Part shown: piece after piece, positions 1 through 64,000 of the stretch
Numbering within the stretch: position 1 is the stretch's first letter
How the letters are laid out: the number at the start of each line of letters is the position of its first letter
Source: Mesorhizobium loti R88b
GTDB taxonomy: Bacteria; Pseudomonadota; Alphaproteobacteria; Rhizobiales; Rhizobiaceae
DNA length: 64,000 nucleotides
Assembly (NCBI RefSeq): GCF_013170845.1
Contig: NZ_CP033367.1
Span: 2,171,001 to 2,235,000 of the forward strand
Direction: 5' to 3'
Translations under genes and position numbers: made by a program
The notes under the pieces: generated by a model
Databases searched by the model: none
Seen by the model: only the letters and a program-made list of their open reading frames with translations
What the model was told of the DNA's origin: nothing

Positions 1-172
1 TCCATGCCGCCCGCGGCCGTGGTTCTCTCAACTGACATTTTTTTGATCCGTCATAAAACCGGCGGGACCATAGCCGATCGATGATGCGGGCGCTATTGTT
101 TAAGGCGCGGTGTTCAGCCGCGCTTCCAGGTGGTGGGTTTTCAAGACCTGGACTGACCGACGGGATGTTTGA
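1..172. other. Upstream region of add, no gene seen
   Basis: No open frame of convincing length crosses this stretch in the direction of add. The bases just before the add start carry only a weak purine-rich ribosome site. Its left part may belong to an intergenic region or to the end of a gene outside the window. Confidence 0.4.
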
Positions 173-1147
173 ATGCCTTTGAAAGCGGAACTGCACTGCC
201 ATATTGAAGGGGCAGCGGCGCCAGAGCTCGTCATCAGCCAGGCGCAGAAATACGGCAAGGATACCTCGCCCTATATCCAGAATGGCTCGTTTGTCTGGCA
301 CGATTTCACCTCCTTCCTCGCGGCCTACGATTTTTCCGCCGACCTGTTCCGGAGCGAGGAGGATTATGCCCGGCTGGCCGACCACTATCTGACCAGCCTG
401 GCCCGCGATGGCGCCATCTATTCCGAGGTCTTCACCTCGCCGGACCATGCGACAAGGGCGGGGCTGTCGCCCAAGGCCTATACCGACGCGCTTGGCGAAG
501 GCATGGCCCGCGCCAAGGCCAAGACCGGCATAGAGGGCCGCATGATCGTCACCGGCGTGCGTCATGTCGGTGTCGAATCGATCGAACGGGCGGCGCGCTT
601 CGCGGCGCGCTGCGGGCACCCGCTGGTCACCGGCTTCGGCGTTGCGGGCGATGAGCGCATGGGCGAGATGGAAGACTATGTCAGGGCCTTCGAGATCGCC
701 CGCGAGGCCGGGCTCGGCATCACCATCCATGCCGGCGAACTGACGGGATGGGAGACCGTGCAGTCGGCGCTCGATCATATCAAGCCTTCGCGTATCGGCC
801 ACGGCGTGCGCGCCATCGAAAACCCGGACCTTGTGCGGCGCATCGCCGACGAAGGCATCGTGCTGGAATGCTGCCCCGGCTCCAACATCGCGCTCAAAGT
901 GTTCGACAGTTTTGCCGACCATCCATTTCCGGCGCTGCAGGCGGCCGGCTGCAAGGTGACGCTCAACTCCGACGATCCGCCCTATTTCTGGACCTCGCTG
1001 AAGCGCGAATACGACATCGCCGCCGAGCATTTCTCGATGAACGAGAAAGCGCTGGCAGCTGTCACTAAAACGGCTATCGAGGCCGCCTTCGTCGACCGGA
1101 AGACCAAGACCGCACTTCTTGCCCGGCTGAACGGCGCCTCTCGCTGA
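173..1147 (+). CDS. add: Adenosine deaminase
   Basis: Converts adenosine (and deoxyadenosine) to inosine plus ammonia in purine salvage in the cytosol. The 324-residue protein has the whole metal-dependent amidohydrolase signature: the zinc-binding HCH within ELHCHIEG near residue 8, HAGE in the middle, IGHG, and the metal-binding NSDDPP near the C-terminus. Length fits the bacterial family. Start chosen because the zinc motif begins seven residues in and no earlier in-frame start fits. It precedes upp on the same strand and faces the minus-strand deoA-punA-cdd block; inosine made here is the substrate of the phosphorylase encoded at 3946-4755. Adenine deaminases share the fold, so exact base versus nucleoside preference is inferred. 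Confidence 0.92.
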   Translation: MPLKAELHCHIEGAAAPELVISQAQKYGKDTSPYIQNGSFVWHDFTSFLAAYDFSADLFRSEEDYARLADHYLTSLARDGAIYSEVFTSPDHATRAGLSPKAYTDALGEGMARAKAKTGIEGRMIVTGVRHVGVESIERAARFAARCGHPLVTGFGVAGDERMGEMEDYVRAFEIAREAGLGITIHAGELTGWETVQSALDHIKPSRIGHGVRAIENPDLVRRIADEGIVLECCPGSNIALKVFDSFADHPFPALQAAGCKVTLNSDDPPYFWTSLKREYDIAAEHFSMNEKALAAVTKTAIEAAFVDRKTKTALLARLNGASR

Positions 1148-1295
1148 TTTCTTCCGACAAAGCTGTGGTCGATGCCGGCCAGGCGGTTCCTTGGCCGATG
1201 CATTGCCGCTAGGGTTCGCTCAAGCAGCTTGAAGCGCGACACATCCGAAAGGATTGATGCGTGCAGTTTCGAGCGACACGCATCAGGAGTACACC

Positions 1296-1925
1296 ATGAA
1301 GGGCGTCACCGTCGTCGACCATCCGCTTGTCCAGCACAAGCTGACCATCATGCGCAAGAAGGAGACCTCGACGGCCGGCTTCCGGCGGCTGCTGCGCGAG
1401 ATCTCACTGTTGCTCGGCTACGAGGTCACGCGCAATCTTGAACTGACGACGACGACGATCGAAACGCCGATGGAAACCATGGAAGCGCCGACGCTGGAGG
1501 GCAAGAAGCTGGTCTTCGCCTCGGTGCTGCGCGCTGGCAACGGCTTGCTGGAAGGCCTGCTCGATCTGGTACCGGCAGCCCGCGTCGCCCATGTCGGCCT
1601 CTACCGCGACCACGAAACGCTGGAGGCGGTCGAGTATTTTTTCAAGGCGCCGAGCGATCTCGCCGACCGGTTGGTGATCGTCGTCGATCCGATGCTGGCA
1701 ACCGCCAATTCGGCGATCGCGGCGATCGACAAGCTGAAAGAGCGCGGCGCCACCAATATCCGCTTCCTCTGCCTTTTGGCGGCGCCCGAAGGCATAGAGC
1801 GCTTCACCAAGGCGCATCCGGACGTTCCGGTGTTCACCGCTTCCATCGACCGCCAGCTCAACGAAAAGGGCTACATCATGCCCGGCCTCGGCGACGCCGG
1901 CGACCGCATGTACGGGACGAAGTAA
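1296..1925 (+). CDS. upp: Uracil phosphoribosyltransferase
   Basis: Makes UMP from uracil and PRPP, recovering the base released by pyrimidine nucleoside phosphorolysis. The 209-residue protein matches the family length and has the PRPP loop [10 protein letters not shown] and the C-terminal [10 protein letters not shown] uracil-binding segment. An upstream in-frame start at 1254 exists, but AGGAG lies six bases before the ATG at 1296 and the family N-terminus ([12 protein letters not shown]) begins right after it. It lies 148 bp downstream of add and may be cotranscribed. It fits the salvage theme of the surrounding genes. Confidence 0.95.
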
Positions 1926-2045
1926 TACCAGGCAAACTGCCTGTTGCGATTTACCAAATGTTTACGCAAAGACATGGTTTCGACGCCCGTTAAAGCGACG
2001 AACACCATACAGGGCTAAAGGATCGGCCATCACAAAGGCCGATCC

Positions 2046-2609
2046 ATGCTGCGCAAGCTTCTCATCCTCAGCGTTTTCGCCGGCACATCGGCGTCGATCC
2101 CTGTCGTCTATCAGGCAAATCCGCAGATCTTCGAAAACCTGCTGAAATCGGCGACGACAGCCAAGCTCGACGCCGAGCAGCAACCTGAAGTCAACCTCGC
2201 ATCGGTTCCCGACAAGCCGGTGACGCCGCTGCCGACCGGCCGCAAGGTCGTCGTCTCCGCGGACAGTCGCGGCCACTTCTCATCGACCTTCAAGCTCAAT
2301 GGCCGCCAGGTTGACGGCATGATCGACACTGGCGCCACTCTGGTGGCCGTCAACACTTCGACGGCGCGCCGGATCGGGCTGTCGCTCAACCCGTCCGATT
2401 TCAGCCATGAGGTCAGCACTGCCAACGGCACGATCAAGGCGGCGGTGGTGGCGATTGATCGCCTGCAGATCGGCAGCATCAGCGTCGATAACGTGCAAGC
2501 CATCGTGCTCGACGACAAGGCACTGAAGACCAATCTGATCGGCATGAGTTTTCTCAATCGGCTCGGCAAATACCAGGCCGAGAACGGCACGCTGCTGCTG
2601 GTGCAGTAG
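2046..2609 (+). CDS. Membrane-anchored clan AA aspartic protease (TIGR02281-like)
   Basis: A 187-residue retropepsin-like protein. Residues 1-20 form a hydrophobic N-terminal anchor or signal; a single aspartic protease half-site, DTGAT, lies near residue 95 in a C-terminal domain of about 110 residues. Families of this type work as homodimers because each chain supplies one catalytic aspartate. A periplasm-facing protease is likely; the substrate is unknown. It ends 17 bp from the convergent deoA stop, so the two transcripts meet tail to tail. Family assignment is confident; the cellular role is not known. Confidence 0.8.
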   Translation: MLRKLLILSVFAGTSASIPVVYQANPQIFENLLKSATTAKLDAEQQPEVNLASVPDKPVTPLPTGRKVVVSADSRGHFSSTFKLNGRQVDGMIDTGATLVAVNTSTARRIGLSLNPSDFSHEVSTANGTIKAAVVAIDRLQIGSISVDNVQAIVLDDKALKTNLIGMSFLNRLGKYQAENGTLLLVQ

Positions 2610-2626
2610 CAGCGAACTCAATCTGA

Positions 2627-3946
2627 TCAGCCGCGTGGAAGAATCCTTCGGATGACCGACTTGTCGGCGGCCGGCTTCGAAGAGCCGACCGCATAGGCCG
2701 AAAGCACGGCGGCGCCGGCAGTATCGGCATCGGATTGTGAACGGGCATGGACCAGCGCCAGCGGCTCGCCGGCCCTGACCTCCGCGCCTATGGGCAGCAG
2801 CCCGGTGATGCCGACCGCCGGGTCGATCCTGTCGTCGGGCCGTGTTCGCCCGCCACCCAGGCCAACCACCGCAAGGCCGATGTCGCGGGTGGCGATGCCA
2901 GTGACGAAGCCGTCCGTCGTTGCCTTGACCGCGAATTCCGTTGGCGCCACGGCCAGGTATTTTTCCGGCCTCTCGATGAAATCGGCGGGTCCGCCAAGCA
3001 CCGCCACCATGCGGGCGAAGGTGGCGGCGGCGCGGCCGCTGGCAAGCGCCTCGGTGGCGCGCCTGATACCATCCTGGTTGGACGACACCAGTCCCGCCGA
3101 CTGCAGCATTTCGGCCGCCAGCGCCAGCGTCACGTCCTCCAGGCGCCGGTCGCGCAGACGGCCAGTCAGGAAATCCACGGCATTGCGCACCTCGACCGCG
3201 TTGCCGGCGGCCGAGGCCAGCGGTTCGTTCATGCCGGTGATCAGCGCCGAGACCTTCAGCCCGGCGCCGCTGGCGACCTCGACCAGGCTGTTGGCCAGCG
3301 CGGTCGCGTCGCGCGACTTCTCCATGAAGGCGCCGTTGCCGACCTTGACGTCCAGCACCAGCGAACCCAGCCCGGCGGCCAGCTTCTTCGACAGGATCGA
3401 GGCGGTGATCAGCGGCACCGATTCCACGGTTCCGGTGACGTCGCGGATGGCGTAGAGCCGGCGGTCGGCGGGTGCCAGATCGGCGGTCTGGCCGATGATG
3501 GCGCAGCCCGTTTCGAGCACCGCCTGGCGAAACAGCGCGATATCGGGCTGGCTGGCGTAGCCGGGAATCGCATCCATCTTGTCCAGCGTGCCGCCGGTAT
3601 GGCCTAGGCCGCGGCCCGAGATCATCGGCACATAGGCGCCACAAGCGGCGACGATAGGCGCCAGCATCAGCGAGACATTGTCCCCGACGCCGCCGGTCGA
3701 ATGCTTGTCGGTCACCGGGCCGGGCAAATCCGACCAGTCGAGCACATCGCCGGAATCGCGCATGGCGAGCGTCAGCGCCACGGCCTCGTCACGGCTCATG
3801 CCGTTGAAGAATACCGCCATGGCGAAAGCCGCGACCTGGCCATCGGTGACGGCGCCCGAGGTCACGCCGCAGATGAAGGCAGCAATTTCACCAGCAGACA
3901 GTCTGTGGCCGTCTCGCTTGTGGCGGATGATCTCCTGTGGAAGCAT
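2627..3946 (-). CDS. deoA: Thymidine phosphorylase
   Basis: Phosphorolyses thymidine and deoxyuridine to the base and 2-deoxyribose-1-phosphate. The 439-residue protein carries the pyrimidine phosphorylase signature SGRGLGHTGGTLDK near residue 115 and the N-terminal IIRHKRDG segment. The open frame extends further upstream, but the start at 3946 gives the family N-terminus (MLPQEIIRHK) and forms TGATG with the punA stop, so translation is probably coupled. It is the last gene of the cdd-punA-deoA salvage block. The glycine- and alanine-rich C-terminal third matches the family's alpha/beta domain. Confidence 0.95.
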   Translation of the reverse strand: MLPQEIIRHKRDGHRLSAGEIAAFICGVTSGAVTDGQVAAFAMAVFFNGMSRDEAVALTLAMRDSGDVLDWSDLPGPVTDKHSTGGVGDNVSLMLAPIVAACGAYVPMISGRGLGHTGGTLDKMDAIPGYASQPDIALFRQAVLETGCAIIGQTADLAPADRRLYAIRDVTGTVESVPLITASILSKKLAAGLGSLVLDVKVGNGAFMEKSRDATALANSLVEVASGAGLKVSALITGMNEPLASAAGNAVEVRNAVDFLTGRLRDRRLEDVTLALAAEMLQSAGLVSSNQDGIRRATEALASGRAAATFARMVAVLGGPADFIERPEKYLAVAPTEFAVKATTDGFVTGIATRDIGLAVVGLGGGRTRPDDRIDPAVGITGLLPIGAEVRAGEPLALVHARSQSDADTAGAAVLSAYAVGSSKPAADKSVIRRILPRG

Positions 3947-4755
3947 CAGCTCTCCAGCAGCCCGTCTTGAAACACACGCTGCAGGACTGTCGCCAGCCGC
4001 GACCCGCCAACCGGCGCCATGTCCTTGGTCTCCTGGTGCGAAAGCTCGGCTCCGGTCATGCCAGCCGCCAAATTGGTGATGACCGAACAGGCGGCGACAC
4101 GCAGACCAAGGAAGCGGGCGAGAATGACTTCCGGCACGGTCGACATGCCCACCGCATTGGCGCCCATGATGCGCGCCATGCGGATTTCGGCCGGCGTTTC
4201 GAAACACGGGCCGGAAAACCACATATAGACGCCCTGGTGCAGCGCGGTGCCAGTCGCCTTCGCCGCGCGCTCGATCGCCTTACGGATGCCGGCGTCATGA
4301 GCTTCGGTCAGGCCGACGAAGCGGCGGTCGCTCGGCTCGCCGATCAGCGGATTGGTGCCCGAGAAATTGATGTGATCCGTGATCAGCATCACCGAGCCCG
4401 GCGGCATGTCCGGATCGACCGAGCCGGCGGCGTTGGTGAGGATCAGTTTCGTGATGCCGATGCCGGCGAGCACTTCCAGAACCGGGCGCATCGCTGCCGC
4501 GTTGCCGTGCTCGTAATAATGGGCGCGGCCGGACAGCATCAGCACCGGCACGCCGGCAAACAGCCCGGCCACGACCTCGCCGGCATGGCCGCTGACGCCG
4601 CTCCTGGGAAAGCCGGGCAGATCGGCATAGGAGACGCGAATCGGGTTTTCGATCCGGTCAACCAGGCCGCCGAGGCCCGAACCGAGCACCAGTGCCGTCG
4701 ACGGCGCCAGGCCGTCCAGCCTTTCGATAAGATGGTCCACGGCCTTTTCGGTCAT
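3946..4755 (-). CDS. punA: Purine nucleoside phosphorylase (trimeric PNP/MTAP family)
   Basis: Cleaves inosine, guanosine or xanthosine with phosphate to the base and ribose-1-phosphate. The 269-residue protein belongs to the trimeric (family 2) class: GSGLGGLVD phosphate loop near residue 26, GRAHYYEH, the FSGPCFETPAEIRM segment with the active-site glutamate, GMSTVPEV, and an asparagine in VITNLAAGM that in this family contacts the purine. It overlaps the deoA start by one base. Cytidine deaminase lies 48 bp upstream. The class includes xanthosine phosphorylase, so the purine preference is not fixed by sequence alone. Confidence 0.92.
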   Translation of the reverse strand: MTEKAVDHLIERLDGLAPSTALVLGSGLGGLVDRIENPIRVSYADLPGFPRSGVSGHAGEVVAGLFAGVPVLMLSGRAHYYEHGNAAAMRPVLEVLAGIGITKLILTNAAGSVDPDMPPGSVMLITDHINFSGTNPLIGEPSDRRFVGLTEAHDAGIRKAIERAAKATGTALHQGVYMWFSGPCFETPAEIRMARIMGANAVGMSTVPEVILARFLGLRVAACSVITNLAAGMTGAELSHQETKDMAPVGGSRLATVLQRVFQDGLLES

Positions 4756-4803
4756 TGCAGCCAGCCCGTCATTTCAGCCAATTCTTCATTTGAACCAAAA
4801 ACG

Positions 4804-5196
4804 TCATTTGAGAATATCGCCGCGAAAACCGTAGGGCAGCATGTCGCCCATGGTCACGGTCTCGGCAACGCCGGTATTGTCGCAGAGGTAGAGTTTGGTT
4901 TCAGGCCGGCAGAATTCGGCGAGCCGCTGGCGGCAGCCACCGCAAGGCGAGCATTTGGCCATGCGCTCGGCAAGGACAGCGATTTCGACGATCTTGCCGC
5001 CGCCGCCCATGATGTAGTGGCCAAGGGCTGTGGTTTCGGCGCACCAGCCCTCCGGATAGGAGGCGACCTCGATGTTGGCGCCAGTGAAGACGCGTCCGTC
5101 CTCGGTGCGAAGTGCGGCACCCACGGGAAATTTCGAGTAGGGCGCATAGGCCTTGGCCATGGCGGTCTTGGCCGCTTCGAACAGATCATGCGACAT
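4804..5196 (-). CDS. cdd: Cytidine deaminase
   Basis: Deaminates cytidine and deoxycytidine to uridine and deoxyuridine. The 130-residue protein is the short tetrameric type with the zinc motif CAETTA (catalytic glutamate) and PCGGCRQ, whose cysteines complete the metal site. It is the first of three closely spaced salvage genes (cdd-punA-deoA) and follows the nucleoside transporter genes on the same strand. Its product deoxyuridine feeds deoA. A mosaic repeat separates it from the upstream permease gene, so the salvage genes may have their own promoter. Confidence 0.95.
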   Translation of the reverse strand: MSHDLFEAAKTAMAKAYAPYSKFPVGAALRTEDGRVFTGANIEVASYPEGWCAETTALGHYIMGGGGKIVEIAVLAERMAKCSPCGGCRQRLAEFCRPETKLYLCDNTGVAETVTMGDMLPYGFRGDILK

Positions 5197-5263
5197 TCAG
5201 TTGTTCTCTCCGATGATCATGTCCAAAACCCGGCGCCTGCCTCGCGCCGAGCTATCGGTCCTT

Positions 5264-5363
5264 AAAGCGCGTCGCGTCGAAACGGATTCAGGCGACGCGC
5301 TTCAACTTTTTGTTTTATGCATGTCGTCTTCCCAAAACCGCGGTCACTTTTGGGCGACATGCA
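5264..5363. repeat. Rhizobial mosaic intergenic repeat (RIME-like), two hairpins
   Basis: Two hairpins are visible: GCGCGTCGC at 5267-5275 pairs with 5292-5300, and GCATGTCG plus CCCAAAA at 5319-5337 pairs with 5348-5362. Between them is the sequence AACTTTTTGTTTT, also present in the element at 11562-11683. This arrangement resembles rhizobial intergenic mosaic elements. It abuts the permease stop codon and may act as a transcript-end or processing hairpin. Confidence 0.6.
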
Positions 5364-6344
5364 TCAGCGTTCCTTGACGTAGGGCACGCCGCCGGCGCGC
5401 GGCGGGATCGCCTTGCCGATGAAGCCAGCGAGCAGGATGACGGTGAGGATATAGGGCAGCGCCTGCATGAACTGCACCGGCACCTTGCCGATGATCGGAA
5501 GCGGCGAACCCTGCAGGCGGATCGCCAGCGCGTCGAGGAAGCCAAACAAGAGGCAGGCGAACATGGCATTGACCGGCTTCCATTTGGCGAAGATCAGCGC
5601 CGCCAGGGCGATGTAGCCCTTGCCGGCGGTCATGTCCTTCACGAAGCCTCCATTCTGCACCATCGACAGGTAGGCGCCGGCGATGCCGGTGAGGATGCCG
5701 GTGCAGATCAGCGCCCGGTAGCGCAGCCACGCGACCGAGATGCCGGCGGTATCGACGGCGGCAGGGTTCTCACCGACGGCGCGCAGCCTGAGGCCAAAGC
5801 GGGTGCGAAACAGCACCCACCAGGTGAACGGCACCATCAGGAAAGCGAGATAGACCAGTATCGAGTGGCCGGAGATCAGCTCCGCATAGATCGGTCCGAT
5901 GATCGGCACGTCCCTGATTGCATCGGCGCCGGGCCAGACAATCGCCTCGAACCGCTCGCCCGGCTGCAGCGCCGGCGTGCGCCCGCCTTGCTGAAACCAG
6001 GCCTGGCCGAGCATGACGGTCGAGCCGGCGGCGATGAAATTGATCGCGACGCCGGAAACGATCTGGTTGCCGCGGTGCGTGATCGAGGCAAAGCCGTGGA
6101 TCAGCGCGAAGGCGACCGAAACCAGGATGGCCATGCCGAGGCCGAGAAGGGCCGAATGGAAGACCGACGCAGCGGCGGCCCCAGCGAAGGCACCGACCAG
6201 CATCTTGCCCTCGAGCCCGATGTCGAAGACGCCCGCGCGTTCCGAATAGAGACCGGCGAGGCAAGCGAGCAGCAGCGGTACCGACAGGCGGATGGTGGAG
6301 TCGAGTATCTGCACGATGGCGATGAAGATATCCATCTCAGGCAC
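5364..6344 (-). CDS. Nucleoside ABC transporter permease (BmpC/NupQ-like)
   Basis: Inner-membrane subunit of an ABC importer for nucleosides. The 326-residue protein is strongly hydrophobic with eight or more candidate membrane segments and the LIV/BPD_transp_2-type core (ERAGVFDIGLEGKML, GENPAAVDTAGI). Its start overlaps the end of the next permease by eight bases, indicating translational coupling. It is the third gene of the ATPase-permease-permease operon. The substrate class is inferred from the BMP-family binding protein at 10365-11354 and from the salvage enzymes downstream. Confidence 0.88.
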   Translation of the reverse strand: MPEMDIFIAIVQILDSTIRLSVPLLLACLAGLYSERAGVFDIGLEGKMLVGAFAGAAAASVFHSALLGLGMAILVSVAFALIHGFASITHRGNQIVSGVAINFIAAGSTVMLGQAWFQQGGRTPALQPGERFEAIVWPGADAIRDVPIIGPIYAELISGHSILVYLAFLMVPFTWWVLFRTRFGLRLRAVGENPAAVDTAGISVAWLRYRALICTGILTGIAGAYLSMVQNGGFVKDMTAGKGYIALAALIFAKWKPVNAMFACLLFGFLDALAIRLQGSPLPIIGKVPVQFMQALPYILTVILLAGFIGKAIPPRAGGVPYVKER

Positions 6345-7476
6345 CCTTTCCCTTGACCGCTTCCATGCCGACCGACCTCGGACTGAACGAGGCGAACAGC
6401 GCCTGGATGTAAGGCCTGAACATGTGCTCCAGCGCGCCGGCGAACAGGATCACCAGGCCCTGGATGATAACGATCATGTCGCGGCTGATCGCTGGCATCT
6501 CGAAGGCGAGTTCGGCGCCGCCCTGATAGAGCATGCCAAACAGGATCGCCGCCAGCACGATACCGACCGGATGGAGCCGCCCCATCAGCGCCACGGCAAT
6601 GCCGACGAAGCCGGCACCGGAGACGAAGTCGAGCGCGACATTGTGCTGGTCGCCCATCACCGGATTGAGCGCCATCATGCCGGCCAGCGCGCCGGAGATC
6701 ATCATGGCGGTGATGATGATGCGGGTCTCCGAAATACCGGCATAGCGCGCAGCCTTCGGGCTGTGGCCGTAGGTGCGCATCTCATAGCCGAGCTTGGTGC
6801 GCCAGATCAGCAGCCAGACCAGGAAGGCCATGACCAGCGCCAGCAGGAAGGTGACGTTGAGCGGCGCCGAGCGGATCTTGGCGCCGAACAGCTCGATGAT
6901 CCAGTTGAGCTTGGGCAATTCCGCGCCGGGGAGGAAGTTGCGCGTCTGCGGTGCCTGCGAGGCGGCCGGCTTCAAAGGGCCGACCAGCAGGTAGACCATG
7001 ATCGAGGCGGCGATGAAGTTGAACATGATGGTGGTGATGACGATGTGCGAGCCGCGCTTGGCCTGCAGATAAGCGGGGATCAGCGCCCACAAGGCCCCAA
7101 CGACCGCCGCAGCGACGATCGCCAGTGGAAAAGTCAGCCACCAGGGCAACGTGCTGTCGAAGGAGAGGCAGACGATGGCGATGCCGAGGCCGGCAATGTA
7201 GGCTTGCCCCTCCGTGCCGATGTTGAACAGCCCGCAATGAGCGGCAACCGCCACCGAAAGGCCGGTGAAGATGAAGGTGGTGGCATAGAAAAGGGTGAAG
7301 GCGATGCCTGTTCCCTTGCCGAAGGCGCCCTCGACCAGGATGACGGCGGCGCGGAATGGATTTTCGCCGACCAGAAGCACGACGAAGCCGGCGACGATGA
7401 AGGCCACCGACAGGTTGATCAGCGGGATCAACCCATAATCGGCCCAGGCCGGCAATTTGGCGTAAGGCGTGCTCAT
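6337..7476 (-). CDS. Nucleoside ABC transporter permease
   Basis: Second membrane subunit of the same importer, 379 residues, with about nine hydrophobic segments and the paired-permease motifs FNIGTEGQAYI near residue 85 and GHSPKAARYAGI near residue 235. Its ATG overlaps the stop of the upstream ATPase gene by four bases (ATGA), and it overlaps the following permease by eight. The long N-terminal region before the conserved core is usual for this half of the pair. Function as a nucleoside pore is inferred from the operon. Confidence 0.88.
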   Translation of the reverse strand: MSTPYAKLPAWADYGLIPLINLSVAFIVAGFVVLLVGENPFRAAVILVEGAFGKGTGIAFTLFYATTFIFTGLSVAVAAHCGLFNIGTEGQAYIAGLGIAIVCLSFDSTLPWWLTFPLAIVAAAVVGALWALIPAYLQAKRGSHIVITTIMFNFIAASIMVYLLVGPLKPAASQAPQTRNFLPGAELPKLNWIIELFGAKIRSAPLNVTFLLALVMAFLVWLLIWRTKLGYEMRTYGHSPKAARYAGISETRIIITAMMISGALAGMMALNPVMGDQHNVALDFVSGAGFVGIAVALMGRLHPVGIVLAAILFGMLYQGGAELAFEMPAISRDMIVIIQGLVILFAGALEHMFRPYIQALFASFSPRSVGMEAVKGKGA

Positions 7477-9002
7477 GCCGCGGCCTCCTGCTCGACGCCT
7501 GCCATCAGCAGGCCGAGCTCGCCCTCCGTCGCCTCCGGGCCGCGCTCGCCGACGATACGGCCGGCAAACATCACCAGGATGCGGTCGGAGAGCGAGCGGA
7601 TCTCGTCGAGCTCGACCGACACCACCAGCACGGCCTTGCCCTGATCGCGCATAGCGATCAGGCGCTTGTGGATGAATTCGATGGCGCCGACATCGACGCC
7701 GCGCGTCGGCTGGCCGACGATCAGCACGCCGGGGTCCTGTTCGATTTCCCGTGCCAGCACGATCTTCTGCTGATTGCCGCCGGAGAAGTTGGCGGTCTTC
7801 AGGCGCGGATTGCCGGGACGGATATCGTATTTCTCGATCTTGTCCTTGGCATCGGCCATGATGGCATCGACGTTGAGGAACGGCCCTTTCAGATAGCGGG
7901 GGTCGTCGTGATAGCCGAGGATCGAATTCTCGTTTTCCTCGAAGGCCAGCACCAGCCCGACATGGTGGCGATCCTCCGGCACGTGTGCCAGCCCGCGGTC
8001 GCGCAGCTCGCCGGGATCGGCGGCACCGGTCAGGTCGATCGGCTTGCCGTCGAGCGTGACCGAACCGGAAACGGCGCGCCTGATGCCGGAAATCGCCTCG
8101 AGCAGTTCGGATTGTCCGTTGCCTGCGACACCGGCGATGCCGACGATCTCGCCGGCCCTGATATCGAAGGAAATGTCGTCGACCATGGTGACGCCGCGCG
8201 AATCCTTGACCGTCAGGTTCTTGACCGCGAGCTTGACGGCGCCGGCTTCGGCTTCACCCTTCTCGACCCGCAGCAGCACGCGCCGCCCGACCATCAGTTC
8301 GGCCAGTTCCTCGACGGTGGTCTTCTTCGTCTCGCGGGTTGCCACCATCGTGCCCTGGCGCATCACCGACACCGTGTCGGTGATGGCCATGATCTCGCGC
8401 AATTTGTGGGTGATCAGCACCACCGTCTTGCCCTGTTCTTTCAACTGCTTGAGGATGCGGAACAGATGGTCGGCCTCGGCGGGTGTCAGCACGCCCGTCG
8501 GCTCGTCGAGGATCAGAATCTCGGCGCCGCGATAGAGCGCCTTGAGGATTTCGACGCGTTGCTGCAGGCCGACCGGCAGTTCCTCGATGATGGCGTCTGG
8601 ATCGACTTCGAGCCCGTACTCACGCTCCAGCCGTTCCAGTTCGGAGCGCGCCTTGGCGATACTGCGCTTCAACAGCGCATCGCTTTCGGCGCCGAGAATG
8701 ATGTTTTCCAGCACCGAGAAATTGTCGACCAGCATGAAATGCTGGTGCACCATGCCGATGCCGAGCGCGATGGCGTCGTTGGGCGTCTTGATCGATGCCG
8801 GATTGCCGCCGACGCGGATCTCGCCGCTGTCGGCCTGGTAGAAGCCATAGAGGATCGACATCAGCGTCGATTTGCCGGCGCCGTTTTCACCGACGATGCC
8901 GTGGATGGTGCCGCGCGCGATCTCCAGATTGATATCGCGGTTGGCGCGCACGGCGCCAAAACTCTTGTTGATGCCGATCAGTTCGATAGCGGCTTGCGCC
9001 AT
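7473..9002 (-). CDS. Nucleoside ABC transporter ATP-binding protein (two ABC domains)
   Basis: Energises the importer. The 509-residue protein contains two ABC modules: the first has Walker A GENGAGKST near residue 40 and the Walker B sequence LILDEPTGVL; the second has a degenerate Walker A (GVAGNGQSE) but a good signature NFSGGNQQK near residue 410. This tandem layout is usual for RbsA/NupO-like proteins. It heads the operon and reads into the first permease with a four-base overlap. In the family only the first site is usually fully active. Confidence 0.93.
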   Translation of the reverse strand: MAQAAIELIGINKSFGAVRANRDINLEIARGTIHGIVGENGAGKSTLMSILYGFYQADSGEIRVGGNPASIKTPNDAIALGIGMVHQHFMLVDNFSVLENIILGAESDALLKRSIAKARSELERLEREYGLEVDPDAIIEELPVGLQQRVEILKALYRGAEILILDEPTGVLTPAEADHLFRILKQLKEQGKTVVLITHKLREIMAITDTVSVMRQGTMVATRETKKTTVEELAELMVGRRVLLRVEKGEAEAGAVKLAVKNLTVKDSRGVTMVDDISFDIRAGEIVGIAGVAGNGQSELLEAISGIRRAVSGSVTLDGKPIDLTGAADPGELRDRGLAHVPEDRHHVGLVLAFEENENSILGYHDDPRYLKGPFLNVDAIMADAKDKIEKYDIRPGNPRLKTANFSGGNQQKIVLAREIEQDPGVLIVGQPTRGVDVGAIEFIHKRLIAMRDQGKAVLVVSVELDEIRSLSDRILVMFAGRIVGERGPEATEGELGLLMAGVEQEAAA

Positions 9003-9201
9003 GCAGCCAGTCCCACTCTTATTTTTTTATCGCTTGGTCAAAATGCCTAGCATGACGCTCCGCCCATGCCAATCGGCCGGAGCAGCATCCACTCTCGGCA
9101 AATCCCGGTGCGCTTGTCAATTTCCAACGTGTCCGTGGCCTTCATATTCGCTAATATGACGAAGCCGAAATAAGCATCTAGATAAAAGCCAGGGATTGCC
9201 A

Positions 9202-9411
9202 ATGACCATGCCCGCCGACCGGCTGACGACGCTGGAAATCCGCGCCGCCGAGCAGGAAAAGACCATCGAGGAGCTGTCAGGGCAGATTGCCGAGCAATGG
9301 AAGGTGATCGAACGCATGCAGCGCAAGCTCGATGCGCTGACCGACCGCTTCCTGGCGCTCGAGGAGCAGTCCACAGCCGACGTGCCTGTGACCAAGCCGC
9401 CGCATTATTGA
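9202..9411 (+). CDS. slyX: SlyX family protein
   Basis: Small 69-residue protein that is almost entirely a predicted coiled coil, with heptad leucine/isoleucine positions (RLTTLEIRAAEQEKTIEELS) and ending in the PPHY motif typical of SlyX. Start chosen at the ATG with AGGG seven bases upstream; a TTG two codons earlier is possible. It is followed 23 bp later by a membrane protein on the same strand. The molecular function of SlyX is not established. Confidence 0.85.
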   Translation: MTMPADRLTTLEIRAAEQEKTIEELSGQIAEQWKVIERMQRKLDALTDRFLALEEQSTADVPVTKPPHY

Positions 9412-9434
9412 GGAAAAAGGGAAGGGCGCAAACC

Positions 9435-9824
9435 ATGGGCGACCGCATCGCAAGGGCTGGTGACTATGTGCTTGGCCTGATGAACGACGCGGAGCGCGAA
9501 CGCGCCGAGCGCGATCTGGAGATAGACCCTGCCTTCCGCGACGCCGTGCTGCAGCTTGCCGAACGCATGCACATGTTCGACCGCGCCGGAAAACCGGGTG
9601 GCCTGCCAGCCAATCATTGGGAATTGGTCACCCAGCGTATCGCGGAATTGCCGCAGATGCGTACGTCCGGGTTGGGCAATTCGCGGTCTCCAGCGGTGAT
9701 CCACAAACTCTCCCAGCCACCGTACGGGGTCGGCGTGCATTCGCTTGGCGGCTGGCGCGGCGCCATCATCGCGATCGTGCTGATCGCGGTCTTCGCGCTC
9801 GGCTATCTCGTCGGTCGGTTATAG
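9435..9824 (+). CDS. Single-pass membrane protein resembling an anti-sigma factor
   Basis: A 129-residue protein whose first 50 residues (GDYVLGLMNDAERERAERDL) resemble the N-terminal segment of RskA-like anti-sigma factors, followed by a linker and one C-terminal membrane segment (about residues 104-125). It has no zinc-binding His/Cys motif and no large extracytoplasmic domain, and no sigma factor gene lies nearby, so a true anti-sigma role is doubtful. The start at 9435 was preferred over an upstream in-frame ATG that would overlap slyX. Its stop overlaps the convergent acetyltransferase stop by six bases. Confidence 0.65.
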   Translation: MGDRIARAGDYVLGLMNDAERERAERDLEIDPAFRDAVLQLAERMHMFDRAGKPGGLPANHWELVTQRIAELPQMRTSGLGNSRSPAVIHKLSQPPYGVGVHSLGGWRGAIIAIVLIAVFALGYLVGRL

Positions 9825-10280
9825 CCGCAGTTCGCGCGCCATCAGCAGCATAGGGTGACCGTCCTGCTCGAACGGCTCGACGACCGTCCAACCAACCCCG
9901 GCATAGAAATCGCGCGCTTCCCACGTATAGAGGTAGAGCCTCTCCACACCGATCGACGAGGCGCGCGATTCGATGGCCGCGACCAGCGCGCGGCCGATCC
10001 CCTTGTTGCGGTGATGGTGATCAACGACCAGCCCCGCCAGCCATGGCGTCAGATCATGCGCGGGCTCCAATTCGTGGCGAACCAGCAGGCATGTGCCGAC
10101 GGGTAAGTTGCCGATTCGGGCCACAAGCGCCTTCTCGAAGCCGTCACCGGCCAACAGCAGGCGGAGCCCATCAGCGTCTTCTTCCGCCGTCCTTGCGCTG
10201 TCCTCGAAAAAGGCGGCAACGCGCAATCGTGCCGCCGCCTCGACGTCGCTTTCGGTCATGGGTTCTATGATCGTCGTCAC
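9819..10280 (-). CDS. GNAT family N-acetyltransferase
   Basis: A 153-residue acetyl-CoA-dependent acyltransferase. The acetyl-CoA loop is visible as HHRNKGIGRALV near residues 95-106, followed by the beta strand and helix typical of the fold (GVERLYLYTWEARDFYAGVGW). Start set at a GTG at 10280 with GAGG upstream; a longer frame would place the start inside the transcription terminator of the BMP gene. It sits between the BMP-family gene and the nucleoside ABC genes on the same strand. The acceptor substrate is unknown. Confidence 0.8.
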   Translation of the reverse strand: MTTIIEPMTESDVEAAARLRVAAFFEDSARTAEEDADGLRLLLAGDGFEKALVARIGNLPVGTCLLVRHELEPAHDLTPWLAGLVVDHHHRNKGIGRALVAAIESRASSIGVERLYLYTWEARDFYAGVGWTVVEPFEQDGHPMLLMARELRL

Positions 10281-10310
10281 TCTTGCCTCGGTGTCTCGCC
10301 AAAGTCCTCC

Positions 10311-10344
10311 AAAAACAAAACCGCCGGGACAAGGCCCGGCGGTT
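10311..10344 (-). terminator. Rho-independent terminator of the BMP-family gene
   Basis: A perfect ten-base stem (AACCGCCGGG at 10319-10328 with 10335-10344) with a six-base loop is followed on the minus strand by TTTTGTTTTT. It lies about 20 bp past the stop of the binding-protein gene. Confidence 0.85.
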
Positions 10345-10364
10345 CGCAAATTGGTGTTAGCCGA

Positions 10365-11354
10365 TCAATAAGGGCAGGCGTTGTCAGCGGTGTAGTCGTG
10401 CACCTGGATCTTGCCGGAGATGATGTCGGCCTTGGCCTTCTCGACCGCCGCCTTCATCTCAGGAGTCACCAGCGCCTTGTTGTTGTCGTCCATGGCGTAG
10501 TCGACGCCGCCCTCCTTGAGGCCGAGGTTCTCGAGACCGCCCTTGAAGGTGCCGTTCTTGCCATCCATGAAGGCGGTGTAGACGGCAACGTCGACGCGCT
10601 TCATCATCGAGGTCAGAACCTTGCCGGGCTGCAGGCCGTTCTGGTTGGAATCGACGCCGATGCCAAGCTTGCCGGCATCCGCCGCCGCCTGGAGCACACC
10701 GACGCCGGTGCCGCCGGCGGCGGCGTAGACCACGTCGGCGCCCTGGTCGATCTGCGTCTTGGCGATCTCGCCGCCCTTGGCCGGATCATTCCAAGCTGCC
10801 GGCGTGTCGCCGGTCATGTTCTGGATGACGTCGGTCGCGCCGGCCGACTTGGCGCCGCCGACATAGCCGCATTCGAACTTGCGGATCAGCGGGATGTCCA
10901 TGCCGCCGATGAAGGCAACCTTCTTCGACTTCGAAGCCATCGCCGCCATGATGCCGACGAGGTAGGAGCCTTCATTCTCCTTGAACACCAGCGAGCGGAC
11001 ATTGGGCAGGTCGACGGCATCGTCGATGATGGCGAAGTTGAGATCGGGATATTCGGCCGCGACCTTCTTCAGCGCATCCTCCCAGGCAAAGCCGGCCATG
11101 ACGATCGGGTTGTGGCCGTCCTCGGCGAAGCGGCGCAGCGCCTGCTCGCGCTGCGAGGCGTTGGACACTTCGAACTCGACATAGGGCGTGCCGGTCTCGG
11201 TCTTGAATTTTTCGGCGCCATGGAAGGCAGCCTCGTTGAAGGATTTGTCGAACTTGCCCCCCAGATCATAGAGGATGGCCGGCTGGACATCCGCGGCGAA
11301 AGCCGGAAGAACCATTGCGGTTGCGGCCAGGAGGCCGAGAACGATACGTTTCAT
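10365..11354 (-). CDS. BMP family nucleoside-binding periplasmic protein
   Basis: Solute receptor for the nucleoside ABC importer. The 329-residue protein has a Sec signal peptide of about 21 residues ending AFA before ADVQPA, with no lipobox cysteine, so it should be soluble in the periplasm. The family signature GGKFDKSFNEAAF follows directly. Start at 11354 gives a normal signal peptide; an upstream in-frame ATG would spoil it. It is separated from the ABC core genes by the acetyltransferase and the divergent slyX pair, and it ends in its own strong terminator, which would allow higher expression than the membrane subunits. Confidence 0.9.
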   Translation of the reverse strand: MKRIVLGLLAATAMVLPAFAADVQPAILYDLGGKFDKSFNEAAFHGAEKFKTETGTPYVEFEVSNASQREQALRRFAEDGHNPIVMAGFAWEDALKKVAAEYPDLNFAIIDDAVDLPNVRSLVFKENEGSYLVGIMAAMASKSKKVAFIGGMDIPLIRKFECGYVGGAKSAGATDVIQNMTGDTPAAWNDPAKGGEIAKTQIDQGADVVYAAAGGTGVGVLQAAADAGKLGIGVDSNQNGLQPGKVLTSMMKRVDVAVYTAFMDGKNGTFKGGLENLGLKEGGVDYAMDDNNKALVTPEMKAAVEKAKADIISGKIQVHDYTADNACPY

Positions 11355-11561
11355 GTGATCCACACCCTGTCGGTTATTTTTTCCGTTACGCACCGCCTGG
11401 CTGCCCGGTTCACCGGCAGCCACGCGACGTCAGCCAGGAGTGTATTCCCCTCCCGCTCTTGGGCAATCTGGCACGGCCCGAAACAAAATTCACGCGGAAT
11501 TTTGACCTTTTGGAAAAGCATGCCACGGGCAAGCTGCGGTGCAGGCCAATGCTTGCGCGCA

Positions 11562-11683
11562 AGAGCGGTTAATCGTTTCACGGAAACGCCGAACCGCTCT
11601 AACTTTTTGTTTTGACGCAATTCCCAAGGGGAAGCGCTTCGCGCTTCTCCCGGGAAAACCGTTTCACACTTTTCCTGGAATTG
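11562..11683. repeat. Rhizobial mosaic intergenic repeat, second element
   Basis: Contains the inverted repeat AGAGCGGTT (11562-11570 with 11592-11600), an inner CGTTTC/GAAACG hairpin, GAAGCGC/GCGCTTC at 11631-11646, and GCAATTCC (11617-11624) with GGAATTGC (11676-11683). It shares AACTTTTTGTTTT with the element at 5264-5363. It lies ten bases past the msrA stop. Confidence 0.6.
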
Positions 11684-11692
11684 CTCTGGCCA

Positions 11693-12355
11693 TCAGGCGG
11701 TGGCGGCCGGCATGGCGCAGGCGATGCCCGTGCCCTTGAGGTTGCAATAGCCGTAAGGGTTCTTCGCCAGATATTGCTGGTGATCGGCCTCGGCGAAGTA
11801 AAAGGCGGGCGCCGGCGCGATCTCGGTGGTGATCCTGCCATGGCCGGCGCCGCACAGCGAGGCTTCGTAGGCAGCGCGCGAGGCGCTCGTCGCCTGGATT
11901 TGTGCATCGCCAAACGTGTAGATCGCGGAGCGGTAGGTGGTGCCGACATCATTGCCCTGGCGCATGCCTTGCGTCGGGTCGTGGCTTTCCCAGAAGAGCT
12001 GCAGAAGTTCGGCATAGGAGACGATCCTGGGGTCGAAGACGACCAGCACCACTTCGGTGTGGCCGGTGAGCCCGGTGCAGGTTTCCTGATAGGTCGGGTT
12101 GGGCGTGATGCCGCCGGCATAGCCGACGGCGGTGACCCAGACGCCTTCGATCTGCCAGAACAGCCGCTCGGCGCCCCAGAAACAGCCGAGCCCGAACATC
12201 GCCGTCTCCAGCCCATCGGGATAGGGGCCCTTGAGCGGCCGTTTCAGGACATGGTGTTTTGATGCGGTCGGGACCGCCTTGGCGCGGCCCGGCAGCGCTT
12301 CGGACGGCTTCGGCAAATGGAGCTTCCTGTTCAGCATGTCGCTGAGAAAGAACAT
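11693..12355 (-). CDS. msrA: Peptide methionine-S-sulfoxide reductase
   Basis: Reduces the S-form of methionine sulfoxide in proteins. The 220-residue protein has the catalytic motif GCFWGAER near residue 56 and the C-terminal NPYGYC segment with a likely recycling cysteine. Residues 1-45 precede the catalytic domain as in many alphaproteobacterial MsrA. No msrB is adjacent. It runs on the same strand as the following small membrane protein gene, 38 bp away. Confidence 0.93.
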
Positions 12356-12393
12356 GCGCGGCCTTCCTTCCCTGGGTAGCGCTCAAGAATAGG

Positions 12394-12720
12394 TCAGTTG
12401 GTGGCGAATTGGTTGGTGCGCCGCTGCCGGCGGTAGCCGATGGCATAAAGCAGGAAGGCCATCACCGCGAACACGGCAAAGCCCGGCTGGTTGAGCACCC
12501 AGGCGATGGCGCCATCCCACACCAGCGGACTGGCCTTGGCGCGGACGAAGGTTTCGAAAGCCGCCCGCGTGTCCGGCGAGACGGCCAGCCAGCTGGCGTT
12601 GAGCGGGGTCAGTACGAGAGCCGAAGCCGCCACTGTGCGCGTCGTATCGAGCACCGCCATGATGACGGAGACCGACAGCGCGACCATGGCGGCAAGACGA
12701 AAAATAAAGCGAAACATCAA
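12394..12720 (-). CDS. Small membrane protein of unknown function
   Basis: A 108-residue protein with two hydrophobic segments, about residues 7-27 and 80-98, separated by a roughly 45-residue polar loop, and a basic C-terminal tail. A second ATG directly follows the first, so the start may be one codon later. It lies upstream of msrA on the same strand. Not assigned to a family that I recognise. Confidence 0.6.
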   Translation of the reverse strand: MMFRFIFRLAAMVALSVSVIMAVLDTTRTVAASALVLTPLNASWLAVSPDTRAAFETFVRAKASPLVWDGAIAWVLNQPGFAVFAVMAFLLYAIGYRRQRRTNQFATN

Positions 12721-12818
12721 GCTCTCCCCCGGCCGACCCCAGACGTTTCCGGCACCAGCGAGAAATAGAGTGCGCAGCGTCGGCCCGCAACCGCGATACG
12801 CGAATTTGAAAGGCCTCG

Positions 12819-13550
12819 CTATGCCACCGGCTTGCGCTTGCGCCGGTGAACCAGCCAGACGCCAAGAATACCGCCGCCGATGGCGCCGACCACCAGCCCG
12901 CCCAGGCCGAAGAAGGCGGCGAAATAGCCGCAGCCACCTTCGAAGCAGCTAACCTGCGCGACATCGGCGATCACCGATCCGGCCAGGAAGCCGCCCACGG
13001 CGCCGACGGCGGCACCGAGGACGATGCCGAGCAAGGCGGCGGCAATGGAAACCAGGACCGGCGGCGCTTCGGTTTCCGGTTTCGCGTAGACGGTCTCGGC
13101 GCCCGAGCCGTGGCGAAGCAGGTAGATGCAAAGCAGCCCAACGCCGATCTCGATGGCGGTGATGCCGAGGCTCCTGGCGGAGAAGACGAAATCCGGCACG
13201 GCAAGCACATAGGCTTGCCTTGCCAGCACCCAGACGATGAGGGCGATCTGCCAGACGGTGAAATGGCGGGGGAAGCGCGCTGAGCGGCCGAAGGCGAGGC
13301 CGAGCAGGTAAAGCCCCCACAGGATGATGATGACATCCGCGATGAGCCCGCCAAGCAGGAAATAGAGAATCTTGTCCGGCAGGCCGGAATTGCCGACCAG
13401 CCACCAGGCCGACGCCAGGCCATAGACCGACCACGCCATGACGAAGATAAGCCAGCCCACCGGGACATAAGACAGGTCGCCGCCAGGACGCCCGATCGGC
13501 GCCTGTCCACCCGGGATTCCGCTGGCCGGTTGTTCGCTGCTGGATGTCAT
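12819..13550 (-). CDS. Polytopic membrane protein (DUF2569-like), unknown function
   Basis: A 243-residue protein with about six hydrophobic segments and a glycine-rich C-terminal pair that ends in a basic cytoplasmic tail. The N-terminal four-segment part, with WLI..W and short aromatic loops, resembles DUF2569 proteins, but this is a weak resemblance. The upstream frame is open to 13649; the ATG at 13550 removes a basic, non-hydrophobic extension and was preferred. No functional context is evident. Confidence 0.55.
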   Translation of the reverse strand: MTSSSEQPASGIPGGQAPIGRPGGDLSYVPVGWLIFVMAWSVYGLASAWWLVGNSGLPDKILYFLLGGLIADVIIILWGLYLLGLAFGRSARFPRHFTVWQIALIVWVLARQAYVLAVPDFVFSARSLGITAIEIGVGLLCIYLLRHGSGAETVYAKPETEAPPVLVSIAAALLGIVLGAAVGAVGGFLAGSVIADVAQVSCFEGGCGYFAAFFGLGGLVVGAIGGGILGVWLVHRRKRKPVA

Positions 13551-13919
13551 GTCAGGACGATGCCCCCGCAAAGCCTCTTTATCACTCGACAGGTGGCCGG
13601 CGGCGAAGTCAAGCATGGCCGGCCTCGCGGCCTTGCCTGTGCACATCATTCTAGGCGCCGGCGCCTCGAAAACGGCTGCGACGGCGGCCTCGCCAAACGC
13701 TGTGTCGCCGGCAAAGCGAATAGACTGCCGTTATGGCTTGGCATTCGGCGCGGGATCGACTAGATGAGCCCCGCGCCTGTTGCTTCGACGGCTCAGGTGC
13801 CGGGGAAGGATGTCTGCTGGTTGGGCGGCATCCATGGCGCGGAAACTCCGCGTCGCGGCCCCAAGGAGATGCATCTCCCCAACACGCGCGGCGAAACCGG
13901 CTAGCGCGAAGGCAAGGAC
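13551..13919. other. Intergenic region before tRNA-Ser, no gene seen
   Basis: About 370 bp with only short overlapping frames. It should hold the promoters of the divergent membrane-protein gene and of the tRNA; I could not identify a convincing -35/-10 pair. Confidence 0.4.
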
Positions 13920-14009
13920 GGAGAGGTGGCCGAGTGGTTGAAGGCGCACGCCTGGAAAGTGTGTTTACGGGAGACCGTAACGCGGGTTCGAATCCCGCTC
14001 TCTCCGCCA
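13920..14009 (+). tRNA. tRNA-Ser (anticodon GGA)
   Basis: A 90-base class II tRNA with encoded CCA. Acceptor strand GGAGAGG pairs with TCTCTCC; the anticodon stem CACGC pairs with GTGTG around loop CTGGAAA, giving anticodon GGA; a long variable arm and the T arm GCGGG-TTCGAAT-CCCGC follow. Its 3' end is the left attachment site of the island, so the gene remains intact after integration. Confidence 0.95.
13996..14009 (+). repeat. attL core: 3' end of tRNA-Ser
   Basis: The 14 bases CGCTCTCTCCGCCA at the end of the tRNA gene recur exactly and in the same orientation at 60633-60646, next to the integrase gene. Bases on either side differ. Confidence 0.7.
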
Positions 14010-14089
14010 TATCATCAAATAAATCAACAACTTATAGTGAATTTCAGAGCTTACCCGCCAAAGAGCCCATCATGCAGGATGCTATTGAT

Positions 14090-14317
14090 TTAGGCAGCAT
14101 GCGACGGCGTGAGACATCCGGCCGGGGCGCCATTCCCATCATAAGACGATATCTTGGACCCATCGAGATCACAATTCTGGCAAAGGCGGTGAGCGACTAC
14201 TAGGCTGGGGTGAATCTGGCCTTTCTGTGTAGCGCTGTTCTGTAAATCCTTTGCGGCCGCCTCGATCGACGCCGCGCGCGCGTCTTCGATGAATTGCTTA
14301 ATCGCCTCTTCGCTCAT
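14090..14317 (-). CDS. Small hypothetical protein near the island's left end
   Basis: A 75-residue frame starting MSEEAIKQFIEDARAAS, an amphipathic, coding-like N-terminal helix region, divergent from the membrane protein at 14374. The second half (after about residue 40) looks less protein-like, so it may be a truncated gene. It is the first frame inside the island; no family is recognised. Confidence 0.35.
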   Translation of the reverse strand: MSEEAIKQFIEDARAASIEAAAKDLQNSATQKGQIHPSLVVAHRLCQNCDLDGSKISSYDGNGAPAGCLTPSHAA

Positions 14318-14373
14318 GCGGATACCATGCCTTGCGACATGTTATGCTGCCGCACTTTCCGAAGGGGGACACG

Positions 14374-15036
14374 ATGCTGATGCGCGTCTGCTGGTTGTTG
14401 ATTGGGGTCGCAATTGGAGTTGCTGTGACTTTGGCGATCACAAGCCAAACTTGGCTGATCGCAAGCCTTGAATACAATCTGACCTGGGACCGGGGCCGAG
14501 ATTGGGTTGGAGCTTTGTCCGGCTGGGCAGCATTCGTCGCAGCAGCGGCAAGCTTGCCCTATTTGATAGGACAGTGGCGCGAGGCCAAAAAGCAAACGAG
14601 ATTCGTGATCGGCGACGAAGATCCAACCCTCGACGTCATCGAACATTTGAAAGACAAAAACACGCTTGTTATCAGAATAGTGAACTGGAATAGGCGGACG
14701 ATCTTCGTGAAGGACATTGCGGTCGCGTCCAAAACCAAACCCTCGAACATGACGGACCAGGCTGTCGTTTGGGACGCCAAGAACGAAGATGGTGATGTCG
14801 ACGCGAAACTCCCCATTCAGATCAAGGGCTGGGAAGATCGAGCGGCAAGGCCCGGCTTTGCGAGCCTCGATATCCTTCTGATTAGACAAGCAGCCGGTAG
14901 CGAGGAGAACTGGACAGCAGACAGCGTAGTGCCTTTCCCGCAGGATGCGAGCATAGTCGCGACCATTCAGCTGCTGGGCAACGTGCACCGCCTGCTTGAG
15001 CTCACCGCAAACGCGTTTCCTGCAAAAACGCCTTGA
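14374..15036 (+). CDS. Hypothetical protein with two N-terminal membrane segments
   Basis: A 220-residue protein. Residues 5-30 and about 50-65 are hydrophobic; the remainder (from about residue 75) is a soluble beta-rich domain (FVIGDEDPTLDVIEHLKD). Start chosen at the ATG preceded by GGGGGA; an earlier in-frame ATG at 14332 lacks a ribosome site. It is the first well-formed gene inside the island, isolated from neighbours, with lower GC than the flanking core genes, consistent with acquisition. The layout of membrane anchor plus cytosolic beta domain is seen in several small defence or stress proteins, but nothing here identifies a function. Confidence 0.6.
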   Translation: MLMRVCWLLIGVAIGVAVTLAITSQTWLIASLEYNLTWDRGRDWVGALSGWAAFVAAAASLPYLIGQWREAKKQTRFVIGDEDPTLDVIEHLKDKNTLVIRIVNWNRRTIFVKDIAVASKTKPSNMTDQAVVWDAKNEDGDVDAKLPIQIKGWEDRAARPGFASLDILLIRQAAGSEENWTADSVVPFPQDASIVATIQLLGNVHRLLELTANAFPAKTP

Positions 15037-15117
15037 TGTAGGCTCCAGCGCCCGGAGCGCGTTGTCGGATGCGCACGCCGATGTCATCAGTCGTCAAAGC
15101 CAAGGTCAACGACGTCT

Positions 15118-15558
15118 TCAGCAAGGAACCAGTCTTGTGCCAGTTCCCTTTTCGGTCGAATTGGACGAGATAGGACGTGCGCCCACGATCGCGCCAAGCG
15201 CCAACCCGCTGCTGGTGGACGGAACTACATTTCGACCCTTTCTGTCTGGCGCCTTCAGCCGAATTGCGCCTGCGTAACCGTCCCGGATGTCGATAGGCTG
15301 CTCGACCAGATGGTCAAAGTTCTGAAATGAATATTCCAGCCATTCGACCTCGGGAAGCGCGGCCGCCATGTGCACACCAACCTCCAGGAAAGTGTTGCCG
15401 ATGCTGACCGGGATCCCGAGTTCGGCGGCAAGCCATCCGATGCGCATGACATCCGTCACTTGGCCGTGGACATTCAGGATGTCTGCCGCATGGGGATGGA
15501 CACGGACGTCGAGAAGACCTTGTCCATAGGCCATTTGCCCGGCATTTCGTTTGAACAC
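15118..15558 (-). pseudogene. C-terminal remnant of an enolase-superfamily (mandelate racemase-like) gene
   Basis: The frame encodes the last 100 or so residues of a mandelate racemase/muconate-lactonizing-type enzyme: HPHAADILNVHG, ELGIPVSIGNTFLEVG and LEYSFQNFDHLVEQP match the end of the barrel and the return strand. The N-terminal capping domain and all catalytic residues are absent, and the true C-terminus is also altered. It overlaps in a different frame with the 3' end of the lysR gene, marking a deletion junction near 15555. Confidence 0.7.
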
Positions 15559-16442
15559 TGCTTAAGGCGCTCGATCATCCAACGGCCCGCGGGTCCCGGA
15601 GGTGAGGCGATTGGGTAGATGGCCGATATCGGCAGCTCAAGTCCGCCCCGTGGTATATCTTGGATCGAAAGTTCAACAAGCCGCCCCTCGGCGATGTCCT
15701 TCCCGACGACGTGGAGCGGCATGCCACCCCAACCCAGCCCGCTGATGAGAAAGGCGTGCTTGGCAAACAGGTCAGCCAACCGCCAGGTTGAAGGCGATAT
15801 GACTCCGATCTCCCTCCCGGCTGATAGATCGGATCGATCAGTGAGCACCAGTTGAACGTGTCGCGCCAGCTCATCCCGTGGAATGAGGCCACCATACGCC
15901 GCCAGCGGATGGTTTGCAGCCGCGACCATGACAAAGTCAACGCTGGTGACGCGCTCGGCCACAAGGCCAGAGGGCAGTACTGGCAGAGATCCAACGATGC
16001 CGAAGCTTGCGCGACCATCCATGACGGGTTGCACCGCGCCGCCGAGCGCCTCGACAAGTAGCCGCAAAGGTGTGGCGGGGAATTGTCCGCGGAACTCGTG
16101 AGCGACCTCGGCAATCGCGGTGATCGGAAAGAAGACGTCGATCACCGCAGCCAGCTCCGCCTCCAGCCCGCCTGATATTCCCTTCGCGCGTGCCTTCATG
16201 CCATCAACGCCGGACACGACAGCCCGCGCGTCGGCAAGAAGCACACCACCTTCGGTCGTCAGCCGCGGATATCGAGCGCTGCGGTCGAACAGCGTTACCC
16301 CAAGCTGCGTTTCCAAGTTGGCCATGGTTTCGCTGACGGCAGACTGGGTTCGCCTTAGGCGCCGGGCCGCAGCAGAGAAGCTTCCTTCGTCAGCCGCGGC
16401 AACAAAAGTCCGCAGTTGGTCAAGAGATAGACCATCAAGCAC
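15474..16442 (-). CDS. LysR family transcriptional regulator
   Basis: A 322-residue regulator with the N-terminal winged helix (LDQLRTFVAAADEGSFSAAA, residues 6-60) and a periplasmic-binding-like effector domain from about residue 90. The final 25 residues read into a remnant of another gene and are probably not native; family members end near GPAGRWMIERL. It is divergent from the pirin gene, 438 bp away, and is the likely regulator of the pirin-hydrolase set. The intergenic region has an inverted repeat at 16609-16631. Confidence 0.87.
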   Translation of the reverse strand: MLDGLSLDQLRTFVAAADEGSFSAAARRLRRTQSAVSETMANLETQLGVTLFDRSARYPRLTTEGGVLLADARAVVSGVDGMKARAKGISGGLEAELAAVIDVFFPITAIAEVAHEFRGQFPATPLRLLVEALGGAVQPVMDGRASFGIVGSLPVLPSGLVAERVTSVDFVMVAAANHPLAAYGGLIPRDELARHVQLVLTDRSDLSAGREIGVISPSTWRLADLFAKHAFLISGLGWGGMPLHVVGKDIAEGRLVELSIQDIPRGGLELPISAIYPIASPPGPAGRWMIERLKQCSNEMPGKWPMDKVFSTSVSIPMRQTS

Positions 16443-16608
16443 GTTGCTTTCCTTCTATCGAGCTAACCGATGGATCTGCTAAAAATATCCAGGCTGCTCC
16501 TATTTATGCAAGAGTACGACTGACCCGTCAACGCTGAGCCGAGACGATCTTCGGCGGCAAAGAGTGCCGGCCAACTGAAGTGCCGACCACGGATGCTTCC
16601 ATGATTCA

Positions 16609-16631
16609 ATCCATCGCTGAATCCGATGGAT
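16609..16631. promoter_or_regulatory. Inverted repeat, candidate LysR site
   Basis: ATCCATCG (16609-16616) and CGATGGAT (16624-16631) form a perfect eight-base dyad with a seven-base spacer in the lysR-pirin intergenic region. LysR regulators bind interrupted dyads. It lies 160-250 bp from either gene, farther than usual. The rest of the 16443-16880 gap shows no gene. Confidence 0.35.
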
Positions 16632-16880
16632 AGTATCGTGACATACCGGCTTTCCCGGCACGTGCGATGGTGGCATTACGATCCTTAGACGCAATCGACA
16701 AATTCAACCAAACCCCGAGCCGACCCATGGGCGGTGCAACAAATTCGCCTGTGAAGGTGGCGGGTTCGCAACACCAGCACTATCGGCCTGTACCTCAACG
16801 TCTTTGTTGAGATGAACATGCGCTTTGGAGCGAGATCACTGCGCGACAGCGCCGAATTGAACTCTACAATGGAGGCGGCA

Positions 16881-17810
16881 ATGACTGTTACGAGTGCCCT
16901 GCAAGACTCGGCAGTGGAACATTTGATCCTTCCGCCTGTTCGCGATCTGGGTGATGGGTTCAAGGTTCGCCGTGCGCTCCCATCGGCACAGCGCCGCACG
17001 GTTGGTCCTTTCATTTTCCTCGATCATTTCGGACCGGTGGTGTTTCGAGAAGGGGCTGGCCTGAATGTCCGCCCCCATCCCCATATCGGCCTGTCGACCC
17101 TCACCTACCTGCTCGAAGGCGAAATGGTTCATCGAGACAGCATCGGGAGCGTTGAGACGGTCCGTCCCGGTGACGTGAACTGGATGACAGCGGGTAGCGG
17201 CATCGTCCACTCCGAGCGCTCACCCGCGAAATTGCAGGCTCAAGGTGGAACGATGTTCGGCCAGCAAATCTGGGTCGCCTTGCCCAAGGCGCTCGAAGAA
17301 ATGCAGCCGGGTTTCTCCAATCACGCCAACGGCACTCTGCCCAGGCTCCAGGCCGACGGAGCCTCGCTCACCGTCGTTGCGGGCAGTGCGTTCGGAGAAC
17401 GCTCGCCGGTGCCGGTCTATTCGGACCTGATGTATGTCGACGCCGTGCTCCAGCCTGGCGCGCGGTTGCAAGTGCCCACGGATCATATCGAGCGGGCCGT
17501 GTTTGTCGTCTCTGGCGAGATTGAAGTCGCCGGCCAGACAGGAACATTCGGCGAAGCGCAGTTTGTCGTCTTCAAGCCTGGCGCGGAGATCATCGTGAGC
17601 ACACGCGGCGGAGCGCATCTGATGCTGGTCGGCGGCGAACCTTTTCCCGAGCAACGTCACGTCTACTGGAACTTCGTTTCGAGTTCCAAGGATCGGATCG
17701 AGCAAGCGAAGGACGACTGGCGGCAGGGCCGCTTCCCCGAAGTCGCTGGCGAAACGGAGTTCATTCCGTTGCCGCCAGAGCCTACGCAGGTCGAGTCTGC
17801 CGGCTCATGA
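16881..17810 (+). CDS. Pirin family protein
   Basis: A 309-residue bicupin. The N-terminal cupin has the metal-binding motif RPHPHIGLST near residue 70 with further histidine at EMVHRDS and SGIVHSE, as in the iron-dependent quercetin 2,3-dioxygenase-like pirins. The C-terminal pirin domain (QTGTFGEAQFVVFKPG) follows. Start set at the ATG preceded by GGAGG with five-base spacing; an upstream in-frame ATG at 16812 lacks one. It is first of a plus-strand group with an isochorismatase-like hydrolase, an ABM protein and DUF1622. Enzymatic activity is possible but not shown by sequence. Confidence 0.9.
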   Translation: MTVTSALQDSAVEHLILPPVRDLGDGFKVRRALPSAQRRTVGPFIFLDHFGPVVFREGAGLNVRPHPHIGLSTLTYLLEGEMVHRDSIGSVETVRPGDVNWMTAGSGIVHSERSPAKLQAQGGTMFGQQIWVALPKALEEMQPGFSNHANGTLPRLQADGASLTVVAGSAFGERSPVPVYSDLMYVDAVLQPGARLQVPTDHIERAVFVVSGEIEVAGQTGTFGEAQFVVFKPGAEIIVSTRGGAHLMLVGGEPFPEQRHVYWNFVSSSKDRIEQAKDDWRQGRFPEVAGETEFIPLPPEPTQVESAGS

Positions 17811-18068
17811 CCTCGCAAGGTGGCACGATGGAAATCGGTATCGACAAGTTTCGCCGCAATTTTCTCTGGCATGCCTCGGGTAGAGCGCCGCAGCGCGGTG
17901 GACATCCAGAATGCATTCCTGGCGGCCAAGGTGGTCATGGCGGTGTCTGATACTGGATCAGTCCACAGTCATTGGCGAGAAACGGCTTGAGTTGGCAGTC
18001 GTGGTCGAGCGCGCGCCTCTTCAGCTTGATCGGACCCATCTAAAAATATCAATCGATCGGAGAAGTAA

Positions 18069-18830
18069 ATGAAGCGCAGAGAGATACTTATTGCCGGCGC
18101 TGCAGCCGGTGCAGCGACATTGCTGACGACGCCGACGACCGCGGTAGCCGCCGCCGCAGCCAGCACATCCAGTTCCAAAACCAAAGGAAATGACATGACA
18201 TCAAACAAGTGGATGATTGACCCGAACGATGCTGTATTGCTGCTGATAGATCATCAGAGCGGCTTGTTCCAGTTGGTCCGTGATATGGAGTACAGGGAAC
18301 TCCGCAACAACGTAAATGCTCTTGCGAAGGTAGCGAAGATCGCGAAGATCCCGACCGTTGTAACGGCATCAGTTCCCGAAGGTGCTAATGGTCCGACCAT
18401 TCCCGAGATCCTTCAGAGCAACCCCGATGCGGTGTACGTTCCACGCAGCGGCCCGATCAACGCGTGGGATCACCGCCCCTTTGTCGAAGCGATCGAGAAG
18501 ACCAAGCGGAAGACACTGCTGATCGCAGGCACACTCACCAGCATTTGCATGGTGTTTCCCGCACTGAAAGCTCTCGAGGCTGGATACAAAGTGTTCTGCA
18601 TTGTCGATGCATCGGGCAATTGGTCGAAGATGGCGACCGACATATCCATTGCCCGGGTCACGCAGGCGGGCGCGATGCCGATTGACACATTCGCGGCGAT
18701 TACAGAGGTGATGCACACTTGGGATCGCCCAGACGCGATGGAATTCGCCAAGGTCTTTGTCGACCACGTCGAACCCGCATATGGGGCGTTGTTTGAAAGC
18801 TATTACGCGGCACAGAAAGCCGCGAAATAG
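18069..18830 (+). CDS. Isochorismatase-family (YcaC-like) hydrolase with Tat-type signal
   Basis: A 253-residue cysteine hydrolase. Residues 1-30 have two arginines followed by a hydrophobic alanine-rich stretch ([14 protein letters not shown]), suggesting twin-arginine export. The hydrolase domain has the aspartate in LLLIDHQSG near residue 61 and the nucleophile cysteine in [11 protein letters not shown] near residue 161. An internal ATG at residue 43 would give a cytosolic form without the signal, so dual starts are possible. It follows pirin by 258 bp and precedes the ABM gene. Substrates of this family range from isochorismate to amides; not predictable here. Confidence 0.87.
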
Positions 18831-18913
18831 GTCCAGGCAGCTATTGGGACGCGGGCCACCTGGTGACGGGTGGCCCTCACGGTTCAATCCGGAGGAAGTT
18901 GCAGAAAAGGTAG

Positions 18914-19519
18914 ATGCCTCATTTCGCACGCGAAAACATGGGCCAAAACGCGAAATTGACCAGCCCCGACGACACCACGGGAGCAACGGTCGTCATCACT
19001 CATCGGGTGCGTGATGGCAGGCAGGGTGACTACGAAAAATGGATAAACGAAATCGGCCCGCTTTGCCGGTCATCGCCTGGCAATCTTGACTGGCAGATCA
19101 TCCGGCCGGTTCCAGGCTTCTCCTCAACCTACAGCGTTATTATCAGGTTTGACACTATAGCGCATCTGCGAGGCTGGACGGAGTCGTCCGTTCGCGGTCA
19201 GCTCATCGAAAGAGTCAAACCGTTTCTTGCCAGTGGCGACGATTTCTCTATTCGTAGCGGTCTGGATTTCTGGTTTGCCCCGACGGAGGCCAAGACCAAG
19301 GTGCCAGCCCGCTGGCGGCAGAGTTTGGTGACCTGGTCTGTAATTTATCCCCTGGTCCTCGGCGTTCCCATGATCGTCTTGCCGGCTCTGCGGTTCCTGG
19401 GCATCCCTGACCATCGTTTGATCACTACTTTTGTTGTTACGGGAACCATCGTCGTGCTCATGGTCTACGTCATCATGCCGCGCTATACGAAGCTCGTGAA
19501 GCGCTGGCTGTTTGCCTGA
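18914..19519 (+). CDS. Antibiotic-biosynthesis-monooxygenase domain protein with two C-terminal membrane segments
   Basis: A 201-residue protein. Residues about 25-120 form an ABM ferredoxin-like domain (VVITHRVRDGRQGDYEKWI); residues about 140-160 and 172-192 are membrane helices, followed by a short basic tail. Such fusions occur in proteobacteria near pirin and isochorismatase-like genes. Start may be the ATG at 18914 or one nine codons in. It is followed 24 bp later by the DUF1622 gene and both are probably cotranscribed. Its reaction is not known; heme or quinol oxidation is possible in the family. Confidence 0.8.
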   Translation: MPHFARENMGQNAKLTSPDDTTGATVVITHRVRDGRQGDYEKWINEIGPLCRSSPGNLDWQIIRPVPGFSSTYSVIIRFDTIAHLRGWTESSVRGQLIERVKPFLASGDDFSIRSGLDFWFAPTEAKTKVPARWRQSLVTWSVIYPLVLGVPMIVLPALRFLGIPDHRLITTFVVTGTIVVLMVYVIMPRYTKLVKRWLFA

Positions 19520-19543
19520 GCGATAGTAAGCGCAAGCACCATC

Positions 19544-19912
19544 ATGGTTCCTTCCCCTTTCGATGTCGGCGCTGAGGCCGTTGTCGTTAGTTCCGTCTTG
19601 TGGCTCAAGCTTGTTGTCGAGAGTGTGGGTGCGCTCGTTATCGGAATCGGAATGGTGGCCTCTTTCGTCGAGTTCGCACGAACCTATGTCACGCATCAGA
19701 TTCGTGACAACAAATCGGTGAGGCAGACACTGGCGGGATACATGGCGCTCGCGTTGGAATTTCAGTTGGGCGCCGACATTCTCGCAACGTCCGTCGCACC
19801 CAGTTGGGACATGCTCGGAAAGCTAGGCGCTGTCGCCGTCCTTCGAACAGCGTTGAACTATTTTCTGACGCGGGAAATGAAGCAAGAGGAAGAAGCGCGG
19901 GGTCATGAATAA
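19544..19912 (+). CDS. DUF1622 membrane protein
   Basis: A 122-residue protein with about three hydrophobic segments and the DUF1622 core (VRQTLAGYMALALEFQLGAD, followed by a helix and LNYFLTREM). It lies 24 bp after the ABM gene and ends the pirin-associated group. No biochemical role is established for the family. Confidence 0.8.
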   Translation: MVPSPFDVGAEAVVVSSVLWLKLVVESVGALVIGIGMVASFVEFARTYVTHQIRDNKSVRQTLAGYMALALEFQLGADILATSVAPSWDMLGKLGAVAVLRTALNYFLTREMKQEEEARGHE

Positions 19913-20689
19913 GCTGAGGCTGCTGTTCCACCCGCCATACTCGTTTGATCTCTACCTCAATCGCAGGCGCCTTCCCGCGCAGCGGGATCTTTCTCCGGCC
20001 CCGAACCTGCCTGGCGGCAATGCGTCTAAGCCGGCCATTCAGCAGAACTGGGTGATCTCCTGAAAGCTGAGATCGCCGCTGTGGGCAAACCGCCAGAAGC
20101 GTGTTGGTCACTTCCTGCTCAGGAGCCTGGAGACTAGCGCGGCGAAGTTCCGCGACCTACATCGTCAGCGTCTTCGAGAAGCCCCCACCGGCGTACCTTG
20201 CTGACCGCCAAGGACAAGCAGAAGGCGTTCGATATGGCCAAGGAGATCGGCGACAAGGGTCGAACAGATCACGCCGAAGCCAAAGAAGCGATGAAACAAA
20301 ATGGCCGGCGCCAGTTGGGATCTGGGTGGCTTGGGGATGACGCCGGCCAAGCGGACATCAGGTCCGCTGGAAGCACATGCTAATATACCGAAGGCGATCC
20401 CTGGATATGGTGTGATCGCGGAAGTCCTGCTCCCGCCTGCTCCCGTCGTGCTCAGGTTCACGTTCCGTGGATCAAGCTGACTGCCAAAAGGCGAGAGCCA
20501 CAAAAAATAGAACACCAAATGCTATAAACAGGAGCCTCATCGGCCTAATTTTAGCACGCCCTGAAACAAGGCCCGCGCCTTGAGTTCCTTACGGATTCGT
20601 AAGTGGCTGTTTCTGGCAGCGCGAGCTAACCATCCATCGGCAGCGAACGGCACATTTGCAGCCCGGTGGGCCTCCACCCGCCGAAACAA
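19913..20689. other. Long non-coding or degenerate stretch
   Basis: About 780 bp without a convincing gene. A 61-residue frame at 20198-20383 begins with a plausible lysine/alanine-rich helix but becomes non-protein-like after about 36 residues. The stretch is probably decayed DNA between the DUF1622 gene and the MalK remnant. Confidence 0.4.
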
Positions 20690-20727
20690 AAGGCCCGCTG
20701 CCCGCTCACCAGTAGGCAGCGGGCTTT
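20690..20727. terminator. Strong hairpin, likely bidirectional terminator
   Basis: GCCCGCTGCC (20693-20702) pairs with GGCAGCGGGC (20715-20724), extended by A/T pairs on both ends; CTTTAC follows on the plus strand and CTTTTGTTT on the minus strand. It lies just before the MalK-like remnant. Confidence 0.55.
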
Positions 20728-20783
20728 ACTAGCCGCCACCGTAAGCCGGCAAGCGAAAACGCAGCTATTCGGCTGATCCATTG

Positions 20784-21590
20784 TCGGTGAAGGGCGAGGC
20801 GCTCGGCACGCACTGTACCGACCAGCCAGTGGGTGTCGACTGCCAGCGCAAGCGCGCCTTCGATGATGCCGCGCGGCTGCTGCAGATTTCGCATCTGCTC
20901 GACCGACGCCCCGCCAATCTCTCGGGAGGAAAGCGCCAGCGCGTTGCGATGGGGCGCGCGATCGTGCGCGACCTGGAGCTGTTCCTTTTTGACGAGCCGC
21001 TTTCCAATCTCAATGCCAAGCTTCGTGTGGAAATGCGCACGGAGATCAAGCGCCTGCACGAGCGTCTCGGCACGAGCATCGTCTATGTGACGCACGATCA
21101 GATCGAGGCGATGACGCTCGCCACCAAGGTGGCGGTGATGAAGGGCGGCCACATCCAACAGTTTGCCGATCCTCGCACCATCTACGAGCGGCCAGCCAAC
21201 GTCTTCGTGGCAAGTTTCATCGGCTCGCCAGCGATGAACTTCCTGCCCGGCGTCTGGTCTCGGACGCGAACGGCGCGCATTTCGCAGCGAGCGGTGTGTC
21301 GGTCACATTGCGAGCCGGCAAGCGGCCGGCCGATTTCCAGCGCCCGGTCATCCTGGGTATAAGGCCTGAAGAACTAAAGACCGTTGCGCCCGATGAGGCT
21401 TCGGTCACGGGGGTGATCGACGTCGTGGAGCCCACGGCCCCCGAAACCATGGTGACGGTGCAGGTTGGTGAACAGTCGATCATAGCCCGCCTGCCACCGA
21501 GGTTTGCAGACCGGCGAAACGAGCCGATATTTCTTGCCGTCGATCCGGCCAGCGTCAACCTGTTCGATCCGCCAGCGAGCAGCGCATCGA
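20784..21590 (+). pseudogene. Truncated, frameshifted sugar ABC transporter ATPase (MalK/UgpC-like)
   Basis: The first frame begins in the helical subdomain and contains the signature NLSGGKRQR, Walker [11 protein letters not shown] and the H-loop VTHDQIEAM but no Walker A: roughly the first 100 residues are gone. Near 21250 the coding frame shifts by one base (the expected continuation [16 protein letters not shown] is in another frame), and the second frame, visible from 21296, carries the regulatory OB-fold part ([11 protein letters not shown]). The 5' end was replaced by unrelated sequence. It is a remnant of a CUT1 importer. Confidence 0.82.
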
Positions 21591-21659
21591 TCTTTAGGGC
21601 ATGGGCGCCAGGGCGCTTCCATCCTCGACGCCTCCCCAAGGGGAGCGCAGGGCGATCGA

Positions 21660-22556
21660 TCATTCATCGAACCCAATCAGTGACCGCATCAGCGTCGCTC
21701 TTGCCGAAGCCAGATGCGCTCGGCAGGCCCGCTCAATTCGGTCGGGATCGCGACTTTCGAGCGCATCGATGTAAGCGAGATGCTCGAGGATCGCCGCCTG
21801 GTTTCGCTGCTGTTCGTCCTGCTTGTTCCACTGATAGTGGTAGTGAAAAATGAAGCTGATGATGTCGTAGAAATCGTCGATAAAGCGGTTCGGCGACGCC
21901 TCGTTTATGAGCCGATGAAACCGGTTGTCGAGACCGGAGAAGTCGTGATAGCGGCCTTCAATCCGCTTCAGCAATTCGCTGTGCGCAACCTTGAGCGCGG
22001 CGAGCTTGTCCCACAGGGGAGACGTGTCGGGTTGGCGTGAAAACAGATGCGCCGAGCGCAGCTCGAACATCACCCGGATCTCGAACAGCTCAAGAGCGAA
22101 ATCCTCCGTGAAGCCCTTGAAAAGCCAGCCAGTATTTGGCCTTTTCTCCAGCAGGCCAAATCGGCTGAAGCGGATCAGGAACTCACGAATTCCGTTGGTC
22201 GCGACACCGAACTGCCGGGCAAGTTCGAGTTCGTTGATGCTGGTGCCAGGCCTGGTGTCACCCCGCAGCATCCACTCCATGAATTGCTGTTCGACGTGGT
22301 TGGCCCGCGACGTGGTCTCGGCGTCGGGATAGTAGTCGCTATCCTCGACCGCGCGGCCCGCCGTCCGGACGCCGCCGCGCTCGGCGACGAGTTCGCGGTG
22401 GGCAAGTTCTCCCAGAACCTTTCGAACGGTCGTACGGCTCACGCCTATCCGCCGTCTCAGCTCATTTTCAGAAGGGAGCTCACCGGTCAATTGTCCATCC
22501 CGCAGCATGGTGGCGGCGCGGTTGAAGGCCTTTTTGTACACAGTGTCGGTTCGCAT
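21660..22556 (-). CDS. GntR family regulator with two winged-helix domains and an FCD domain
   Basis: A 298-residue repressor-like protein. Residues 8-65 form a first GntR winged helix (LPSENELRRRIGVSRTTVRK); residues 86-148 form a second helix-turn-helix wing (INELELARQFGVATNGIREF); the remainder is an all-helical effector domain of FCD type with histidine/arginine metal-ligand candidates. Standard FadR-type proteins have only one winged helix. Start set at the ATG preceded by GAGGAAG. It is divergent from the CUT2 transporter operon; the intergenic dyad at 22607-22647 is its likely operator. Confidence 0.85.
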   Translation of the reverse strand: MRTDTVYKKAFNRAATMLRDGQLTGELPSENELRRRIGVSRTTVRKVLGELAHRELVAERGGVRTAGRAVEDSDYYPDAETTSRANHVEQQFMEWMLRGDTRPGTSINELELARQFGVATNGIREFLIRFSRFGLLEKRPNTGWLFKGFTEDFALELFEIRVMFELRSAHLFSRQPDTSPLWDKLAALKVAHSELLKRIEGRYHDFSGLDNRFHRLINEASPNRFIDDFYDIISFIFHYHYQWNKQDEQQRNQAAILEHLAYIDALESRDPDRIERACRAHLASARATLMRSLIGFDE

Positions 22557-22606
22557 CGGTTCTTCCTCTGGGCAACACCTTGTCCTTTCTAGCATGAACT
22601 TTATCC

Positions 22607-22647
22607 ATAAAAAACAACTTGACCAAGTGATGATGGTTGTTTTTTAT
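22607..22647 (+). promoter_or_regulatory. Promoter overlapped by a perfect 12-bp inverted repeat
   Basis: ATAAAAAACAAC (22607-22618) and GTTGTTTTTTAT (22636-22647) form a perfect dyad with a 17-base spacer. Within it TTGACC (22619-22624) and TTTTAT (22642-22647) are spaced 17 bases apart, a good sigma-70-type promoter for the plus-strand transporter operon. The right arm covers the -10 box, so a bound regulator would block transcription. The adjacent GntR protein is the natural candidate. Confidence 0.68.
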
Positions 22648-22723
22648 CGATAAGAGGAAGCTGAAATACAGCAAAAGTTTTGACGACGAGAGCTCGCATG
22701 AGCTTTCGGCGGGGAGGGGAACT

Positions 22724-23776
22724 TTGCCTGAAACGGGGAACACCGGCACCACTGCCGGCGAGGCCGCATTGCCAGAGCCCAGGAAGCAGGAAGCCGTTCC
22801 CGGCCTTGCGCTTGGTCTGGCTCTATTGAGCGCCGGCCCGGTCGTTATCCTGGTGCTGCTGATCGTCGTACTCAGCTTTCTGTCGCCCTATTTTCTGACA
22901 GGGCGCAATCTCAGCAACATCCTCGCCCAGACCGCCGTCATCTCGGTTGTGGCGATGGGCCAACATCTGGTCATCCTGACACGCGGGATCGATCTCTCTG
23001 TTGGCTCGAATGTCGCACTGGCCTCCGTCGTCGGCGCGCTCAGCTTTCATGCCGGCGCTCCCGCCTTCGTCGTGATCGCGGTGATGGTTGGCTGCGGTGC
23101 GGCGGTCGGCGCCATCAACGGCCTGTTCTATGTGTTCGGCCGGCTGCCGCACCCTTTCATCATCACGCTGGCGACATTGAGCATCGCCAAGGGATTGGCG
23201 CTGCAACTGGCCGACGGCCGTGCCATCCCTGGCATGCCGGATTCGATCGACGCGCTTGGCCGCGAGGCGGTCTGGGGTCTGCCTGGATCGGTCTTCGTCG
23301 TTGCCGGCGTCGCCGCGGTTTTTTTCGTCATGGCCAAGACGATGGTCTGGGGGCGCTGGATCTATGCCGTCGGCGGCCGACCTGACGCCGCGGTGCGGAT
23401 GGGCATTCCCGTGTCCTGGGTCCTGGTTTCGGTCTATGTGATCTCAGGGCTGTGCGCAGGCGTCGGCGCGGTCATCCTTGCCGGCCGCACCGACGCCGGT
23501 TCGCCGTTGTTCGGCAATCTGCTGGAACTGGATACGATCGCGGCGGTGATCATCGGTGGCGCCAGTTTCCTCGGCGGCCGCGGCCATCTCGGCCATGCCC
23601 TGATCGGCGCCATCATGATCGGCGTCATCCGCAACGCGCTCAACCTGCTCAACGTCAATATCTTTTTCCAGCTCATCGTCATCGGAGTGGTCATCGTCAT
23701 CGCGGTCGAGTCCGACGTGCTTCGCAACTACCTCGAAGGGCGTGTGCGTGTCATGCATGCTGGGAGGCCGTCGTGA
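22724..23776 (+). CDS. CUT2-type sugar ABC transporter permease (RbsC/FrcC-like)
   Basis: Membrane subunit of a monosaccharide importer. A 350-residue protein with eight to ten membrane segments and the family core (VAMGQHLVILTRGIDLSVGS, VIIGGASFLGG). The frame is open from an ATG at 22637, but that ATG overlaps the predicted -10 box, so it cannot be in the transcript; the TTG at 22724 has GGGGAGGGG seven bases upstream and is preferred. It overlaps the ATPase start by four bases. Followed by ATPase and binding protein, then sugar oxidoreductases. Confidence 0.85.
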   Translation: MPETGNTGTTAGEAALPEPRKQEAVPGLALGLALLSAGPVVILVLLIVVLSFLSPYFLTGRNLSNILAQTAVISVVAMGQHLVILTRGIDLSVGSNVALASVVGALSFHAGAPAFVVIAVMVGCGAAVGAINGLFYVFGRLPHPFIITLATLSIAKGLALQLADGRAIPGMPDSIDALGREAVWGLPGSVFVVAGVAAVFFVMAKTMVWGRWIYAVGGRPDAAVRMGIPVSWVLVSVYVISGLCAGVGAVILAGRTDAGSPLFGNLLELDTIAAVIIGGASFLGGRGHLGHALIGAIMIGVIRNALNLLNVNIFFQLIVIGVVIVIAVESDVLRNYLEGRVRVMHAGRPS

Positions 23777-24558
23777 GCGCGGTCGCGGCTAGCGCCGATC
23801 ACACTGTCACCGCCGACCCTCCCGTGCTGGCGGTACGCGGTGCCAGCAAACGCTTCGGCTCGGTTCTGGCACTCGACGATGTCAGCATCGAGGTCCGGCG
23901 CGGCGAGATTCTCGGGCTTCTTGGCGACAATGGCGCTGGCAAGTCGACGTTGACCAAATGCATCAGCGGGGTGCACCAACTCGATGCCGGCGCGATCCTT
24001 CTGGACGGTGCGCCAACGCAAGTACGCTCCCCTGCGGATGCGCGCTTCGCCGGCATCGAGACCGTCTATCAAGACCTGGCGCTCTTCGACAATCTGACAC
24101 CGGGACAGAACTTCTTTGCCGGTCGCGAGTTGGCCTGGCCGCAATGGCTTCCGCGCGGCCTGCGCTTTCTGCAGCAGCGCAAGATGGACGCCGAGACCCG
24201 CGTCCTGCTGGCAAACCTCAAGGTGACGCTGCCGCGGCTGGATGCCGTCGTCGCCATGATGTCGGGCGGACAGAGGCAGGCGATCGCCGTGGCACGCTCT
24301 ACCGTGTTTGCCCGCAAGGTTGTCATGCTCGATGAGCCAACCGCTGCACTTGGCCTGCGTGAATCGCGCCAGGTGCTCAATCTGGTTGCCACGCTCCGCG
24401 ACCAGGGCAACGCCGTCATCCTGATTACCCACAACATGGAACATGTCATCGAGCTTGCCGATCGCGCCGTGGTGCTTCGCCAGGGCCGCAAGGTTGGTGA
24501 ACTCGTGCCGACCAAGGACAACAAGCAGGAGCTGGTTTCCATGATCGTTGGAGCCTGA
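23773..24558 (+). CDS. CUT2-type sugar ABC transporter ATPase (single domain, FrcA-like)
   Basis: A 261-residue ATPase with Walker A GDNGAGKST near residue 50, signature MMSGGQRQA near residue 158 and Walker B VVMLDEPTAA. Unlike RbsA-type proteins of about 500 residues it has only one ABC domain, as in the rhizobial fructose transporter FrcA, so it probably acts as a homodimer. Start is a GTG overlapping the permease stop (GTGA). The binding protein gene follows 88 bp later. Confidence 0.9.
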   Translation: MSAVAASADHTVTADPPVLAVRGASKRFGSVLALDDVSIEVRRGEILGLLGDNGAGKSTLTKCISGVHQLDAGAILLDGAPTQVRSPADARFAGIETVYQDLALFDNLTPGQNFFAGRELAWPQWLPRGLRFLQQRKMDAETRVLLANLKVTLPRLDAVVAMMSGGQRQAIAVARSTVFARKVVMLDEPTAALGLRESRQVLNLVATLRDQGNAVILITHNMEHVIELADRAVVLRQGRKVGELVPTKDNKQELVSMIVGA

Positions 24559-24646
24559 TCCGTTCGAAATTTGGGGATCGTTCCGGTCCGCAAATGCCTG
24601 AAGCGTCTTCCATCGGAAGGCGTCTCAATCCAAGGGAGGACTGCAA

Positions 24647-25561
24647 ATGAACCGAAAACTGTTCGCAGGGCTGGCGATCGCTGTTGCGTTCGCGATGCCT
24701 GCTTCCGCCGCCGACAAGATCAAGGTCGGTCTGATCACCAAATTCCCGGTGCCGTTCTATTCGACCATGGAGGCCGCCGCCAAGAAATACGCGGCCGCTC
24801 ATCCCGAAATCGAGCTTGTCACCGGCCAGGGCCAGGCGGCCACTGACATCGAGGGCCAGATCGCGTTGATCGAGTCGATGATCACGCAAGGCGTCAAGGG
24901 CCTGGCAATTACTCCGGTCGATCCGACCGTGGCACCGGCGCTCGACAAGGCCGTCGCCGCCGGCATCAAGGTGGTGCTGGTCGACAACAGCATCCCGAAC
25001 TGGAAGGGTCAGACCGCACTGGTCTCGACCAACAATCTCAACGGCGGCAAGATCGCCGGCGAATATCTGAAAACCGTTCTCAAGAGCGGCGACAAGATTG
25101 GCATCCTGCAAGGGGTACCAGGCGTTCCGGCGCTGGATGACCGCGTCACCGGCATGATGCAGGGGCTGGGCGACGTCAAGGTCGACGTCGTCGGCAAGGG
25201 CGCCACCAACTGCACGCTTGAGCTTGGCACCTCGGTCACCGAAGATATTCTGACCGCCAATCCCGATCTCAAGGCGATCTACTCGGCCTGCGGCCCGCCA
25301 ATTCCTGGAGCGGTCAAGTCGATCAGCAATGCGGGCATCGCCAACGACAAGATCATCCTTGTCGGCTTCGACGCCTGCTGCGGTGAGATCGAAGCGATCA
25401 AGTCGGGTGCGGAAGATGCCAGCGTCGCACAATTTCCGGCAAAAATGGGGGAGCTTGGCATCGACACTGTCGTCAAGGCGATCCGCGGGGAGAAGGTCGA
25501 GGCCAATGTCGATACTGGCGCCGGCCTCGTGACGCTGAAGAACGTCAAGGACTTCGAATAG
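24647..25561 (+). CDS. Periplasmic sugar-binding protein (RbsB/FrcB-like)
   Basis: A 304-residue receptor with a signal peptide of about 22 residues (ending ASA before ADKIKVG) and the type I periplasmic-binding fold of the ribose/galactose family (ITPVDPTVAPALDKAVAAGI). It contains a cysteine pair in GFDACCGEIE that could be reactive or form a disulfide. GGGAGG lies ahead of the ATG. It is the third gene of the importer and leads into three oxidoreductase genes. Ligand not predictable; a monosaccharide, polyol or sugar acid fits the neighbours. Confidence 0.9.
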   Translation: MNRKLFAGLAIAVAFAMPASAADKIKVGLITKFPVPFYSTMEAAAKKYAAAHPEIELVTGQGQAATDIEGQIALIESMITQGVKGLAITPVDPTVAPALDKAVAAGIKVVLVDNSIPNWKGQTALVSTNNLNGGKIAGEYLKTVLKSGDKIGILQGVPGVPALDDRVTGMMQGLGDVKVDVVGKGATNCTLELGTSVTEDILTANPDLKAIYSACGPPIPGAVKSISNAGIANDKIILVGFDACCGEIEAIKSGAEDASVAQFPAKMGELGIDTVVKAIRGEKVEANVDTGAGLVTLKNVKDFE

Positions 25562-25634
25562 GCTCCCACACCTCGGCCCGGCGGGCATCCCAGCCGCCGG
25601 GTTCTTTTTGGAACATTTCAGGAAGATGGTCCGC

Positions 25635-26657
25635 ATGAAAGCGCTCGTGTGCCGAAAGCCCAGCGAATTGAGCTTCGAAGATCGCCCGGCACCCGGCTCG
25701 CCAGGCCCTGGATGGGCGCTGGTCAGCATCAGCCATGTCGGCATTTGTGGAACCGACTACCACATCTTCGAGGGCAAGCATCCGTACCTCGCTTATCCAC
25801 GCGTCATGGGCCACGAAATTTCGGGAACAATCGCGGCAATCAACGCGCCAGGGGACATCGCGGTCGGAGAGCAAGTGCTCGTCAACCCCTACCTTGCCTG
25901 CGCCAAGTGTGTGGCCTGCCGCCAGGGCAAGCCGAACTGCTGCGTCGCGATCGAGGTGCTGGGCGTGCACCGTGACGGTGCCATGACGGAGCAGATTCTG
26001 GTGCCGGCACAGAACTTGATTCCAGCAACCGGCCTGTCACTGATCGAGGCGGCCACTGTCGAATTTCTGGCTATCGGTGCTCACGCGGTCCGCAGATCCA
26101 TGGCCGGGCCGGGCAATCGAACCTTGGTCATCGGCGCCGGCCCGATCGGCCTTGGCGTCGCGCTTTTTGCGCGCATAGCGCGACAGAGCGTGACCGTCAT
26201 GGACGTCGATGCCGAGCGGCTGGCTTTTGCAGCAAAGCAGGGCTTCCTGGTGATCGACGGTTCGAAGGGATCGGTCGTTGAGACGATAGCGGAGCGAACC
26301 GCCAAGTCAGGTTTCGATGTCGTCTTCGATGCGACCGGAAACAGCCGATCGATGCAGTCTGCCTTTGCCTATGTTGCCCACGGCGGCGTCATGGTGATGG
26401 TCAGCGTCGTGCAGGACGACATAACCTTCTCCGATCCGGAGTTTCACAAGCGCGAAATGATGCTGATCGGCAGTCGTAATGCGACGCAGGCCGACTTTCA
26501 GCACGTCATTACCTCGATCCGCGATGGAAAAATACCGGTAGACCAGCTCGTCACTCACCGCACGACCCTGCGCAACAGCCCCCGCGACATCGCGATCTGG
26601 GCGCAGCAGAAGTCTGGTCTGATCAAGGCCGTTATCGATGTGGCAGGATCTGCGTGA
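25635..26657 (+). CDS. Zinc-dependent medium-chain alcohol/polyol dehydrogenase
   Basis: NAD(P)-dependent oxidoreductase of the sorbitol/L-threonine/galactitol dehydrogenase type, 340 residues. Catalytic zinc ligands are visible in GICGTDYH and GHEISG; the structural zinc lobe has four cysteines in ACAKCVACRQGKPNCC; the Rossmann glycines are in VIGAGPIGLGVALF. Start at 25635 gives the family N-terminus MKALVCRKP and has AGGAAG nine bases upstream. It lies between the binding protein and a mannitol-dehydrogenase-family gene, so oxidation of the imported sugar, polyol or sugar acid is likely. Confidence 0.88.
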   Translation: MKALVCRKPSELSFEDRPAPGSPGPGWALVSISHVGICGTDYHIFEGKHPYLAYPRVMGHEISGTIAAINAPGDIAVGEQVLVNPYLACAKCVACRQGKPNCCVAIEVLGVHRDGAMTEQILVPAQNLIPATGLSLIEAATVEFLAIGAHAVRRSMAGPGNRTLVIGAGPIGLGVALFARIARQSVTVMDVDAERLAFAAKQGFLVIDGSKGSVVETIAERTAKSGFDVVFDATGNSRSMQSAFAYVAHGGVMVMVSVVQDDITFSDPEFHKREMMLIGSRNATQADFQHVITSIRDGKIPVDQLVTHRTTLRNSPRDIAIWAQQKSGLIKAVIDVAGSA

Positions 26658-26763
26658 CTTCAAAAAACACGATGGTCACACTGCGCCGCAGGCGGATCAC
26701 CCTTGGGCTGGCGGCTGCATGCGCAGCGGCTCACCTTTACGAAGTGAATTGAGAGCGAAAACG

Positions 26764-27927
26764 ATGGTGAAGGAAGTCGTCACGCCCATTTTCCAGTTCG
26801 GAACCAGCCGCTTTCTGCAGGCGCACGCAGCGCTCTTCGTGCACGAGGCGCTACAGGCAGGCGACGCGGCCGGCCCGATCACGGTGGCAGCCATAAGCGG
26901 ATCGGTCGTCGGCCGAGCCCGGCTGCAGGCGCTTGCCCGTGATGAGGGCTACCCGGTTGTCATCCGCGGGCTGGAGAAGGGCCAGCGCGTCGAGCATGAA
27001 ATTGGCGTGAAGAGCATACGGCGTGCGCTTGATGCCGAACTTGACTGGTCGCGGTTGACCACGCTGTTTGCGGTACAAGCGGAATTCGTTGTTTCGAACA
27101 CGACGGAGGCGGGCCTCACCATTCCATCCGATCTGGTCGTCGACCTCACCAGTGGTGCCGGACCTGCTCCAGCCGGATATCCAGCAAAATTGCTCGTTTT
27201 GCTTGCGCACCGATTTGCGGTTTCGGCAAGGCCTGTCGTGTTGCTTCCAACCGAACTGGTTCAACGCAACGGCGACACACTGAAGGAAGTGTTGATCGTA
27301 TTGGCCAAGCGCAGCGGCGCGTCCGACGCGCTTTTGTCCTTCATTGCCGACGATTGCGTATTTGCCAATTCGCTTGTCGACCGCATTGTCTCGTCGGCCA
27401 TCGAGCCCGTCGGTGCAATCGCAGAACCGTACGCTTTGTGGGCCATTGAATGGCAAGCTGGGCTGAGATTGCCCTGCCGTCATCCCGCTATCGCGCTTGT
27501 CGGGGACCTTGAGCGCATCGAGAGGCTGAAGCTTCATATCCTGAACCTTGGCCACACAGTGCTTGCACAATGCTGGATGGACGATGGGCTGAGATCCGGC
27601 CTGACGGTGCGCGAAATTCTGGAACTAGGCAGGTATCGAAACTTGCTGACTGAGATTTATGGTTCCGAGGTCATTCCTGGCTTCAAGGCTCGGGGAATGG
27701 AGCAGGAAGCGACAGCCTATGTGGTGACCACGCTTGAACGGTTCGACAACCCCTTTCTCGACCATCGGCTGAGCGATATCGCTGCCGGTCATCTGATCAA
27801 GGTCCAACGGCGTATCGGCGGCTTTCTTCGGTGGGTGCCGGAGGAGCGTCGTCGACACTCGCCATCTCTCGCAAACATTCTCTCGGCTGCTGATGAGAAC
27901 GCGGACCGCCAAGACGTCGTTCAGTAG
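26764..27927 (+). CDS. Mannitol dehydrogenase family oxidoreductase (UxaB/UxuB-like)
   Basis: A 387-residue long-chain dehydrogenase related to tagaturonate and fructuronate reductases. The N-terminal segment IFQFGTSRFLQAH is the family's nucleotide-binding start, and LNLGHTVLAQCW holds the catalytic lysine-region equivalent late in the chain. The family N-terminus starts at 26764, although the frame is open further upstream. As neighbour of a Zn dehydrogenase, an SDR and a GntR-FCD regulator (a class that often senses hexuronates) it suggests hexuronate or polyol catabolism. Substrate is inferred. Confidence 0.8.
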   Translation: MVKEVVTPIFQFGTSRFLQAHAALFVHEALQAGDAAGPITVAAISGSVVGRARLQALARDEGYPVVIRGLEKGQRVEHEIGVKSIRRALDAELDWSRLTTLFAVQAEFVVSNTTEAGLTIPSDLVVDLTSGAGPAPAGYPAKLLVLLAHRFAVSARPVVLLPTELVQRNGDTLKEVLIVLAKRSGASDALLSFIADDCVFANSLVDRIVSSAIEPVGAIAEPYALWAIEWQAGLRLPCRHPAIALVGDLERIERLKLHILNLGHTVLAQCWMDDGLRSGLTVREILELGRYRNLLTEIYGSEVIPGFKARGMEQEATAYVVTTLERFDNPFLDHRLSDIAAGHLIKVQRRIGGFLRWVPEERRRHSPSLANILSAADENADRQDVVQ

Positions 27928-27995
27928 AGGCGCGACGAAAAGCGGCTGAGACAAGACTAGCCGGCGGGATCATCGAATTCGCAAGGAAGAACGCT

Positions 27996-28760
27996 ATGGA
28001 CCTGTTCAGACTGGATGGCGACGTCGCATTGGTCACCGGCGCCGGCAGCGGCATCGGCCAGGCCATAGCGGTCGGGCTTGCAGAGGCTGGCGCCAACGTC
28101 GCCTGCTTCGGTCACTCCTCCAATGGCGGGCTTGAGGAGACGGCGGGAAGGATCACTGCGCTCGGCCGCAAGGCGCTGGCGATAACCGGCTCGGTGACGT
28201 CGGAAGCCGATCTCGCCGCCGCTGTCGAACGCATCGAAAAGGAACTTGGCGCGCTTACGGTTGCAGTCAACAATGCTGGTATTGGCGGCGCGCATGCGGC
28301 CGAGACCTTGCCGCTGGCAACTTGGGAAGAGCTCTACAGCATCAACGTTGGCGGTGTGTTCCTGTCCTGCCATGCCGAGGCTCGCGTGATGCTGCCGCGC
28401 CGCAAGGGATCGATCATCAACGTGGCTTCCATGTCAGGCTCGATCGTCAATCGCGGCCTCCTCCAGACGCACTACAACTCGTCGAAGGCAGCGGTCATTC
28501 ACATGACCAAGAGCCTGGCCATGGAATGGTCGGACCGCGGACTGCGGCTTAACGCACTCAGTCCCGGCTACACGCTGACCCCGATGAACCGCAGGCCCGA
28601 AGTGGCCGACCAAGTGAAGAACTTCGAGCGCGATACGCCGCTGGGTCGCCTCGCGATGCCTGAGGAGATGGTAGGCCCGGCAGTGTTCTTGGCCAGCCGC
28701 GCTGCGTCGTTCGTTACCGGCATCGATCTCATCGTCGATGGCGGTTTCATCTGCTGGTAG
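27996..28760 (+). CDS. Short-chain dehydrogenase/reductase
   Basis: A 254-residue classical SDR with the cofactor motif TGAGSGIG near residue 14, NNAG near residue 90, catalytic serine in NVASMSGSIV and YNSSK near residue 157, and the C-terminal DGGF segment. It is the last gene of the plus-strand transporter-oxidoreductase operon, 68 bp after the mannitol-dehydrogenase-like gene, and converges on the GH42 gene. Similar enzymes act on sugar alcohols and 2-keto-sugar acids. Confidence 0.88.
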   Translation: MDLFRLDGDVALVTGAGSGIGQAIAVGLAEAGANVACFGHSSNGGLEETAGRITALGRKALAITGSVTSEADLAAAVERIEKELGALTVAVNNAGIGGAHAAETLPLATWEELYSINVGGVFLSCHAEARVMLPRRKGSIINVASMSGSIVNRGLLQTHYNSSKAAVIHMTKSLAMEWSDRGLRLNALSPGYTLTPMNRRPEVADQVKNFERDTPLGRLAMPEEMVGPAVFLASRAASFVTGIDLIVDGGFICW

Positions 28761-28884
28761 CAGAAACGAAGCAGGATCAAGGACCAAGGAAATCGTCAGC
28801 CGCCGACGCCATGGCAGCGCATCACACAACCCTTCAGGCAGCCAGCACGATTGAGCGTTTCCCAAAAGCCTCGCGACAACATCC

Positions 28885-31026
28885 CTAGTCGAGTTCGATG
28901 ATGCTGCAGCCATAGGCCGGGAGCGACAGCTTACCGCCGCGTATTTTGCCATCGCCGAGCAAATCCTTGCCCGCAGGGACATTGCCGATGCTTGCCAACT
29001 CGCCCATCGTATTGAGGATGAACAGCAGGCGGCGGTCCTTGCTTTCGCGGATCGTCGCCTCGACGCCGGCCGGAATGTCGGCGATGAGCGGCACGATACC
29101 GGCGGGCGCCAGCACTTGATCGGCCAGCACCTCGACCAGAGCATCGCTGAGGTACGTGCCGAGGTAGATGACATTGCCGTTGCCGACTTTGCGCGAAGTC
29201 ATCGCGGCTTGGCCCTCGGCGAAGCGGCTGGCCCAACTGCCGATTACGTCCGTGCCGGGCGCGACGCTAAGCAGCTCATAAAGATGCGCCGCCGTCACCT
29301 GCGCGTTCCCGATGTTGACCTCGTATCGGCGGCTCGCCGACGTCGCCGGCAGCTTCTTGCGCACCGTGTTGGCGCCGAAGCGGCCGCCATGCTCGAACAT
29401 TCCGTCGCCGCCGATCGGCGTCAGCAACCCGAACTCCTCGACCGTGATCCCGGCCAGGGCCGAGAGCCTCTTGCCCGGCGAGGTGTCGCGGATGACGTGG
29501 TTGTTAACGTCGCGTGATCCGGTGCGGCCTCCCAGGATTACCGTTCCACCCGCCTTGGCGAAGGCCTCGATCCGCGCCGTCCACGCATCGGTCCATTTCA
29601 GCCAATGCGGCACGTAGAGCGCCTTGAGCTTGCTAAGATCATCCTCGGGATGGATGAAGCCGCAGGCGATGTTGTGGCGGTAGCAATAGCGGTGCAGCAG
29701 CGTGGCATCGTCATGCGGGCTCGGCATGCCGATGGGGCAGGAGCGGTGCATCTCCTGATTGTCGAAATCTGATCCGGCGATGCCCAAATCCATGCGCACA
29801 TGCGTGCCGAGGATCTTGTCCTTGAGCGCCGTGACCTCACCCGCAAACTGCCTGGCCTCGTCATAGCGTCGCCGCGGGATGTCGTCGTGGTCGATGATGC
29901 CCATCCAATAGATCTCGGCGCCGAAATGCGCCGGCCGCCAGCGGAAGAACAACACGCCATCGGCGCCACGCGCCACTGACGTATAGGCCATGCGACGCAT
30001 CTCGCCGGGTTCGGGCGTCAACGTCGAGAAGTTCGGCTGCGCACCGAACCCCGATTGCTGTTCCGGCACGATGAAGTTGCCGGTGAAGCCGCGGCAGATG
30101 TCGAGACGCAGTGCCTGCGCCTCGCCGACGCCGCCGACCCGCTGCATCTCGTCATCGAGATGCGGGTAGATATCGAAGCCGAGGAAATCGAGATCGGTCG
30201 AGAACTCGCCGCGGAAGTCGATGTCGTCGATCCGCCCCAGATTGTGGAAGACGAACCAGTCTGGATTGGTGGCGCGCAGGATCAACACCTGATCGTGCTG
30301 GAATCGCGCCGTGACGAAGGCGAGGAAGCGGTGATAGTCGACCACATGGCTCGGCCCGACGGGGGCTGGGGCGTAGTCGAGCGGCAGCACCACTTGATCG
30401 AAATCGTCGTAGGCGGTGGCCCAGAAATTCCCGCCCCACGCATCGTTGAGCGCGGCGATGGTCTTGTACTTGTCCTTGAGGAAGGCCTGGAACTCGGCCA
30501 GGGTTACCGGACCGTAAGACAGCGATCCAGAGGTATTGAACTCATTGTCCGTCTGCCAGCCGATGATGTGCGAATTGCCGCGATAATGCTCGGCCATCGC
30601 TTTGGTGATGCGCTTCGAATGCTGGCGGAACACTCCGCTCGCAAGATTGGCGTGCTGGCGCGAGCCATGGCTCATGGCGCGGCCATTGGCATCGACGCGC
30701 AACACTTCGGGATAACGCGCCGTCAGCCAGCGCGGCGGCGTCGCCGTCGGCGTGCACATGATGGTCTTGATGCCAGCCTTGCCCAGCACATCGATGGCGC
30801 GGTCGAACAAATCGAAATCGAACGTCCCCTCATGCGGCTCGACAATATGCCAGGCGAATTCCGCAAGTCGCACCGCGTTGAAGCCCGCGGCCGCCATGCG
30901 GTCGGCGTCGCGCTGCCAATAGCTCTCATCGACATGCTCCGGGTAATGCGGGGTACCGACGAGGAAAGTGTCGGTTGCGATCGGCCGCCAGACAGAGAGC
31001 GGCGCGGATTTCGAGGCAGTCGTCAT
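28885..31026 (-). CDS. GH42 beta-galactosidase
   Basis: A 713-residue glycoside hydrolase family 42 enzyme that releases galactose from beta-galactosides. The acid/base glutamate is in WQTDNEFN near residue 160 and the nucleophile glutamate in IVPEQQSG near residue 322; HYPEHVDESYW at the N-terminus is also typical. There is no signal peptide, so it acts on imported oligosaccharides. Length fits the family (three domains: barrel, trimerization, beta). It is the last gene of a ROK-binding protein-permease-permease-hydrolase set. Confidence 0.93.
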   Translation of the reverse strand: MTTASKSAPLSVWRPIATDTFLVGTPHYPEHVDESYWQRDADRMAAAGFNAVRLAEFAWHIVEPHEGTFDFDLFDRAIDVLGKAGIKTIMCTPTATPPRWLTARYPEVLRVDANGRAMSHGSRQHANLASGVFRQHSKRITKAMAEHYRGNSHIIGWQTDNEFNTSGSLSYGPVTLAEFQAFLKDKYKTIAALNDAWGGNFWATAYDDFDQVVLPLDYAPAPVGPSHVVDYHRFLAFVTARFQHDQVLILRATNPDWFVFHNLGRIDDIDFRGEFSTDLDFLGFDIYPHLDDEMQRVGGVGEAQALRLDICRGFTGNFIVPEQQSGFGAQPNFSTLTPEPGEMRRMAYTSVARGADGVLFFRWRPAHFGAEIYWMGIIDHDDIPRRRYDEARQFAGEVTALKDKILGTHVRMDLGIAGSDFDNQEMHRSCPIGMPSPHDDATLLHRYCYRHNIACGFIHPEDDLSKLKALYVPHWLKWTDAWTARIEAFAKAGGTVILGGRTGSRDVNNHVIRDTSPGKRLSALAGITVEEFGLLTPIGGDGMFEHGGRFGANTVRKKLPATSASRRYEVNIGNAQVTAAHLYELLSVAPGTDVIGSWASRFAEGQAAMTSRKVGNGNVIYLGTYLSDALVEVLADQVLAPAGIVPLIADIPAGVEATIRESKDRRLLFILNTMGELASIGNVPAGKDLLGDGKIRGGKLSLPAYGCSIIELD

Positions 31027-31049
31027 AGTTGGAAAACTCCAGCGATAGT

Positions 31050-31955
31050 CTATTTGATGGCGCCGGCGGTGAGGCCGCCCTGCCAGAACCGCTGCAGCAG
31101 CAGGAACACCACGATGACCGGGATGATGCTGACCAGCGCGCCGGTGATGATGATCGAGAACAGCACCTGTCCGCCGCCACCGCCCTGCTGCGCGAGCTGA
31201 TACCAGGTCGCAAGGCCCACCGTGATCGGCTGATACTCCGGCGAGCGCAGCACGATCAGCGGCAGGAAGTAATTGTTCCAGGTCCCGACGAACGAGAGCA
31301 GCGCCACGGTCACCATGCCCGGCGCCACCAGCCGCAGCACGATGACACGGAAGATCACGAACTCGCCGGCGCCATCGAGACGCGCTGCGTCGAGCAGTTC
31401 GTCGTCGACGCCCTGCTCGATATAGACGCGCATCAGATAGACGCCGATCGGCGAGATCATCGAGGGCAGGATCACGCCCAGCGGATTGTCGCTGAGACCC
31501 GACAGCGCCAGCAGCAGGAAGATCGGCACGACGAGGGCCGTCTGCGGGACAAACACCGCGCCCAGCACGAGCCCAAAGGTCAGATTTCGCCCGTGGAACT
31601 TGAACTTGGCGAACGCATAGCCTGCTGCGGTGGAAAAGATCGCGGCACCAAGCCCGGCGACGGTCGAATAGAGCACGCTGTTGAACATCCAGCGCGAGAA
31701 GATGCCATTGTCGCGGCTGAACAGATCGCTCAGATTCTGCCAGAGGTTGAACTCGGTGCCGAAGCCGAAGCCGAACGTGGCGAACAGGTCGCCATTCGTC
31801 TTCGTTGCCGATAGGACCAGATAGACCAGCGGCACGAAGCTGTAGACCAGGAACAGTGACAGCAGCAGCGTGAGGATGATCCGCGAACGCCGCCGTTCGC
31901 CGGGCCGGCGCCTGGCAGCGTCGAAAGTGGCGATGTCAGTGGTCGCAGTCATCAT
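31050..31955 (-). CDS. CUT1 sugar ABC transporter permease (MalG-like)
   Basis: A 301-residue inner-membrane subunit with six hydrophobic segments and the EAA loop DAARLDGAGEFVIF that docks onto the ATPase. Its start overlaps the upstream permease stop by four bases. Lies 23 bp before the GH42 gene. No ATPase gene is present in this operon, so it must borrow one, plausibly the MsiK/UgpC-like protein at 41883-42887. Confidence 0.9.
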   Translation of the reverse strand: MMTATTDIATFDAARRRPGERRRSRIILTLLLSLFLVYSFVPLVYLVLSATKTNGDLFATFGFGFGTEFNLWQNLSDLFSRDNGIFSRWMFNSVLYSTVAGLGAAIFSTAAGYAFAKFKFHGRNLTFGLVLGAVFVPQTALVVPIFLLLALSGLSDNPLGVILPSMISPIGVYLMRVYIEQGVDDELLDAARLDGAGEFVIFRVIVLRLVAPGMVTVALLSFVGTWNNYFLPLIVLRSPEYQPITVGLATWYQLAQQGGGGGQVLFSIIITGALVSIIPVIVVFLLLQRFWQGGLTAGAIK

Positions 31956-32872
31956 TGCTCCGGCCGACGGCGGCTGGTGACCAAGGTGAAGATATAGGAG
32001 GCACCGGCGATCACGATGCCAAGCACGAACGAGACGGCGGCCGCATAGCCATACTGCTGGTTCTGAGTCGCCAGCGAATAGGCATAGAGGTTCGGCGTGT
32101 AGCTCGAATTGATGGTGTTACTGGCGAGCGAGCGCATCAAATACGGCTCATTGAACAGCTGCAGTGTGCCGTTGATCGAAAAGATGATGGTGAGCAGGAT
32201 CGCCGGCCACAGCAGCGGCAGCTGGATCATCCGCGCAAATTGCCAGGCCGAGGCGCCATCCATCCGCGCGGCCTCGGCGAGGTCCGACGGGATCGCCTTC
32301 AGCGCGGCGTAGTAGATCACCATATTGTAGCCGACATATTCCCACGTCACCATATTGGCCAATGAGAAGATCATCACGCCCGGCGACAGGAAGTCCGGCG
32401 GCGGCAGGTTGAACGCCTTGGCCATCTGCGTGAACGGGCCGAAGTTGGGGCCGTAGAGATAACCCCAGATGATCGTCGCGATCACGCTCGGCACGGCGTA
32501 GGGGAGGAAGAAGCCGAGCCGGAAGACGCCCTTGCCATAGACCTGGCCACGATCGAGCACGATGGCGAACAACAGCGCCAGGCCCAGCATGATCGGCACC
32601 TGCACGATGCCGAACAGAACGAGGTTCCACACGCCGCCCCAGAATTTGGCGTCGCCCGCGACCTTGATATAGCTGGCTGCACCCGCGAATTGCCGTCCGC
32701 CCACCAGCGTATCGCGGTAGAGGCTCATATAGAACGCATAGACCAGCGGCGCGACGATGAAGGCGATAAACAGCAGCACGAAGGGCGCCAGGAACAGATA
32801 GGGCGTGAGCTTTCGTAACGTAAAACCGCCCGATCGCGCTGGGCGCGTCGCCGCGGCTGGCGAATTCGACAT
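31952..32872 (-). CDS. CUT1 sugar ABC transporter permease (MalF-like)
   Basis: A 306-residue permease with six membrane segments and the EAA loop EAARMDGASAWQF near residue 210. Two ATGs lie close together; the second (32872) is eight bases from GGGGGA and preferred over 32878. Overlaps the MalG-like gene. The binding protein gene lies 77 bp upstream. It forms the transmembrane pair with the 31050-31955 protein for a beta-galactoside. Confidence 0.9.
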   Translation of the reverse strand: MSNSPAAATRPARSGGFTLRKLTPYLFLAPFVLLFIAFIVAPLVYAFYMSLYRDTLVGGRQFAGAASYIKVAGDAKFWGGVWNLVLFGIVQVPIMLGLALLFAIVLDRGQVYGKGVFRLGFFLPYAVPSVIATIIWGYLYGPNFGPFTQMAKAFNLPPPDFLSPGVMIFSLANMVTWEYVGYNMVIYYAALKAIPSDLAEAARMDGASAWQFARMIQLPLLWPAILLTIIFSINGTLQLFNEPYLMRSLASNTINSSYTPNLYAYSLATQNQQYGYAAAVSFVLGIVIAGASYIFTLVTSRRRPEQ

Positions 32873-32949
32873 TGCCATGGTCCCCCGTCCGGCAGGATGA
32901 AGAGATCGGGCGCGCCGGTCAAGCGCGCCCGGCCGTTGCCCGGGAGGAG

Positions 32950-34260
32950 TTAGCCGACGGTGAAGCCTTGTTCCTTCGCGTAGGTGACCACGGCGTCCTG
33001 GATGCGGTCGAACGCATCCGACAGCGTGCCCTTGCCGCCGATCGAGGCGCCGAATTCATCGGACATCGACTGGTAGAGGAAGTCCTGGAACGGGCTCCAC
33101 TCAAACGGCGCCACGGCATTCGCCGATTTGGCGAACACTTTGTTCACCGCCTGGCCGCCGAAGAAATCCGGCTTGGCGTTCGCCCATTCCGGGTCAGACA
33201 GCAGCGCGCGGGTACAGGGGAAGAAGTTTTGCTTGGTGGTGTAGAGCTTTGTGGCTTCGGGATTAATGTTCAGCCAGATCGCGACTTCGGCGGCCTCGGG
33301 CAGATGCTGGGTCGTTTTCATCACGGCCAGCGCTGAGCCACCCCAAGCGCCAGTCGCGAACTTGCTCGCGTTCCACTGCGGCAGATCGGCGGCACGCCAC
33401 TTGCCCACGCTGGTCTTGGCGACCGAGGTCAGGAACAGCGGACCCCAGCCGGCAGCGAGCCAGGTGGCATAGCGGCCCGAGTCGAGGCCGGTGTACCACT
33501 CATTGTTGAAGCCCGGCTTGGTCTCGATGACACCCGCGGTAATAAGGTCCTGCCAATAGGCGGCGAAGTCCTTGGCAATCTTGTCGTTGATGTTGATCGC
33601 GAGCTTGTCGCCATCGCGGCTGACCGGCTTCCAGCCCATCGGCCACAACAGACCCAAGACCCAGTCGGCATTGGCTCCGAACGGCGCGTCGGTGATGAAC
33701 ACATTCGGATCGGCCGCATGGATCTTCTTGCCGGCATCGGCAAACTCGGCCCAGGTGGTGGGCGGCGTGATCCCATGCTTGTCGAAGATGTCCTTGTGAT
33801 AGAGCATCGCCATCGGACCGTAATCCTGCGGCATGCCGTTGACGACATCGCCCTTGGCGACCTGCGTCCACAAGCCTTCGGGGAACTCGCCCTTATGGGC
33901 ATTGGCGTACGGGCCGATGTCGGCGAAGGCGTCGACCTGGCGGAAGGTCTCGAGGAGCTGGTATTCGATCTGGACGACGTCGGGCAGGCCGCTGCCCGCC
34001 TTCAGGCCCGCACGGACCGCCTGATATTCGGGGTTCCCCTGGCCGGCATTCACGAGTTCGACCTGGATGCCTGGATGCGCGGTGTTGAACATGTCAACCT
34101 GAAGCTGGAGATCCGGCACCCACGACCACAGCACCACCTTGACGGGATCGGCAGCGCGAACTGTCGCCGGCAGGGCTGCTACCGCAACGCTCGCACCCGC
34201 AACTTTCAAGAAGTCACGACGCTGCATCGTCCGCCCAAGCGGATTGAAAATCTTCGTCAT
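32950..34260 (-). CDS. Sugar-binding protein with Tat signal (CUT1 family)
   Basis: A 436-residue periplasmic receptor of the MalE-type superfamily. The leader contains MQRRDFLKVAG, a clear twin-arginine motif, followed by a hydrophobic stretch and cleavage near VRAADP; so it may be folded before export. Start at 34260 has GGGAGGA six bases upstream; an internal ATG 11 codons later would still keep the Tat motif. It is the first structural gene after the ROK regulator, 110 bp downstream. The upstream region has an imperfect TTTCT...AGAAA dyad at 34309-34325. Confidence 0.9.
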   Translation of the reverse strand: MTKIFNPLGRTMQRRDFLKVAGASVAVAALPATVRAADPVKVVLWSWVPDLQLQVDMFNTAHPGIQVELVNAGQGNPEYQAVRAGLKAGSGLPDVVQIEYQLLETFRQVDAFADIGPYANAHKGEFPEGLWTQVAKGDVVNGMPQDYGPMAMLYHKDIFDKHGITPPTTWAEFADAGKKIHAADPNVFITDAPFGANADWVLGLLWPMGWKPVSRDGDKLAININDKIAKDFAAYWQDLITAGVIETKPGFNNEWYTGLDSGRYATWLAAGWGPLFLTSVAKTSVGKWRAADLPQWNASKFATGAWGGSALAVMKTTQHLPEAAEVAIWLNINPEATKLYTTKQNFFPCTRALLSDPEWANAKPDFFGGQAVNKVFAKSANAVAPFEWSPFQDFLYQSMSDEFGASIGGKGTLSDAFDRIQDAVVTYAKEQGFTVG

Positions 34261-34370
34261 TGAAGTCCTCCCACGAAAGATACGCTCCCACACGATGCAG
34301 GGCACGTTTTTCTTTCAGTTAGAAACTTAATGCCGACATACAGTCGCTGTCAATTGCGATCGATTGATCT

Positions 34371-35555
34371 TCAGTCGGCCATCACGACGCTGTCGGCAGG
34401 GTTGAGGGTCGTCGCATCGAGCACCAGACGCACTGCGCCCAGGACGATATCGCGGTGGCCCAGCGCACCCATCACGAGGCGCGGCGGGTCATACACATTG
34501 CCCTTGAGGCGGTGCCGCAGCACATCGAGCACCAGATCACCACCCCCGACGATCCGGCCGGCCAGTACGATGATTTCCGGGTTCATGAAGGCAGCAACAC
34601 TGCCCACCGCCATCGTCGCATAGTCGAGCAACTCGGTGACAACCGGCGCAATCTTGTCTGCCTGCCGGTCGGTGACGGCGGCCAGGGTGAGCTTTCCCGC
34701 CGCATACTGGGTGTTGGCCTCTTCGAGCATCTTGGTCGCCTGTTCGGGGATGCCGAAAAAGCGCAGCGATTGCTTGTCGCCCAGATGTTCGAACGGCCGC
34801 CCGGTGAGGAGGGGGTCATCGAGATACCAGCCGAGCTCGCCCGCCGCATGCGAGTGCCCGCCATAGAGCTTGCCGTCGATGACGACGCCCGCGCCGGCGC
34901 CGGGCCCGATCGAGAGGCTCACGACGCTGTCGGCGCCACGCCCGGCCCCGAATCCCCATTCGCCCACGGCGGCGAGGTTGCGCCCGTTTTCGACGACGAT
35001 GGGAATCTGAAAATGCTGGCTGAGCCGCGCTCGCAACGGCATGTCGCGCCAGCCCAGACCGAGCGTCAGCACCACTTCGCCCTCCGGCTGCCTGACGATC
35101 GAGGGCAGGCCAATGCCGATGCCGCGAATGGTCTGGCCGCGCGGGCGCGGGGCCGCCATCAGCCGGCGGATCAGGCCGACCAGCTTCTGGAAATTGCGCT
35201 CGCCATCATCGTCGGCCGTCTCGTGCATTTCGGTCTGCACGGCGCCCTCGAGATTGGCCACGGCGCCATAGAACTCGCCCTTGCCGGCCTCGATGCCGAT
35301 GATCGCATGCGCCGCGCCGCGGAATTTGATGCGTGCTCGGGGACGGCCCCGGACATTGGCCTCGTCAAACCCGTCATACGCCACCAAATCCTCGGCAATC
35401 AGATCCTCGATCACCCGCATCACCGTCGGGATGCTGATGTTCAGTCGCTCGGCGAGGCTCGAAGGTGATGCCACTCCTTCGGTGCGGATCAAATCCACCA
35501 CGGCCGAACGATTGAGTCGGCGTAACAGGCTCGACGTCGTGGGCTGGCGCTTCAT
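34371..35555 (-). CDS. ROK family transcriptional regulator (beta-galactoside operon)
   Basis: A 394-residue repressor with an N-terminal winged helix (residues about 10-65, LAERLNISIPTVMRVIEDL) and a ROK sugar-sensing domain (GIGIGLPSIV, SIGPGAGAGVVIDG). The CxCGxxGC zinc motif of ROK kinases is absent and the DxGxT phosphate loop is degenerate, so it is a regulator not a kinase. It heads the minus-strand operon with binding protein, two permeases and GH42. Confidence 0.88.
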   Translation of the reverse strand: MKRQPTTSSLLRRLNRSAVVDLIRTEGVASPSSLAERLNISIPTVMRVIEDLIAEDLVAYDGFDEANVRGRPRARIKFRGAAHAIIGIEAGKGEFYGAVANLEGAVQTEMHETADDDGERNFQKLVGLIRRLMAAPRPRGQTIRGIGIGLPSIVRQPEGEVVLTLGLGWRDMPLRARLSQHFQIPIVVENGRNLAAVGEWGFGAGRGADSVVSLSIGPGAGAGVVIDGKLYGGHSHAAGELGWYLDDPLLTGRPFEHLGDKQSLRFFGIPEQATKMLEEANTQYAAGKLTLAAVTDRQADKIAPVVTELLDYATMAVGSVAAFMNPEIIVLAGRIVGGGDLVLDVLRHRLKGNVYDPPRLVMGALGHRDIVLGAVRLVLDATTLNPADSVVMAD

Positions 35556-35977
35556 TCATGGACCAAATGCAAAAGGCCGGCGGACCGGCAACGAGCGTCG
35601 GCATAGACCAGAACCGTGCCAGAGTCCGCCTTTTTCTGATGACGCCGAACGTCAGCTATCGCTCTGCAGTGAAAGCTACCGCGGTAGCCCGTTCGATGAT
35701 TACGGCGATCCGTGGCGGGCGCCCAAGCCCTTGGAGTCACTGCGCTTACTTGAGCAACGAGCTGACTCCGGTTGCGTCAATCGGTCACGAGCTCGTCCCC
35801 TTTGGCGCGGATGACGGCTTTGGCGCTGTCCCACCATTATCATTACGTATCAACCGCTTAGCAAACGTGGACTCGAACCCCTTGATAGGCAAGCGCTCTA
35901 CGACGCTTTCAGTCGCTTTGGGCAGAAGTCCGCCCAAGGTGACGCGCGCCGCCGCCAAATCGACATGGACCTTGAGG
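35556..35977. other. Region between two ROK genes, no gene seen
   Basis: About 420 bp. Only short frames overlap it; a 130-residue minus frame (35785-36177) mostly shadows the second ROK gene. It should contain the promoter for the first ROK regulator. Possible small remnant, not identified. Confidence 0.35.
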
Positions 35978-37174
35978 TCAGGTGTGTCCGGATGAGCGGG
36001 TTCCGCTCTCGCGCTCAAACCCCGCAGTGCTTTCGAAGTCGAAGAACTGCTGAATCGCGAGTGCCGACGCGCCGCGGGACCAAACGTTGTTGTCCCAGTC
36101 AATTTCGATCGGCGGCGGGGTCGCGAACGAGGATTCGCGGACAGCGGCAATGAGGGGCTCGATAAGCGCCGGACCAAAACGGACCGCTTCGCCGCCGACG
36201 ATGACGACTTCCGGGTCGATGAGATCGATCAAGCCGGTGAGGCGTTGACCAATCTCGTGGCCGACTTCGCTGAGGTAGTCCAGAGCAAGCCGCTCGCCTG
36301 CGTCGATGGCCTGCTGCAGGTCGGCGGGGGCCTTGCGGGAGCGCTTGCGGATCTCATTCCAGGCGCTGACCATGGCCGGTTCGGAGAGACGCCGATCCCA
36401 ACTCAACCGCTCCTGCGTCGCAATCGAGCCATCGCCGTCCTCGGCGGGGAACCCGATCTCGCCGGCCGCGGATCGCGCCCCACGATGGATCTGGCCGTTA
36501 AAGATCAGCGCCGCCCCGACGCCCGTGCCTATGATCAACACCAGCACCGAACTGCGTCGCCGCCCGTGTCCGAAGAGCTGCTGGGCGATGGCAAACGCAT
36601 TGACGTCGTTGTCGACCCATACCGGTACGCTGATCTGTGACGCGATCATCTCCGCGATAGGCACGTCCTTCCAGCCCAGGCGCTGAGAGACGAGACAGAC
36701 GCCACGGTTGACGTCGACCAATCCTGGCATAGCCATGCCGATGCCGACAAGTTTCTGTCTACCTTCGCGCCGATCACCCATAAGCATGGCCACGCCCTCC
36801 TTGACCGCATGGGCGACGGCCACGGGGCCGTGGTCGGGAAGCGGCAGTTCGCAGGTGCCTATCGCGCGGGTGGAAAGATCCGTGAGCGTGCCCTCGAGCC
36901 GGCCCTCCGTCAGCTTGAACCCGATCGACCAATGTCTGGCATAGTCGATGCTGAGTGGTATCGGCCGGCGGCCGCCGCTGCTCTGGGTGCTCTTGCCTTC
37001 CACGACGATGCCTTCGTCGATCAGTGCAGCCGTGACGCCGGTGACCGCAGCTGGGCTCAGACCTGTCATCGCGGCTATCTCGACCCGGCTTAGATCACCT
37101 TCCCGACGCAGGCAGTTGAGGATCAGGCGCCGGTTCATCGCCCGTGTCGTATTTTGATCCGCCTTAAGATTCAT
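35978..37174 (-). CDS. ROK family transcriptional regulator (XylR-like)
   Basis: A 398-residue regulator with a winged helix at residues about 12-70 (EIAAMTGLSPAAVTGVTAAL) and a ROK domain (GIGMAMPGLVDVNRG, IIGTGVGAALIFNG). The cysteine zinc motif of kinases is missing. It faces the GH30-transporter-xylA operon; the dyad at 37176-37200 lies two bases upstream of its start, so autoregulation is likely. The start could instead be ATG 12 codons in (MNRRLILNCL), which would place the dyad in a normal leader. Role as xylose/xyloside repressor is inferred. Confidence 0.88.
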   Translation of the reverse strand: MNLKADQNTTRAMNRRLILNCLRREGDLSRVEIAAMTGLSPAAVTGVTAALIDEGIVVEGKSTQSSGGRRPIPLSIDYARHWSIGFKLTEGRLEGTLTDLSTRAIGTCELPLPDHGPVAVAHAVKEGVAMLMGDRREGRQKLVGIGMAMPGLVDVNRGVCLVSQRLGWKDVPIAEMIASQISVPVWVDNDVNAFAIAQQLFGHGRRRSSVLVLIIGTGVGAALIFNGQIHRGARSAAGEIGFPAEDGDGSIATQERLSWDRRLSEPAMVSAWNEIRKRSRKAPADLQQAIDAGERLALDYLSEVGHEIGQRLTGLIDLIDPEVVIVGGEAVRFGPALIEPLIAAVRESSFATPPPIEIDWDNNVWSRGASALAIQQFFDFESTAGFERESGTRSSGHT

Positions 37175-37175
37175 G

Positions 37176-37200
37176 ACTTACTTCATTCTGTGAATTAAGT
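37176..37200. promoter_or_regulatory. Candidate ROK operator, 25-bp dyad
   Basis: ACTTACTTCA (37176-37185) and TGAATTAAGT (37191-37200) are inverted with nine of ten positions matching and a five-base centre. It lies between the ROK gene and the GH30 operon, adjacent to the regulator's start codon. Confidence 0.55.
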
Positions 37201-37429
37201 ATTGCATTGGCGCGCATGATGCCCTATGAAAGGGCACAAGATCAAGCCGCGCCGCGATCGGGCTGATCTTTCCCCGGGAGGAGTTCCGGACCGAGTTGAA
37301 GCAACTGTTGGCGCTTGTGGGCGGCAACAGCCGGCGATTTTTGCAATGCGCGTCTCTCCCTTCGAGGGCACGGAGCATCGTCTCCAGTTTGCCCGCGACG
37401 GTGGAGCCGTGCGCGGAGGACAGGCAGGT

Positions 37430-38722
37430 ATGGCAACACAACTGAGGTCGTCTTCGCCCAGCAGCCAATGGGCTACGGGCTGCGTTGACACGCACCGAAC
37501 GTCGGACAGTCCGTCCGTTTGGGCGGATGGCGTGGTTACGCCCGACTTCAAGGGTTTTGGCGGCTGCTTCAACGAGCTTGGGTGGAAGGCCCTTTCGCAT
37601 CTCGATGAAAACGAGCGCGGCGAGATAGTGGGCGCGCTGTTCTCCGCGGATGGCTGCGCCTTCAATTATTGCCGGCTGCCGATTGGTGCCAACGACTATG
37701 CGGAGAGCTGGTACAGCCACAACGAGACCGAGGGGGACTTCACCATGGAGACCTTCTCGATAGCGCGCGACCGGCAATATCTGATCCCTTACATCAGAGC
37801 CGCGCGCGCGGTGCGTGGCTCTGATTTCCATCTCTTCGCCTCACCGTGGAGCCCGCCGACCTGGATGAAGTTCCCGCGGGCGCACAACCATGGAACGCTC
37901 ATCTGGGAATCCCGCTATCGCCACGCCTATGCGAATTACTTCGTCCGCTTCGTCAAGGCATATGAGGACGAGGGGATCGCGATCAATGCCGTGCACGTCC
38001 AGAACGAGCCGAACTCGGATCAGAAATTTCCATCTTGCATTTGGACAGGCACGAAAATGCGGGACTTCATCCGCGACGATCTGGGACCTGCGTTCAGGTC
38101 CGCCGGCCTTGATGCCGAGATTTGGGCGGGCACGATCGAGCGCGGCGACTTCAATGACTGGGCGGGCACCATCATGTCGGATCCGGCCACGGCTGCCGTC
38201 GTCAAGGGGATGGGCTTCCAGTGGGCCGGCAAGCACGGCGTGCAGCGAACGCGCCAAGCCTTTCCAGATCTGCCGATTATCCAGACCGAGAACGAATGCG
38301 GTGACGGCACCAACAGTTGGGATCAAGCTCACTACGCCTTCGACTTGATCCAGCATTACCTGAGCAATGGAGCCGAGGCTTACCTTTACTGGAACATGGT
38401 GTTGGAGCCCGGAGGCGTCAGCACCTGGGGTTGGCGCCAGAACGCGATGGTGACGGTCGATCCCACCACGCGCAGCGCCACGTTCAATCCCGAGTTCTTC
38501 GTGATGAAGCACTTTGCCGGCTTCGTGCGGCCGGGCGCGGCGGTATTGAGGACTGCTGGCCCAATGGCCGCGAACACCCTGGCTTTCCGCAACCTCGACG
38601 GCGGCGAAGTCTTCGTCGTTCAGAACGCGCAGGATACCGAGAGGACGATCACGGTCCGGGGCAGCCGTGAATCGGCAACTTTGAACCTCGCCCCCTTTTC
38701 CATCAGTACGCTCACTCTTTGA
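37430..38722 (+). CDS. GH30 family glycoside hydrolase
   Basis: A 430-residue clan GH-A hydrolase. Acid/base glutamate is in HVQNEPNSD near residue 190 and the nucleophile glutamate in QTENECGDG near residue 290; FGGCFNELGW and LPIGANDYAESW are family segments. A small beta domain ends the chain. Start set at the ATG after GGAGGACAGG; earlier ATGs would add a basic, low-quality extension. No signal peptide, so it acts in the cytosol on an imported oligosaccharide. As xylose isomerase is in the same operon, beta-xylosidase activity is plausible; GH30 also includes glucosidases, glucosylceramidases and galactanases. Confidence 0.85.
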   Translation: MATQLRSSSPSSQWATGCVDTHRTSDSPSVWADGVVTPDFKGFGGCFNELGWKALSHLDENERGEIVGALFSADGCAFNYCRLPIGANDYAESWYSHNETEGDFTMETFSIARDRQYLIPYIRAARAVRGSDFHLFASPWSPPTWMKFPRAHNHGTLIWESRYRHAYANYFVRFVKAYEDEGIAINAVHVQNEPNSDQKFPSCIWTGTKMRDFIRDDLGPAFRSAGLDAEIWAGTIERGDFNDWAGTIMSDPATAAVVKGMGFQWAGKHGVQRTRQAFPDLPIIQTENECGDGTNSWDQAHYAFDLIQHYLSNGAEAYLYWNMVLEPGGVSTWGWRQNAMVTVDPTTRSATFNPEFFVMKHFAGFVRPGAAVLRTAGPMAANTLAFRNLDGGEVFVVQNAQDTERTITVRGSRESATLNLAPFSISTLTL

Positions 38723-38768
38723 AGCCAAGCGGCGGGCGGCAAGCCCGTTCTCTAGGGAGGAAACCAAA

Positions 38769-40034
38769 ATGAAATTCTCAGGTTTGACCATGCTGGGGGC
38801 GGCATCGCTTTTGGCCACGCTCCTTGCATCCACGGCGTTCGCGGATGTGACCGTCCACGTTCTTCGGCCGGAGGTACCGAATACCGAAAAGGCCTATCAC
38901 CAAAAAATGGTCGCGGACTTCGAGAAGTCGCATCCAGGTGTTGATATCGCTTTCGAATACATCGCAAACGAGGCCTACAAGCAGAAGCTCACGACGCTGC
39001 TGCAGTCGGACCAGAAGCCCGACCTCATCTTCAGCTGGGCGGGGGGCGTCCTTGCGCAACAGGCCAAAGCCGGCGTCCTGCAGGACATCTCCGCATCCGT
39101 CACCAGCGATTGGTCGGCGTCGATCGCGAACGCCGGATTGTCGGCGTTCACCATCGACGGAAAAGTCTATGGCATGCCGGTCAATGCGAGCGACGTGGTG
39201 TTTTGGACCAATCTCGATCTCGCAAAGAAGGCCGGCGTCGACCCCGAAAGCATCAAGACCTGGGACGATTTTCTTGCAGCGGTCAAGAAGGCAAAGGAGG
39301 CTGGTGTCACGCCGATCATGGTTGGCGGCAAGGACAAATGGCCATTGCACTTCTACTATGGCTATCTGTGGGTGCGCGAGGCCGGCAAGGACGGAATGGC
39401 CGCGGCCATGGGAGGCAAAGGCGACGGCTTCGCTGCCGCGCCCTTCGTGAAGGCTGGCGAGGACTTCAAGAACCTCGTCGATCTGCAGCCCTTCGAGCCT
39501 GGTTTCATGGATACCACGTTCGAGCAGGCAACGGGACAGTTCGGTGACGGCAAGGCCCTGTTTCATCTCATGGGGGATTGGGAGTACGGGACCGAGAAGC
39601 AGAATTCGGTCAGCGGCAAGGGCATTCCGGACGACAAGCTCGGCACGATCCGCTTCCCTGCGGTTCAAGGTGGGGCGGGCGAGGCGACCGACACGTTCGG
39701 GGGCATCAACGGCTATGCGGTCATTGCCGGAGCACCACCGGAGGCGGTCGAATTCCTGAAATACATGACCGACGCCGAAAATCAGAAGCTGGCTGGCGCA
39801 CAGGGTCTGTTCATACCGATCGCCAAGGGCGTGGACGAGAGCATCGCCAATCCATTCTTCCGCAAGATGTCCGAGGCGCTCGCTGTCTCGAAATTCCATC
39901 AGATCTTTCTCGATCAGGCGCTCGGATCCGATGTCGGGGCCACGGTCACAGACGTAGCCGCGGATCTGGCCCAAGGCGTCGTCACGCCGGAGGCGGCGGC
40001 AAAGACCGTGCAGGACGCCTGGTCCATGCGCTGA
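38769..40034 (+). CDS. Sugar-binding protein of CUT1 ABC transporter
   Basis: A 421-residue periplasmic receptor with a Sec signal peptide of about 25 residues (ending AFA before DVTVHV) and the MalE-type fold (LQSDQKPDLIFSWAGG, near residues 75-95). GGGAGG lies ahead of the ATG. It is the second gene of the GH30 operon. Expected ligand is a short oligosaccharide, probably a xyloside, on the basis of xylA and GH30. Confidence 0.9.
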   Translation: MKFSGLTMLGAASLLATLLASTAFADVTVHVLRPEVPNTEKAYHQKMVADFEKSHPGVDIAFEYIANEAYKQKLTTLLQSDQKPDLIFSWAGGVLAQQAKAGVLQDISASVTSDWSASIANAGLSAFTIDGKVYGMPVNASDVVFWTNLDLAKKAGVDPESIKTWDDFLAAVKKAKEAGVTPIMVGGKDKWPLHFYYGYLWVREAGKDGMAAAMGGKGDGFAAAPFVKAGEDFKNLVDLQPFEPGFMDTTFEQATGQFGDGKALFHLMGDWEYGTEKQNSVSGKGIPDDKLGTIRFPAVQGGAGEATDTFGGINGYAVIAGAPPEAVEFLKYMTDAENQKLAGAQGLFIPIAKGVDESIANPFFRKMSEALAVSKFHQIFLDQALGSDVGATVTDVAADLAQGVVTPEAAAKTVQDAWSMR

Positions 40035-40094
40035 TGGTTACGGCCGGGCGCGAACTCCGCGCCCGGCCTTTCAATCCATCCAGGGAGGATGAAA

Positions 40095-41015
40095 ATGACC
40101 GAGCTAGCCGCGCCCGGATTGGCTCCGAGCATACGTAGTCGAGGGCGCTTCACCAGCCAAACCAGCGCACTGCTTCTGATGTTGCCGCCCGCGCTGGTGC
40201 TTTTCACATTGTTCGTGGCGTTACCCCTGTTCGACGCCGCGTACTACAGTCTGTTCAAATGGGACGGCTACGGTACGCCGACCGATTTCATAGGCCTGGA
40301 CAATTTCAAGCAGGCCCTGGGCCATGCCGTTTTCTGGCAAGCGGTACGCAACACGCTGATCGTGCTTGCGGTGTCCGTTTTCGTTCAGCTGCCCATCGCG
40401 CTGGGCCTCGCCTTGTTGATCTACGAGAAGACCCCCGCCAATACGCTGTTTCGCCTCATCTTCTTTCTGCCCTTCATCCTGGCCGAGGTGGCTTCGGGTC
40501 TGATCTGGAGTTTCGTATTCGACGGCAACACGGGGGTGGCTGCCGCTCTCTTCCATGCGCTGGGAATGGAGCCCGTTTTCATTCTCGCGGATCGCCACTG
40601 GGCATTCGCGGCCATTACGCTGGTCGTCGTGTGGAAATACTTCGGGTTTCACATGATGATCTATATTGCCGCTCTGCAGGGCGTGCCCAAGGAAATGCTT
40701 GAGGCGGCACGGCTGGAAGGTGCGGGCCGCTGGGCGATCGTGCGCCATGTTCAGGTGCCGATGATCGCCTCGGCCATTGGCGTGTCGGTGTTTTTCTCCA
40801 TCGTCGGCTCCTTGCAACTCTTCGACGTTGTGATCCCGCTCACCAATGGTGGCCCGTCCAACTCCACGCATACGATTGTCACCTATCTCTATACGTTTGG
40901 TCTCACCCGAACGCGTATCGGCTTCGGAAGCGCCGTCGGCGTCATGCTGTTCGTCGCCGCTGTCGCTTTCGCCGTTCTCTACCAACGCCAGATTAGCAAG
41001 GGGAGCCGGTCATGA
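40095..41015 (+). CDS. CUT1 sugar ABC transporter permease (MalF-like)
   Basis: A 306-residue permease with six membrane segments and EAA loop EAARLEGAGRWAI near residue 200. An ATG at 40089 directly abuts GGGAGG; the ATG at 40095 has proper spacing and was chosen. Its stop overlaps the next permease by four bases (ATGA). Works with the 41012-41842 protein and the ATPase at 41883-42887. Confidence 0.9.
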   Translation: MTELAAPGLAPSIRSRGRFTSQTSALLLMLPPALVLFTLFVALPLFDAAYYSLFKWDGYGTPTDFIGLDNFKQALGHAVFWQAVRNTLIVLAVSVFVQLPIALGLALLIYEKTPANTLFRLIFFLPFILAEVASGLIWSFVFDGNTGVAAALFHALGMEPVFILADRHWAFAAITLVVVWKYFGFHMMIYIAALQGVPKEMLEAARLEGAGRWAIVRHVQVPMIASAIGVSVFFSIVGSLQLFDVVIPLTNGGPSNSTHTIVTYLYTFGLTRTRIGFGSAVGVMLFVAAVAFAVLYQRQISKGSRS

Positions 41016-41842
41016 ATGCGTTCAGATTTCTTCCAGCGCTGGGAAAAGCCGCCGTCCTGCTGGTCTTCACCGGTTTCGTGCTGGGGCCGTTAACGGTCGC
41101 CGTCTTTGGCGGCTTCAAGACCAATGGCGAACTCCGCGTCAATCCTTTCGGCATCCCGCAGCAATGGGACTTCGAGTTCTACGCGGCCATGCTGGGCGAT
41201 CCGGCCTTCTGGCGCTACATGGGAAACTCGCTGATCATCTCGCTGTTGACCGTGTTTTTGACCCTGATCGTCTCAGCGGCGGCGGCTTATGTCTTCGCCC
41301 AGATCCGCTTTCTTGGGTCGAGAATGATGCAAGCCTATCTGCTGGCGGGCCTTGTCTTTCCGTTCGCCACGGCGATCCTGCCGCTGTTCATCAAGGTCCG
41401 CGACCTCGGGCTGCTCGACAGCTACTGGGCCGTTATCCTGCCCCAGACAGCCTTTGGCCTTTCGCTTTCGATCATGCTGTTCAAGACGTTCTTCGAACAG
41501 TTGCCGAAGGATCTCTTCGAGGCGGCACATGTCGAAGGCTGCGGCTATGTCCGGTTCTTCTGGCAATTCACGCTGCCGCTCTCGACGCCGATTCTGGCGA
41601 CCGTAGGCGTGTTCGTCTTCGTCCAGAGCTGGAACAATTTCCTGCTGCCGCTCGTCGTCATCAACTCGCGGGAACTGTTCACCTGGCCACTCGGAATGAT
41701 GCAGTTTCGAGGCGAATATCTCTCGGAGTGGAACCGCACCCTGGCTTTCATATCCCTGACCATTCTGCCTGCGGTCGCCTTCTTCATCGCGGCTCAGAAA
41801 TACATCGTTGCCGGACTGACGGGAGGGGCGGTCAAAGGCTGA
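41012..41842 (+). CDS. CUT1 sugar ABC transporter permease (MalG-like)
   Basis: A 276-residue permease with six membrane segments and the EAA loop EAAHVEGCGYVRF near residue 170. Start overlaps the preceding stop. The ATPase gene follows 40 bp later. Completes the transmembrane pair of the putative xyloside importer. Confidence 0.9.
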   Translation: MNAFRFLPALGKAAVLLVFTGFVLGPLTVAVFGGFKTNGELRVNPFGIPQQWDFEFYAAMLGDPAFWRYMGNSLIISLLTVFLTLIVSAAAAYVFAQIRFLGSRMMQAYLLAGLVFPFATAILPLFIKVRDLGLLDSYWAVILPQTAFGLSLSIMLFKTFFEQLPKDLFEAAHVEGCGYVRFFWQFTLPLSTPILATVGVFVFVQSWNNFLLPLVVINSRELFTWPLGMMQFRGEYLSEWNRTLAFISLTILPAVAFFIAAQKYIVAGLTGGAVKG

Positions 41843-41882
41843 CCGTTTCTGTCGGACACCAAAGAAACCTAGGGAGGAATTC

Positions 41883-42887
41883 ATGGCCGCCGTCGAACTT
41901 TCGAGCATCAACAAGACCTTTGGTGCTGTCGAGACCATACCCAACCTGACGCTCTCAATTCCCCATGGCTCTTTCACCGTGCTGGTCGGTCCGTCCGGTT
42001 GTGGCAAGTCCACACTGCTCCGGATGGTCGCCGGCCTGGAACAACCGACGAAGGGATCGATCGCTATCGGCAATCGGGACGTTACCCATGAGGAACCGTC
42101 AAAGCGTGGCATCTCCATGGTCTTCCAGTCCTATGCGTTGTTTCCGCACATGACGGTGGAGCAGAACATCGACTTCGGTTTGCGGCTCGCCAAGGTTCCG
42201 CAGGCGCAACGCGAAGCGCGTGTCGCAGCCGCTGCCGAGGTGCTGCACCTCAAGCCTCTGCTGCAACGCAAGCCGGCGGCGCTCTCCGGCGGCCAGCGCC
42301 AGCGCGTCGCCATCGGCCGGTCGATCGTCCGAAACCCGGAGGTCTTCCTGTTCGATGAACCGCTTTCCAATCTCGACGCGGCCCTGCGTACCCAAATGCG
42401 CGTCGAACTCGCCGATTTGCACAAGCGGCTCAATGCGACGATGATCTATGTCACCCACGACCAGGTCGAGGCGATGACGCTGGCAGACCAGATCGTCGTG
42501 ATGAATGCCGGGCGCATCGAGCAGGTCGGGTCGCCGATGGAACTCTACGACACGCCGAACACCTTGTTTGTCGCCACCTTCATCGGCTCCCCCCGCATGA
42601 ATTTGATATCGGGACAGAGCGCAAAAGCGGAAGGCGCCGCCACGATCGGCATACGCCCCGAACATATTGCGATAGACGATGCCAATGGCATCTGGTCGGG
42701 CAGGTTGCGTTTCGCCGAGCATCTCGGCAACGAGACGATCGCCTATGTGGAGTCGGATGTGGGCGAAATCATCGTACGCCTCGCGGGCCACCATGGCCTC
42801 AACGAGGGGACGCTGCGCATGACACCCGACCGACTGTACCTGCATCGCTTCGATGAGAACGGTCGGCGAATTTCAGCTGTAAACTGA
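41883..42887 (+). CDS. CUT1 sugar ABC transporter ATPase (UgpC/MsmK-like)
   Basis: A 334-residue ATPase with Walker A GPSGCGKST near residue 37, signature LSGGQRQR near residue 134, Walker [11 protein letters not shown] and a C-terminal regulatory OB-fold region (IGIRPEHIAI). GGGAGG precedes the ATG. It is the only intact CUT1 ATPase in the window, so it may also serve the GH42 operon transporter, as multi-purpose MsiK-like ATPases do in other bacteria. Confidence 0.93.
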   Translation: MAAVELSSINKTFGAVETIPNLTLSIPHGSFTVLVGPSGCGKSTLLRMVAGLEQPTKGSIAIGNRDVTHEEPSKRGISMVFQSYALFPHMTVEQNIDFGLRLAKVPQAQREARVAAAAEVLHLKPLLQRKPAALSGGQRQRVAIGRSIVRNPEVFLFDEPLSNLDAALRTQMRVELADLHKRLNATMIYVTHDQVEAMTLADQIVVMNAGRIEQVGSPMELYDTPNTLFVATFIGSPRMNLISGQSAKAEGAATIGIRPEHIAIDDANGIWSGRLRFAEHLGNETIAYVESDVGEIIVRLAGHHGLNEGTLRMTPDRLYLHRFDENGRRISAVN

Positions 42888-42975
42888 CCCACTGCTGGGT
42901 CAGAAAACTGCAACTGGCCGAGGATGATCCGCTCTTTACGAAGACTACTATTCGCGCCACCAGAGGAGTTTCCCA

Positions 42976-44301
42976 TTGACCAGCGGTTTTTTTCGGGACA
43001 TCAAACCCATTCGCTATGAAGGGCCGGATTCCACCAATCCGCTGGCCTACCGGTTCTACAACCCCGACGAGGTCGTGGCCGGCAAGCGGCTGGAAGACCA
43101 TCTGCGCTTTGCCGTCGCCTACTGGCATTCCTTCGCCTGGCCGGGCGGCGATCCCTTCGGCGGCCAGACCTTCGACCGTCCCTGGTTCCCCAAGGCCGGC
43201 GGCGTCGACACGATGGAACTGGCCAAACTCAAGGCCGACGTTGCCTTCGAGATGTTCTCGCTGCTCGGCGCACCCTATTTCTGCTTCCACGACGCCGACG
43301 TACGGCCCGAGGGCAAGGATTTTTCTGAAAGCGCTGCCCGCCTCGACGAGATCGCGGACTATTTCGCCACCAAGATGAAGCAGACCGGCGTCAAGCTTCT
43401 GTGGGGTACGGCAAACTTGTTCTCCAATCGCCGCTTCATGTCGGGTGCCGCCACCAATCCCGATCCGGATGTCTTTGCCTATGCGGCGGCGACGGTAAAG
43501 AGCTGCATCGACGTCACCAAGCGACTGAAGGGCGAGAACTATGTGCTGTGGGGCGGGCGCGAGGGTTATGAGACGCTGCTCAACACCGACCTTGCTCGTG
43601 AGCAGGAACAGGCCGGCCGGTTCCTTAGCCTCGTCGTCGACTACAAGCACAAGATCGGCTTCAAGGGCACGATCCTGATCGAGCCGAAGCCGCAGGAGCC
43701 GACCAAGCATCAGTACGATTACGATGTTGCCACCGTCTACGGCTTCCTCAAGCGCTTCGGACTGGAGAAGGAGGTAAAGCTCAACATCGAGCAGGGCCAC
43801 GCCATCCTGGCCGGCCATTCCTTCGAGCACGAACTGGCGCTGGCCAATGCGCTAGGCGTCTTCGGCTCGATCGACATGAACCGCAACGACTACCAGTCCG
43901 GCTGGGACACCGACCAGTTCCCCAACAACGTGCCGGAAATGGCGCTGGCCTATTACCAGGTCCTGCAGGCCGCTGGCTTCAAGACCGGCGGCACGAATTT
44001 CGACGCCAAGCTGCGCCGCCAGTCGCTCGACCCGCAGGATCTGCTGATCGGCCATATCGGCGGCATGGATTCCTGCGCACGCGGTCTCAAGGCCGCGGCG
44101 CGTATGGTCGAGGACAAGGCGCTGTCGGGTCCGCTGACCGAGCGCTATGCCGGCTGGAGCACGGCCGAGGGCAAAGCGATGCTGTCCGGCAAGCGCACAC
44201 TGGAAGAGATCGCCGAGCGCGTCGTCAAGAAGAAGATCGAGCCGCAGCCGCGCTCCGGCCGCCAGGAACTGCTCGAAAACATCGTCAACCGTTACGTGTG
44301 A
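42976..44301 (+). CDS. xylA: Xylose isomerase
   Basis: Converts D-xylose to D-xylulose. The 441-residue protein is the long (class II) type, starting [16 protein letters not shown], with the catalytic His/Asp in [10 protein letters not shown] near residue 108, metal-binding [14 protein letters not shown] near residue 237 and GGREGYE. The start is a TTG with AGAGGAG seven bases upstream; no ATG is available in the expected place. It is the last gene of the GH30-ABC operon. Xylulokinase is not in this window. Confidence 0.95.
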
Positions 44302-44433
44302 GGTCGGAAAGCCGAGAGATCACGCTCCATTCGCGCCTGCATCCGCAGGCATTGGCGAAGGCGGCGACCGCAGGAGGTGAGCGTCTAGCGCATGGCAGAC
44401 GGCCCTGCTGGTGGACCTTCGCCGTCCCAGTTC

Positions 44434-44913
44434 CTATCGGACATAACGACCTGAATGAAACACCAGCGGCAAACGGTGTGTCTGGTCGAAATCCAGCACC
44501 CGGCCAACAAAAATGACATGATCGCCACCATCGTACACATGTTCAGTGATACACTGGAACCTTGTGCTGCAATCAACAAGCAACGGAATTTCGCCTAGCC
44601 CGGCTTCCAGCTTGATGTCCTTGAACTTGTTACCGCCAGCGCGGGCGAATTGGTTGGAAACCTCTTCCTGATCCGCGCCGAGCACATGAACGGCCCAGAA
44701 CTCCGCCGCTCCGAAGACCGGCAAAGAATAGGCGTTTTTGCCAAGGCTCCACAGGATCAACGGCGGATCAAGCGAAACCGAGTTGAAACTTGAACACGTC
44801 ACCCCGACATTCTCGCCCTCGCGGGAGAGTGTGGTCACGATGCAGACGCCGGTGGGGAAGGTGCCCAACGCCTTGCGAAAACGCTTTAAGTCGGCGCCTG
44901 GATCAAGGATCAT
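44434..44913 (-). CDS. Flavin reductase of a two-component monooxygenase
   Basis: A 159-residue protein of the HpaC/FMN-binding split-barrel family (FRKALGTFPTGVCIVTT, VTCSSFNSVSLDPPL, GRVLDF). It supplies reduced FMN or FAD to a partner oxygenase, here the luciferase-like protein at 45785-47047. Start at 44913 has GGGGGAG six bases upstream; the frame is open further but lacks sense. It is the last gene of the catabolic group. Confidence 0.9.
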   Translation of the reverse strand: MILDPGADLKRFRKALGTFPTGVCIVTTLSREGENVGVTCSSFNSVSLDPPLILWSLGKNAYSLPVFGAAEFWAVHVLGADQEEVSNQFARAGGNKFKDIKLEAGLGEIPLLVDCSTRFQCITEHVYDGGDHVIFVGRVLDFDQTHRLPLVFHSGRYVR

Positions 44914-44969
44914 CCTACACTCCCCCAAACTAAGGACCGGCACGGTGCATTGACACCGTGCCGATGTGC

Positions 44970-45785
44970 TCAAGCGGCTTTTTGGGCCATGTGGAGAAAG
45001 TTGGTTACCAGATCGTAAGTGATCTCCAACTGCTCGACCTGCGGAATGTGACCGCAATTCGCAATCAGTTCGACTCGGCTTCCAACGATGCCCGCCGAAA
45101 GTTCGTCGGCATAGGACGCCGATATCAATGCGTCGTCCTCGCCCCAGACGATCAGCGTATCGCTGTTCACCCGATGTAAACGACGACGCATCCCGCGTTC
45201 CGGAATCGGCCAGACCAACTTTCCAGTGCAGCCGAGGTTCCAGATCAACTGCGCCGTGACCTTGACTGCAATGGCGGGATCTTCAGGCATCGCCAGCATC
45301 GCTCGAGCCGCAGCGCTGTCGGGATTCTTGAAAAGGATCTGCGGAAGCTGCTGAGGCGAAGCTTCAATCCAGTTTGCTGTCGGCGCGCCCTCGTTCCACA
45401 GGCCGATGGGGTCGAGCACCACGAGCCGTGAGAATATCCCCGGGAAGGTGGCAGCAATCTCGATCGACATCATGCCGCCGAAACTTTGGCCCACGGCAAC
45501 TGCTCCCGACAGACCAAGGATGCGGATGGCCTCTTCGTACATGAGCACTGCGTCGTTCAGACCATCCACCTGATTGATCGCATAGGGGTCGCCGATCGTG
45601 GTTCCCGGAAATTCCGGGGCGTAGACCGTGTATATTTCCGCCAACCGTTCCAGGAATGGATCCCAGCCAAGGCCGGCAGCAGGGTGGAAATAGATCAGCA
45701 CCGGGCCACTGCCGCGGATCTGGAAATTGAGTTCGACCTCGCCACCCCAGACGGCCACCTTGCGGTTTTCAACTTTGGTTGTCAT
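44970..45785 (-). CDS. Alpha/beta hydrolase
   Basis: A 271-residue hydrolase with nucleophile serine in VGQSFGGMM near residue 104, an acid in VWGEDDALIS and histidine in CGHIPQVEQ. Start is ATG at 45785 that overlaps the monooxygenase stop (TGATG); a GTG one codon earlier is possible. Members of this family hydrolyse lactones, esters or C-C bonds in aromatic ring-cleavage pathways. Its place between the luciferase-like monooxygenase and flavin reductase supports a role on the monooxygenase product. Confidence 0.85.
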   Translation of the reverse strand: MTTKVENRKVAVWGGEVELNFQIRGSGPVLIYFHPAAGLGWDPFLERLAEIYTVYAPEFPGTTIGDPYAINQVDGLNDAVLMYEEAIRILGLSGAVAVGQSFGGMMSIEIAATFPGIFSRLVVLDPIGLWNEGAPTANWIEASPQQLPQILFKNPDSAAARAMLAMPEDPAIAVKVTAQLIWNLGCTGKLVWPIPERGMRRRLHRVNSDTLIVWGEDDALISASYADELSAGIVGSRVELIANCGHIPQVEQLEITYDLVTNFLHMAQKAA

Positions 45786-47047
45786 CACGCCACCTCAAAG
45801 TTTTCAGCAGTTGCAGGAATCGGCTTGCCACCGAGCCGTTCGGGCCACCAATGGTGGTCGTATTCGTCATCGAAGAGCGGGGCCAAATCGGGCAGCACCT
45901 TTCCAGCGAAGAGTTTGATGTTCTGCCGGGCAATCTCGGTGGGCATCGAGCCAAACTGCAGCATCGCATGAAGGTTGCCGATCCCGTAGTCTGTGACGAG
46001 CTTCACCAACTGGTCGCGCACTGTGGCCGGACTGCCGCAAATCACGCAGCCAGCTTCGACGAGTTCGTCGTGGGTGGCGGTCAGCATTTTGGTGTACATG
46101 CCAAAATCCGAAGGGTCTGCCAGCAGAATCTCGAGCCCGCGAATGTCGATGCCGCCAGGCAGCATCAGCCGATTCAACGGAATCGCGCCCAGAGCCTTGC
46201 GGAAGAAGTATTCCACATGCTCCGCATAGATCTCCTTCGCCTCCTTGTCGGTGTCGGCAACGGCGATCATCTGCATGAAGCCGATCTGGAACGGGTTGCG
46301 CTTCTTTCCCAATCCTTTGGCCACCGCAGAGAACCGATCAAAGATCCGGTTGCCGGTCTGCTTGGCGCCAAACCAGCCGAAGTAGTTGAAGCCAAAATTT
46401 CGGCGCAGGCAGATCTCCATGGTCTTTGGATTTCCGATGCCGGTAATCCAGACAGGCGGATGCGGGTTCTGCTGTACCGGGCGGGGCCAGAGATTGACAT
46501 GGTTCGCCTGAGTGTACTTGCCGTTGAACGGAAATGGCTCCTTCGCCGTCCAGGCGCGCAACACAAGATCGAGGTTCTCGTCGAATCTGCTGCGGGTCTG
46601 TGCGGGTGGCACGCCGTTGTTGATGTTGGCGTCATAGGCCAAGCCGACCGGGAATCCGCATACCAGACGCCCGTTGCTCATGCAGTCAAGCATGGCCTGT
46701 TCCTCGGCGACCCGCAGAGGTTCCTTGGTTTTGCCGAGCGACCGGCCAACGGGATAGATTGCCGTGTCGATCCCTTCAGCCTCTGTCGCATAGGCGAGCG
46801 CGGCTTGCAGGAGGTCAGGGTTGGGCGCCATGTCGTAAGATGACTGACCGTGTTCGGTGATCGTGATTCCATCGAAACCCGAACGCGCTGCAACCATGCA
46901 TTCGTCCGTCGCGTCTCGGTACGCTTTTGAAACTTTCGCTGGTTCGACCATGTCGTGATAAGGCGTGGTTACCACGGATTCGAAGCGCGTCTCGAAATCC
47001 GTCGGCAAGTGCCTGTACGGCACCTGCTGAAAGTACGTAACTTTCAT
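45785..47047 (-). CDS. Luciferase-like (LLM class) flavin-dependent monooxygenase
   Basis: A 420-residue bacterial-luciferase-family barrel enzyme using reduced flavin and oxygen. Segments typical of the family are GFDGITITEHGQ near residue 58, the NGRLVCGFPVG flavin-site strand and LAYDANINNG. GGAGGAG precedes the ATG at 47047. It is followed by a hydrolase and a flavin reductase with TGATG overlap to the former. The substrate is unknown; ring hydroxylation or Baeyer-Villiger oxidation upstream of the hydroxyquinol dioxygenase is a reasonable guess. Confidence 0.88.
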   Translation of the reverse strand: MKVTYFQQVPYRHLPTDFETRFESVVTTPYHDMVEPAKVSKAYRDATDECMVAARSGFDGITITEHGQSSYDMAPNPDLLQAALAYATEAEGIDTAIYPVGRSLGKTKEPLRVAEEQAMLDCMSNGRLVCGFPVGLAYDANINNGVPPAQTRSRFDENLDLVLRAWTAKEPFPFNGKYTQANHVNLWPRPVQQNPHPPVWITGIGNPKTMEICLRRNFGFNYFGWFGAKQTGNRIFDRFSAVAKGLGKKRNPFQIGFMQMIAVADTDKEAKEIYAEHVEYFFRKALGAIPLNRLMLPGGIDIRGLEILLADPSDFGMYTKMLTATHDELVEAGCVICGSPATVRDQLVKLVTDYGIGNLHAMLQFGSMPTEIARQNIKLFAGKVLPDLAPLFDDEYDHHWWPERLGGKPIPATAENFEVA

Positions 47048-47231
47048 GTCGATCTCCTCCCGGTTTGATCTGCCCTTTGATACGCGCTGTTCGCACGAGC
47101 GATCCAATACCGATTGGGAAACTTGCAATACCTTTCTCTTCGCAGGGTTTCGACCGTAGGCGCAATGCGCATGGGTTTGGGGCGTCCGACTTTACGTCTG
47201 GACGCTGGCCGCCATGATCGGGCAGCCGGGC

Positions 47232-48131
47232 CTAGCTAGAGGATCGTGCCAATTTTCTTGCGATTTCTGCAAAGCGCACCAGGTGTTTTTCGCGGTTATC
47301 GCGCCGGTAATTCACCGAGAGCCCTGTTTTCGCGTCGGGGCTGGCAATAGGCGAAAATTGCACTCCTTTATGGCCAGTCAGCCCGACCGATTGCGGGACG
47401 ATGGAGACGCCTTCACCCACAGAGACCAGGCTGATTGCGGTCTGGTAGTCCATGCAGAACACCCGCGAGCGCGGCTCGAAACCCGCGCCGCGGCACAAAG
47501 AAAGAACCTGATCAGCGAAACTTGGACGAGGCTGTTCGGGGTACAGGACGAAGGGCAGCTCTTTGAGGTCCGTCAACAGCACGGGTTCCCCGGCCGTAAA
47601 GTTATTCGACTCTGCACTCGCGAGACTCAATGGCTCTTCTTGGATCGGAATGGAGACAATTTCGGGATCGTCAATCTTGGGCCGAGCGATGGCGATATCC
47701 ACGTCCTTTCTGATCAGCGCGAGATATTGCTGGGCATTGTTCATCGACCAAAGGCTGAGATTGACGTCAGGATAGCTGGCCCGGAAGGCCTGGATGAGGC
47801 CAGGCAAAATCCCATGGGTCGCGGAGCCCACGAACGCGACGCGCAGCCGGCCTTTGGCACCCTGATCGATACGGCGCACCTCCAGGACGGCATCGTCCAT
47901 GGCCGCGAGCATTTCTCGGGCGCGCTTTTGCAGGGCCTCGCCCGCCTGGGTCAGCACGGTCTGGCCGCGGCCGCGGTCGAACAGTGCAACTTCCAGCTCC
48001 GCTTCGAGTTGAATGATCTGCCGACTGAGAGGCGGTTGCGCCATGCTGAGCCTTTCGGCCGCGCGTCCAAAATGAAGCTCTTCTGCGACGGCCATGAAGT
48101 ACTCAAGCCGCCTGAGGTTTATTGACTGCAT
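47232..48131 (-). CDS. LysR family regulator (CatR/BenM-like)
   Basis: A 299-residue regulator with the winged helix RRLEYFMAVAEELHFGRAAE at residues 7-30 and an effector domain from about residue 90. The pattern matches aromatic-catabolism activators that sense muconate-type intermediates. It lies within the catabolic group, same strand, between the cycloisomerase-like and monooxygenase genes; the 184 bp to the monooxygenase gene may hold a controlled promoter. Confidence 0.9.
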   Translation of the reverse strand: MQSINLRRLEYFMAVAEELHFGRAAERLSMAQPPLSRQIIQLEAELEVALFDRGRGQTVLTQAGEALQKRAREMLAAMDDAVLEVRRIDQGAKGRLRVAFVGSATHGILPGLIQAFRASYPDVNLSLWSMNNAQQYLALIRKDVDIAIARPKIDDPEIVSIPIQEEPLSLASAESNNFTAGEPVLLTDLKELPFVLYPEQPRPSFADQVLSLCRGAGFEPRSRVFCMDYQTAISLVSVGEGVSIVPQSVGLTGHKGVQFSPIASPDAKTGLSVNYRRDNREKHLVRFAEIARKLARSSS

Positions 48132-48176
48132 GGCCCCCTCCCAGAAACCGGCAACGGCCTGCTTTGCGATTCTGCT

Positions 48177-49298
48177 TCAGGTTTTGCGCGCCAGCCGGCT
48201 CAGTGTGTCTTCGTTGACCTCGATTCCCAATCCAGGCCCTTCGGGGCAGTGTATCTGAAAGTCCCGATAAACGATCCCGCCTCTAATAAGATCTTCGACC
48301 AGAATTCTTGGCCCGAAATGCTCGGTTCCCCATTCGAGCCGCGGCAACGAAGAGAAAACCGCAAGATGCGCCGCAGTGCCGATCCCGCTTTCGAGAAGAC
48401 ATCCACCGTAAAGCTCGAAACCGAAAGCGGCAGCGATGCCCGCAGCCCGCTTGAGCTCGATCAGCCCACCACTCTTTACAAGTTTCAGTGACAGGACCGA
48501 ACCGGCTGCCAAAGTTCCGGCACGTATGACATCCTGGCCGGTGAACGCAGCCTCGTCGACCATCAGCGGCACATTGCTGCGCCCCGCGAGCCTGGCCATG
48601 GCCTCCATATTGAGGGCACTGCAGGGCTGTTCGATCAGCGCGATGCCCATCTCTGCGAGTTCAGGCAGGAACCGAAGCGCCGTCGCTTCGCTCCATCCCT
48701 GATTAATGTCCACAATGACACGAGCTTCGCCGCCGATCGCATCAAGGATTCGGCGTAGTCGCGAGATGTCCTCGCGTGGCTCCCGAAACCCGATCTTGAC
48801 CTTGAAGGTGCGATGCTCGCGGGCGGCCAGCTTCGCTCGCGCCTCTTCGATCTCCTGATCGGCATCGCCCGAGGCAAGCGCCCAGATGACCTCCATCGCA
48901 TTGCGAACCTGACCACCAAGAAACAAACTCGCCGGCAGGCCCAAAGCTCGCCCGGCCGCATCAAATAGCGCACTCTCAACCGCCGCTTTGGCGGCAAAAT
49001 TTCGCTGCGCTGCCGAAGCCATCAAAAGGCTCGCTAATTCGAAGTCTGTGGCCCTGATCCCGAGGACTGCTGGGGCGAGGTAGACATCAATGTTAGCCTT
49101 TATCGACTCCACGCTTGATTCCGACCAGCGCGGGCCGCCGAGTGTGGCAGCTTCCCCGTAGCCTGTCTCGCCGCAAGCCAGTGTAACCCTCACGATCACA
49201 TAGGACTGGCAAGCGATCTGCGTGTTCGACAGCTTGTGGGGGCGCGCGGTCGGGACATCGACAATCCACGACTCGATAGCACGAACAGTCAAATCCAT
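48177..49298 (-). CDS. Muconate cycloisomerase-like enolase superfamily enzyme
   Basis: A 373-residue enolase superfamily member. The catalytic KxK is in FKVKIGFREP near residue 165, metal-binding residues in VIVDINQGW, EQP and VDEAAF, and the opposing lysine in LKLVKSGG, matching muconate- and chloromuconate-lactonizing enzymes. The frame is open upstream; the ATG at 49298 has GGAGG seven bases ahead and gives the family N-terminus. It lies between LysR and the ring-cleavage dioxygenase. Hydroxyquinol cleavage itself does not need a cycloisomerase, so a second substrate or a different role is possible. Confidence 0.9.
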   Translation of the reverse strand: MDLTVRAIESWIVDVPTARPHKLSNTQIACQSYVIVRVTLACGETGYGEAATLGGPRWSESSVESIKANIDVYLAPAVLGIRATDFELASLLMASAAQRNFAAKAAVESALFDAAGRALGLPASLFLGGQVRNAMEVIWALASGDADQEIEEARAKLAAREHRTFKVKIGFREPREDISRLRRILDAIGGEARVIVDINQGWSEATALRFLPELAEMGIALIEQPCSALNMEAMARLAGRSNVPLMVDEAAFTGQDVIRAGTLAAGSVLSLKLVKSGGLIELKRAAGIAAAFGFELYGGCLLESGIGTAAHLAVFSSLPRLEWGTEHFGPRILVEDLIRGGIVYRDFQIHCPEGPGLGIEVNEDTLSRLARKT

Positions 49299-49430
49299 GC
49301 CAAGTCCTCCATCGATCTCACCGCGGCCTCCCCGCACCGGTGGCCTCGTACTTGTCAACATTTCCGATCGCTTTCTTGGCAGTGTGGCGATCAACCGGCC
49401 GCCAAGGGCGACAGCGGCTGGTCGACAGGA

Positions 49431-50300
49431 TTACTCGGCTGCATGTCTCACTTCTTGTGGGGCCAAGACGAAGTCGAACCGAACCACGAGATCCGTTTCC
49501 GCGTCGTCGTTGGCCTGTTCAAAACGCGCCACAAGACTTTCCTTGACAGCAAAAACCGAGTCATTGTCCAGATAGTCACTGTCGGCATCGAAGATCTGCG
49601 AGACCAGGGACCGGTACCCGTCCCTCGTCAACATGAAATGGATATGGCCCGGTCGCATCGGGTGATGGCCCATGAAGTCCAGCAACTCGCCGGCCGTACC
49701 ATCGTAGGGGATCGGATACGGGAGTGGTCGGATGGCTTGGAAAGCATAGTGGCCATTCTCGTCAGTTTGGAATCGTCCCCGCAGGTTGTATTCGGGCTGT
49801 TCCGGGTCCTGTTGATCGTAAAGCCCATTCGGGGCGTCTTCCCAGACATCGATCGTGACACCCCGGATAGGATTGCCCGCGATATCATTGACATAACCCT
49901 CGACGAATACGGTTTCCTCGTTGTCGAAATGCTTCTGCACAGTCGAAGCGCCCTTTGGAAGAACCGGCGGGTTTTCCCGGTAGAACGGCCCTAGGACCGT
50001 CGACTCGCTCTCGACTCCACGTACAGGGTTGGTCAGCATGTCGGCCAGAACCTCTACCCCCAGAATGTCGCCGAGAAGAATGAACTCCTGGCGCTTGTCG
50101 TCGCACATTTGACCCGCGCGCATCAGGTACATGCAGAAGTCGATGAATTCCGCATGCTGAAAGTTGACCTCTTTACAGAAGCCGTGGAGATGGCGAAGGC
50201 CCGCTGTCATCAGTTCGCGCTGACGGTGGGTGACGGGCTTGTGTTTGCCGAGCGAGGCAATCACAACCTCCGTAATGTTGTCGAGCGTAACGTTCTGCAT
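49431..50300 (-). CDS. Hydroxyquinol-type intradiol 1,2-dioxygenase
   Basis: A 289-residue iron(III) ring-cleavage enzyme. The N-terminal dimer helix domain (residues 1-100) precedes the catalytic beta sandwich. Iron ligands are tyrosines in APNGLYDQQ and PYPIPYDG and histidines in MRPGHIHFM. The PIPYDGTAGELL and SDYLDNDSVFAVKESL segments match hydroxyquinol rather than catechol dioxygenases. Start at 50300 has GGAGGAAG five bases upstream. It heads the catabolic gene group. A maleylacetate reductase, the next step for hydroxyquinol, is not in the window. Confidence 0.9.
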   Translation of the reverse strand: MQNVTLDNITEVVIASLGKHKPVTHRQRELMTAGLRHLHGFCKEVNFQHAEFIDFCMYLMRAGQMCDDKRQEFILLGDILGVEVLADMLTNPVRGVESESTVLGPFYRENPPVLPKGASTVQKHFDNEETVFVEGYVNDIAGNPIRGVTIDVWEDAPNGLYDQQDPEQPEYNLRGRFQTDENGHYAFQAIRPLPYPIPYDGTAGELLDFMGHHPMRPGHIHFMLTRDGYRSLVSQIFDADSDYLDNDSVFAVKESLVARFEQANDDAETDLVVRFDFVLAPQEVRHAAE

Positions 50301-50632
50301 TTCTTCCTCCAAAGGATAGTGATGGATGATCGGCAAGCCGACATCCTCCAGTGTCGATCATCCCTAACATGGCGAACTATCCGATCCCCAGGTTGCGGCG
50401 TAAATGCTCGCTCAAGTATCTTGAGATACCGTCGCTTCGCAGCCGACTGCCGCTGCAAGCAGACGGACACAGCCGACTCGGGCCATCTTTTTGTGAGCCC
50501 AAGTGTGGGTCAAGGATCGTTTCGGGATCACCTCATCCACTGATCCAGAGGAAGTATGCCAACATACCAAGGGGCCTCTCGCCATGGTCACAATCGCTCG
50601 AGTAATCTGGAGCTGATCGGGAGGGGATCGCC
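50301..50632. other. Divergent promoter region, no gene seen
   Basis: About 330 bp between the dioxygenase gene and the FAD synthetase gene. It must hold promoters for both directions. Only short frames are present. Confidence 0.4.
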
Positions 50633-51226
50633 ATGCAGTTGCTGTCACAGTCCGTCAAGTTGAAATGTCACGTGGCCGGGGCCCTCCGATTGCCCCGGAG
50701 CGTGATCGCTATCGGGACATTCGATGGCGTCCATCGCGGGCATCAAAAGGTGCTCGGCAACGCAGTCAATGCCGCTCGGCGACTGAACTGTCCTGCCGTA
50801 GTGTACACGTTCGACCTTCCTCCGAAAGCGCTGTTCAAAGGTACGAGCGTCCTGACGGCACCAGACGAAAAGGTTCGCCGATTGGCGGCATTGGGGCTGG
50901 ATCACTGCATCCTGGCCAAGTTCGACCGAACATATGCGTCCCGAACCGCTGAAGCCTTCCTTAGCGAGCTCGCAGCGTTGAACCCGGCCGAAATCTGGGT
51001 GGGAGAAGATTTTCGCTTCGGAGCCGATCGCAAGGGCGACGTGGCTACACTGGCCGCGCATTTCCCGGTCCGGCTGACCAACGCCGTGCGCTGCCACGAC
51101 GGGGACGTAATCTCGAGCACGCGCATTCGCACGCTCATGGAGGAAGGCGACACCTTGGCCGCCGAAATCCTGGTGGGGCACTTCAGTGACTGCCATGACG
51201 CTACTGAATTGTGGCGCGTCACCTGA
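50633..51226 (+). CDS. Single-domain FAD synthetase (RibF N-terminal module)
   Basis: A 197-residue protein equal to the FMN adenylyltransferase half of RibF: IGTFDGVHRGHQKVL near residue 27, VGEDFRFG and the SSTRIRTLMEEGD motif. The C-terminal riboflavin kinase domain is absent, so it should make FAD from FMN only. Housekeeping RibF is bifunctional and about 320 residues. Its position beside flavin-dependent monooxygenase genes suggests it raises FAD supply for them. Divergent from the dioxygenase. Confidence 0.85.
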   Translation: MQLLSQSVKLKCHVAGALRLPRSVIAIGTFDGVHRGHQKVLGNAVNAARRLNCPAVVYTFDLPPKALFKGTSVLTAPDEKVRRLAALGLDHCILAKFDRTYASRTAEAFLSELAALNPAEIWVGEDFRFGADRKGDVATLAAHFPVRLTNAVRCHDGDVISSTRIRTLMEEGDTLAAEILVGHFSDCHDATELWRVT

Positions 51227-51455
51227 CGGTTGAGAGGCGATCATGAGAGGCGCGAAAAAGCCGTCCGAAAGATGCACAAAACGGTCATGAGGCGCTCTTC
51301 GTCGCCCCATGGGCCTAGCAGCGTCCGATCAGAGAACGGACCAGGCCGGCAGGTTCAAGATCACTCGCGCCTCCACGCAGCTCGCCACAGGTCGGCCGTG
51401 ACGTGCGCACAGATCGGGCGTCCGCTGCACCACGGCTGCATTTGATGGAGCGAGC

Positions 51456-51704
51456 CTAATCGCGGTCGAGGCGCACGTTGTCCTCCAGCCCAGTCAGGCA
51501 ATGGCCGCCCGCGACAATGAAGCATTCGTCGCGAGTGATCTGATGCACTCCGATTCCGGCACCGCACCATTTGGCCTGCGGCGCAAGCCGTTCGACTGTC
51601 CGTATGTAGTAGTCGAAGACATCGCGGTCGACCGGGATAGCGTTTTTCACCCCGATGACGAACTGAACATAAAGAGGTCCGGGAATGCGCCCGTCGCTGT
51701 TCAT
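51456..51704 (-). pseudogene. Fragment of a BKACE (beta-keto acid cleavage enzyme, DUF849)
   Basis: An 82-residue frame matching the C-terminal part of BKACE proteins: VQFVIGVKNAIPV, WCGAGIGVHQI and GGHCLTGLEDNVRLD. Full-length members have about 280-300 residues; the metal-binding N-terminal barrel is missing and the frame stops soon after the last motif. It probably is a decayed gene of a former beta-keto acid pathway. Confidence 0.75.
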
Positions 51705-51794
51705 CGCTGCGGCCTGATGGATGTGGGAAAGATCAATTGTTGGCTTTGATTGGCAGGCGGCCGGTCATGGCGACACAAGTGATGCAGGGCTTTG

Positions 51795-52649
51795 TCATGC
51801 GCGATGCCGCGGCATACGGTCGAGCGCGTCCAGGAAGAACGGGCGGAATCCATCGGGATGTTCGCTCATTGGAAAGTGACCCAGCATGTCCATCACGGAA
51901 ATCGTGGCTCCAGTAATGGCCCGCGCGGTCCGGCGGGCGTCTTCGGGTGTACAGGTCAAGTCATAGGCGCCCACCAGGATATGAACCGGGGTCTTCGAGG
52001 AGTCGATAGAGCCGAGGAGCGGAATCAGACTCTCGTCCTTCGTATAGAAGCTGAGGTCGCCTCGGAACACACCAGGGCCTGAAGACATGAACATCCACAG
52101 CGTGTTCCAACGCTCGGCATTCGGCGCATGGGGTGAGATGTTGGCCGAAACCAGGGCCGCCCCCATCTCGCCGCCATGCGCGTCGGGGCGGTGGAACCAG
52201 TCGATGTCGTACCAGGCAGGTTGGAAATCCGACGCCTCGATCGCAATGAAGCCCGCGAACCGCTCGGCATGCCGCGCAGCAAGCTGCAAGGCGATCCGTC
52301 CGCCCATCGAACAACCTGCCAGCACTGGACGCTCTAGCCCAAGGGCATCGCAAACCGCGCACACGGTTTCAATGTACGCCTCCGTGGTCAGAAGATACTC
52401 CTCAGTCTCAAAACCCTCGGGAGGTAGCGACTTGCCGTGCCAGGGCATGTCGAAAGCGATCATCCTGTTCGCATCGGTCACACCGGCGTCGTTCATTAGA
52501 TGCCGCCACTGGCGCGTGTCTGCGCCGGCGGTGTGAAGGCATATAACCGGCCTGCCCGTGCCGGCCTCCTCGAAATAAATGCGGTGGGACCGCCCGCCAA
52601 TCGCAACGGTCACGTAACGCCCCACGATAGGCTCAACTGCCCCCCTCAT
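51795..52649 (-). CDS. Alpha/beta hydrolase
   Basis: A 284-residue hydrolase with nucleophile serine in LAGCSMGGRIA near residue 115, oxyanion HTAGADTRQW and histidine in LGHFPMSEH near residue 264. Start overlaps the upstream gene stop by four bases (ATGA). Its partner is the SCP2-like protein. Not close to the hydrolase at 44970-45785 by motif context. Substrate unknown. Confidence 0.82.
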   Translation of the reverse strand: MRGAVEPIVGRYVTVAIGGRSHRIYFEEAGTGRPVICLHTAGADTRQWRHLMNDAGVTDANRMIAFDMPWHGKSLPPEGFETEEYLLTTEAYIETVCAVCDALGLERPVLAGCSMGGRIALQLAARHAERFAGFIAIEASDFQPAWYDIDWFHRPDAHGGEMGAALVSANISPHAPNAERWNTLWMFMSSGPGVFRGDLSFYTKDESLIPLLGSIDSSKTPVHILVGAYDLTCTPEDARRTARAITGATISVMDMLGHFPMSEHPDGFRPFFLDALDRMPRHRA

Positions 52650-53023
52650 TGCGAGGCCTCAGGGCGCCCAAGCGCCAGAAACTCCTTGAAGAACCGAAGA
52701 TTCTTCACAAGCGCCAAGATGTCCCCGTCAATCCGGGCCCGCCCGATCTTCACCAGCCCGAAAATGTCGTGAAATCCGGCCTCAGGCAGCGGCTGCAAAA
52801 AGGCGCGCATTGCCACTTCATCAGTGCGCAGAGCAAATCTCCAGGGGGTTTTGCGGCTGGGACCCAAGCTTACCCTCACCATCTGTCCCCTATCAAATTC
52901 CAGATAGTGCTCGGCTCCGTCCACTTCGATCAGGACGGTCTCGGAAAACAGGCGGCCAAGATGCGTCAAATGTCGGCTTGAATTCAGCCGCTCACCCATC
53001 CTTCGCAAATCTGCATCAAGCAT
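52646..53023 (-). CDS. SCP2-like sterol-carrier-domain protein
   Basis: A 125-residue protein whose central part (EFDRGQMVRVSLG...WRFALRTDE, then ARIDGDILALVKNLRFFKEF) resembles the SCP2 lipid-binding fold. It overlaps the following hydrolase gene by four bases. Such proteins may bind hydrophobic acyl or aromatic ligands. The assignment is from pattern only and should be regarded as moderate. Confidence 0.55.
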   Translation of the reverse strand: MLDADLRRMGERLNSSRHLTHLGRLFSETVLIEVDGAEHYLEFDRGQMVRVSLGPSRKTPWRFALRTDEVAMRAFLQPLPEAGFHDIFGLVKIGRARIDGDILALVKNLRFFKEFLALGRPEASQ

Positions 53024-53634
53024 GAGGATCCCTCCGCCAACCGACCTCCGCAGTTCTGAACAACTTTAGGGCATCCGCAGCGCGCTGAGCAATGCGTCAC
53101 AAGGTATGGAGGAATACTTCAAGACCCACCCTGAAGGATCCAATTCCTTCGCACCCTGCCGATGTATTTCGGCGTGCGAAATTGACCCTCTAGGCGGGTC
53201 TGTCGGTGTCCCATCCAGGACCGTTGCGGCTATCTCAATGGTCTGCCCGAGCAGATGAGCGGTTTGACTGAGCGCGCCGTCGAATGAAAAACGTATTGAG
53301 AGGCTGGAGCGTACCGACTCTGCAAAGGCTGGCTTAGCTACACTAAGAAGCTGCGCAAGGGTGCGGTGGACGCGGACAACCTCAGTGCGCCGTAAAGGTA
53401 TCCCGGAATCCTGTATTGGTGCCGGAAAATGCCGACCTAACGGATAGGACGGTCCCAGTTGTCGGATGGTTTTCCGAATCCGCGGCGGGTCTAACGGGAT
53501 CCTCAGCAAAAGTGCCGACCGATTGGGGACTGTCAGCAGACATTCGTCATCTTGCAGCGTTGGCCACTGGCGCAACGGGGACGGGGCTACGCTGTTCGGA
53601 GCTTCGCGCCGCCCGCCACTCGCACCAACCCTCG
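53024..53634. other. Region where traG would be expected; no convincing gene
   Basis: About 610 bp downstream of traD. A minus frame at 53066-53644 is open for 192 codons but has no recognisable domain and proline-rich non-compact composition. In related plasmids the coupling protein traG follows traC-traD here; it is absent. Confidence 0.45.
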
Positions 53635-53883
53635 TTACGTCCACCCGCCCTTTTGCCCCTCATACCACTCGGCGTCGAACGCCTGCTTTCCCTTCGCGGT
53701 CCACAGGTCCCGCGCATGCTCGCCTTCATGGCTTTGCAGCTTGGCTGCGATCCAGAGCATCGCGCCGTAGATCGTGGCGCGATCGTCATTGGTGAGCTCG
53801 ACAATGCCTGCCTTGACGACGAGACCGCCGAGTTCGATCAAATGTCGCGTGCGCTGGCGTCGCTCGACCTGCCACGTGCGCAT
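53635..53883 (-). CDS. traD: Conjugal transfer protein TraD
   Basis: An 82-residue protein with RTRHLIELGGLVVKAGIVEL and DDRATIYGAMLWIAAK, typical of the small TraD of Ti and rhizobial plasmids (not the F-plasmid coupling protein of the same name). Follows traC by one base, so the two are translationally coupled. It is an accessory DNA-transfer protein of unknown precise role. Expected downstream traG is missing. Confidence 0.82.
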   Translation of the reverse strand: MRTWQVERRQRTRHLIELGGLVVKAGIVELTNDDRATIYGAMLWIAAKLQSHEGEHARDLWTAKGKQAFDAEWYEGQKGGWT

Positions 53884-53884
53884 A

Positions 53885-54211
53885 TCATGCCGAGCCTGTG
53901 TTGCTAGCCGGCGATTGCGAGCTGTCCGGTTGCGGCGGAGCGCCGCGAGGGTTGCGCTGAGATCCCGAAGCAGTTCGCCGGGAGCCGCTCTCGAAAAACA
54001 TCACTCCACGCTTGGCCCGTGCCTCACGCATTGCTGTGTCTTTCGTCTCGGTGATTGCGACGAGCGCGCCGGCCAGTTCGTCGGTGCTGAGCTGATCGGC
54101 GCCGGTGGCGATGACCAATTCGCCAAGCTGCTGCACCTTTCGCGTTTTGAGTTCTCGCGCTTTGTCCTCCAGTGCCTTCAGTTCCGCGTCGAAATCGCGT
54201 GGTTTACGCAT
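53885..54211 (-). CDS. traC: Conjugal transfer protein TraC
   Basis: A 108-residue protein with an N-terminal charged coiled coil (DFDAELKALEDKARELKTRK) and a helical body (GELVIATGADQLSTDELAGA) as in Ti/rhizobial plasmid TraC. Start at 54211 has GGAG six bases upstream; an ATG four codons earlier is possible. It is divergent from traA and flanks oriT, the usual layout of the Ti-type DNA-processing region. The C-terminal third (after residue 70) is longer and basic-rich compared with plasmid relatives. Confidence 0.82.
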   Translation of the reverse strand: MRKPRDFDAELKALEDKARELKTRKVQQLGELVIATGADQLSTDELAGALVAITETKDTAMREARAKRGVMFFESGSRRTASGSQRNPRGAPPQPDSSQSPASNTGSA

Positions 54212-54283
54212 GGCTGTCTCCATTGATTGTCGATCTCAGGATGATAGTTGAGCGTCCGCCGGAAGGCTTCAGGGTTGCCGAGA

Positions 54284-54353
54284 CAGCCCGGGACGGGCTG
54301 GTCCATCCCGAGATTTTTTCGAGGGAGGGCGCGCTTATACGTCGTGCCGACGT
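54284..54353. other. oriT with pTi/RSF1010-like nic site
   Basis: The minus strand reads CGTATAAGCGCGCCCT (54341 to 54326), matching the conserved TG/CGCCCT nick region of RSF1010 and pTi oriT; nicking is predicted between 54332 and 54331 on that strand. A perfect hairpin, ACGTCG-TGC-CGACGT, lies beside it at 54339-54353, and another dyad CAGCCC/GGGCTG at 54284-54300. Located between divergent traC and traA. Confidence 0.75.
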
Positions 54354-54383
54354 GCGGTTTGACGTGCAAATGATCTGGTCGCG

Positions 54384-57380
54384 ATGGCGATCTATCATCT
54401 TCACGTCAAGGTCATTGGCCGCAAGGCAGGCTCGAGTGCTGTCGCGTCAGCCGCTTACCGCTCGGCTTCGCGGCTGCGTGACGAGCGCATCGAACGCACG
54501 CATGACTTCTCGGCCAAGCGCGGCGTTGTCCATTCCGAGGTCTTGCTGCCGGAGAGCGCGCCCGAAGCCTGGCGCGACCGCGAGAGGCTGTGGAACGATG
54601 TCGAGGCGTTCGAGGTCCGCAAGGATGCGCAGCTTGCCCGCGAGGTCGAGTTTGCCCTGCCACGTGAACTCAGCCAGGCGCAAGGCATCGAACTGGCGCG
54701 GGACTTTGTACAAGTCGAGTTTGTCAGCAAGGGCATGGTCGCCGATCTCAATGTGCATTGGGACCGGGCTGAGGATGGCAGTCCCAAGCCGCATGCCCAT
54801 GTCATGCTGACCATGCGGTCGGTGGACGAGAACGGTTTTGGCGCCAAGGTTCGAGACTGGAATGCTACCCAGATGGTCGAGCGCTGGCGCGAGCGATGGG
54901 CGGAGCTGGCCAATGAACGCCTGGCCGAACTCGACATCGATGCCCGTATCGATCATCGCAGTCTGGAAGCGCAGGGCATTTCCCTGGAGCCGCAAACCCA
55001 GATTGGTGCACCGGCTCAACGGATTGAGGGCAGCGGCCTTGCTGCTGGGGACATTGAAGCCGATCGCGCCGAACTGCATCGCGAGATCGCGCGCAACAAT
55101 GGTGCGCGCATCATTGCCGATCCATCCGTGGCGCTCGATGCCATCACCCATCAGCAATCGACCTTTACTCGAAAAGACATTGCGAAGTTCTCGCATCGCC
55201 ACAGCGATGGCGTGGAGCAGTTCAACGAGGTCGTGGCAGCCATCACCAACGCACCCGATCTGGTCGAACTCGGCAAGGACAGACGCCGCTATGACCGCTT
55301 CACCACGCGGCAGATGATTGAGACCGAACAGCGCCTGCATCGCGCTGCGGAACGCATGGCCGGGGAGGAGCGCCATGCGGTGAGTGACGCACGGCGCGAG
55401 GCAGCGCTGGCGCGGGCTGCGCAACACGGGCTTGTCCTGTCAGGCGAGCAGACCGATGCATTGGATCACATCACCGATGGTCGCGGTCTCGGTGTCGTCG
55501 TCGGCTTTGCCGGAACGGGCAAGAGCGCCATGCTGGGCGTTGCGCGCCAGGCATGGGCACCAGCAGGCTACGAGGTTCGAGGCGCCGCACTCTCCGGCAT
55601 TGCCGCCGAGAATCTCGAAAGCGGGTCAGGAATTGCCTCGCGCACCATCGCCAGTATGGAGCATAGCTGGGGACAGGGCCGTGATCTGCTTACCGCCCGC
55701 GATGTCCTGGTGATCGATGAGGCCGGCATGGTCGGCACGCGCCAGTTGGAGCGCGTGCTTTCCCATGCGGCGGACGTTGGCGCAAAAGTCGTCCTTGTCG
55801 GCGATCCACAGCAGTTGCAGGCAATCGAAGCCGGCGCCGCATTCCGCTCGATCCATGAGCGTCATGGCGGCATCGAAATCGGCCAGGTGCGCCGGCAGCG
55901 CGAGGACTGGCAGCGCGATGCGACGCGCGATCTGGCAACCGGCAGGATCAATGCTGCGATCAGCGCCTACGACACGCAAGGCATGGTGCATCAGGCTGCA
56001 ACGCGCAATGAGGCGCGAGGTGAACTCGTCGAGCGCTGGAATCGCGATAGGCAGGCAGAGCCAGAGGCAAGCCGGATCATTCTCACCCACACTAACGACG
56101 AGGTGCGCACCCTGAACCAGGCAGCGCGCGAGCGCATGCGCGCTGCTGGAGATCTCGGCGACGAGGTTCAGGTGAATGTCGAACGCGGGGCAAGGAACTT
56201 CGCCAGCGGCGACCGCGTCATGTTCCTGCGCAACGAGCGCGGGCTTGGCGTCACGAACGGCACGCTCGGTGTGATCGAAGAGGTCAACGCGCAGAGCATG
56301 ACTGTGCGCACTGACGATCACAGGTCGGTGCGCTTTGACCTGAAAGACTACGCGCACATCGACCACGGTTATGCCGCGACCATTCACAAGGCGCAGGGCA
56401 TGACCGTCGACCGCACATATGTGCTCGCAACGCCGGGCATGGATGCACATGGCACCTACGTCGCACTGTCGCGACATCGCGACGGGATGGACCTGCATTA
56501 CGGTGGCGACGACTTCGGTACGCGGGACCGGCTGGACCGTACGCTGTCGCGCGACCGCGCGAAGGACATGGCGTCGGACTACGAGCAGATCGACCCGGCG
56601 CAGAGCTATGCCGAGCGGCGCGGCATCACCTTTCGCGAGCGTGTCGCAGAGATCGTGCGCAAGGTCGTGCCTGAAAGGCTACGCAACATGTTCGACGGCC
56701 GGCGCCCTTCGGCAGATGGCGCGCCCGACTTCGACGGCTTGCGCAGGCCGGAAAGAGAGGAAGTGCGCCTCGAACCCGCCGCGCCCGCCAGGGAGATCGC
56801 CGAGGACGGGCAAGCGGCGTTACGGAAAGCCCGAACCGATGCGCTCGTGCGTCATGCCCGCGCCATGGACGCGATATTCAGCGAGGAGGGCGCAGGAAAC
56901 AAGGCCAGTCCGATGCGGTTGCGCGAACTGGCTAACGCCCGAAAAGCCTTCGACGAGGTGCGGCCCCATGGCTGGCGCGATGCCGAGGCGGCTTATGTCA
57001 AGAGCCCGGAACTTGTCGCCGAGGCCGCCGGCGGACGGATTAACCGCGCCATCCGCGCCCTCCAGCTTGAAACTGAAATCCGCACCGGACGGGATAACGA
57101 TCCGGGCCGCCGCGCAGACCATTTCGTGGAGCGTTGGCACAAACTCGACCGGACCAGCCAGCACCAGTATCAGGCGGGTGACATGTCCGGCTACAAGGCC
57201 ACGCGATCGGCGATGGGTGACATGGCCAAAAGCCTCGAGCGCGATCCGCAGCTTGAATCCATCCTCGCCAACCGCAAGCACGACCTTGGCATCAGCGTCG
57301 ACTCTGGTCGGCGCCTTGGTGCGGAACTCGCATTCACCCACGGCATCGACCTCGGGCGGGGCCGGGGCATTGGACTCTAG
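54384..57380 (+). CDS. traA: TraA relaxase-helicase (MOBQ/Ti-type)
   Basis: Nicks oriT and unwinds DNA for transfer. The 998-residue protein starts MAIYHLHVKVIGR with a MobA/MobL relaxase domain (residues 1-215) that includes the metal-binding PHAHVM (His137, His139). A RecD/TraI-like helicase follows: Walker A GFAGTGKS near residue 374, DEAG near 445, GDPQQLQA near 473 and IHKAQGMT near 667, VALSRHRDG later. Ti TraA is about 1100 residues, so this one is slightly short at the C-terminus but all catalytic motifs are intact. Start is the only ATG fitting the family N-terminus. Divergent from traCD across oriT. Confidence 0.93.
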   Translation: MAIYHLHVKVIGRKAGSSAVASAAYRSASRLRDERIERTHDFSAKRGVVHSEVLLPESAPEAWRDRERLWNDVEAFEVRKDAQLAREVEFALPRELSQAQGIELARDFVQVEFVSKGMVADLNVHWDRAEDGSPKPHAHVMLTMRSVDENGFGAKVRDWNATQMVERWRERWAELANERLAELDIDARIDHRSLEAQGISLEPQTQIGAPAQRIEGSGLAAGDIEADRAELHREIARNNGARIIADPSVALDAITHQQSTFTRKDIAKFSHRHSDGVEQFNEVVAAITNAPDLVELGKDRRRYDRFTTRQMIETEQRLHRAAERMAGEERHAVSDARREAALARAAQHGLVLSGEQTDALDHITDGRGLGVVVGFAGTGKSAMLGVARQAWAPAGYEVRGAALSGIAAENLESGSGIASRTIASMEHSWGQGRDLLTARDVLVIDEAGMVGTRQLERVLSHAADVGAKVVLVGDPQQLQAIEAGAAFRSIHERHGGIEIGQVRRQREDWQRDATRDLATGRINAAISAYDTQGMVHQAATRNEARGELVERWNRDRQAEPEASRIILTHTNDEVRTLNQAARERMRAAGDLGDEVQVNVERGARNFASGDRVMFLRNERGLGVTNGTLGVIEEVNAQSMTVRTDDHRSVRFDLKDYAHIDHGYAATIHKAQGMTVDRTYVLATPGMDAHGTYVALSRHRDGMDLHYGGDDFGTRDRLDRTLSRDRAKDMASDYEQIDPAQSYAERRGITFRERVAEIVRKVVPERLRNMFDGRRPSADGAPDFDGLRRPEREEVRLEPAAPAREIAEDGQAALRKARTDALVRHARAMDAIFSEEGAGNKASPMRLRELANARKAFDEVRPHGWRDAEAAYVKSPELVAEAAGGRINRAIRALQLETEIRTGRDNDPGRRADHFVERWHKLDRTSQHQYQAGDMSGYKATRSAMGDMAKSLERDPQLESILANRKHDLGISVDSGRRLGAELAFTHGIDLGRGRGIGL

Positions 57381-57508
57381 ACAGTCCTATCTGCCGCCGT
57401 CTCTATGCCGGGGTACGATGACGCGGAAAACCCTCTTGCGCGCTCGCAAATGTCTGCCCTCTGTTGATCAGGAGCAGTCAAAAACAACCAGCAGGAGGCA
57501 GTGCGTCC

Positions 57509-57721
57509 ATGCGCGAACCAGACCGTATCATCCGCCTGAAAACCGTCGTCTCCCGAACAGGTCTGTCCCGGTCCACCATCTATCGCAAGATCGCCGACGG
57601 CACCTTCCCACGCCAGATCCAGATCAGTATCCACGGTGCAGGCTGGCATGAATCCGACATCAGTCGCTGGATCACCAATCCTGTTTCGTGGCGTCCGCAA
57701 GACGAGGATGACAAGTTTTGA
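57509..57721 (+). CDS. AlpA-like helix-turn-helix protein, candidate excision factor
   Basis: A 70-residue protein with a MerR/AlpA winged helix (VVSRTGLSRSTIYRKIADG, then FPRQIQI and WHESDISRWI). AlpA-like proteins commonly act as activators of integrase or as recombination directionality factors in P4-type elements. Start at 57509 preferred over 57464 because it has GGAGG upstream. Lies 128 bp after traA on the same strand. The 257 bp that follow show no clear gene. Confidence 0.8.
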   Translation: MREPDRIIRLKTVVSRTGLSRSTIYRKIADGTFPRQIQISIHGAGWHESDISRWITNPVSWRPQDEDDKF

Positions 57722-57979
57722 TGAGGGTGATGCACACTGCGCGGAAAGCTGGCCCTCATCGAGACGCAGCGGTCACGGCGGCAGGGTTACTGCCATGTCC
57801 GTCAGGAGCGCCGCCGAGGCGAGCGAAAACGGCAAACCAGAAACGATGGTCGGCCTCGCGCTCATCAAGATGGCTTGCTCAAGCAGGGCAACTTTGGAGC
57901 GAAGCGGCCGTGACGGGCTGCCTCCGATCCGGCTTTCTTCGAAGCAGGCTGCATCCTCACCGCCTATAAGGTCCGTCGG

Positions 57980-58648
57980 CTAACGATTGCCCGATCGATC
58001 AAGATCATCGCCGGATCGATATTTATGGTGGCGGGCGAGGTCATCCAGCACAGATCGGATATGCGGCCAGGGGAAATCGTCTGGATGTTCCCAGTGCTCA
58101 CCGTCACGCAGGACGACCTTGAGCTTGGCCAAAATGCCTTCGATGGACGTGGCCGCTGTCTGCGGTAGATCATCCAGAAGCGCGCTTTCGGCTGTTTCCG
58201 ATTGCCGGATAAGTTCGTCTGCTCTCGTATAGCCGATCTCAGCATCAGCAGCGTCCCAGCGCGCCTGGTGTGCCGCGAAATCCGCAAGCGCCCTGCCCCA
58301 TTCGACTTCGTTTTCAGGAGAGTAGGCAACGTTCAAGCTCTCGATGGAATGGAGCGTCACGTCCCTACCATCGGCAAGCCGCACCCTGGCGCAGGGAAAG
58401 CCGATCGTCCTGGCGAGGTGTGTCTCCAACCGCTGCTGTTCGCGGCACAACGACAGTGTCTCATCGTGGATCTTTTGCCAGTTCCCACACAGACGAAGAG
58501 CAGGATCGGCCGCGCAGCTACCGTCCGTCAGTTCGGCGGCCCGAGACTTTCCATGGAAGGGCCATGCCGCCGCGGCCGTGGCCGTGCCCGCCAGCAAGCG
58601 CCGCCGGGTGACGAAAAACGCACTCATGCTATTGTCGGAATCAGCCAT
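57980..58648 (-). CDS. Tat-exported protein of unknown function
   Basis: A 222-residue protein with a leader containing TRRRLLAGTATAAAAWPF, a twin-arginine signal, and a mature part rich in acid and helical residues with cysteines in GSCAADPALRLCGNW and SLCREQQ. No enzyme motif recognised. It is part of the island's right-end control region, divergent from the XRE regulator, with a perfect dyad (58715-58753) in between. Confidence 0.7.
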   Translation of the reverse strand: MADSDNSMSAFFVTRRRLLAGTATAAAAWPFHGKSRAAELTDGSCAADPALRLCGNWQKIHDETLSLCREQQRLETHLARTIGFPCARVRLADGRDVTLHSIESLNVAYSPENEVEWGRALADFAAHQARWDAADAEIGYTRADELIRQSETAESALLDDLPQTAATSIEGILAKLKVVLRDGEHWEHPDDFPWPHIRSVLDDLARHHKYRSGDDLDRSGNR

Positions 58649-58714
58649 GATCCGAGCTCCTAACAGCTGGGTTGTGGTGAGGCCGCGTCGAGTGTTCGCG
58701 CATTCGATGCGGCT

Positions 58715-58753
58715 GCTTTCTAAAAACGAAAGGATTATCAGTTTTTAGAAAGC
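58715..58753. promoter_or_regulatory. Perfect 13-bp inverted repeat, candidate operator
   Basis: GCTTTCTAAAAAC (58715-58727) and GTTTTTAGAAAGC (58741-58753) are exact inverted copies with a 13-base spacer. It lies between the divergent Tat-protein and XRE genes, 60 bp before the XRE start and 67 bp before the other. Probably bound by the XRE regulator. Confidence 0.6.
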
Positions 58754-58812
58754 CACTGTCAACGTTTTCCGAAAAGGCTTGCGATTTTCGGGAGTTATCA
58801 CCAGTTTGCGGA

Positions 58813-59052
58813 ATGGATTCTTCTCAATGTCGCGCCGCACGAGCGCTGTTGAAATGGACGCAAGAGGATCTCGCCGCCCGCTCCGGCGCGAGTGCTGTTA
58901 CCATTCGCAATTTCGAGAACGACCGTTCTGTTCCTCAAACTGGAACGCGATACCTCCTCCAAAAAACGCTTGAGAATGCCGGCATCGAGTTCATCCCTGA
59001 AAATGGCGGTGGTGTCGGTGTGCGCTTGTCACGGCGTTCCGAAAGTACGTAG
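58813..59052 (+). CDS. XRE family helix-turn-helix regulator
   Basis: A 79-residue protein with a Cro/CI-type helix-turn-helix (ALLKWTQEDLAARSGASAVT near residues 9-30, then IRNFENDR). Its C-terminus (FIPENGGGVGVRL) matches small rhizobial XRE proteins. It lies upstream of the convergent integrase gene and probably controls the divergent promoter or the integrase. Confidence 0.85.
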   Translation: MDSSQCRAARALLKWTQEDLAARSGASAVTIRNFENDRSVPQTGTRYLLQKTLENAGIEFIPENGGGVGVRLSRRSEST

Positions 59053-59241
59053 GAGCACGTTCTTGACCTGTGGACGTGATGCGAGTTCTTCAACTAGATC
59101 GCCTAACAGCGCACGTTTGCTATCCGAATGCAGCAAATCAACCAATTCGGCTGCGTCGCCGATTACGGCTTTGCGAACCGCGTTGCCAAAGCTCACGTCA
59201 TAGAGCTTGGCGTTTTCCCGCTCTGCAAAAATGCGGTCCAA
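59029..59241 (-). CDS. Small hypothetical protein overlapping the integrase 3' end
   Basis: A 70-residue frame (MDRIFAERENAKLYDVSFGN) that overlaps the integrase 3' end by 49 bp and the XRE 3' end by 24 bp. Composition is protein-like and it would be cotranscribed with int. Both overlaps are unusual, so it may be spurious. Confidence 0.4.
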   Translation of the reverse strand: MDRIFAERENAKLYDVSFGNAVRKAVIGDAAELVDLLHSDSKRALLGDLVEELASRPQVKNVLLRTFGTP

Positions 59242-60485
59242 TCGCTCATCATGGCGCGGCGCTTCTCAATCATGGTTTCACGCCGATATGCGGCCTCAAC
59301 GTCGCTGTTGATGGCATGGGCGAGCGCAAATTCCCGCATGTCTCTTGGATAATCTGACAACTCCCCTGCCCAATCCGAAAACGTTGACCGCAGCCCATGG
59401 GGCACGGCTGGACGCTTCGAGTTCTTGTCGAGCCAGCCCGTGCGGCCCGCCTCGATCTCGTTTTCGTGCATCCGTCTCATGGTCGCACTCAACGTCATGT
59501 CGGAGAGCATGCCGCCGCGGATCGCCGGAAACACATATTTTGTGTCGGCGGTCGCAGCCTCTTTCATAGCAGTTAGGATTGTCATTGCCGCATCGGATAG
59601 CGCCACAACGTGCGGGCGCTTCATTTTCATTCGCGACGCCGGCACTGTCCACAATTTGTCGTTCCAATCGATTTCCGACCATTCCAAACCGCGCACTTCA
59701 CCTGATCGCGCAGCGGTCAGTGTCGCGAATTCCAATGCCCGTGCACCCGTGCCTTCGCGTTTGCGCAATGCTGCGAACCACGTGGGCGCGTCTTTCAACT
59801 GAACGGCGGGCTGATTATCGACTGTCGCAACCTTGCTTGGCTTGGACAACATGGCATTGAGATTGCCCTTCCACTGTGCCGGATTGTCGCCCTCGCGGTG
59901 TCCGTGTGCCTTTGCCCAATCAAGCACGCGTTCGCAACGTTGCCGCAAACGCGTGGCCGTCTCCGTCTTGGTCGTCCAGATCGGCTTAAGGATTTCGACC
60001 ATGTGATGTTTGGTGACTTCGGAAACGGCAAGATTGCCGATGACGGGCATTGCATAGTTGTCCAGCGTGGATTGCCATTGCTTCCGATGCTTTTCGTTCC
60101 TGAATTCCGCCAGCGTGTCGACAAGGAATTTGTCAACGGCATCGCGGAATGTGAGATGGCGCTTTGCGGCCTCGATCGCGGCTTTGCGACGCTCGCGCTT
60201 CTCTTGAAGCGGATTGATGCCGTTGCGGATTTTGTCTTTGGTCGCCCTCGCCCGCTCGCGGGCTTCGCCCAATGATACGTCATGCCCGCCAAGACCCATT
60301 TCGCAACGCCGGCCATTTACGTTTGTTGTGCGCAATAGCCATGACCGGCCGCTGCCCGGCGTGATTTGGAGCATGAGCCCGGCAACACCGCCGACAGCAA
60401 ACACAGCGTTGCCCGGTGTGGTCGATCCGGGGTGTTTCAAGTTCTTGACGGCTAGTGCTGAAAGTTCCTTCGCGATCTTCGGCAT
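59193..60485 (-). CDS. P4-type tyrosine integrase
   Basis: A 430-residue site-specific recombinase with the N-terminal DUF4102 arm-binding domain (residues 1-100) and catalytic domain: Arg260 in TAARSGEVRG, Lys near 287-289, His363 and Arg366 in VPHGLRSTF, His390 and nucleophile Tyr400 in AINSDVEAAYRR. Such integrases target tRNA 3' ends. It reads into the element from the right end, with attR 148 bp upstream of its start. All catalytic residues are present, so it should be functional. Confidence 0.95.
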   Translation of the reverse strand: MPKIAKELSALAVKNLKHPGSTTPGNAVFAVGGVAGLMLQITPGSGRSWLLRTTNVNGRRCEMGLGGHDVSLGEARERARATKDKIRNGINPLQEKRERRKAAIEAAKRHLTFRDAVDKFLVDTLAEFRNEKHRKQWQSTLDNYAMPVIGNLAVSEVTKHHMVEILKPIWTTKTETATRLRQRCERVLDWAKAHGHREGDNPAQWKGNLNAMLSKPSKVATVDNQPAVQLKDAPTWFAALRKREGTGARALEFATLTAARSGEVRGLEWSEIDWNDKLWTVPASRMKMKRPHVVALSDAAMTILTAMKEAATADTKYVFPAIRGGMLSDMTLSATMRRMHENEIEAGRTGWLDKNSKRPAVPHGLRSTFSDWAGELSDYPRDMREFALAHAINSDVEAAYRRETMIEKRRAMMSDWTAFLQSGKTPSSMT

Positions 60486-60550
60486 TTCTCTATCCCATTA
60501 TCTTACCCGCCAAAAATAATGGCATTGGATGATGCGGAGTGCAACGGCGC

Positions 60551-60633
60551 GAGACAGCCATTTAGATTAAAGCATTGATATTGCCTTATGATTTTCATTG
60601 ATTGAGACGACATGAGACAGCAATATGGCTGTC
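60551..60633. repeat. Repeated GAGACAGC motifs near attR, candidate integrase arm sites
   Basis: GAGACAGC occurs at 60551-60558 and 60614-60621, a variant GAGACGAC at 60604-60611, and the inverted GCTGTC at 60628-60633 touching the attR core. Integrases of this type bind short repeated arm sites flanking the core. Confidence 0.45.
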
Positions 60634-60646
60634 GCTCTCTCCGCCA
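60633..60646 (+). repeat. attR core
   Basis: CGCTCTCTCCGCCA, exact copy of the tRNA-Ser 3' end (13996-14009) in direct orientation. The base before and the base after differ from the tRNA copy, which places the repeat limits. Marks the right end of the island. Confidence 0.7.
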
Positions 60647-60745
60647 ATTTTCATTAAAATCACTAGAACGGCGTGCCGCGGGATATCCGGCGCGCCGGCG
60701 TTTGCAATAGGCATGGCCAGTGAACAGGTGGGTCTCTTCCACGCG

Positions 60746-61012
60746 TCAGGAATTCTGAGTCTTCTTAAGCTCTTGAATTTCCTCAAGCAGGTTTTTGACC
60801 AGTAATCCATAAACCTGCGTCAATTCCGCTGGCGTTAGTTCGACCCTGATGTCGTACTGGCCGGAATATGTGGCCTGCAGGCTGGCGGTTCCGAACAGCG
60901 TCGTCGTACCATCGCGAATATCGGTGGCCACGATCAGATTCTGTATGGGCTGGTCCAGCAGAATGACGCCAGCTTCTCCGGGGTGGTTGTGAGTTGTGGT
61001 TCTGATCCTCAT
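60746..61012 (-). CDS. Hypothetical protein
   Basis: An 88-residue protein, start at the ATG after AGGAGG with six-base spacing. It has beta-strand-rich sequence (TLFGTASLQATYSGQYDIRVEL) and a helical C-terminus (GLLVKNLLEEIQELKK). No family recognised. First gene right of attR. Confidence 0.6.
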   Translation of the reverse strand: MRIRTTTHNHPGEAGVILLDQPIQNLIVATDIRDGTTTLFGTASLQATYSGQYDIRVELTPAELTQVYGLLVKNLLEEIQELKKTQNS

Positions 61013-61106
61013 GTCGGCCTCCTGCTCGGATCTCCTCATTCCCAAAGATATAGCACGCGGAACAAACCTTCGGGTCACGGGGTTTCTCTCGTCGGAGGAG
61101 ACGCTC

Positions 61107-61268
61107 ATGCTTCGTTGGCTGGTCCGAATTGGTGCCTTGTTCGTCGCCTATAAATTTGGCGAAGAAGTTGGTCGCGCACAGGCTCGTGTCGATTTACGGG
61201 CACCGTTGGATTACGAGCGCTTGCCGGCGGATCGGCAACGGGATGATTTTGGCATCGAGCCGTTCTGA
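61107..61268 (+). CDS. Small membrane-anchored hypothetical protein
   Basis: A 53-residue protein with one N-terminal hydrophobic segment (WLVRIGALFVAYKFG) and a polar tail. GGAGGAG lies six bases before the ATG. It is divergent from the preceding gene. Function unknown. Confidence 0.5.
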   Translation: MLRWLVRIGALFVAYKFGEEVGRAQARVDLRAPLDYERLPADRQRDDFGIEPF

Positions 61269-61418
61269 TAATCTAAGCGCCGCTCTACTGGGCGGCGATG
61301 GCCTCCGGCATCGGCGTGCTGCTGATCCGCGTCAGCAGCCATGGTTGGTGGACCGGGCATCTGATGTAGTCCGACAGCGCATCATCTCGACAGGACTAAG
61401 AGCGTCCAAGGCAGACGT

Positions 61419-61790
61419 CTACCGGTAACTATCTCGGTCCTTGGCCTTCTCGGCCTGGCAATCAACCTTGCTCAGAGCCGCCTTACGGTAGGCGCCTTCA
61501 AACACGCGGATAGCCCTCTCGAATTTAGCTGGATTAGGTGCCAAGTGTTTATCGAGCCCGTGGTACAAAAGGATGGACACAGCCATCATGGCTTTTCCAC
61601 TTTCGCTTGGGCTCAGCGCCGGGCACCTTTTCAATACACCATAGATCTTACCTAAAATTTCTGCAGCCCGATGCAATTTGCCATCTGCCATACGTGCCAA
61701 GTAATTGATGTTTTTCTCTTCCTGTCCGGCTGAAGCAGCCGAAATTGTGAAGCAGATGGCGGCGATGACGGTTACTACAATTCGATTCAA
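61419..61790 (-). CDS. Secreted hypothetical protein
   Basis: A 123-residue protein with a Sec signal peptide of about 21 residues (ending ASA before GQEEK) and a helical mature part that contains two cysteines (RCPALS, DCQAEK), possibly disulfide-linked. No family recognised. Isolated by short gaps on both sides; 61791-62059 shows no gene. Confidence 0.65.
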   Translation of the reverse strand: MNRIVVTVIAAICFTISAASAGQEEKNINYLARMADGKLHRAAEILGKIYGVLKRCPALSPSESGKAMMAVSILLYHGLDKHLAPNPAKFERAIRVFEGAYRKAALSKVDCQAEKAKDRDSYR

Positions 61791-62059
61791 GCGTTTCTAC
61801 CCCTCTTCTTATAGTCAAATTGCTGTTAGCAATCACCATTATCATAGATTAGCCTAATATTCAAAAGCCCGCCAACCGGCACGTGCACACTCGCAAAACC
61901 GCGCGGTTCAATTAGCATACGCTGAAACAGTTCCGGAACATTTCACCGAGAAACGCTGGCCTCGTGGAACCTCCTGGCCCGCCGCGCGTTTCACGGCGTC
62001 CCGTCCGTGGACCAGCCCGGATATCTCTCCTGGCGCTGCGATAATCAGGAGCCTGCTTC

Positions 62060-62362
62060 ATGCACGACAAGCTGTTTCATTCACCGGTCGCACTCACCGT
62101 CGGCCTGGGCTTCAAGCGCGAGATTGCCTCGCTGGCCGAAATGCACGATTTCCTGACCAATTGGACGACCGCGCGGCGTGGTCCGCTCTACCGCAACGCG
62201 GTGAAGGCATGCGATCTCGCTATTCCGGGCTACGTCACGACAGAGCAAGCGCGCCAGGCGCTGGTCGAATTCGCGCAGGCTTCGGGCATCTTGTGGCCGG
62301 ACCTCGAGCCGGCCGTGGGCGTCCACGCCGTTGCCCGTGGCTACGGCGGCTACGCCGCCTGA
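62060..62362 (+). CDS. DUF982 protein
   Basis: A 100-residue rhizobial DUF982 protein, with W..P at the centre of the fold (LTNWTTARRGPLYRNAVKAC) and a glycine-rich tail. AGGAG lies eight bases before the ATG. Family is common in Rhizobiales, function unknown. Followed by a strong terminator at 62418-62445. Confidence 0.85.
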   Translation: MHDKLFHSPVALTVGLGFKREIASLAEMHDFLTNWTTARRGPLYRNAVKACDLAIPGYVTTEQARQALVEFAQASGILWPDLEPAVGVHAVARGYGGYAA

Positions 62363-62417
62363 GAATTGATGCCTCCTCACCCCATCGTGATGACCAGCTC
62401 TACAGCGGCCACCACAG

Positions 62418-62445
62418 AAAGCCCGGCTCTCCCGAGCCGGGCTTT
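62418..62445. terminator. Bidirectional rho-independent terminator
   Basis: AAAGCCCGGCT (62418-62428) and AGCCGGGCTTT (62435-62445) form a perfect 11-bp stem with a six-base loop; T-rich tails occur on both strands. Terminates the DUF982 gene and probably the convergent 62510-62725 gene. Confidence 0.85.
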
Positions 62446-62509
62446 CATCTTAAGCCACCTGCAAAAAATGCCCGGCGTTTCGGCCAAGGCGGATGACGTG
62501 ATCAGTTGA

Positions 62510-62725
62510 TCATCTGCTTTGCGGGCTGGCTCGAGCTGTCGAACGCTGGTTCCCGCGCAGCTTGCTGGAGTTCGCCGGGGCTTCATCGTTCGGTTGCGCG
62601 GCGAGGCGCAGTGCTCTCAGCTTCGCTGTCTTTTCTTCGCGGGCCTTGCGCTCGGCATCAATCACGATCTGCGATTCACGCTTGGCGCGTTCGTCCCGGT
62701 GCGTATCGACTTTCGCGCGGGTCAT
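62510..62725 (-). CDS. Small highly charged hypothetical protein
   Basis: A 71-residue protein rich in lysine, arginine and glutamate in its first half (THRDERAKRESQIVIDAERK), predicted as a long helix, with a disordered C-terminus. GGAG precedes the chosen ATG by seven bases. Similar small proteins are common in Rhizobiales; function unknown. Confidence 0.55.
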   Translation of the reverse strand: MTRAKVDTHRDERAKRESQIVIDAERKAREEKTAKLRALRLAAQPNDEAPANSSKLRGNQRSTARASPQSR

Positions 62726-62871
62726 GGGCTTCACTCCATCTTTTGTCGCGCCGGTTTCACCAGCGCCCGCTTTGGCCTTCCTACCGCCGCGCAGGATGCA
62801 GCGCGGGAGCAAGGCCTGCTATTACAAATGATGGTTCGGAAATCTTATCCGCGATGCCCCGTAGTGGATCG

Positions 62872-63108
62872 TCAGTCGCACCACCCCGAAGACACGACGA
62901 GCGAGGCCTCAAAGATCTGGCGCCCGTCCTCGTCGCGTACCTTGACGGTGATCGCGGTGTGGTCGTTTTCGATGATCTCGTCGCGGACGATGTCGGGCAG
63001 GATGCGGATCGCTTCGCGCCGCATGCGTTCGCGCGTTTCGAAGACCTGGCCGTCATCATCGACCGTCAGACCGTCGCCATTGTAGAGGTCAAGAAAATAT
63101 CGAGGCAT
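62872..63108 (-). CDS. DUF6894 family protein
   Basis: A 78-residue protein starting MPRYFLDLYNGDG and containing the MRREAIRILPDI helix, typical of the DUF6894 family of small rhizobial proteins. The frame is open further upstream, but the family start is at 63108. Function unknown. Confidence 0.8.
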   Translation of the reverse strand: MPRYFLDLYNGDGLTVDDDGQVFETRERMRREAIRILPDIVRDEIIENDHTAITVKVRDEDGRQIFEASLVVSSGWCD

Positions 63109-63328
63109 GGTGGGCTGGACCTCAAACTGATGAAATGGCGAGATATTCAACCGACAATTCGCGGGCCGGGCAGTTGTTCCACCAACGGTGGCATTTGCCG
63201 TGGAACAAGCGGGTCCAACAAATGTTAATGCCCATGAGCAGCCAAGGGCCTAGTTCATGCAAAGCCGCCTTGCTTCCGACAGAAACACTTGGGGGTCGGC
63301 CCCTGAAGCCCTTTCGCCGGAGGTTGCC

Positions 63329-64000
63329 GTGCTTGAATCGCTTTATCTGAACTTGGGTCAGCACGACGCGCTGTCCGACGCCGAGAAAGCGCTGCTGGCC
63401 GGCGCCATGACCTTCGAGCGGCATTTCGCCACCGGCCAGGACATCGTTGCATCGGGATCGCGGCCGACCTACTCGACATTGATTCTCGACGGACTGGCGG
63501 CGCGCTACAAGGTGCTGGAGAATGGCGGCCGGCAGTTCACTTCACTGCAGGTGCCCGGCGACTTCGTCGATCTCCACGCCTTCCTGCTGAAGACCATGGA
63601 TCACGGCATTGTCGCTTTGTCGCCCTGTCATGTCATGTTCGCCGATCACGGCCGGCTTCGCGCCATCACCGAGCAGGCGCCGCATCTGACCCGGCTGCTG
63701 TGGCTGGACACGCTGGTCGATGGCGCCATCCACCGCGAATGGATCGTCGCCATGGGGCGGCGCTCCAAGACCTCGCATCTGGCCCATCTCGTCTGTGAGC
63801 TTTTCGTGCGCTTGCAGGTGGTGCAGCGGACCAACGCCATGAGCTTCCATCTGCCGCTCTCGCAAGCCGAAATGGCCGACGTCCTCGGCCTGTCGGTGGT
63901 GCACATGAACCGTGTCATCGGCGCCTTGCGCAAGGTCGGCGTCGTCAGCTGGGCAAACCACACGGTGACAATTCTCGACTGGCACAAGCTCCAAGAGATA
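63329..64000 (+). CDS. Crp/Fnr family transcriptional regulator (partial)
   Basis: Open to the window end; 224 residues seen. An N-terminal cyclic-nucleotide-binding-like barrel (ILDGLAARYKVLENGGRQFT) is followed by a Crp-type helix-turn-helix (LPLSQAEMADVLGLSVVHMN). No cysteine cluster for an Fnr iron-sulfur centre is visible at the N-terminus. Start set at a GTG with GGAGG five bases upstream; an in-frame ATG at 63257 would add 24 residues. Many rhizobia carry several such regulators. Confidence 0.85.
   Translation, partial: MLESLYLNLGQHDALSDAEKALLAGAMTFERHFATGQDIVASGSRPTYSTLILDGLAARYKVLENGGRQFTSLQVPGDFVDLHAFLLKTMDHGIVALSPCHVMFADHGRLRAITEQAPHLTRLLWLDTLVDGAIHREWIVAMGRRSKTSHLAHLVCELFVRLQVVQRTNAMSFHLPLSQAEMADVLGLSVVHMNRVIGALRKVGVVSWANHTVTILDWHKLQEI

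Follow-up and report, generated by a model that had tools for sequence, protein, structure and literature searches.

A 46.6-kb element at tRNA-Ser(GGA) of Mesorhizobium loti R88b, very probably an integrative and mobilizable element of the traACD type

Genes and features of the locus

The window is a stretch of 64,000 nucleotides from the chromosome of M. loti R88b (contig NZ_CP033367.1, positions 2,171,001 to 2,235,000). It features a 46.6-kb element at the 3' end of a tRNA-Ser(GGA) gene, with genes for sugar uptake and aromatic breakdown as cargo (Table 1). The three sugar ABC systems, the aromatic cluster and the transfer module that an earlier note on this DNA had listed were all found. 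The third ABC system itself occupies 38769-42887. The aromatic cluster encodes a flavin reductase, an alpha/beta hydrolase, a luciferase-like monooxygenase, a LysR regulator, an MR/MLE-type enzyme and an intradiol ring-cleavage dioxygenase, and a search with 45785-50336 found no DNA match of gene length at more than 73% identity among 143 other genomes of the genus. Catabolic functions for sugars and for aromatics are thus combined in the element. Its beta-galactoside cassette also occurs on a plasmid, pMhuNZP2235a, where a 94.7% identical copy of 28881-35809 lies beside DUF736, DUF2285 and replication genes. The claim of several truncated genes was borne out in part, by one clear case, the ABC ATPase fragment. 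Eight window proteins compared with PADLOC for defence cargo gave no match. The GC contrast is small, which is a point against a mobile element, with 0.601 in the cargo versus 0.633 and 0.631 in the flanks.

Table 1. Features of the element and its integration site, in window coordinates
Feature	Position	Strand	Basis or remark
tRNA-Ser(GGA), integration target, intact	13920-14009	+	ARAGORN
attL core CGCTCTCTCCGCCA, last 14 nt of the tRNA	13996-14009	+	exact repeat search
left end, common to sister elements	14010-14956	.	98.6% over 947 bp to M. loti DSM 2626
LysR-type regulator, cargo	15474-16442	-	domain search
pirin-like protein, cargo	16812-17810	+	domain search
isochorismatase-family hydrolase, cargo	18069-18830	+	domain search
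truncated ABC ATPase fragment	20781-21362	+	PF00005 profile positions 80-136 of 137 only
GntR/FCD regulator	21660-22595	-	domain search
sugar ABC system 1 (permease BPD_transp_2, ATPase, Peripla_BP_4)	22637-25561	+	
polyol/sugar dehydrogenases (zinc ADH, mannitol DH type, SDR)	25608-28760	+	
cassette: beta-galactosidase GH42, sugar ABC system 2, ROK regulator	28881-35809	-	
sugar ABC system 2 proper	31050-34305	-	within GH42 cassette
second ROK regulator	35978-37174	-	
GH30 glycosidase	37226-38722	+	
sugar ABC system 3 (SBP, two permeases, ATPase) and xylose-isomerase-like protein	38769-44301	+	
aromatic-catabolism cluster	44434-50336	-	domain search
FAD synthetase domain protein	50633-51226	+	no flavokinase-domain match
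alpha/beta hydrolase	51795-52649	-	
traD	53635-53883	-	PF06412, 2e-24
traC, named by position	53885-54223	-	matches TraD family PF06412; divergent from traA
putative oriT, traC-traA spacer with GGGCGCGCTTATACGTCG	54224-54383	.	sequence comparison
traA relaxase-helicase, full length	54384-57380	+	NF010464, 1759.5 bits; TIGR02768, 908.4 bits
AlpA-family putative excisionase (RDF), downstream of traA	57512-57721	+	PF05930, 4.9e-18
HTH_3 (XRE-like) regulator	58813-59052	+	domain search
tyrosine integrase, 430 aa	59193-60485	-	Arm-DNA-bind_3, Phage_int_M, Phage_integrase; frame open, no stops
right att arm	60486-60632	.	right-end sequence common to sister elements
attR core, exact 14-bp direct copy of attL core	60633-60646	+	repeat search; sister-element boundary

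The transfer module spans 53635-57721. Its TraA protein is a Ti-type relaxase, both profiles in Table 1 scoring above their cut-offs. The spacer between traC and traA, which we take to resemble the Ti oriT, is 84-98% identical in 7 of the 7 loci compared, which represent 6 distinct elements (L017 and L143 are one), and GGGCGCGCTTATACGTCG is present in all of them. No type IV secretion system (T4SS) or coupling genes were found among the 55 open reading frames of the element scanned with Pfam, and the genome-wide matches to PF03135 and PF02534 are confined to 6.28-6.63 Mb, a region that does not overlap the window.

Ends of the element and its relatives

Two other tRNA-Ser genes, GCT and CGA, were matched in the R88b genome. 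The 14-bp att repeats are exact and in direct orientation at both places given by the earlier note, and the second core indeed begins 148 bp beyond the start of the integrase frame. In the genome of 7,207,166 bp, CGCTCTCTCCGCCA has five matches with at most one mismatch, and these two alone are exact. With at most two mismatches the window contains four matches, the remaining two being inside traA, and 100 shuffles of the window gave a mean of 1.15 matches at this threshold and four or more in 2 of 100. Additionally, CTTACCCGCCAAA occurs twice, at 14050-14062 in the left end and at 60502-60514 in the right att arm. That excision would restore an intact tRNA was imprecisely worded, as ARAGORN finds the gene intact even with the element inserted, since the core supplies a copy of its 3' end.

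The left-end sequence is located at tRNA-Ser in 7 of the 7 other genomes that have an integrase at least 93% identical. Similarity to these sister elements begins at 14010 or 14012 (G048, G028) and ends at 60646, 60648, 60652 or 60665 (ten loci, in the seven genomes with a match reaching 60646); beyond these limits the host DNA diverges. In M. loti DSM 2626 the identity is 88.6% up to 14009 and then 98.6% over 14010-14956, and the right end is 99.3% identical; ends this similar beside tRNA-flanking DNA of only 88.6% identity indicate recent movement. Because sisters at this tRNA have both ends in common and the identity jumps at the boundary, the earlier proposal of a single integrated mobile element is strongly supported. 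The left end is 86% identical to that of G028 over 159 bp. Core-to-core spans at this tRNA are 212.1 kb (G048), 23.0 kb (G028) and 23.1 kb (G176), and G115, whose integrase is 51% identical, has a span of 33.6 kb. The only parts that every close relative shares are the left end and the integrase end; the cargo between them varies among the members compared. The tra module is not universal: within the 10 kb compared, strains WSM3859 and WSM3862 match 56099-57897 and the integrase end only, and M. loti LU matches the integrase end alone. No cargo match of at least 100 bp was found in the whole 23-kb element of G028 or in the roughly 40 kb compared of the 212-kb element of G048, and the sisters therefore prove the ends, not the joint arrival of all the cargo.

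The empty site that had been predicted, with the tRNA directly beside the gene at 60746, was present in no relative examined. The right flank of the window lies within 2 kb of tRNA-Ser in 3 of 12 non-carriers and within 20 kb in 3 more; with up to 20 kb beyond the tRNA compared, it is in order in 6 of the 12 and not in the other 6; in one of these, G008, the only match is 481 bp long and inverted. In G021, G032 and G020, 1.0-1.9 kb separates the tRNA from this flank, and these genomes have no island match of at least 150 bp. Six relatives matching parts of 60742-61269 were rejected as empty sites, the matches being distant from tRNA-Ser or on another contig. The segment 60647-61965 is missing from the site in 12 of 12 non-carriers, and its sole match is 33 bp in G021, far from the tRNA.

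Class of the element and known systems

The region 14010-60646 is very probably an integrative and mobilizable element (IME) of the Mesorhizobium traACD type. It features a TraA gene, divergent traC and traD, an RDF gene after traA, an integrase with att ends, and no T4SS of its own. It is not a complete ICE, as VirB4/TrbE and coupling-protein genes are absent from it; a self-transmissible ICE resembling ICEMlSymR7A, with T4SS and coupling protein inside the element, was rejected. The IME reading leaves 1.3 kb of sequence on the right of attR unexplained. Support for the class comes from sequence throughout, with excision and transfer predicted from the genes.

Acting on the observed cores and boundaries, the integrase would recombine the 14-bp core common to the tRNA-Ser(GGA) 3' end and attP, with the AlpA-type protein as the likely excision factor. 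As the AlpA gene follows traA, excision would be tied to relaxase expression, and PMC8627217 suggests the same for relatives. TraA, together with TraC and TraD, would nick oriT in the traC-traA spacer. The single strand would then exit via the T4SS of another element, with the resident symbiosis ICE as the simplest candidate. R88B gained its symbiosis island in the field (PMC4334104).

The traACD class is already known in Mesorhizobium: Colombi 2021 (PMC8627217) describes IMEs with the same module and has tRNA-Ser among the listed sites, and the new element is possibly already in its Table S3. IMEMlR88B (ICEMladhR88B) is described in PMC8627217 and PMC4334104 as an adhesin IME in R88B with traACD, divergent traC/traA and an RDF gene after traA, thought to be mobilizable in trans; the two elements differ in site, which is tRNA-Phe for IMEMlR88B in these papers, and in cargo. 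A second traA region of R88b (L184, 7.07 Mb) contains adhesin and T1SS genes, and its oriT-like spacer is 92% identical to that of the new element. R88B thus has a second traACD element, for which the precise ends, the order of the genes and the parts for mobilization are given here, so a single symbiosis ICE could mobilize both IMEs, each at its own tRNA gene. Plasmid pWSM1497 has the same traD-traC-traA-AlpA order, with 88.3% DNA identity over 3.1 kb, but differs in being a plasmid with other neighbours. It is typed as non-mobilizable in PLSDB, which counts against the IME reading, and is called a mobilizable plasmid in PMC8627217. The Cicer ICESyms (M. ciceri CC1192) also integrate at a tRNA-Ser gene, but differ in having ICEMlSymR7A-related conjugation genes and symbiosis genes (PMC8627217).

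Alternative explanations

A composite origin is compatible with the IME reading and has about an even chance of being correct. A short IME at the tRNA would have received its cargo in separate events, such as homologous recombination, so that the unit now moving would be younger than its parts. The cargo unmatched in G028 and in the compared part of G048, the plasmid copy of the GH42 cassette near replication genes, the ABC ATPase fragment and the variable tra module of the sisters are consistent with this origin, whereas the lack of internal core copies outside traA (at most two mismatches) argues against it. A composite with an internal att site was rejected, as both core matches inside the island are weak and lie in traA.

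An old integration that has degenerated and lost its mobility would fit the truncated ABC gene and the unexplained sequence past attR. It is unlikely, however, since the frames of int, traA, traC, traD and the AlpA gene are uninterrupted and the near-identity of the ends to those of another strain, beside a more divergent flank, indicates recent movement. A fragment of a tripartite ICE is a region bounded by non-matching att sites. This explanation is extremely improbable and was rejected because the core is identical at the two ends and the element has its own integrase; its TraA relaxase and the absent VirB4/TrbE and coupling-protein genes also stand against it. Mesorhizobium does host such ICEs, with three regions joined by three integrases (PMC8627217); however, the R88B symbiosis ICE is listed as monopartite (PMC7643969).

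Integrase family and target site

The tRNA-distal position of the integrase had been called less usual. For island integrases in general it is described as unusual (PMC2951348); the survey in that paper retained only tRNA-adjacent integrases (1273 of 8368), and tRNA-distal ones therefore fall outside it. Within the element's own family the distal position is the commoner one found: of 80 loci, 28 have a partner tRNA that could be placed, 20 of them with a distal and 8 with a proximal integrase, and the rest are undecided. All 28 partner tRNAs end in CCGCCA (24 Ser with four anticodons, 3 Arg and 1 Asp), and this ending is found in 2 of the 23 other tRNAs of the same loci, both Ser. A tRNA-Arg ending in GCGCCA at L058, upstream of the integrase and facing away from it with no repeat, was left out of the partners. 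The CCGCCA ending is common among tRNA-Ser genes, so only the 4 non-Ser cases separate recognition of the ending from recognition of serine tRNA.

Our tentative proposal, with slightly less than an even chance, is that this proteobacterial integrase family recognises the tRNA 3' end CCGCCA and not serine tRNA itself, with the integrase mostly tRNA-distal. If so, the attP core would be flipped relative to the integrase, in contrast to the usual tRNA-integrase order; while the element is integrated, the integrase gene would be cut off from tRNA read-through, and in the circular form it would be connected to the element's left end. The tRNA 3'-end pattern across the family would also provide a testable rule for the insertion sites of related islands. 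A clade-specific geometry was rejected, as the best integrase tree, from which 3 of 80 rows (L072, L092, L093) were dropped as too short, needs four geometry changes and has many weak forks. The well-supported branches of this tree force only one geometry change.

Target tRNA, integrase and element boundaries

The proposed integrative and mobilizable element (IME) occupies 14010-60646, is well delimited and belongs to a known IME class. The literature passages searched do not mention it by name, and it may already be listed in a supplementary table of such IMEs. The earlier note's 14-bp repeat proved exact, the last 14 nt of tRNA-Ser(GGA) recurring at 60633-60646, and its 148-bp spacing was recovered as the distance of the integrase (int) ORF start inside this second core copy. 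The whole 7,207,166-bp genome contains two exact core copies, both at the tRNA-Ser element ends.

Features of the att site and integrase (window coordinates)
Feature	Position	Method
tRNA-Ser(GGA)	13920-14009	ARAGORN
Integrase ORF	59193-60485 (-)	

Comparison with the related element of M. loti DSM 2626 (G048) reveals 88.6% identity with the window until 14009 and 98.6% over 14010-14956. At the right end, identity is 99.3% over 59901-60646, and past this end the alignment resumes only at 61966. The right boundary was also compared in ten loci (L013-L022) from seven genomes, three of them represented twice. BLAST similarity ends at 60646 in L014, L016, L021, and L022, at 60648 in L018, at 60652 in L015, L019, and L020, and at 60665 in L013 and L017. 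The core-bearing loci have the right-end sequence in common, followed by unrelated DNA. The exact core was not found in L022 (82.8% identity over the int end) or in the M. carmichaelinearum locus L023, where similarity ends at 60558. In relatives, additional core copies adjoin the site or lie a few kb off at loci L148, L020, L137, and L138.

An integrase search of 146 genomes including R88b (E <= 1e-100) gave matches in 10 other genomes, with at least 93% identity in seven. The element's left end lies directly 3' of tRNA-Ser in all seven, an arrangement absent from the genomes with 83%, 57%, and 51% identical integrases. Both element ends are on one contig in three of the seven (spans of 212.1, 23.0, and 23.1 kb) and on different contigs in the other four. 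Genome G115, whose integrase is 51% identical, has a 33.6-kb span at the same tRNA.

Empty sites and the DNA right of attR

The earlier note predicted an exact empty site, with the tRNA followed directly by the 60746 gene. This prediction fails: over up to 20 kb after the tRNA, 60647-61965 is missing from the site in all 12 non-carrier relatives (a single 33-bp match, in G021, lies 18 kb from the tRNA), and the stretch was also not found there in G048 and G028. The element is absent from the tRNA site in all 12, though the exact predicted junction is missing. Over the same 20 kb, the right flank of the window is in order in six non-carriers, at 1.0 kb (G021), 1.1 kb (G032), 1.9 kb (G020), 5.5 kb (G011), 12.5 kb (G015), and 16.3 kb (G009) from the tRNA, and not in order in the other six. 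The 1.3-kb stretch 60647-61965 has a GC content of 0.533 versus 0.63 in both flanks, and portions of 60742-61269 match six relatives elsewhere than at the tRNA site. A different insertion may have left this stretch behind as a remnant. Second core copies lie 2-8 kb off in G143, G019, G008, and G010, and the core end is doubled in G176; such extra or doubled cores suggest that tRNA-Ser(GGA) is a repeatedly used insertion site.

Att arms and the integrase family

In the predicted attP, a 13-bp direct repeat, CTTACCCGCCAAA, flanks the core on both sides, and three GAGACA motifs share one orientation; both are candidate arm-type sites. Since the int start faces attR, overlap is expected between the int promoter region and the att arm. 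For tRNA-adjacent integrases with such an overlap, PMC2951348 proposes self-regulation, to which the int of the element would be comparable by analogy.

The family was surveyed in the best 80 of 104 integrase loci with 10-kb flanks, among which relatives at 83-100% identity are from Mesorhizobium only (7 of 80). Eight of the 80 loci have a tRNA gene, always Ser, whose 3' end faces int from at most 1 kb upstream; L058 has tRNA-Arg genes upstream on the other strand, 65 loci have no tRNA in this 1 kb, and six have too little upstream sequence. A distal geometry was found in 20/80: the tRNA is on the opposite strand, 3.6-11 kb past the start of int, and a copy of its final 14-18 nt sits 139-212 bp from that start, in some cases with the repeat continuing by as much as 3 nt beyond the tRNA end. 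When each case was letter-shuffled 50 times, the longest repeat obtained was 8-11 nt. L029 and L062 feature further distal tRNA-Ser genes for which the corresponding repeat was not found, and among the eight proximal cases only L087 has a 14-nt repeat further on. The remaining loci have no placed geometry because 10-kb flanks hide larger elements.

A CCGCCA 3' end occurs in 28/28 partner tRNAs versus 2/23 other tRNAs. The partners were selected by position and repeat rather than by this ending, but the count is not independent of the tRNA-end-containing repeat or of Ser frequency. On a tree of 78 integrases, geometry needs 4 changes versus a shuffled mean of 7.2, and well-supported branches force one. 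The family-wide att rule of CCGCCA tRNA ends may be the new part. Small same-family elements (~4-11 kb) occur at Ser, Arg, and Asp tRNAs, many in Rhodobacterales (L025-L065, L081-L083, and L090).

Constant parts and transfer module

The stretch 53567-60646 has 94% identity in DSM 2626 and dw_380, and 88-95% in G028, minus a gap at 58683-59179. Within 10 kb beyond int, the match is limited to 56099-57897 (81%) plus 59004-60646 (93%) in both WSM3859 and WSM3862, and to 59180-60646 (92%) in M. loti LU; the tra part of M. carmichaelinearum is 82-86% identical. From these differing extents, the integrase end and the left end are the constant parts, and the tra module and cargo vary among the related elements.

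TraA matches its NCBIfam model at full length (1759.5 bits). Two TraD-family genes are divergent from traA, an AlpA-family gene follows it, and the traC-traA spacer, which carries GGGCGCGCTTATACGTCG, is conserved in 7/7 loci compared (six distinct elements). The transfer-gene order is that of pWSM1497, and the module agrees with the traACD IMEs of PMC8627217, which are assigned to MOBF; the NCBIfam MobQ model scores above its cut-off for the element's relaxase. A genome-wide search placed VirB4/TrbE-type matches at 6.28, 6.58, and 6.61 Mb and coupling-protein matches at 6.59 and 6.62 Mb, with neither in the window.

A second traA region of the genome, at 7.07 Mb (L184, G000:C1:7066000-7085000), has genes for a cadherin-like adhesin, an ABC exporter, and HlyD upstream. 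The adhesin element of R88B is described with the same adhesin/T1SS/traA content (PMC4334104), and L184 is apparently this published IME. Downstream lies a CAP12/Pycsar-type TIR protein (PADLOC PDC-S35), possibly an anti-phage gene. For nifH, the genome has one match above cut-off.

Cargo

The cargo encodes three sugar ABC systems along with glycosidases of families GH42 and GH30, and also polyol dehydrogenases. An intradiol dioxygenase is part of its aromatic cluster. The GH42/ABC/ROK cassette at 28881-35809 has 94.7% identity with M. huakuii plasmid pMhuNZP2235a, where it lies between DUF736/DUF2285 and replication genes, and 90.9% with a Rhizobium plasmid. With two candidate stretches scored per genome, 45785-50336 has no gene-length DNA match above 73% among 143 other genomes of the genus, and some match (E <= 0.001), mostly short, in 59 of them. 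A FAD synthetase domain protein at 50633-51226 adjoins the flavin-dependent aromatic genes and may supply their flavin cofactor.
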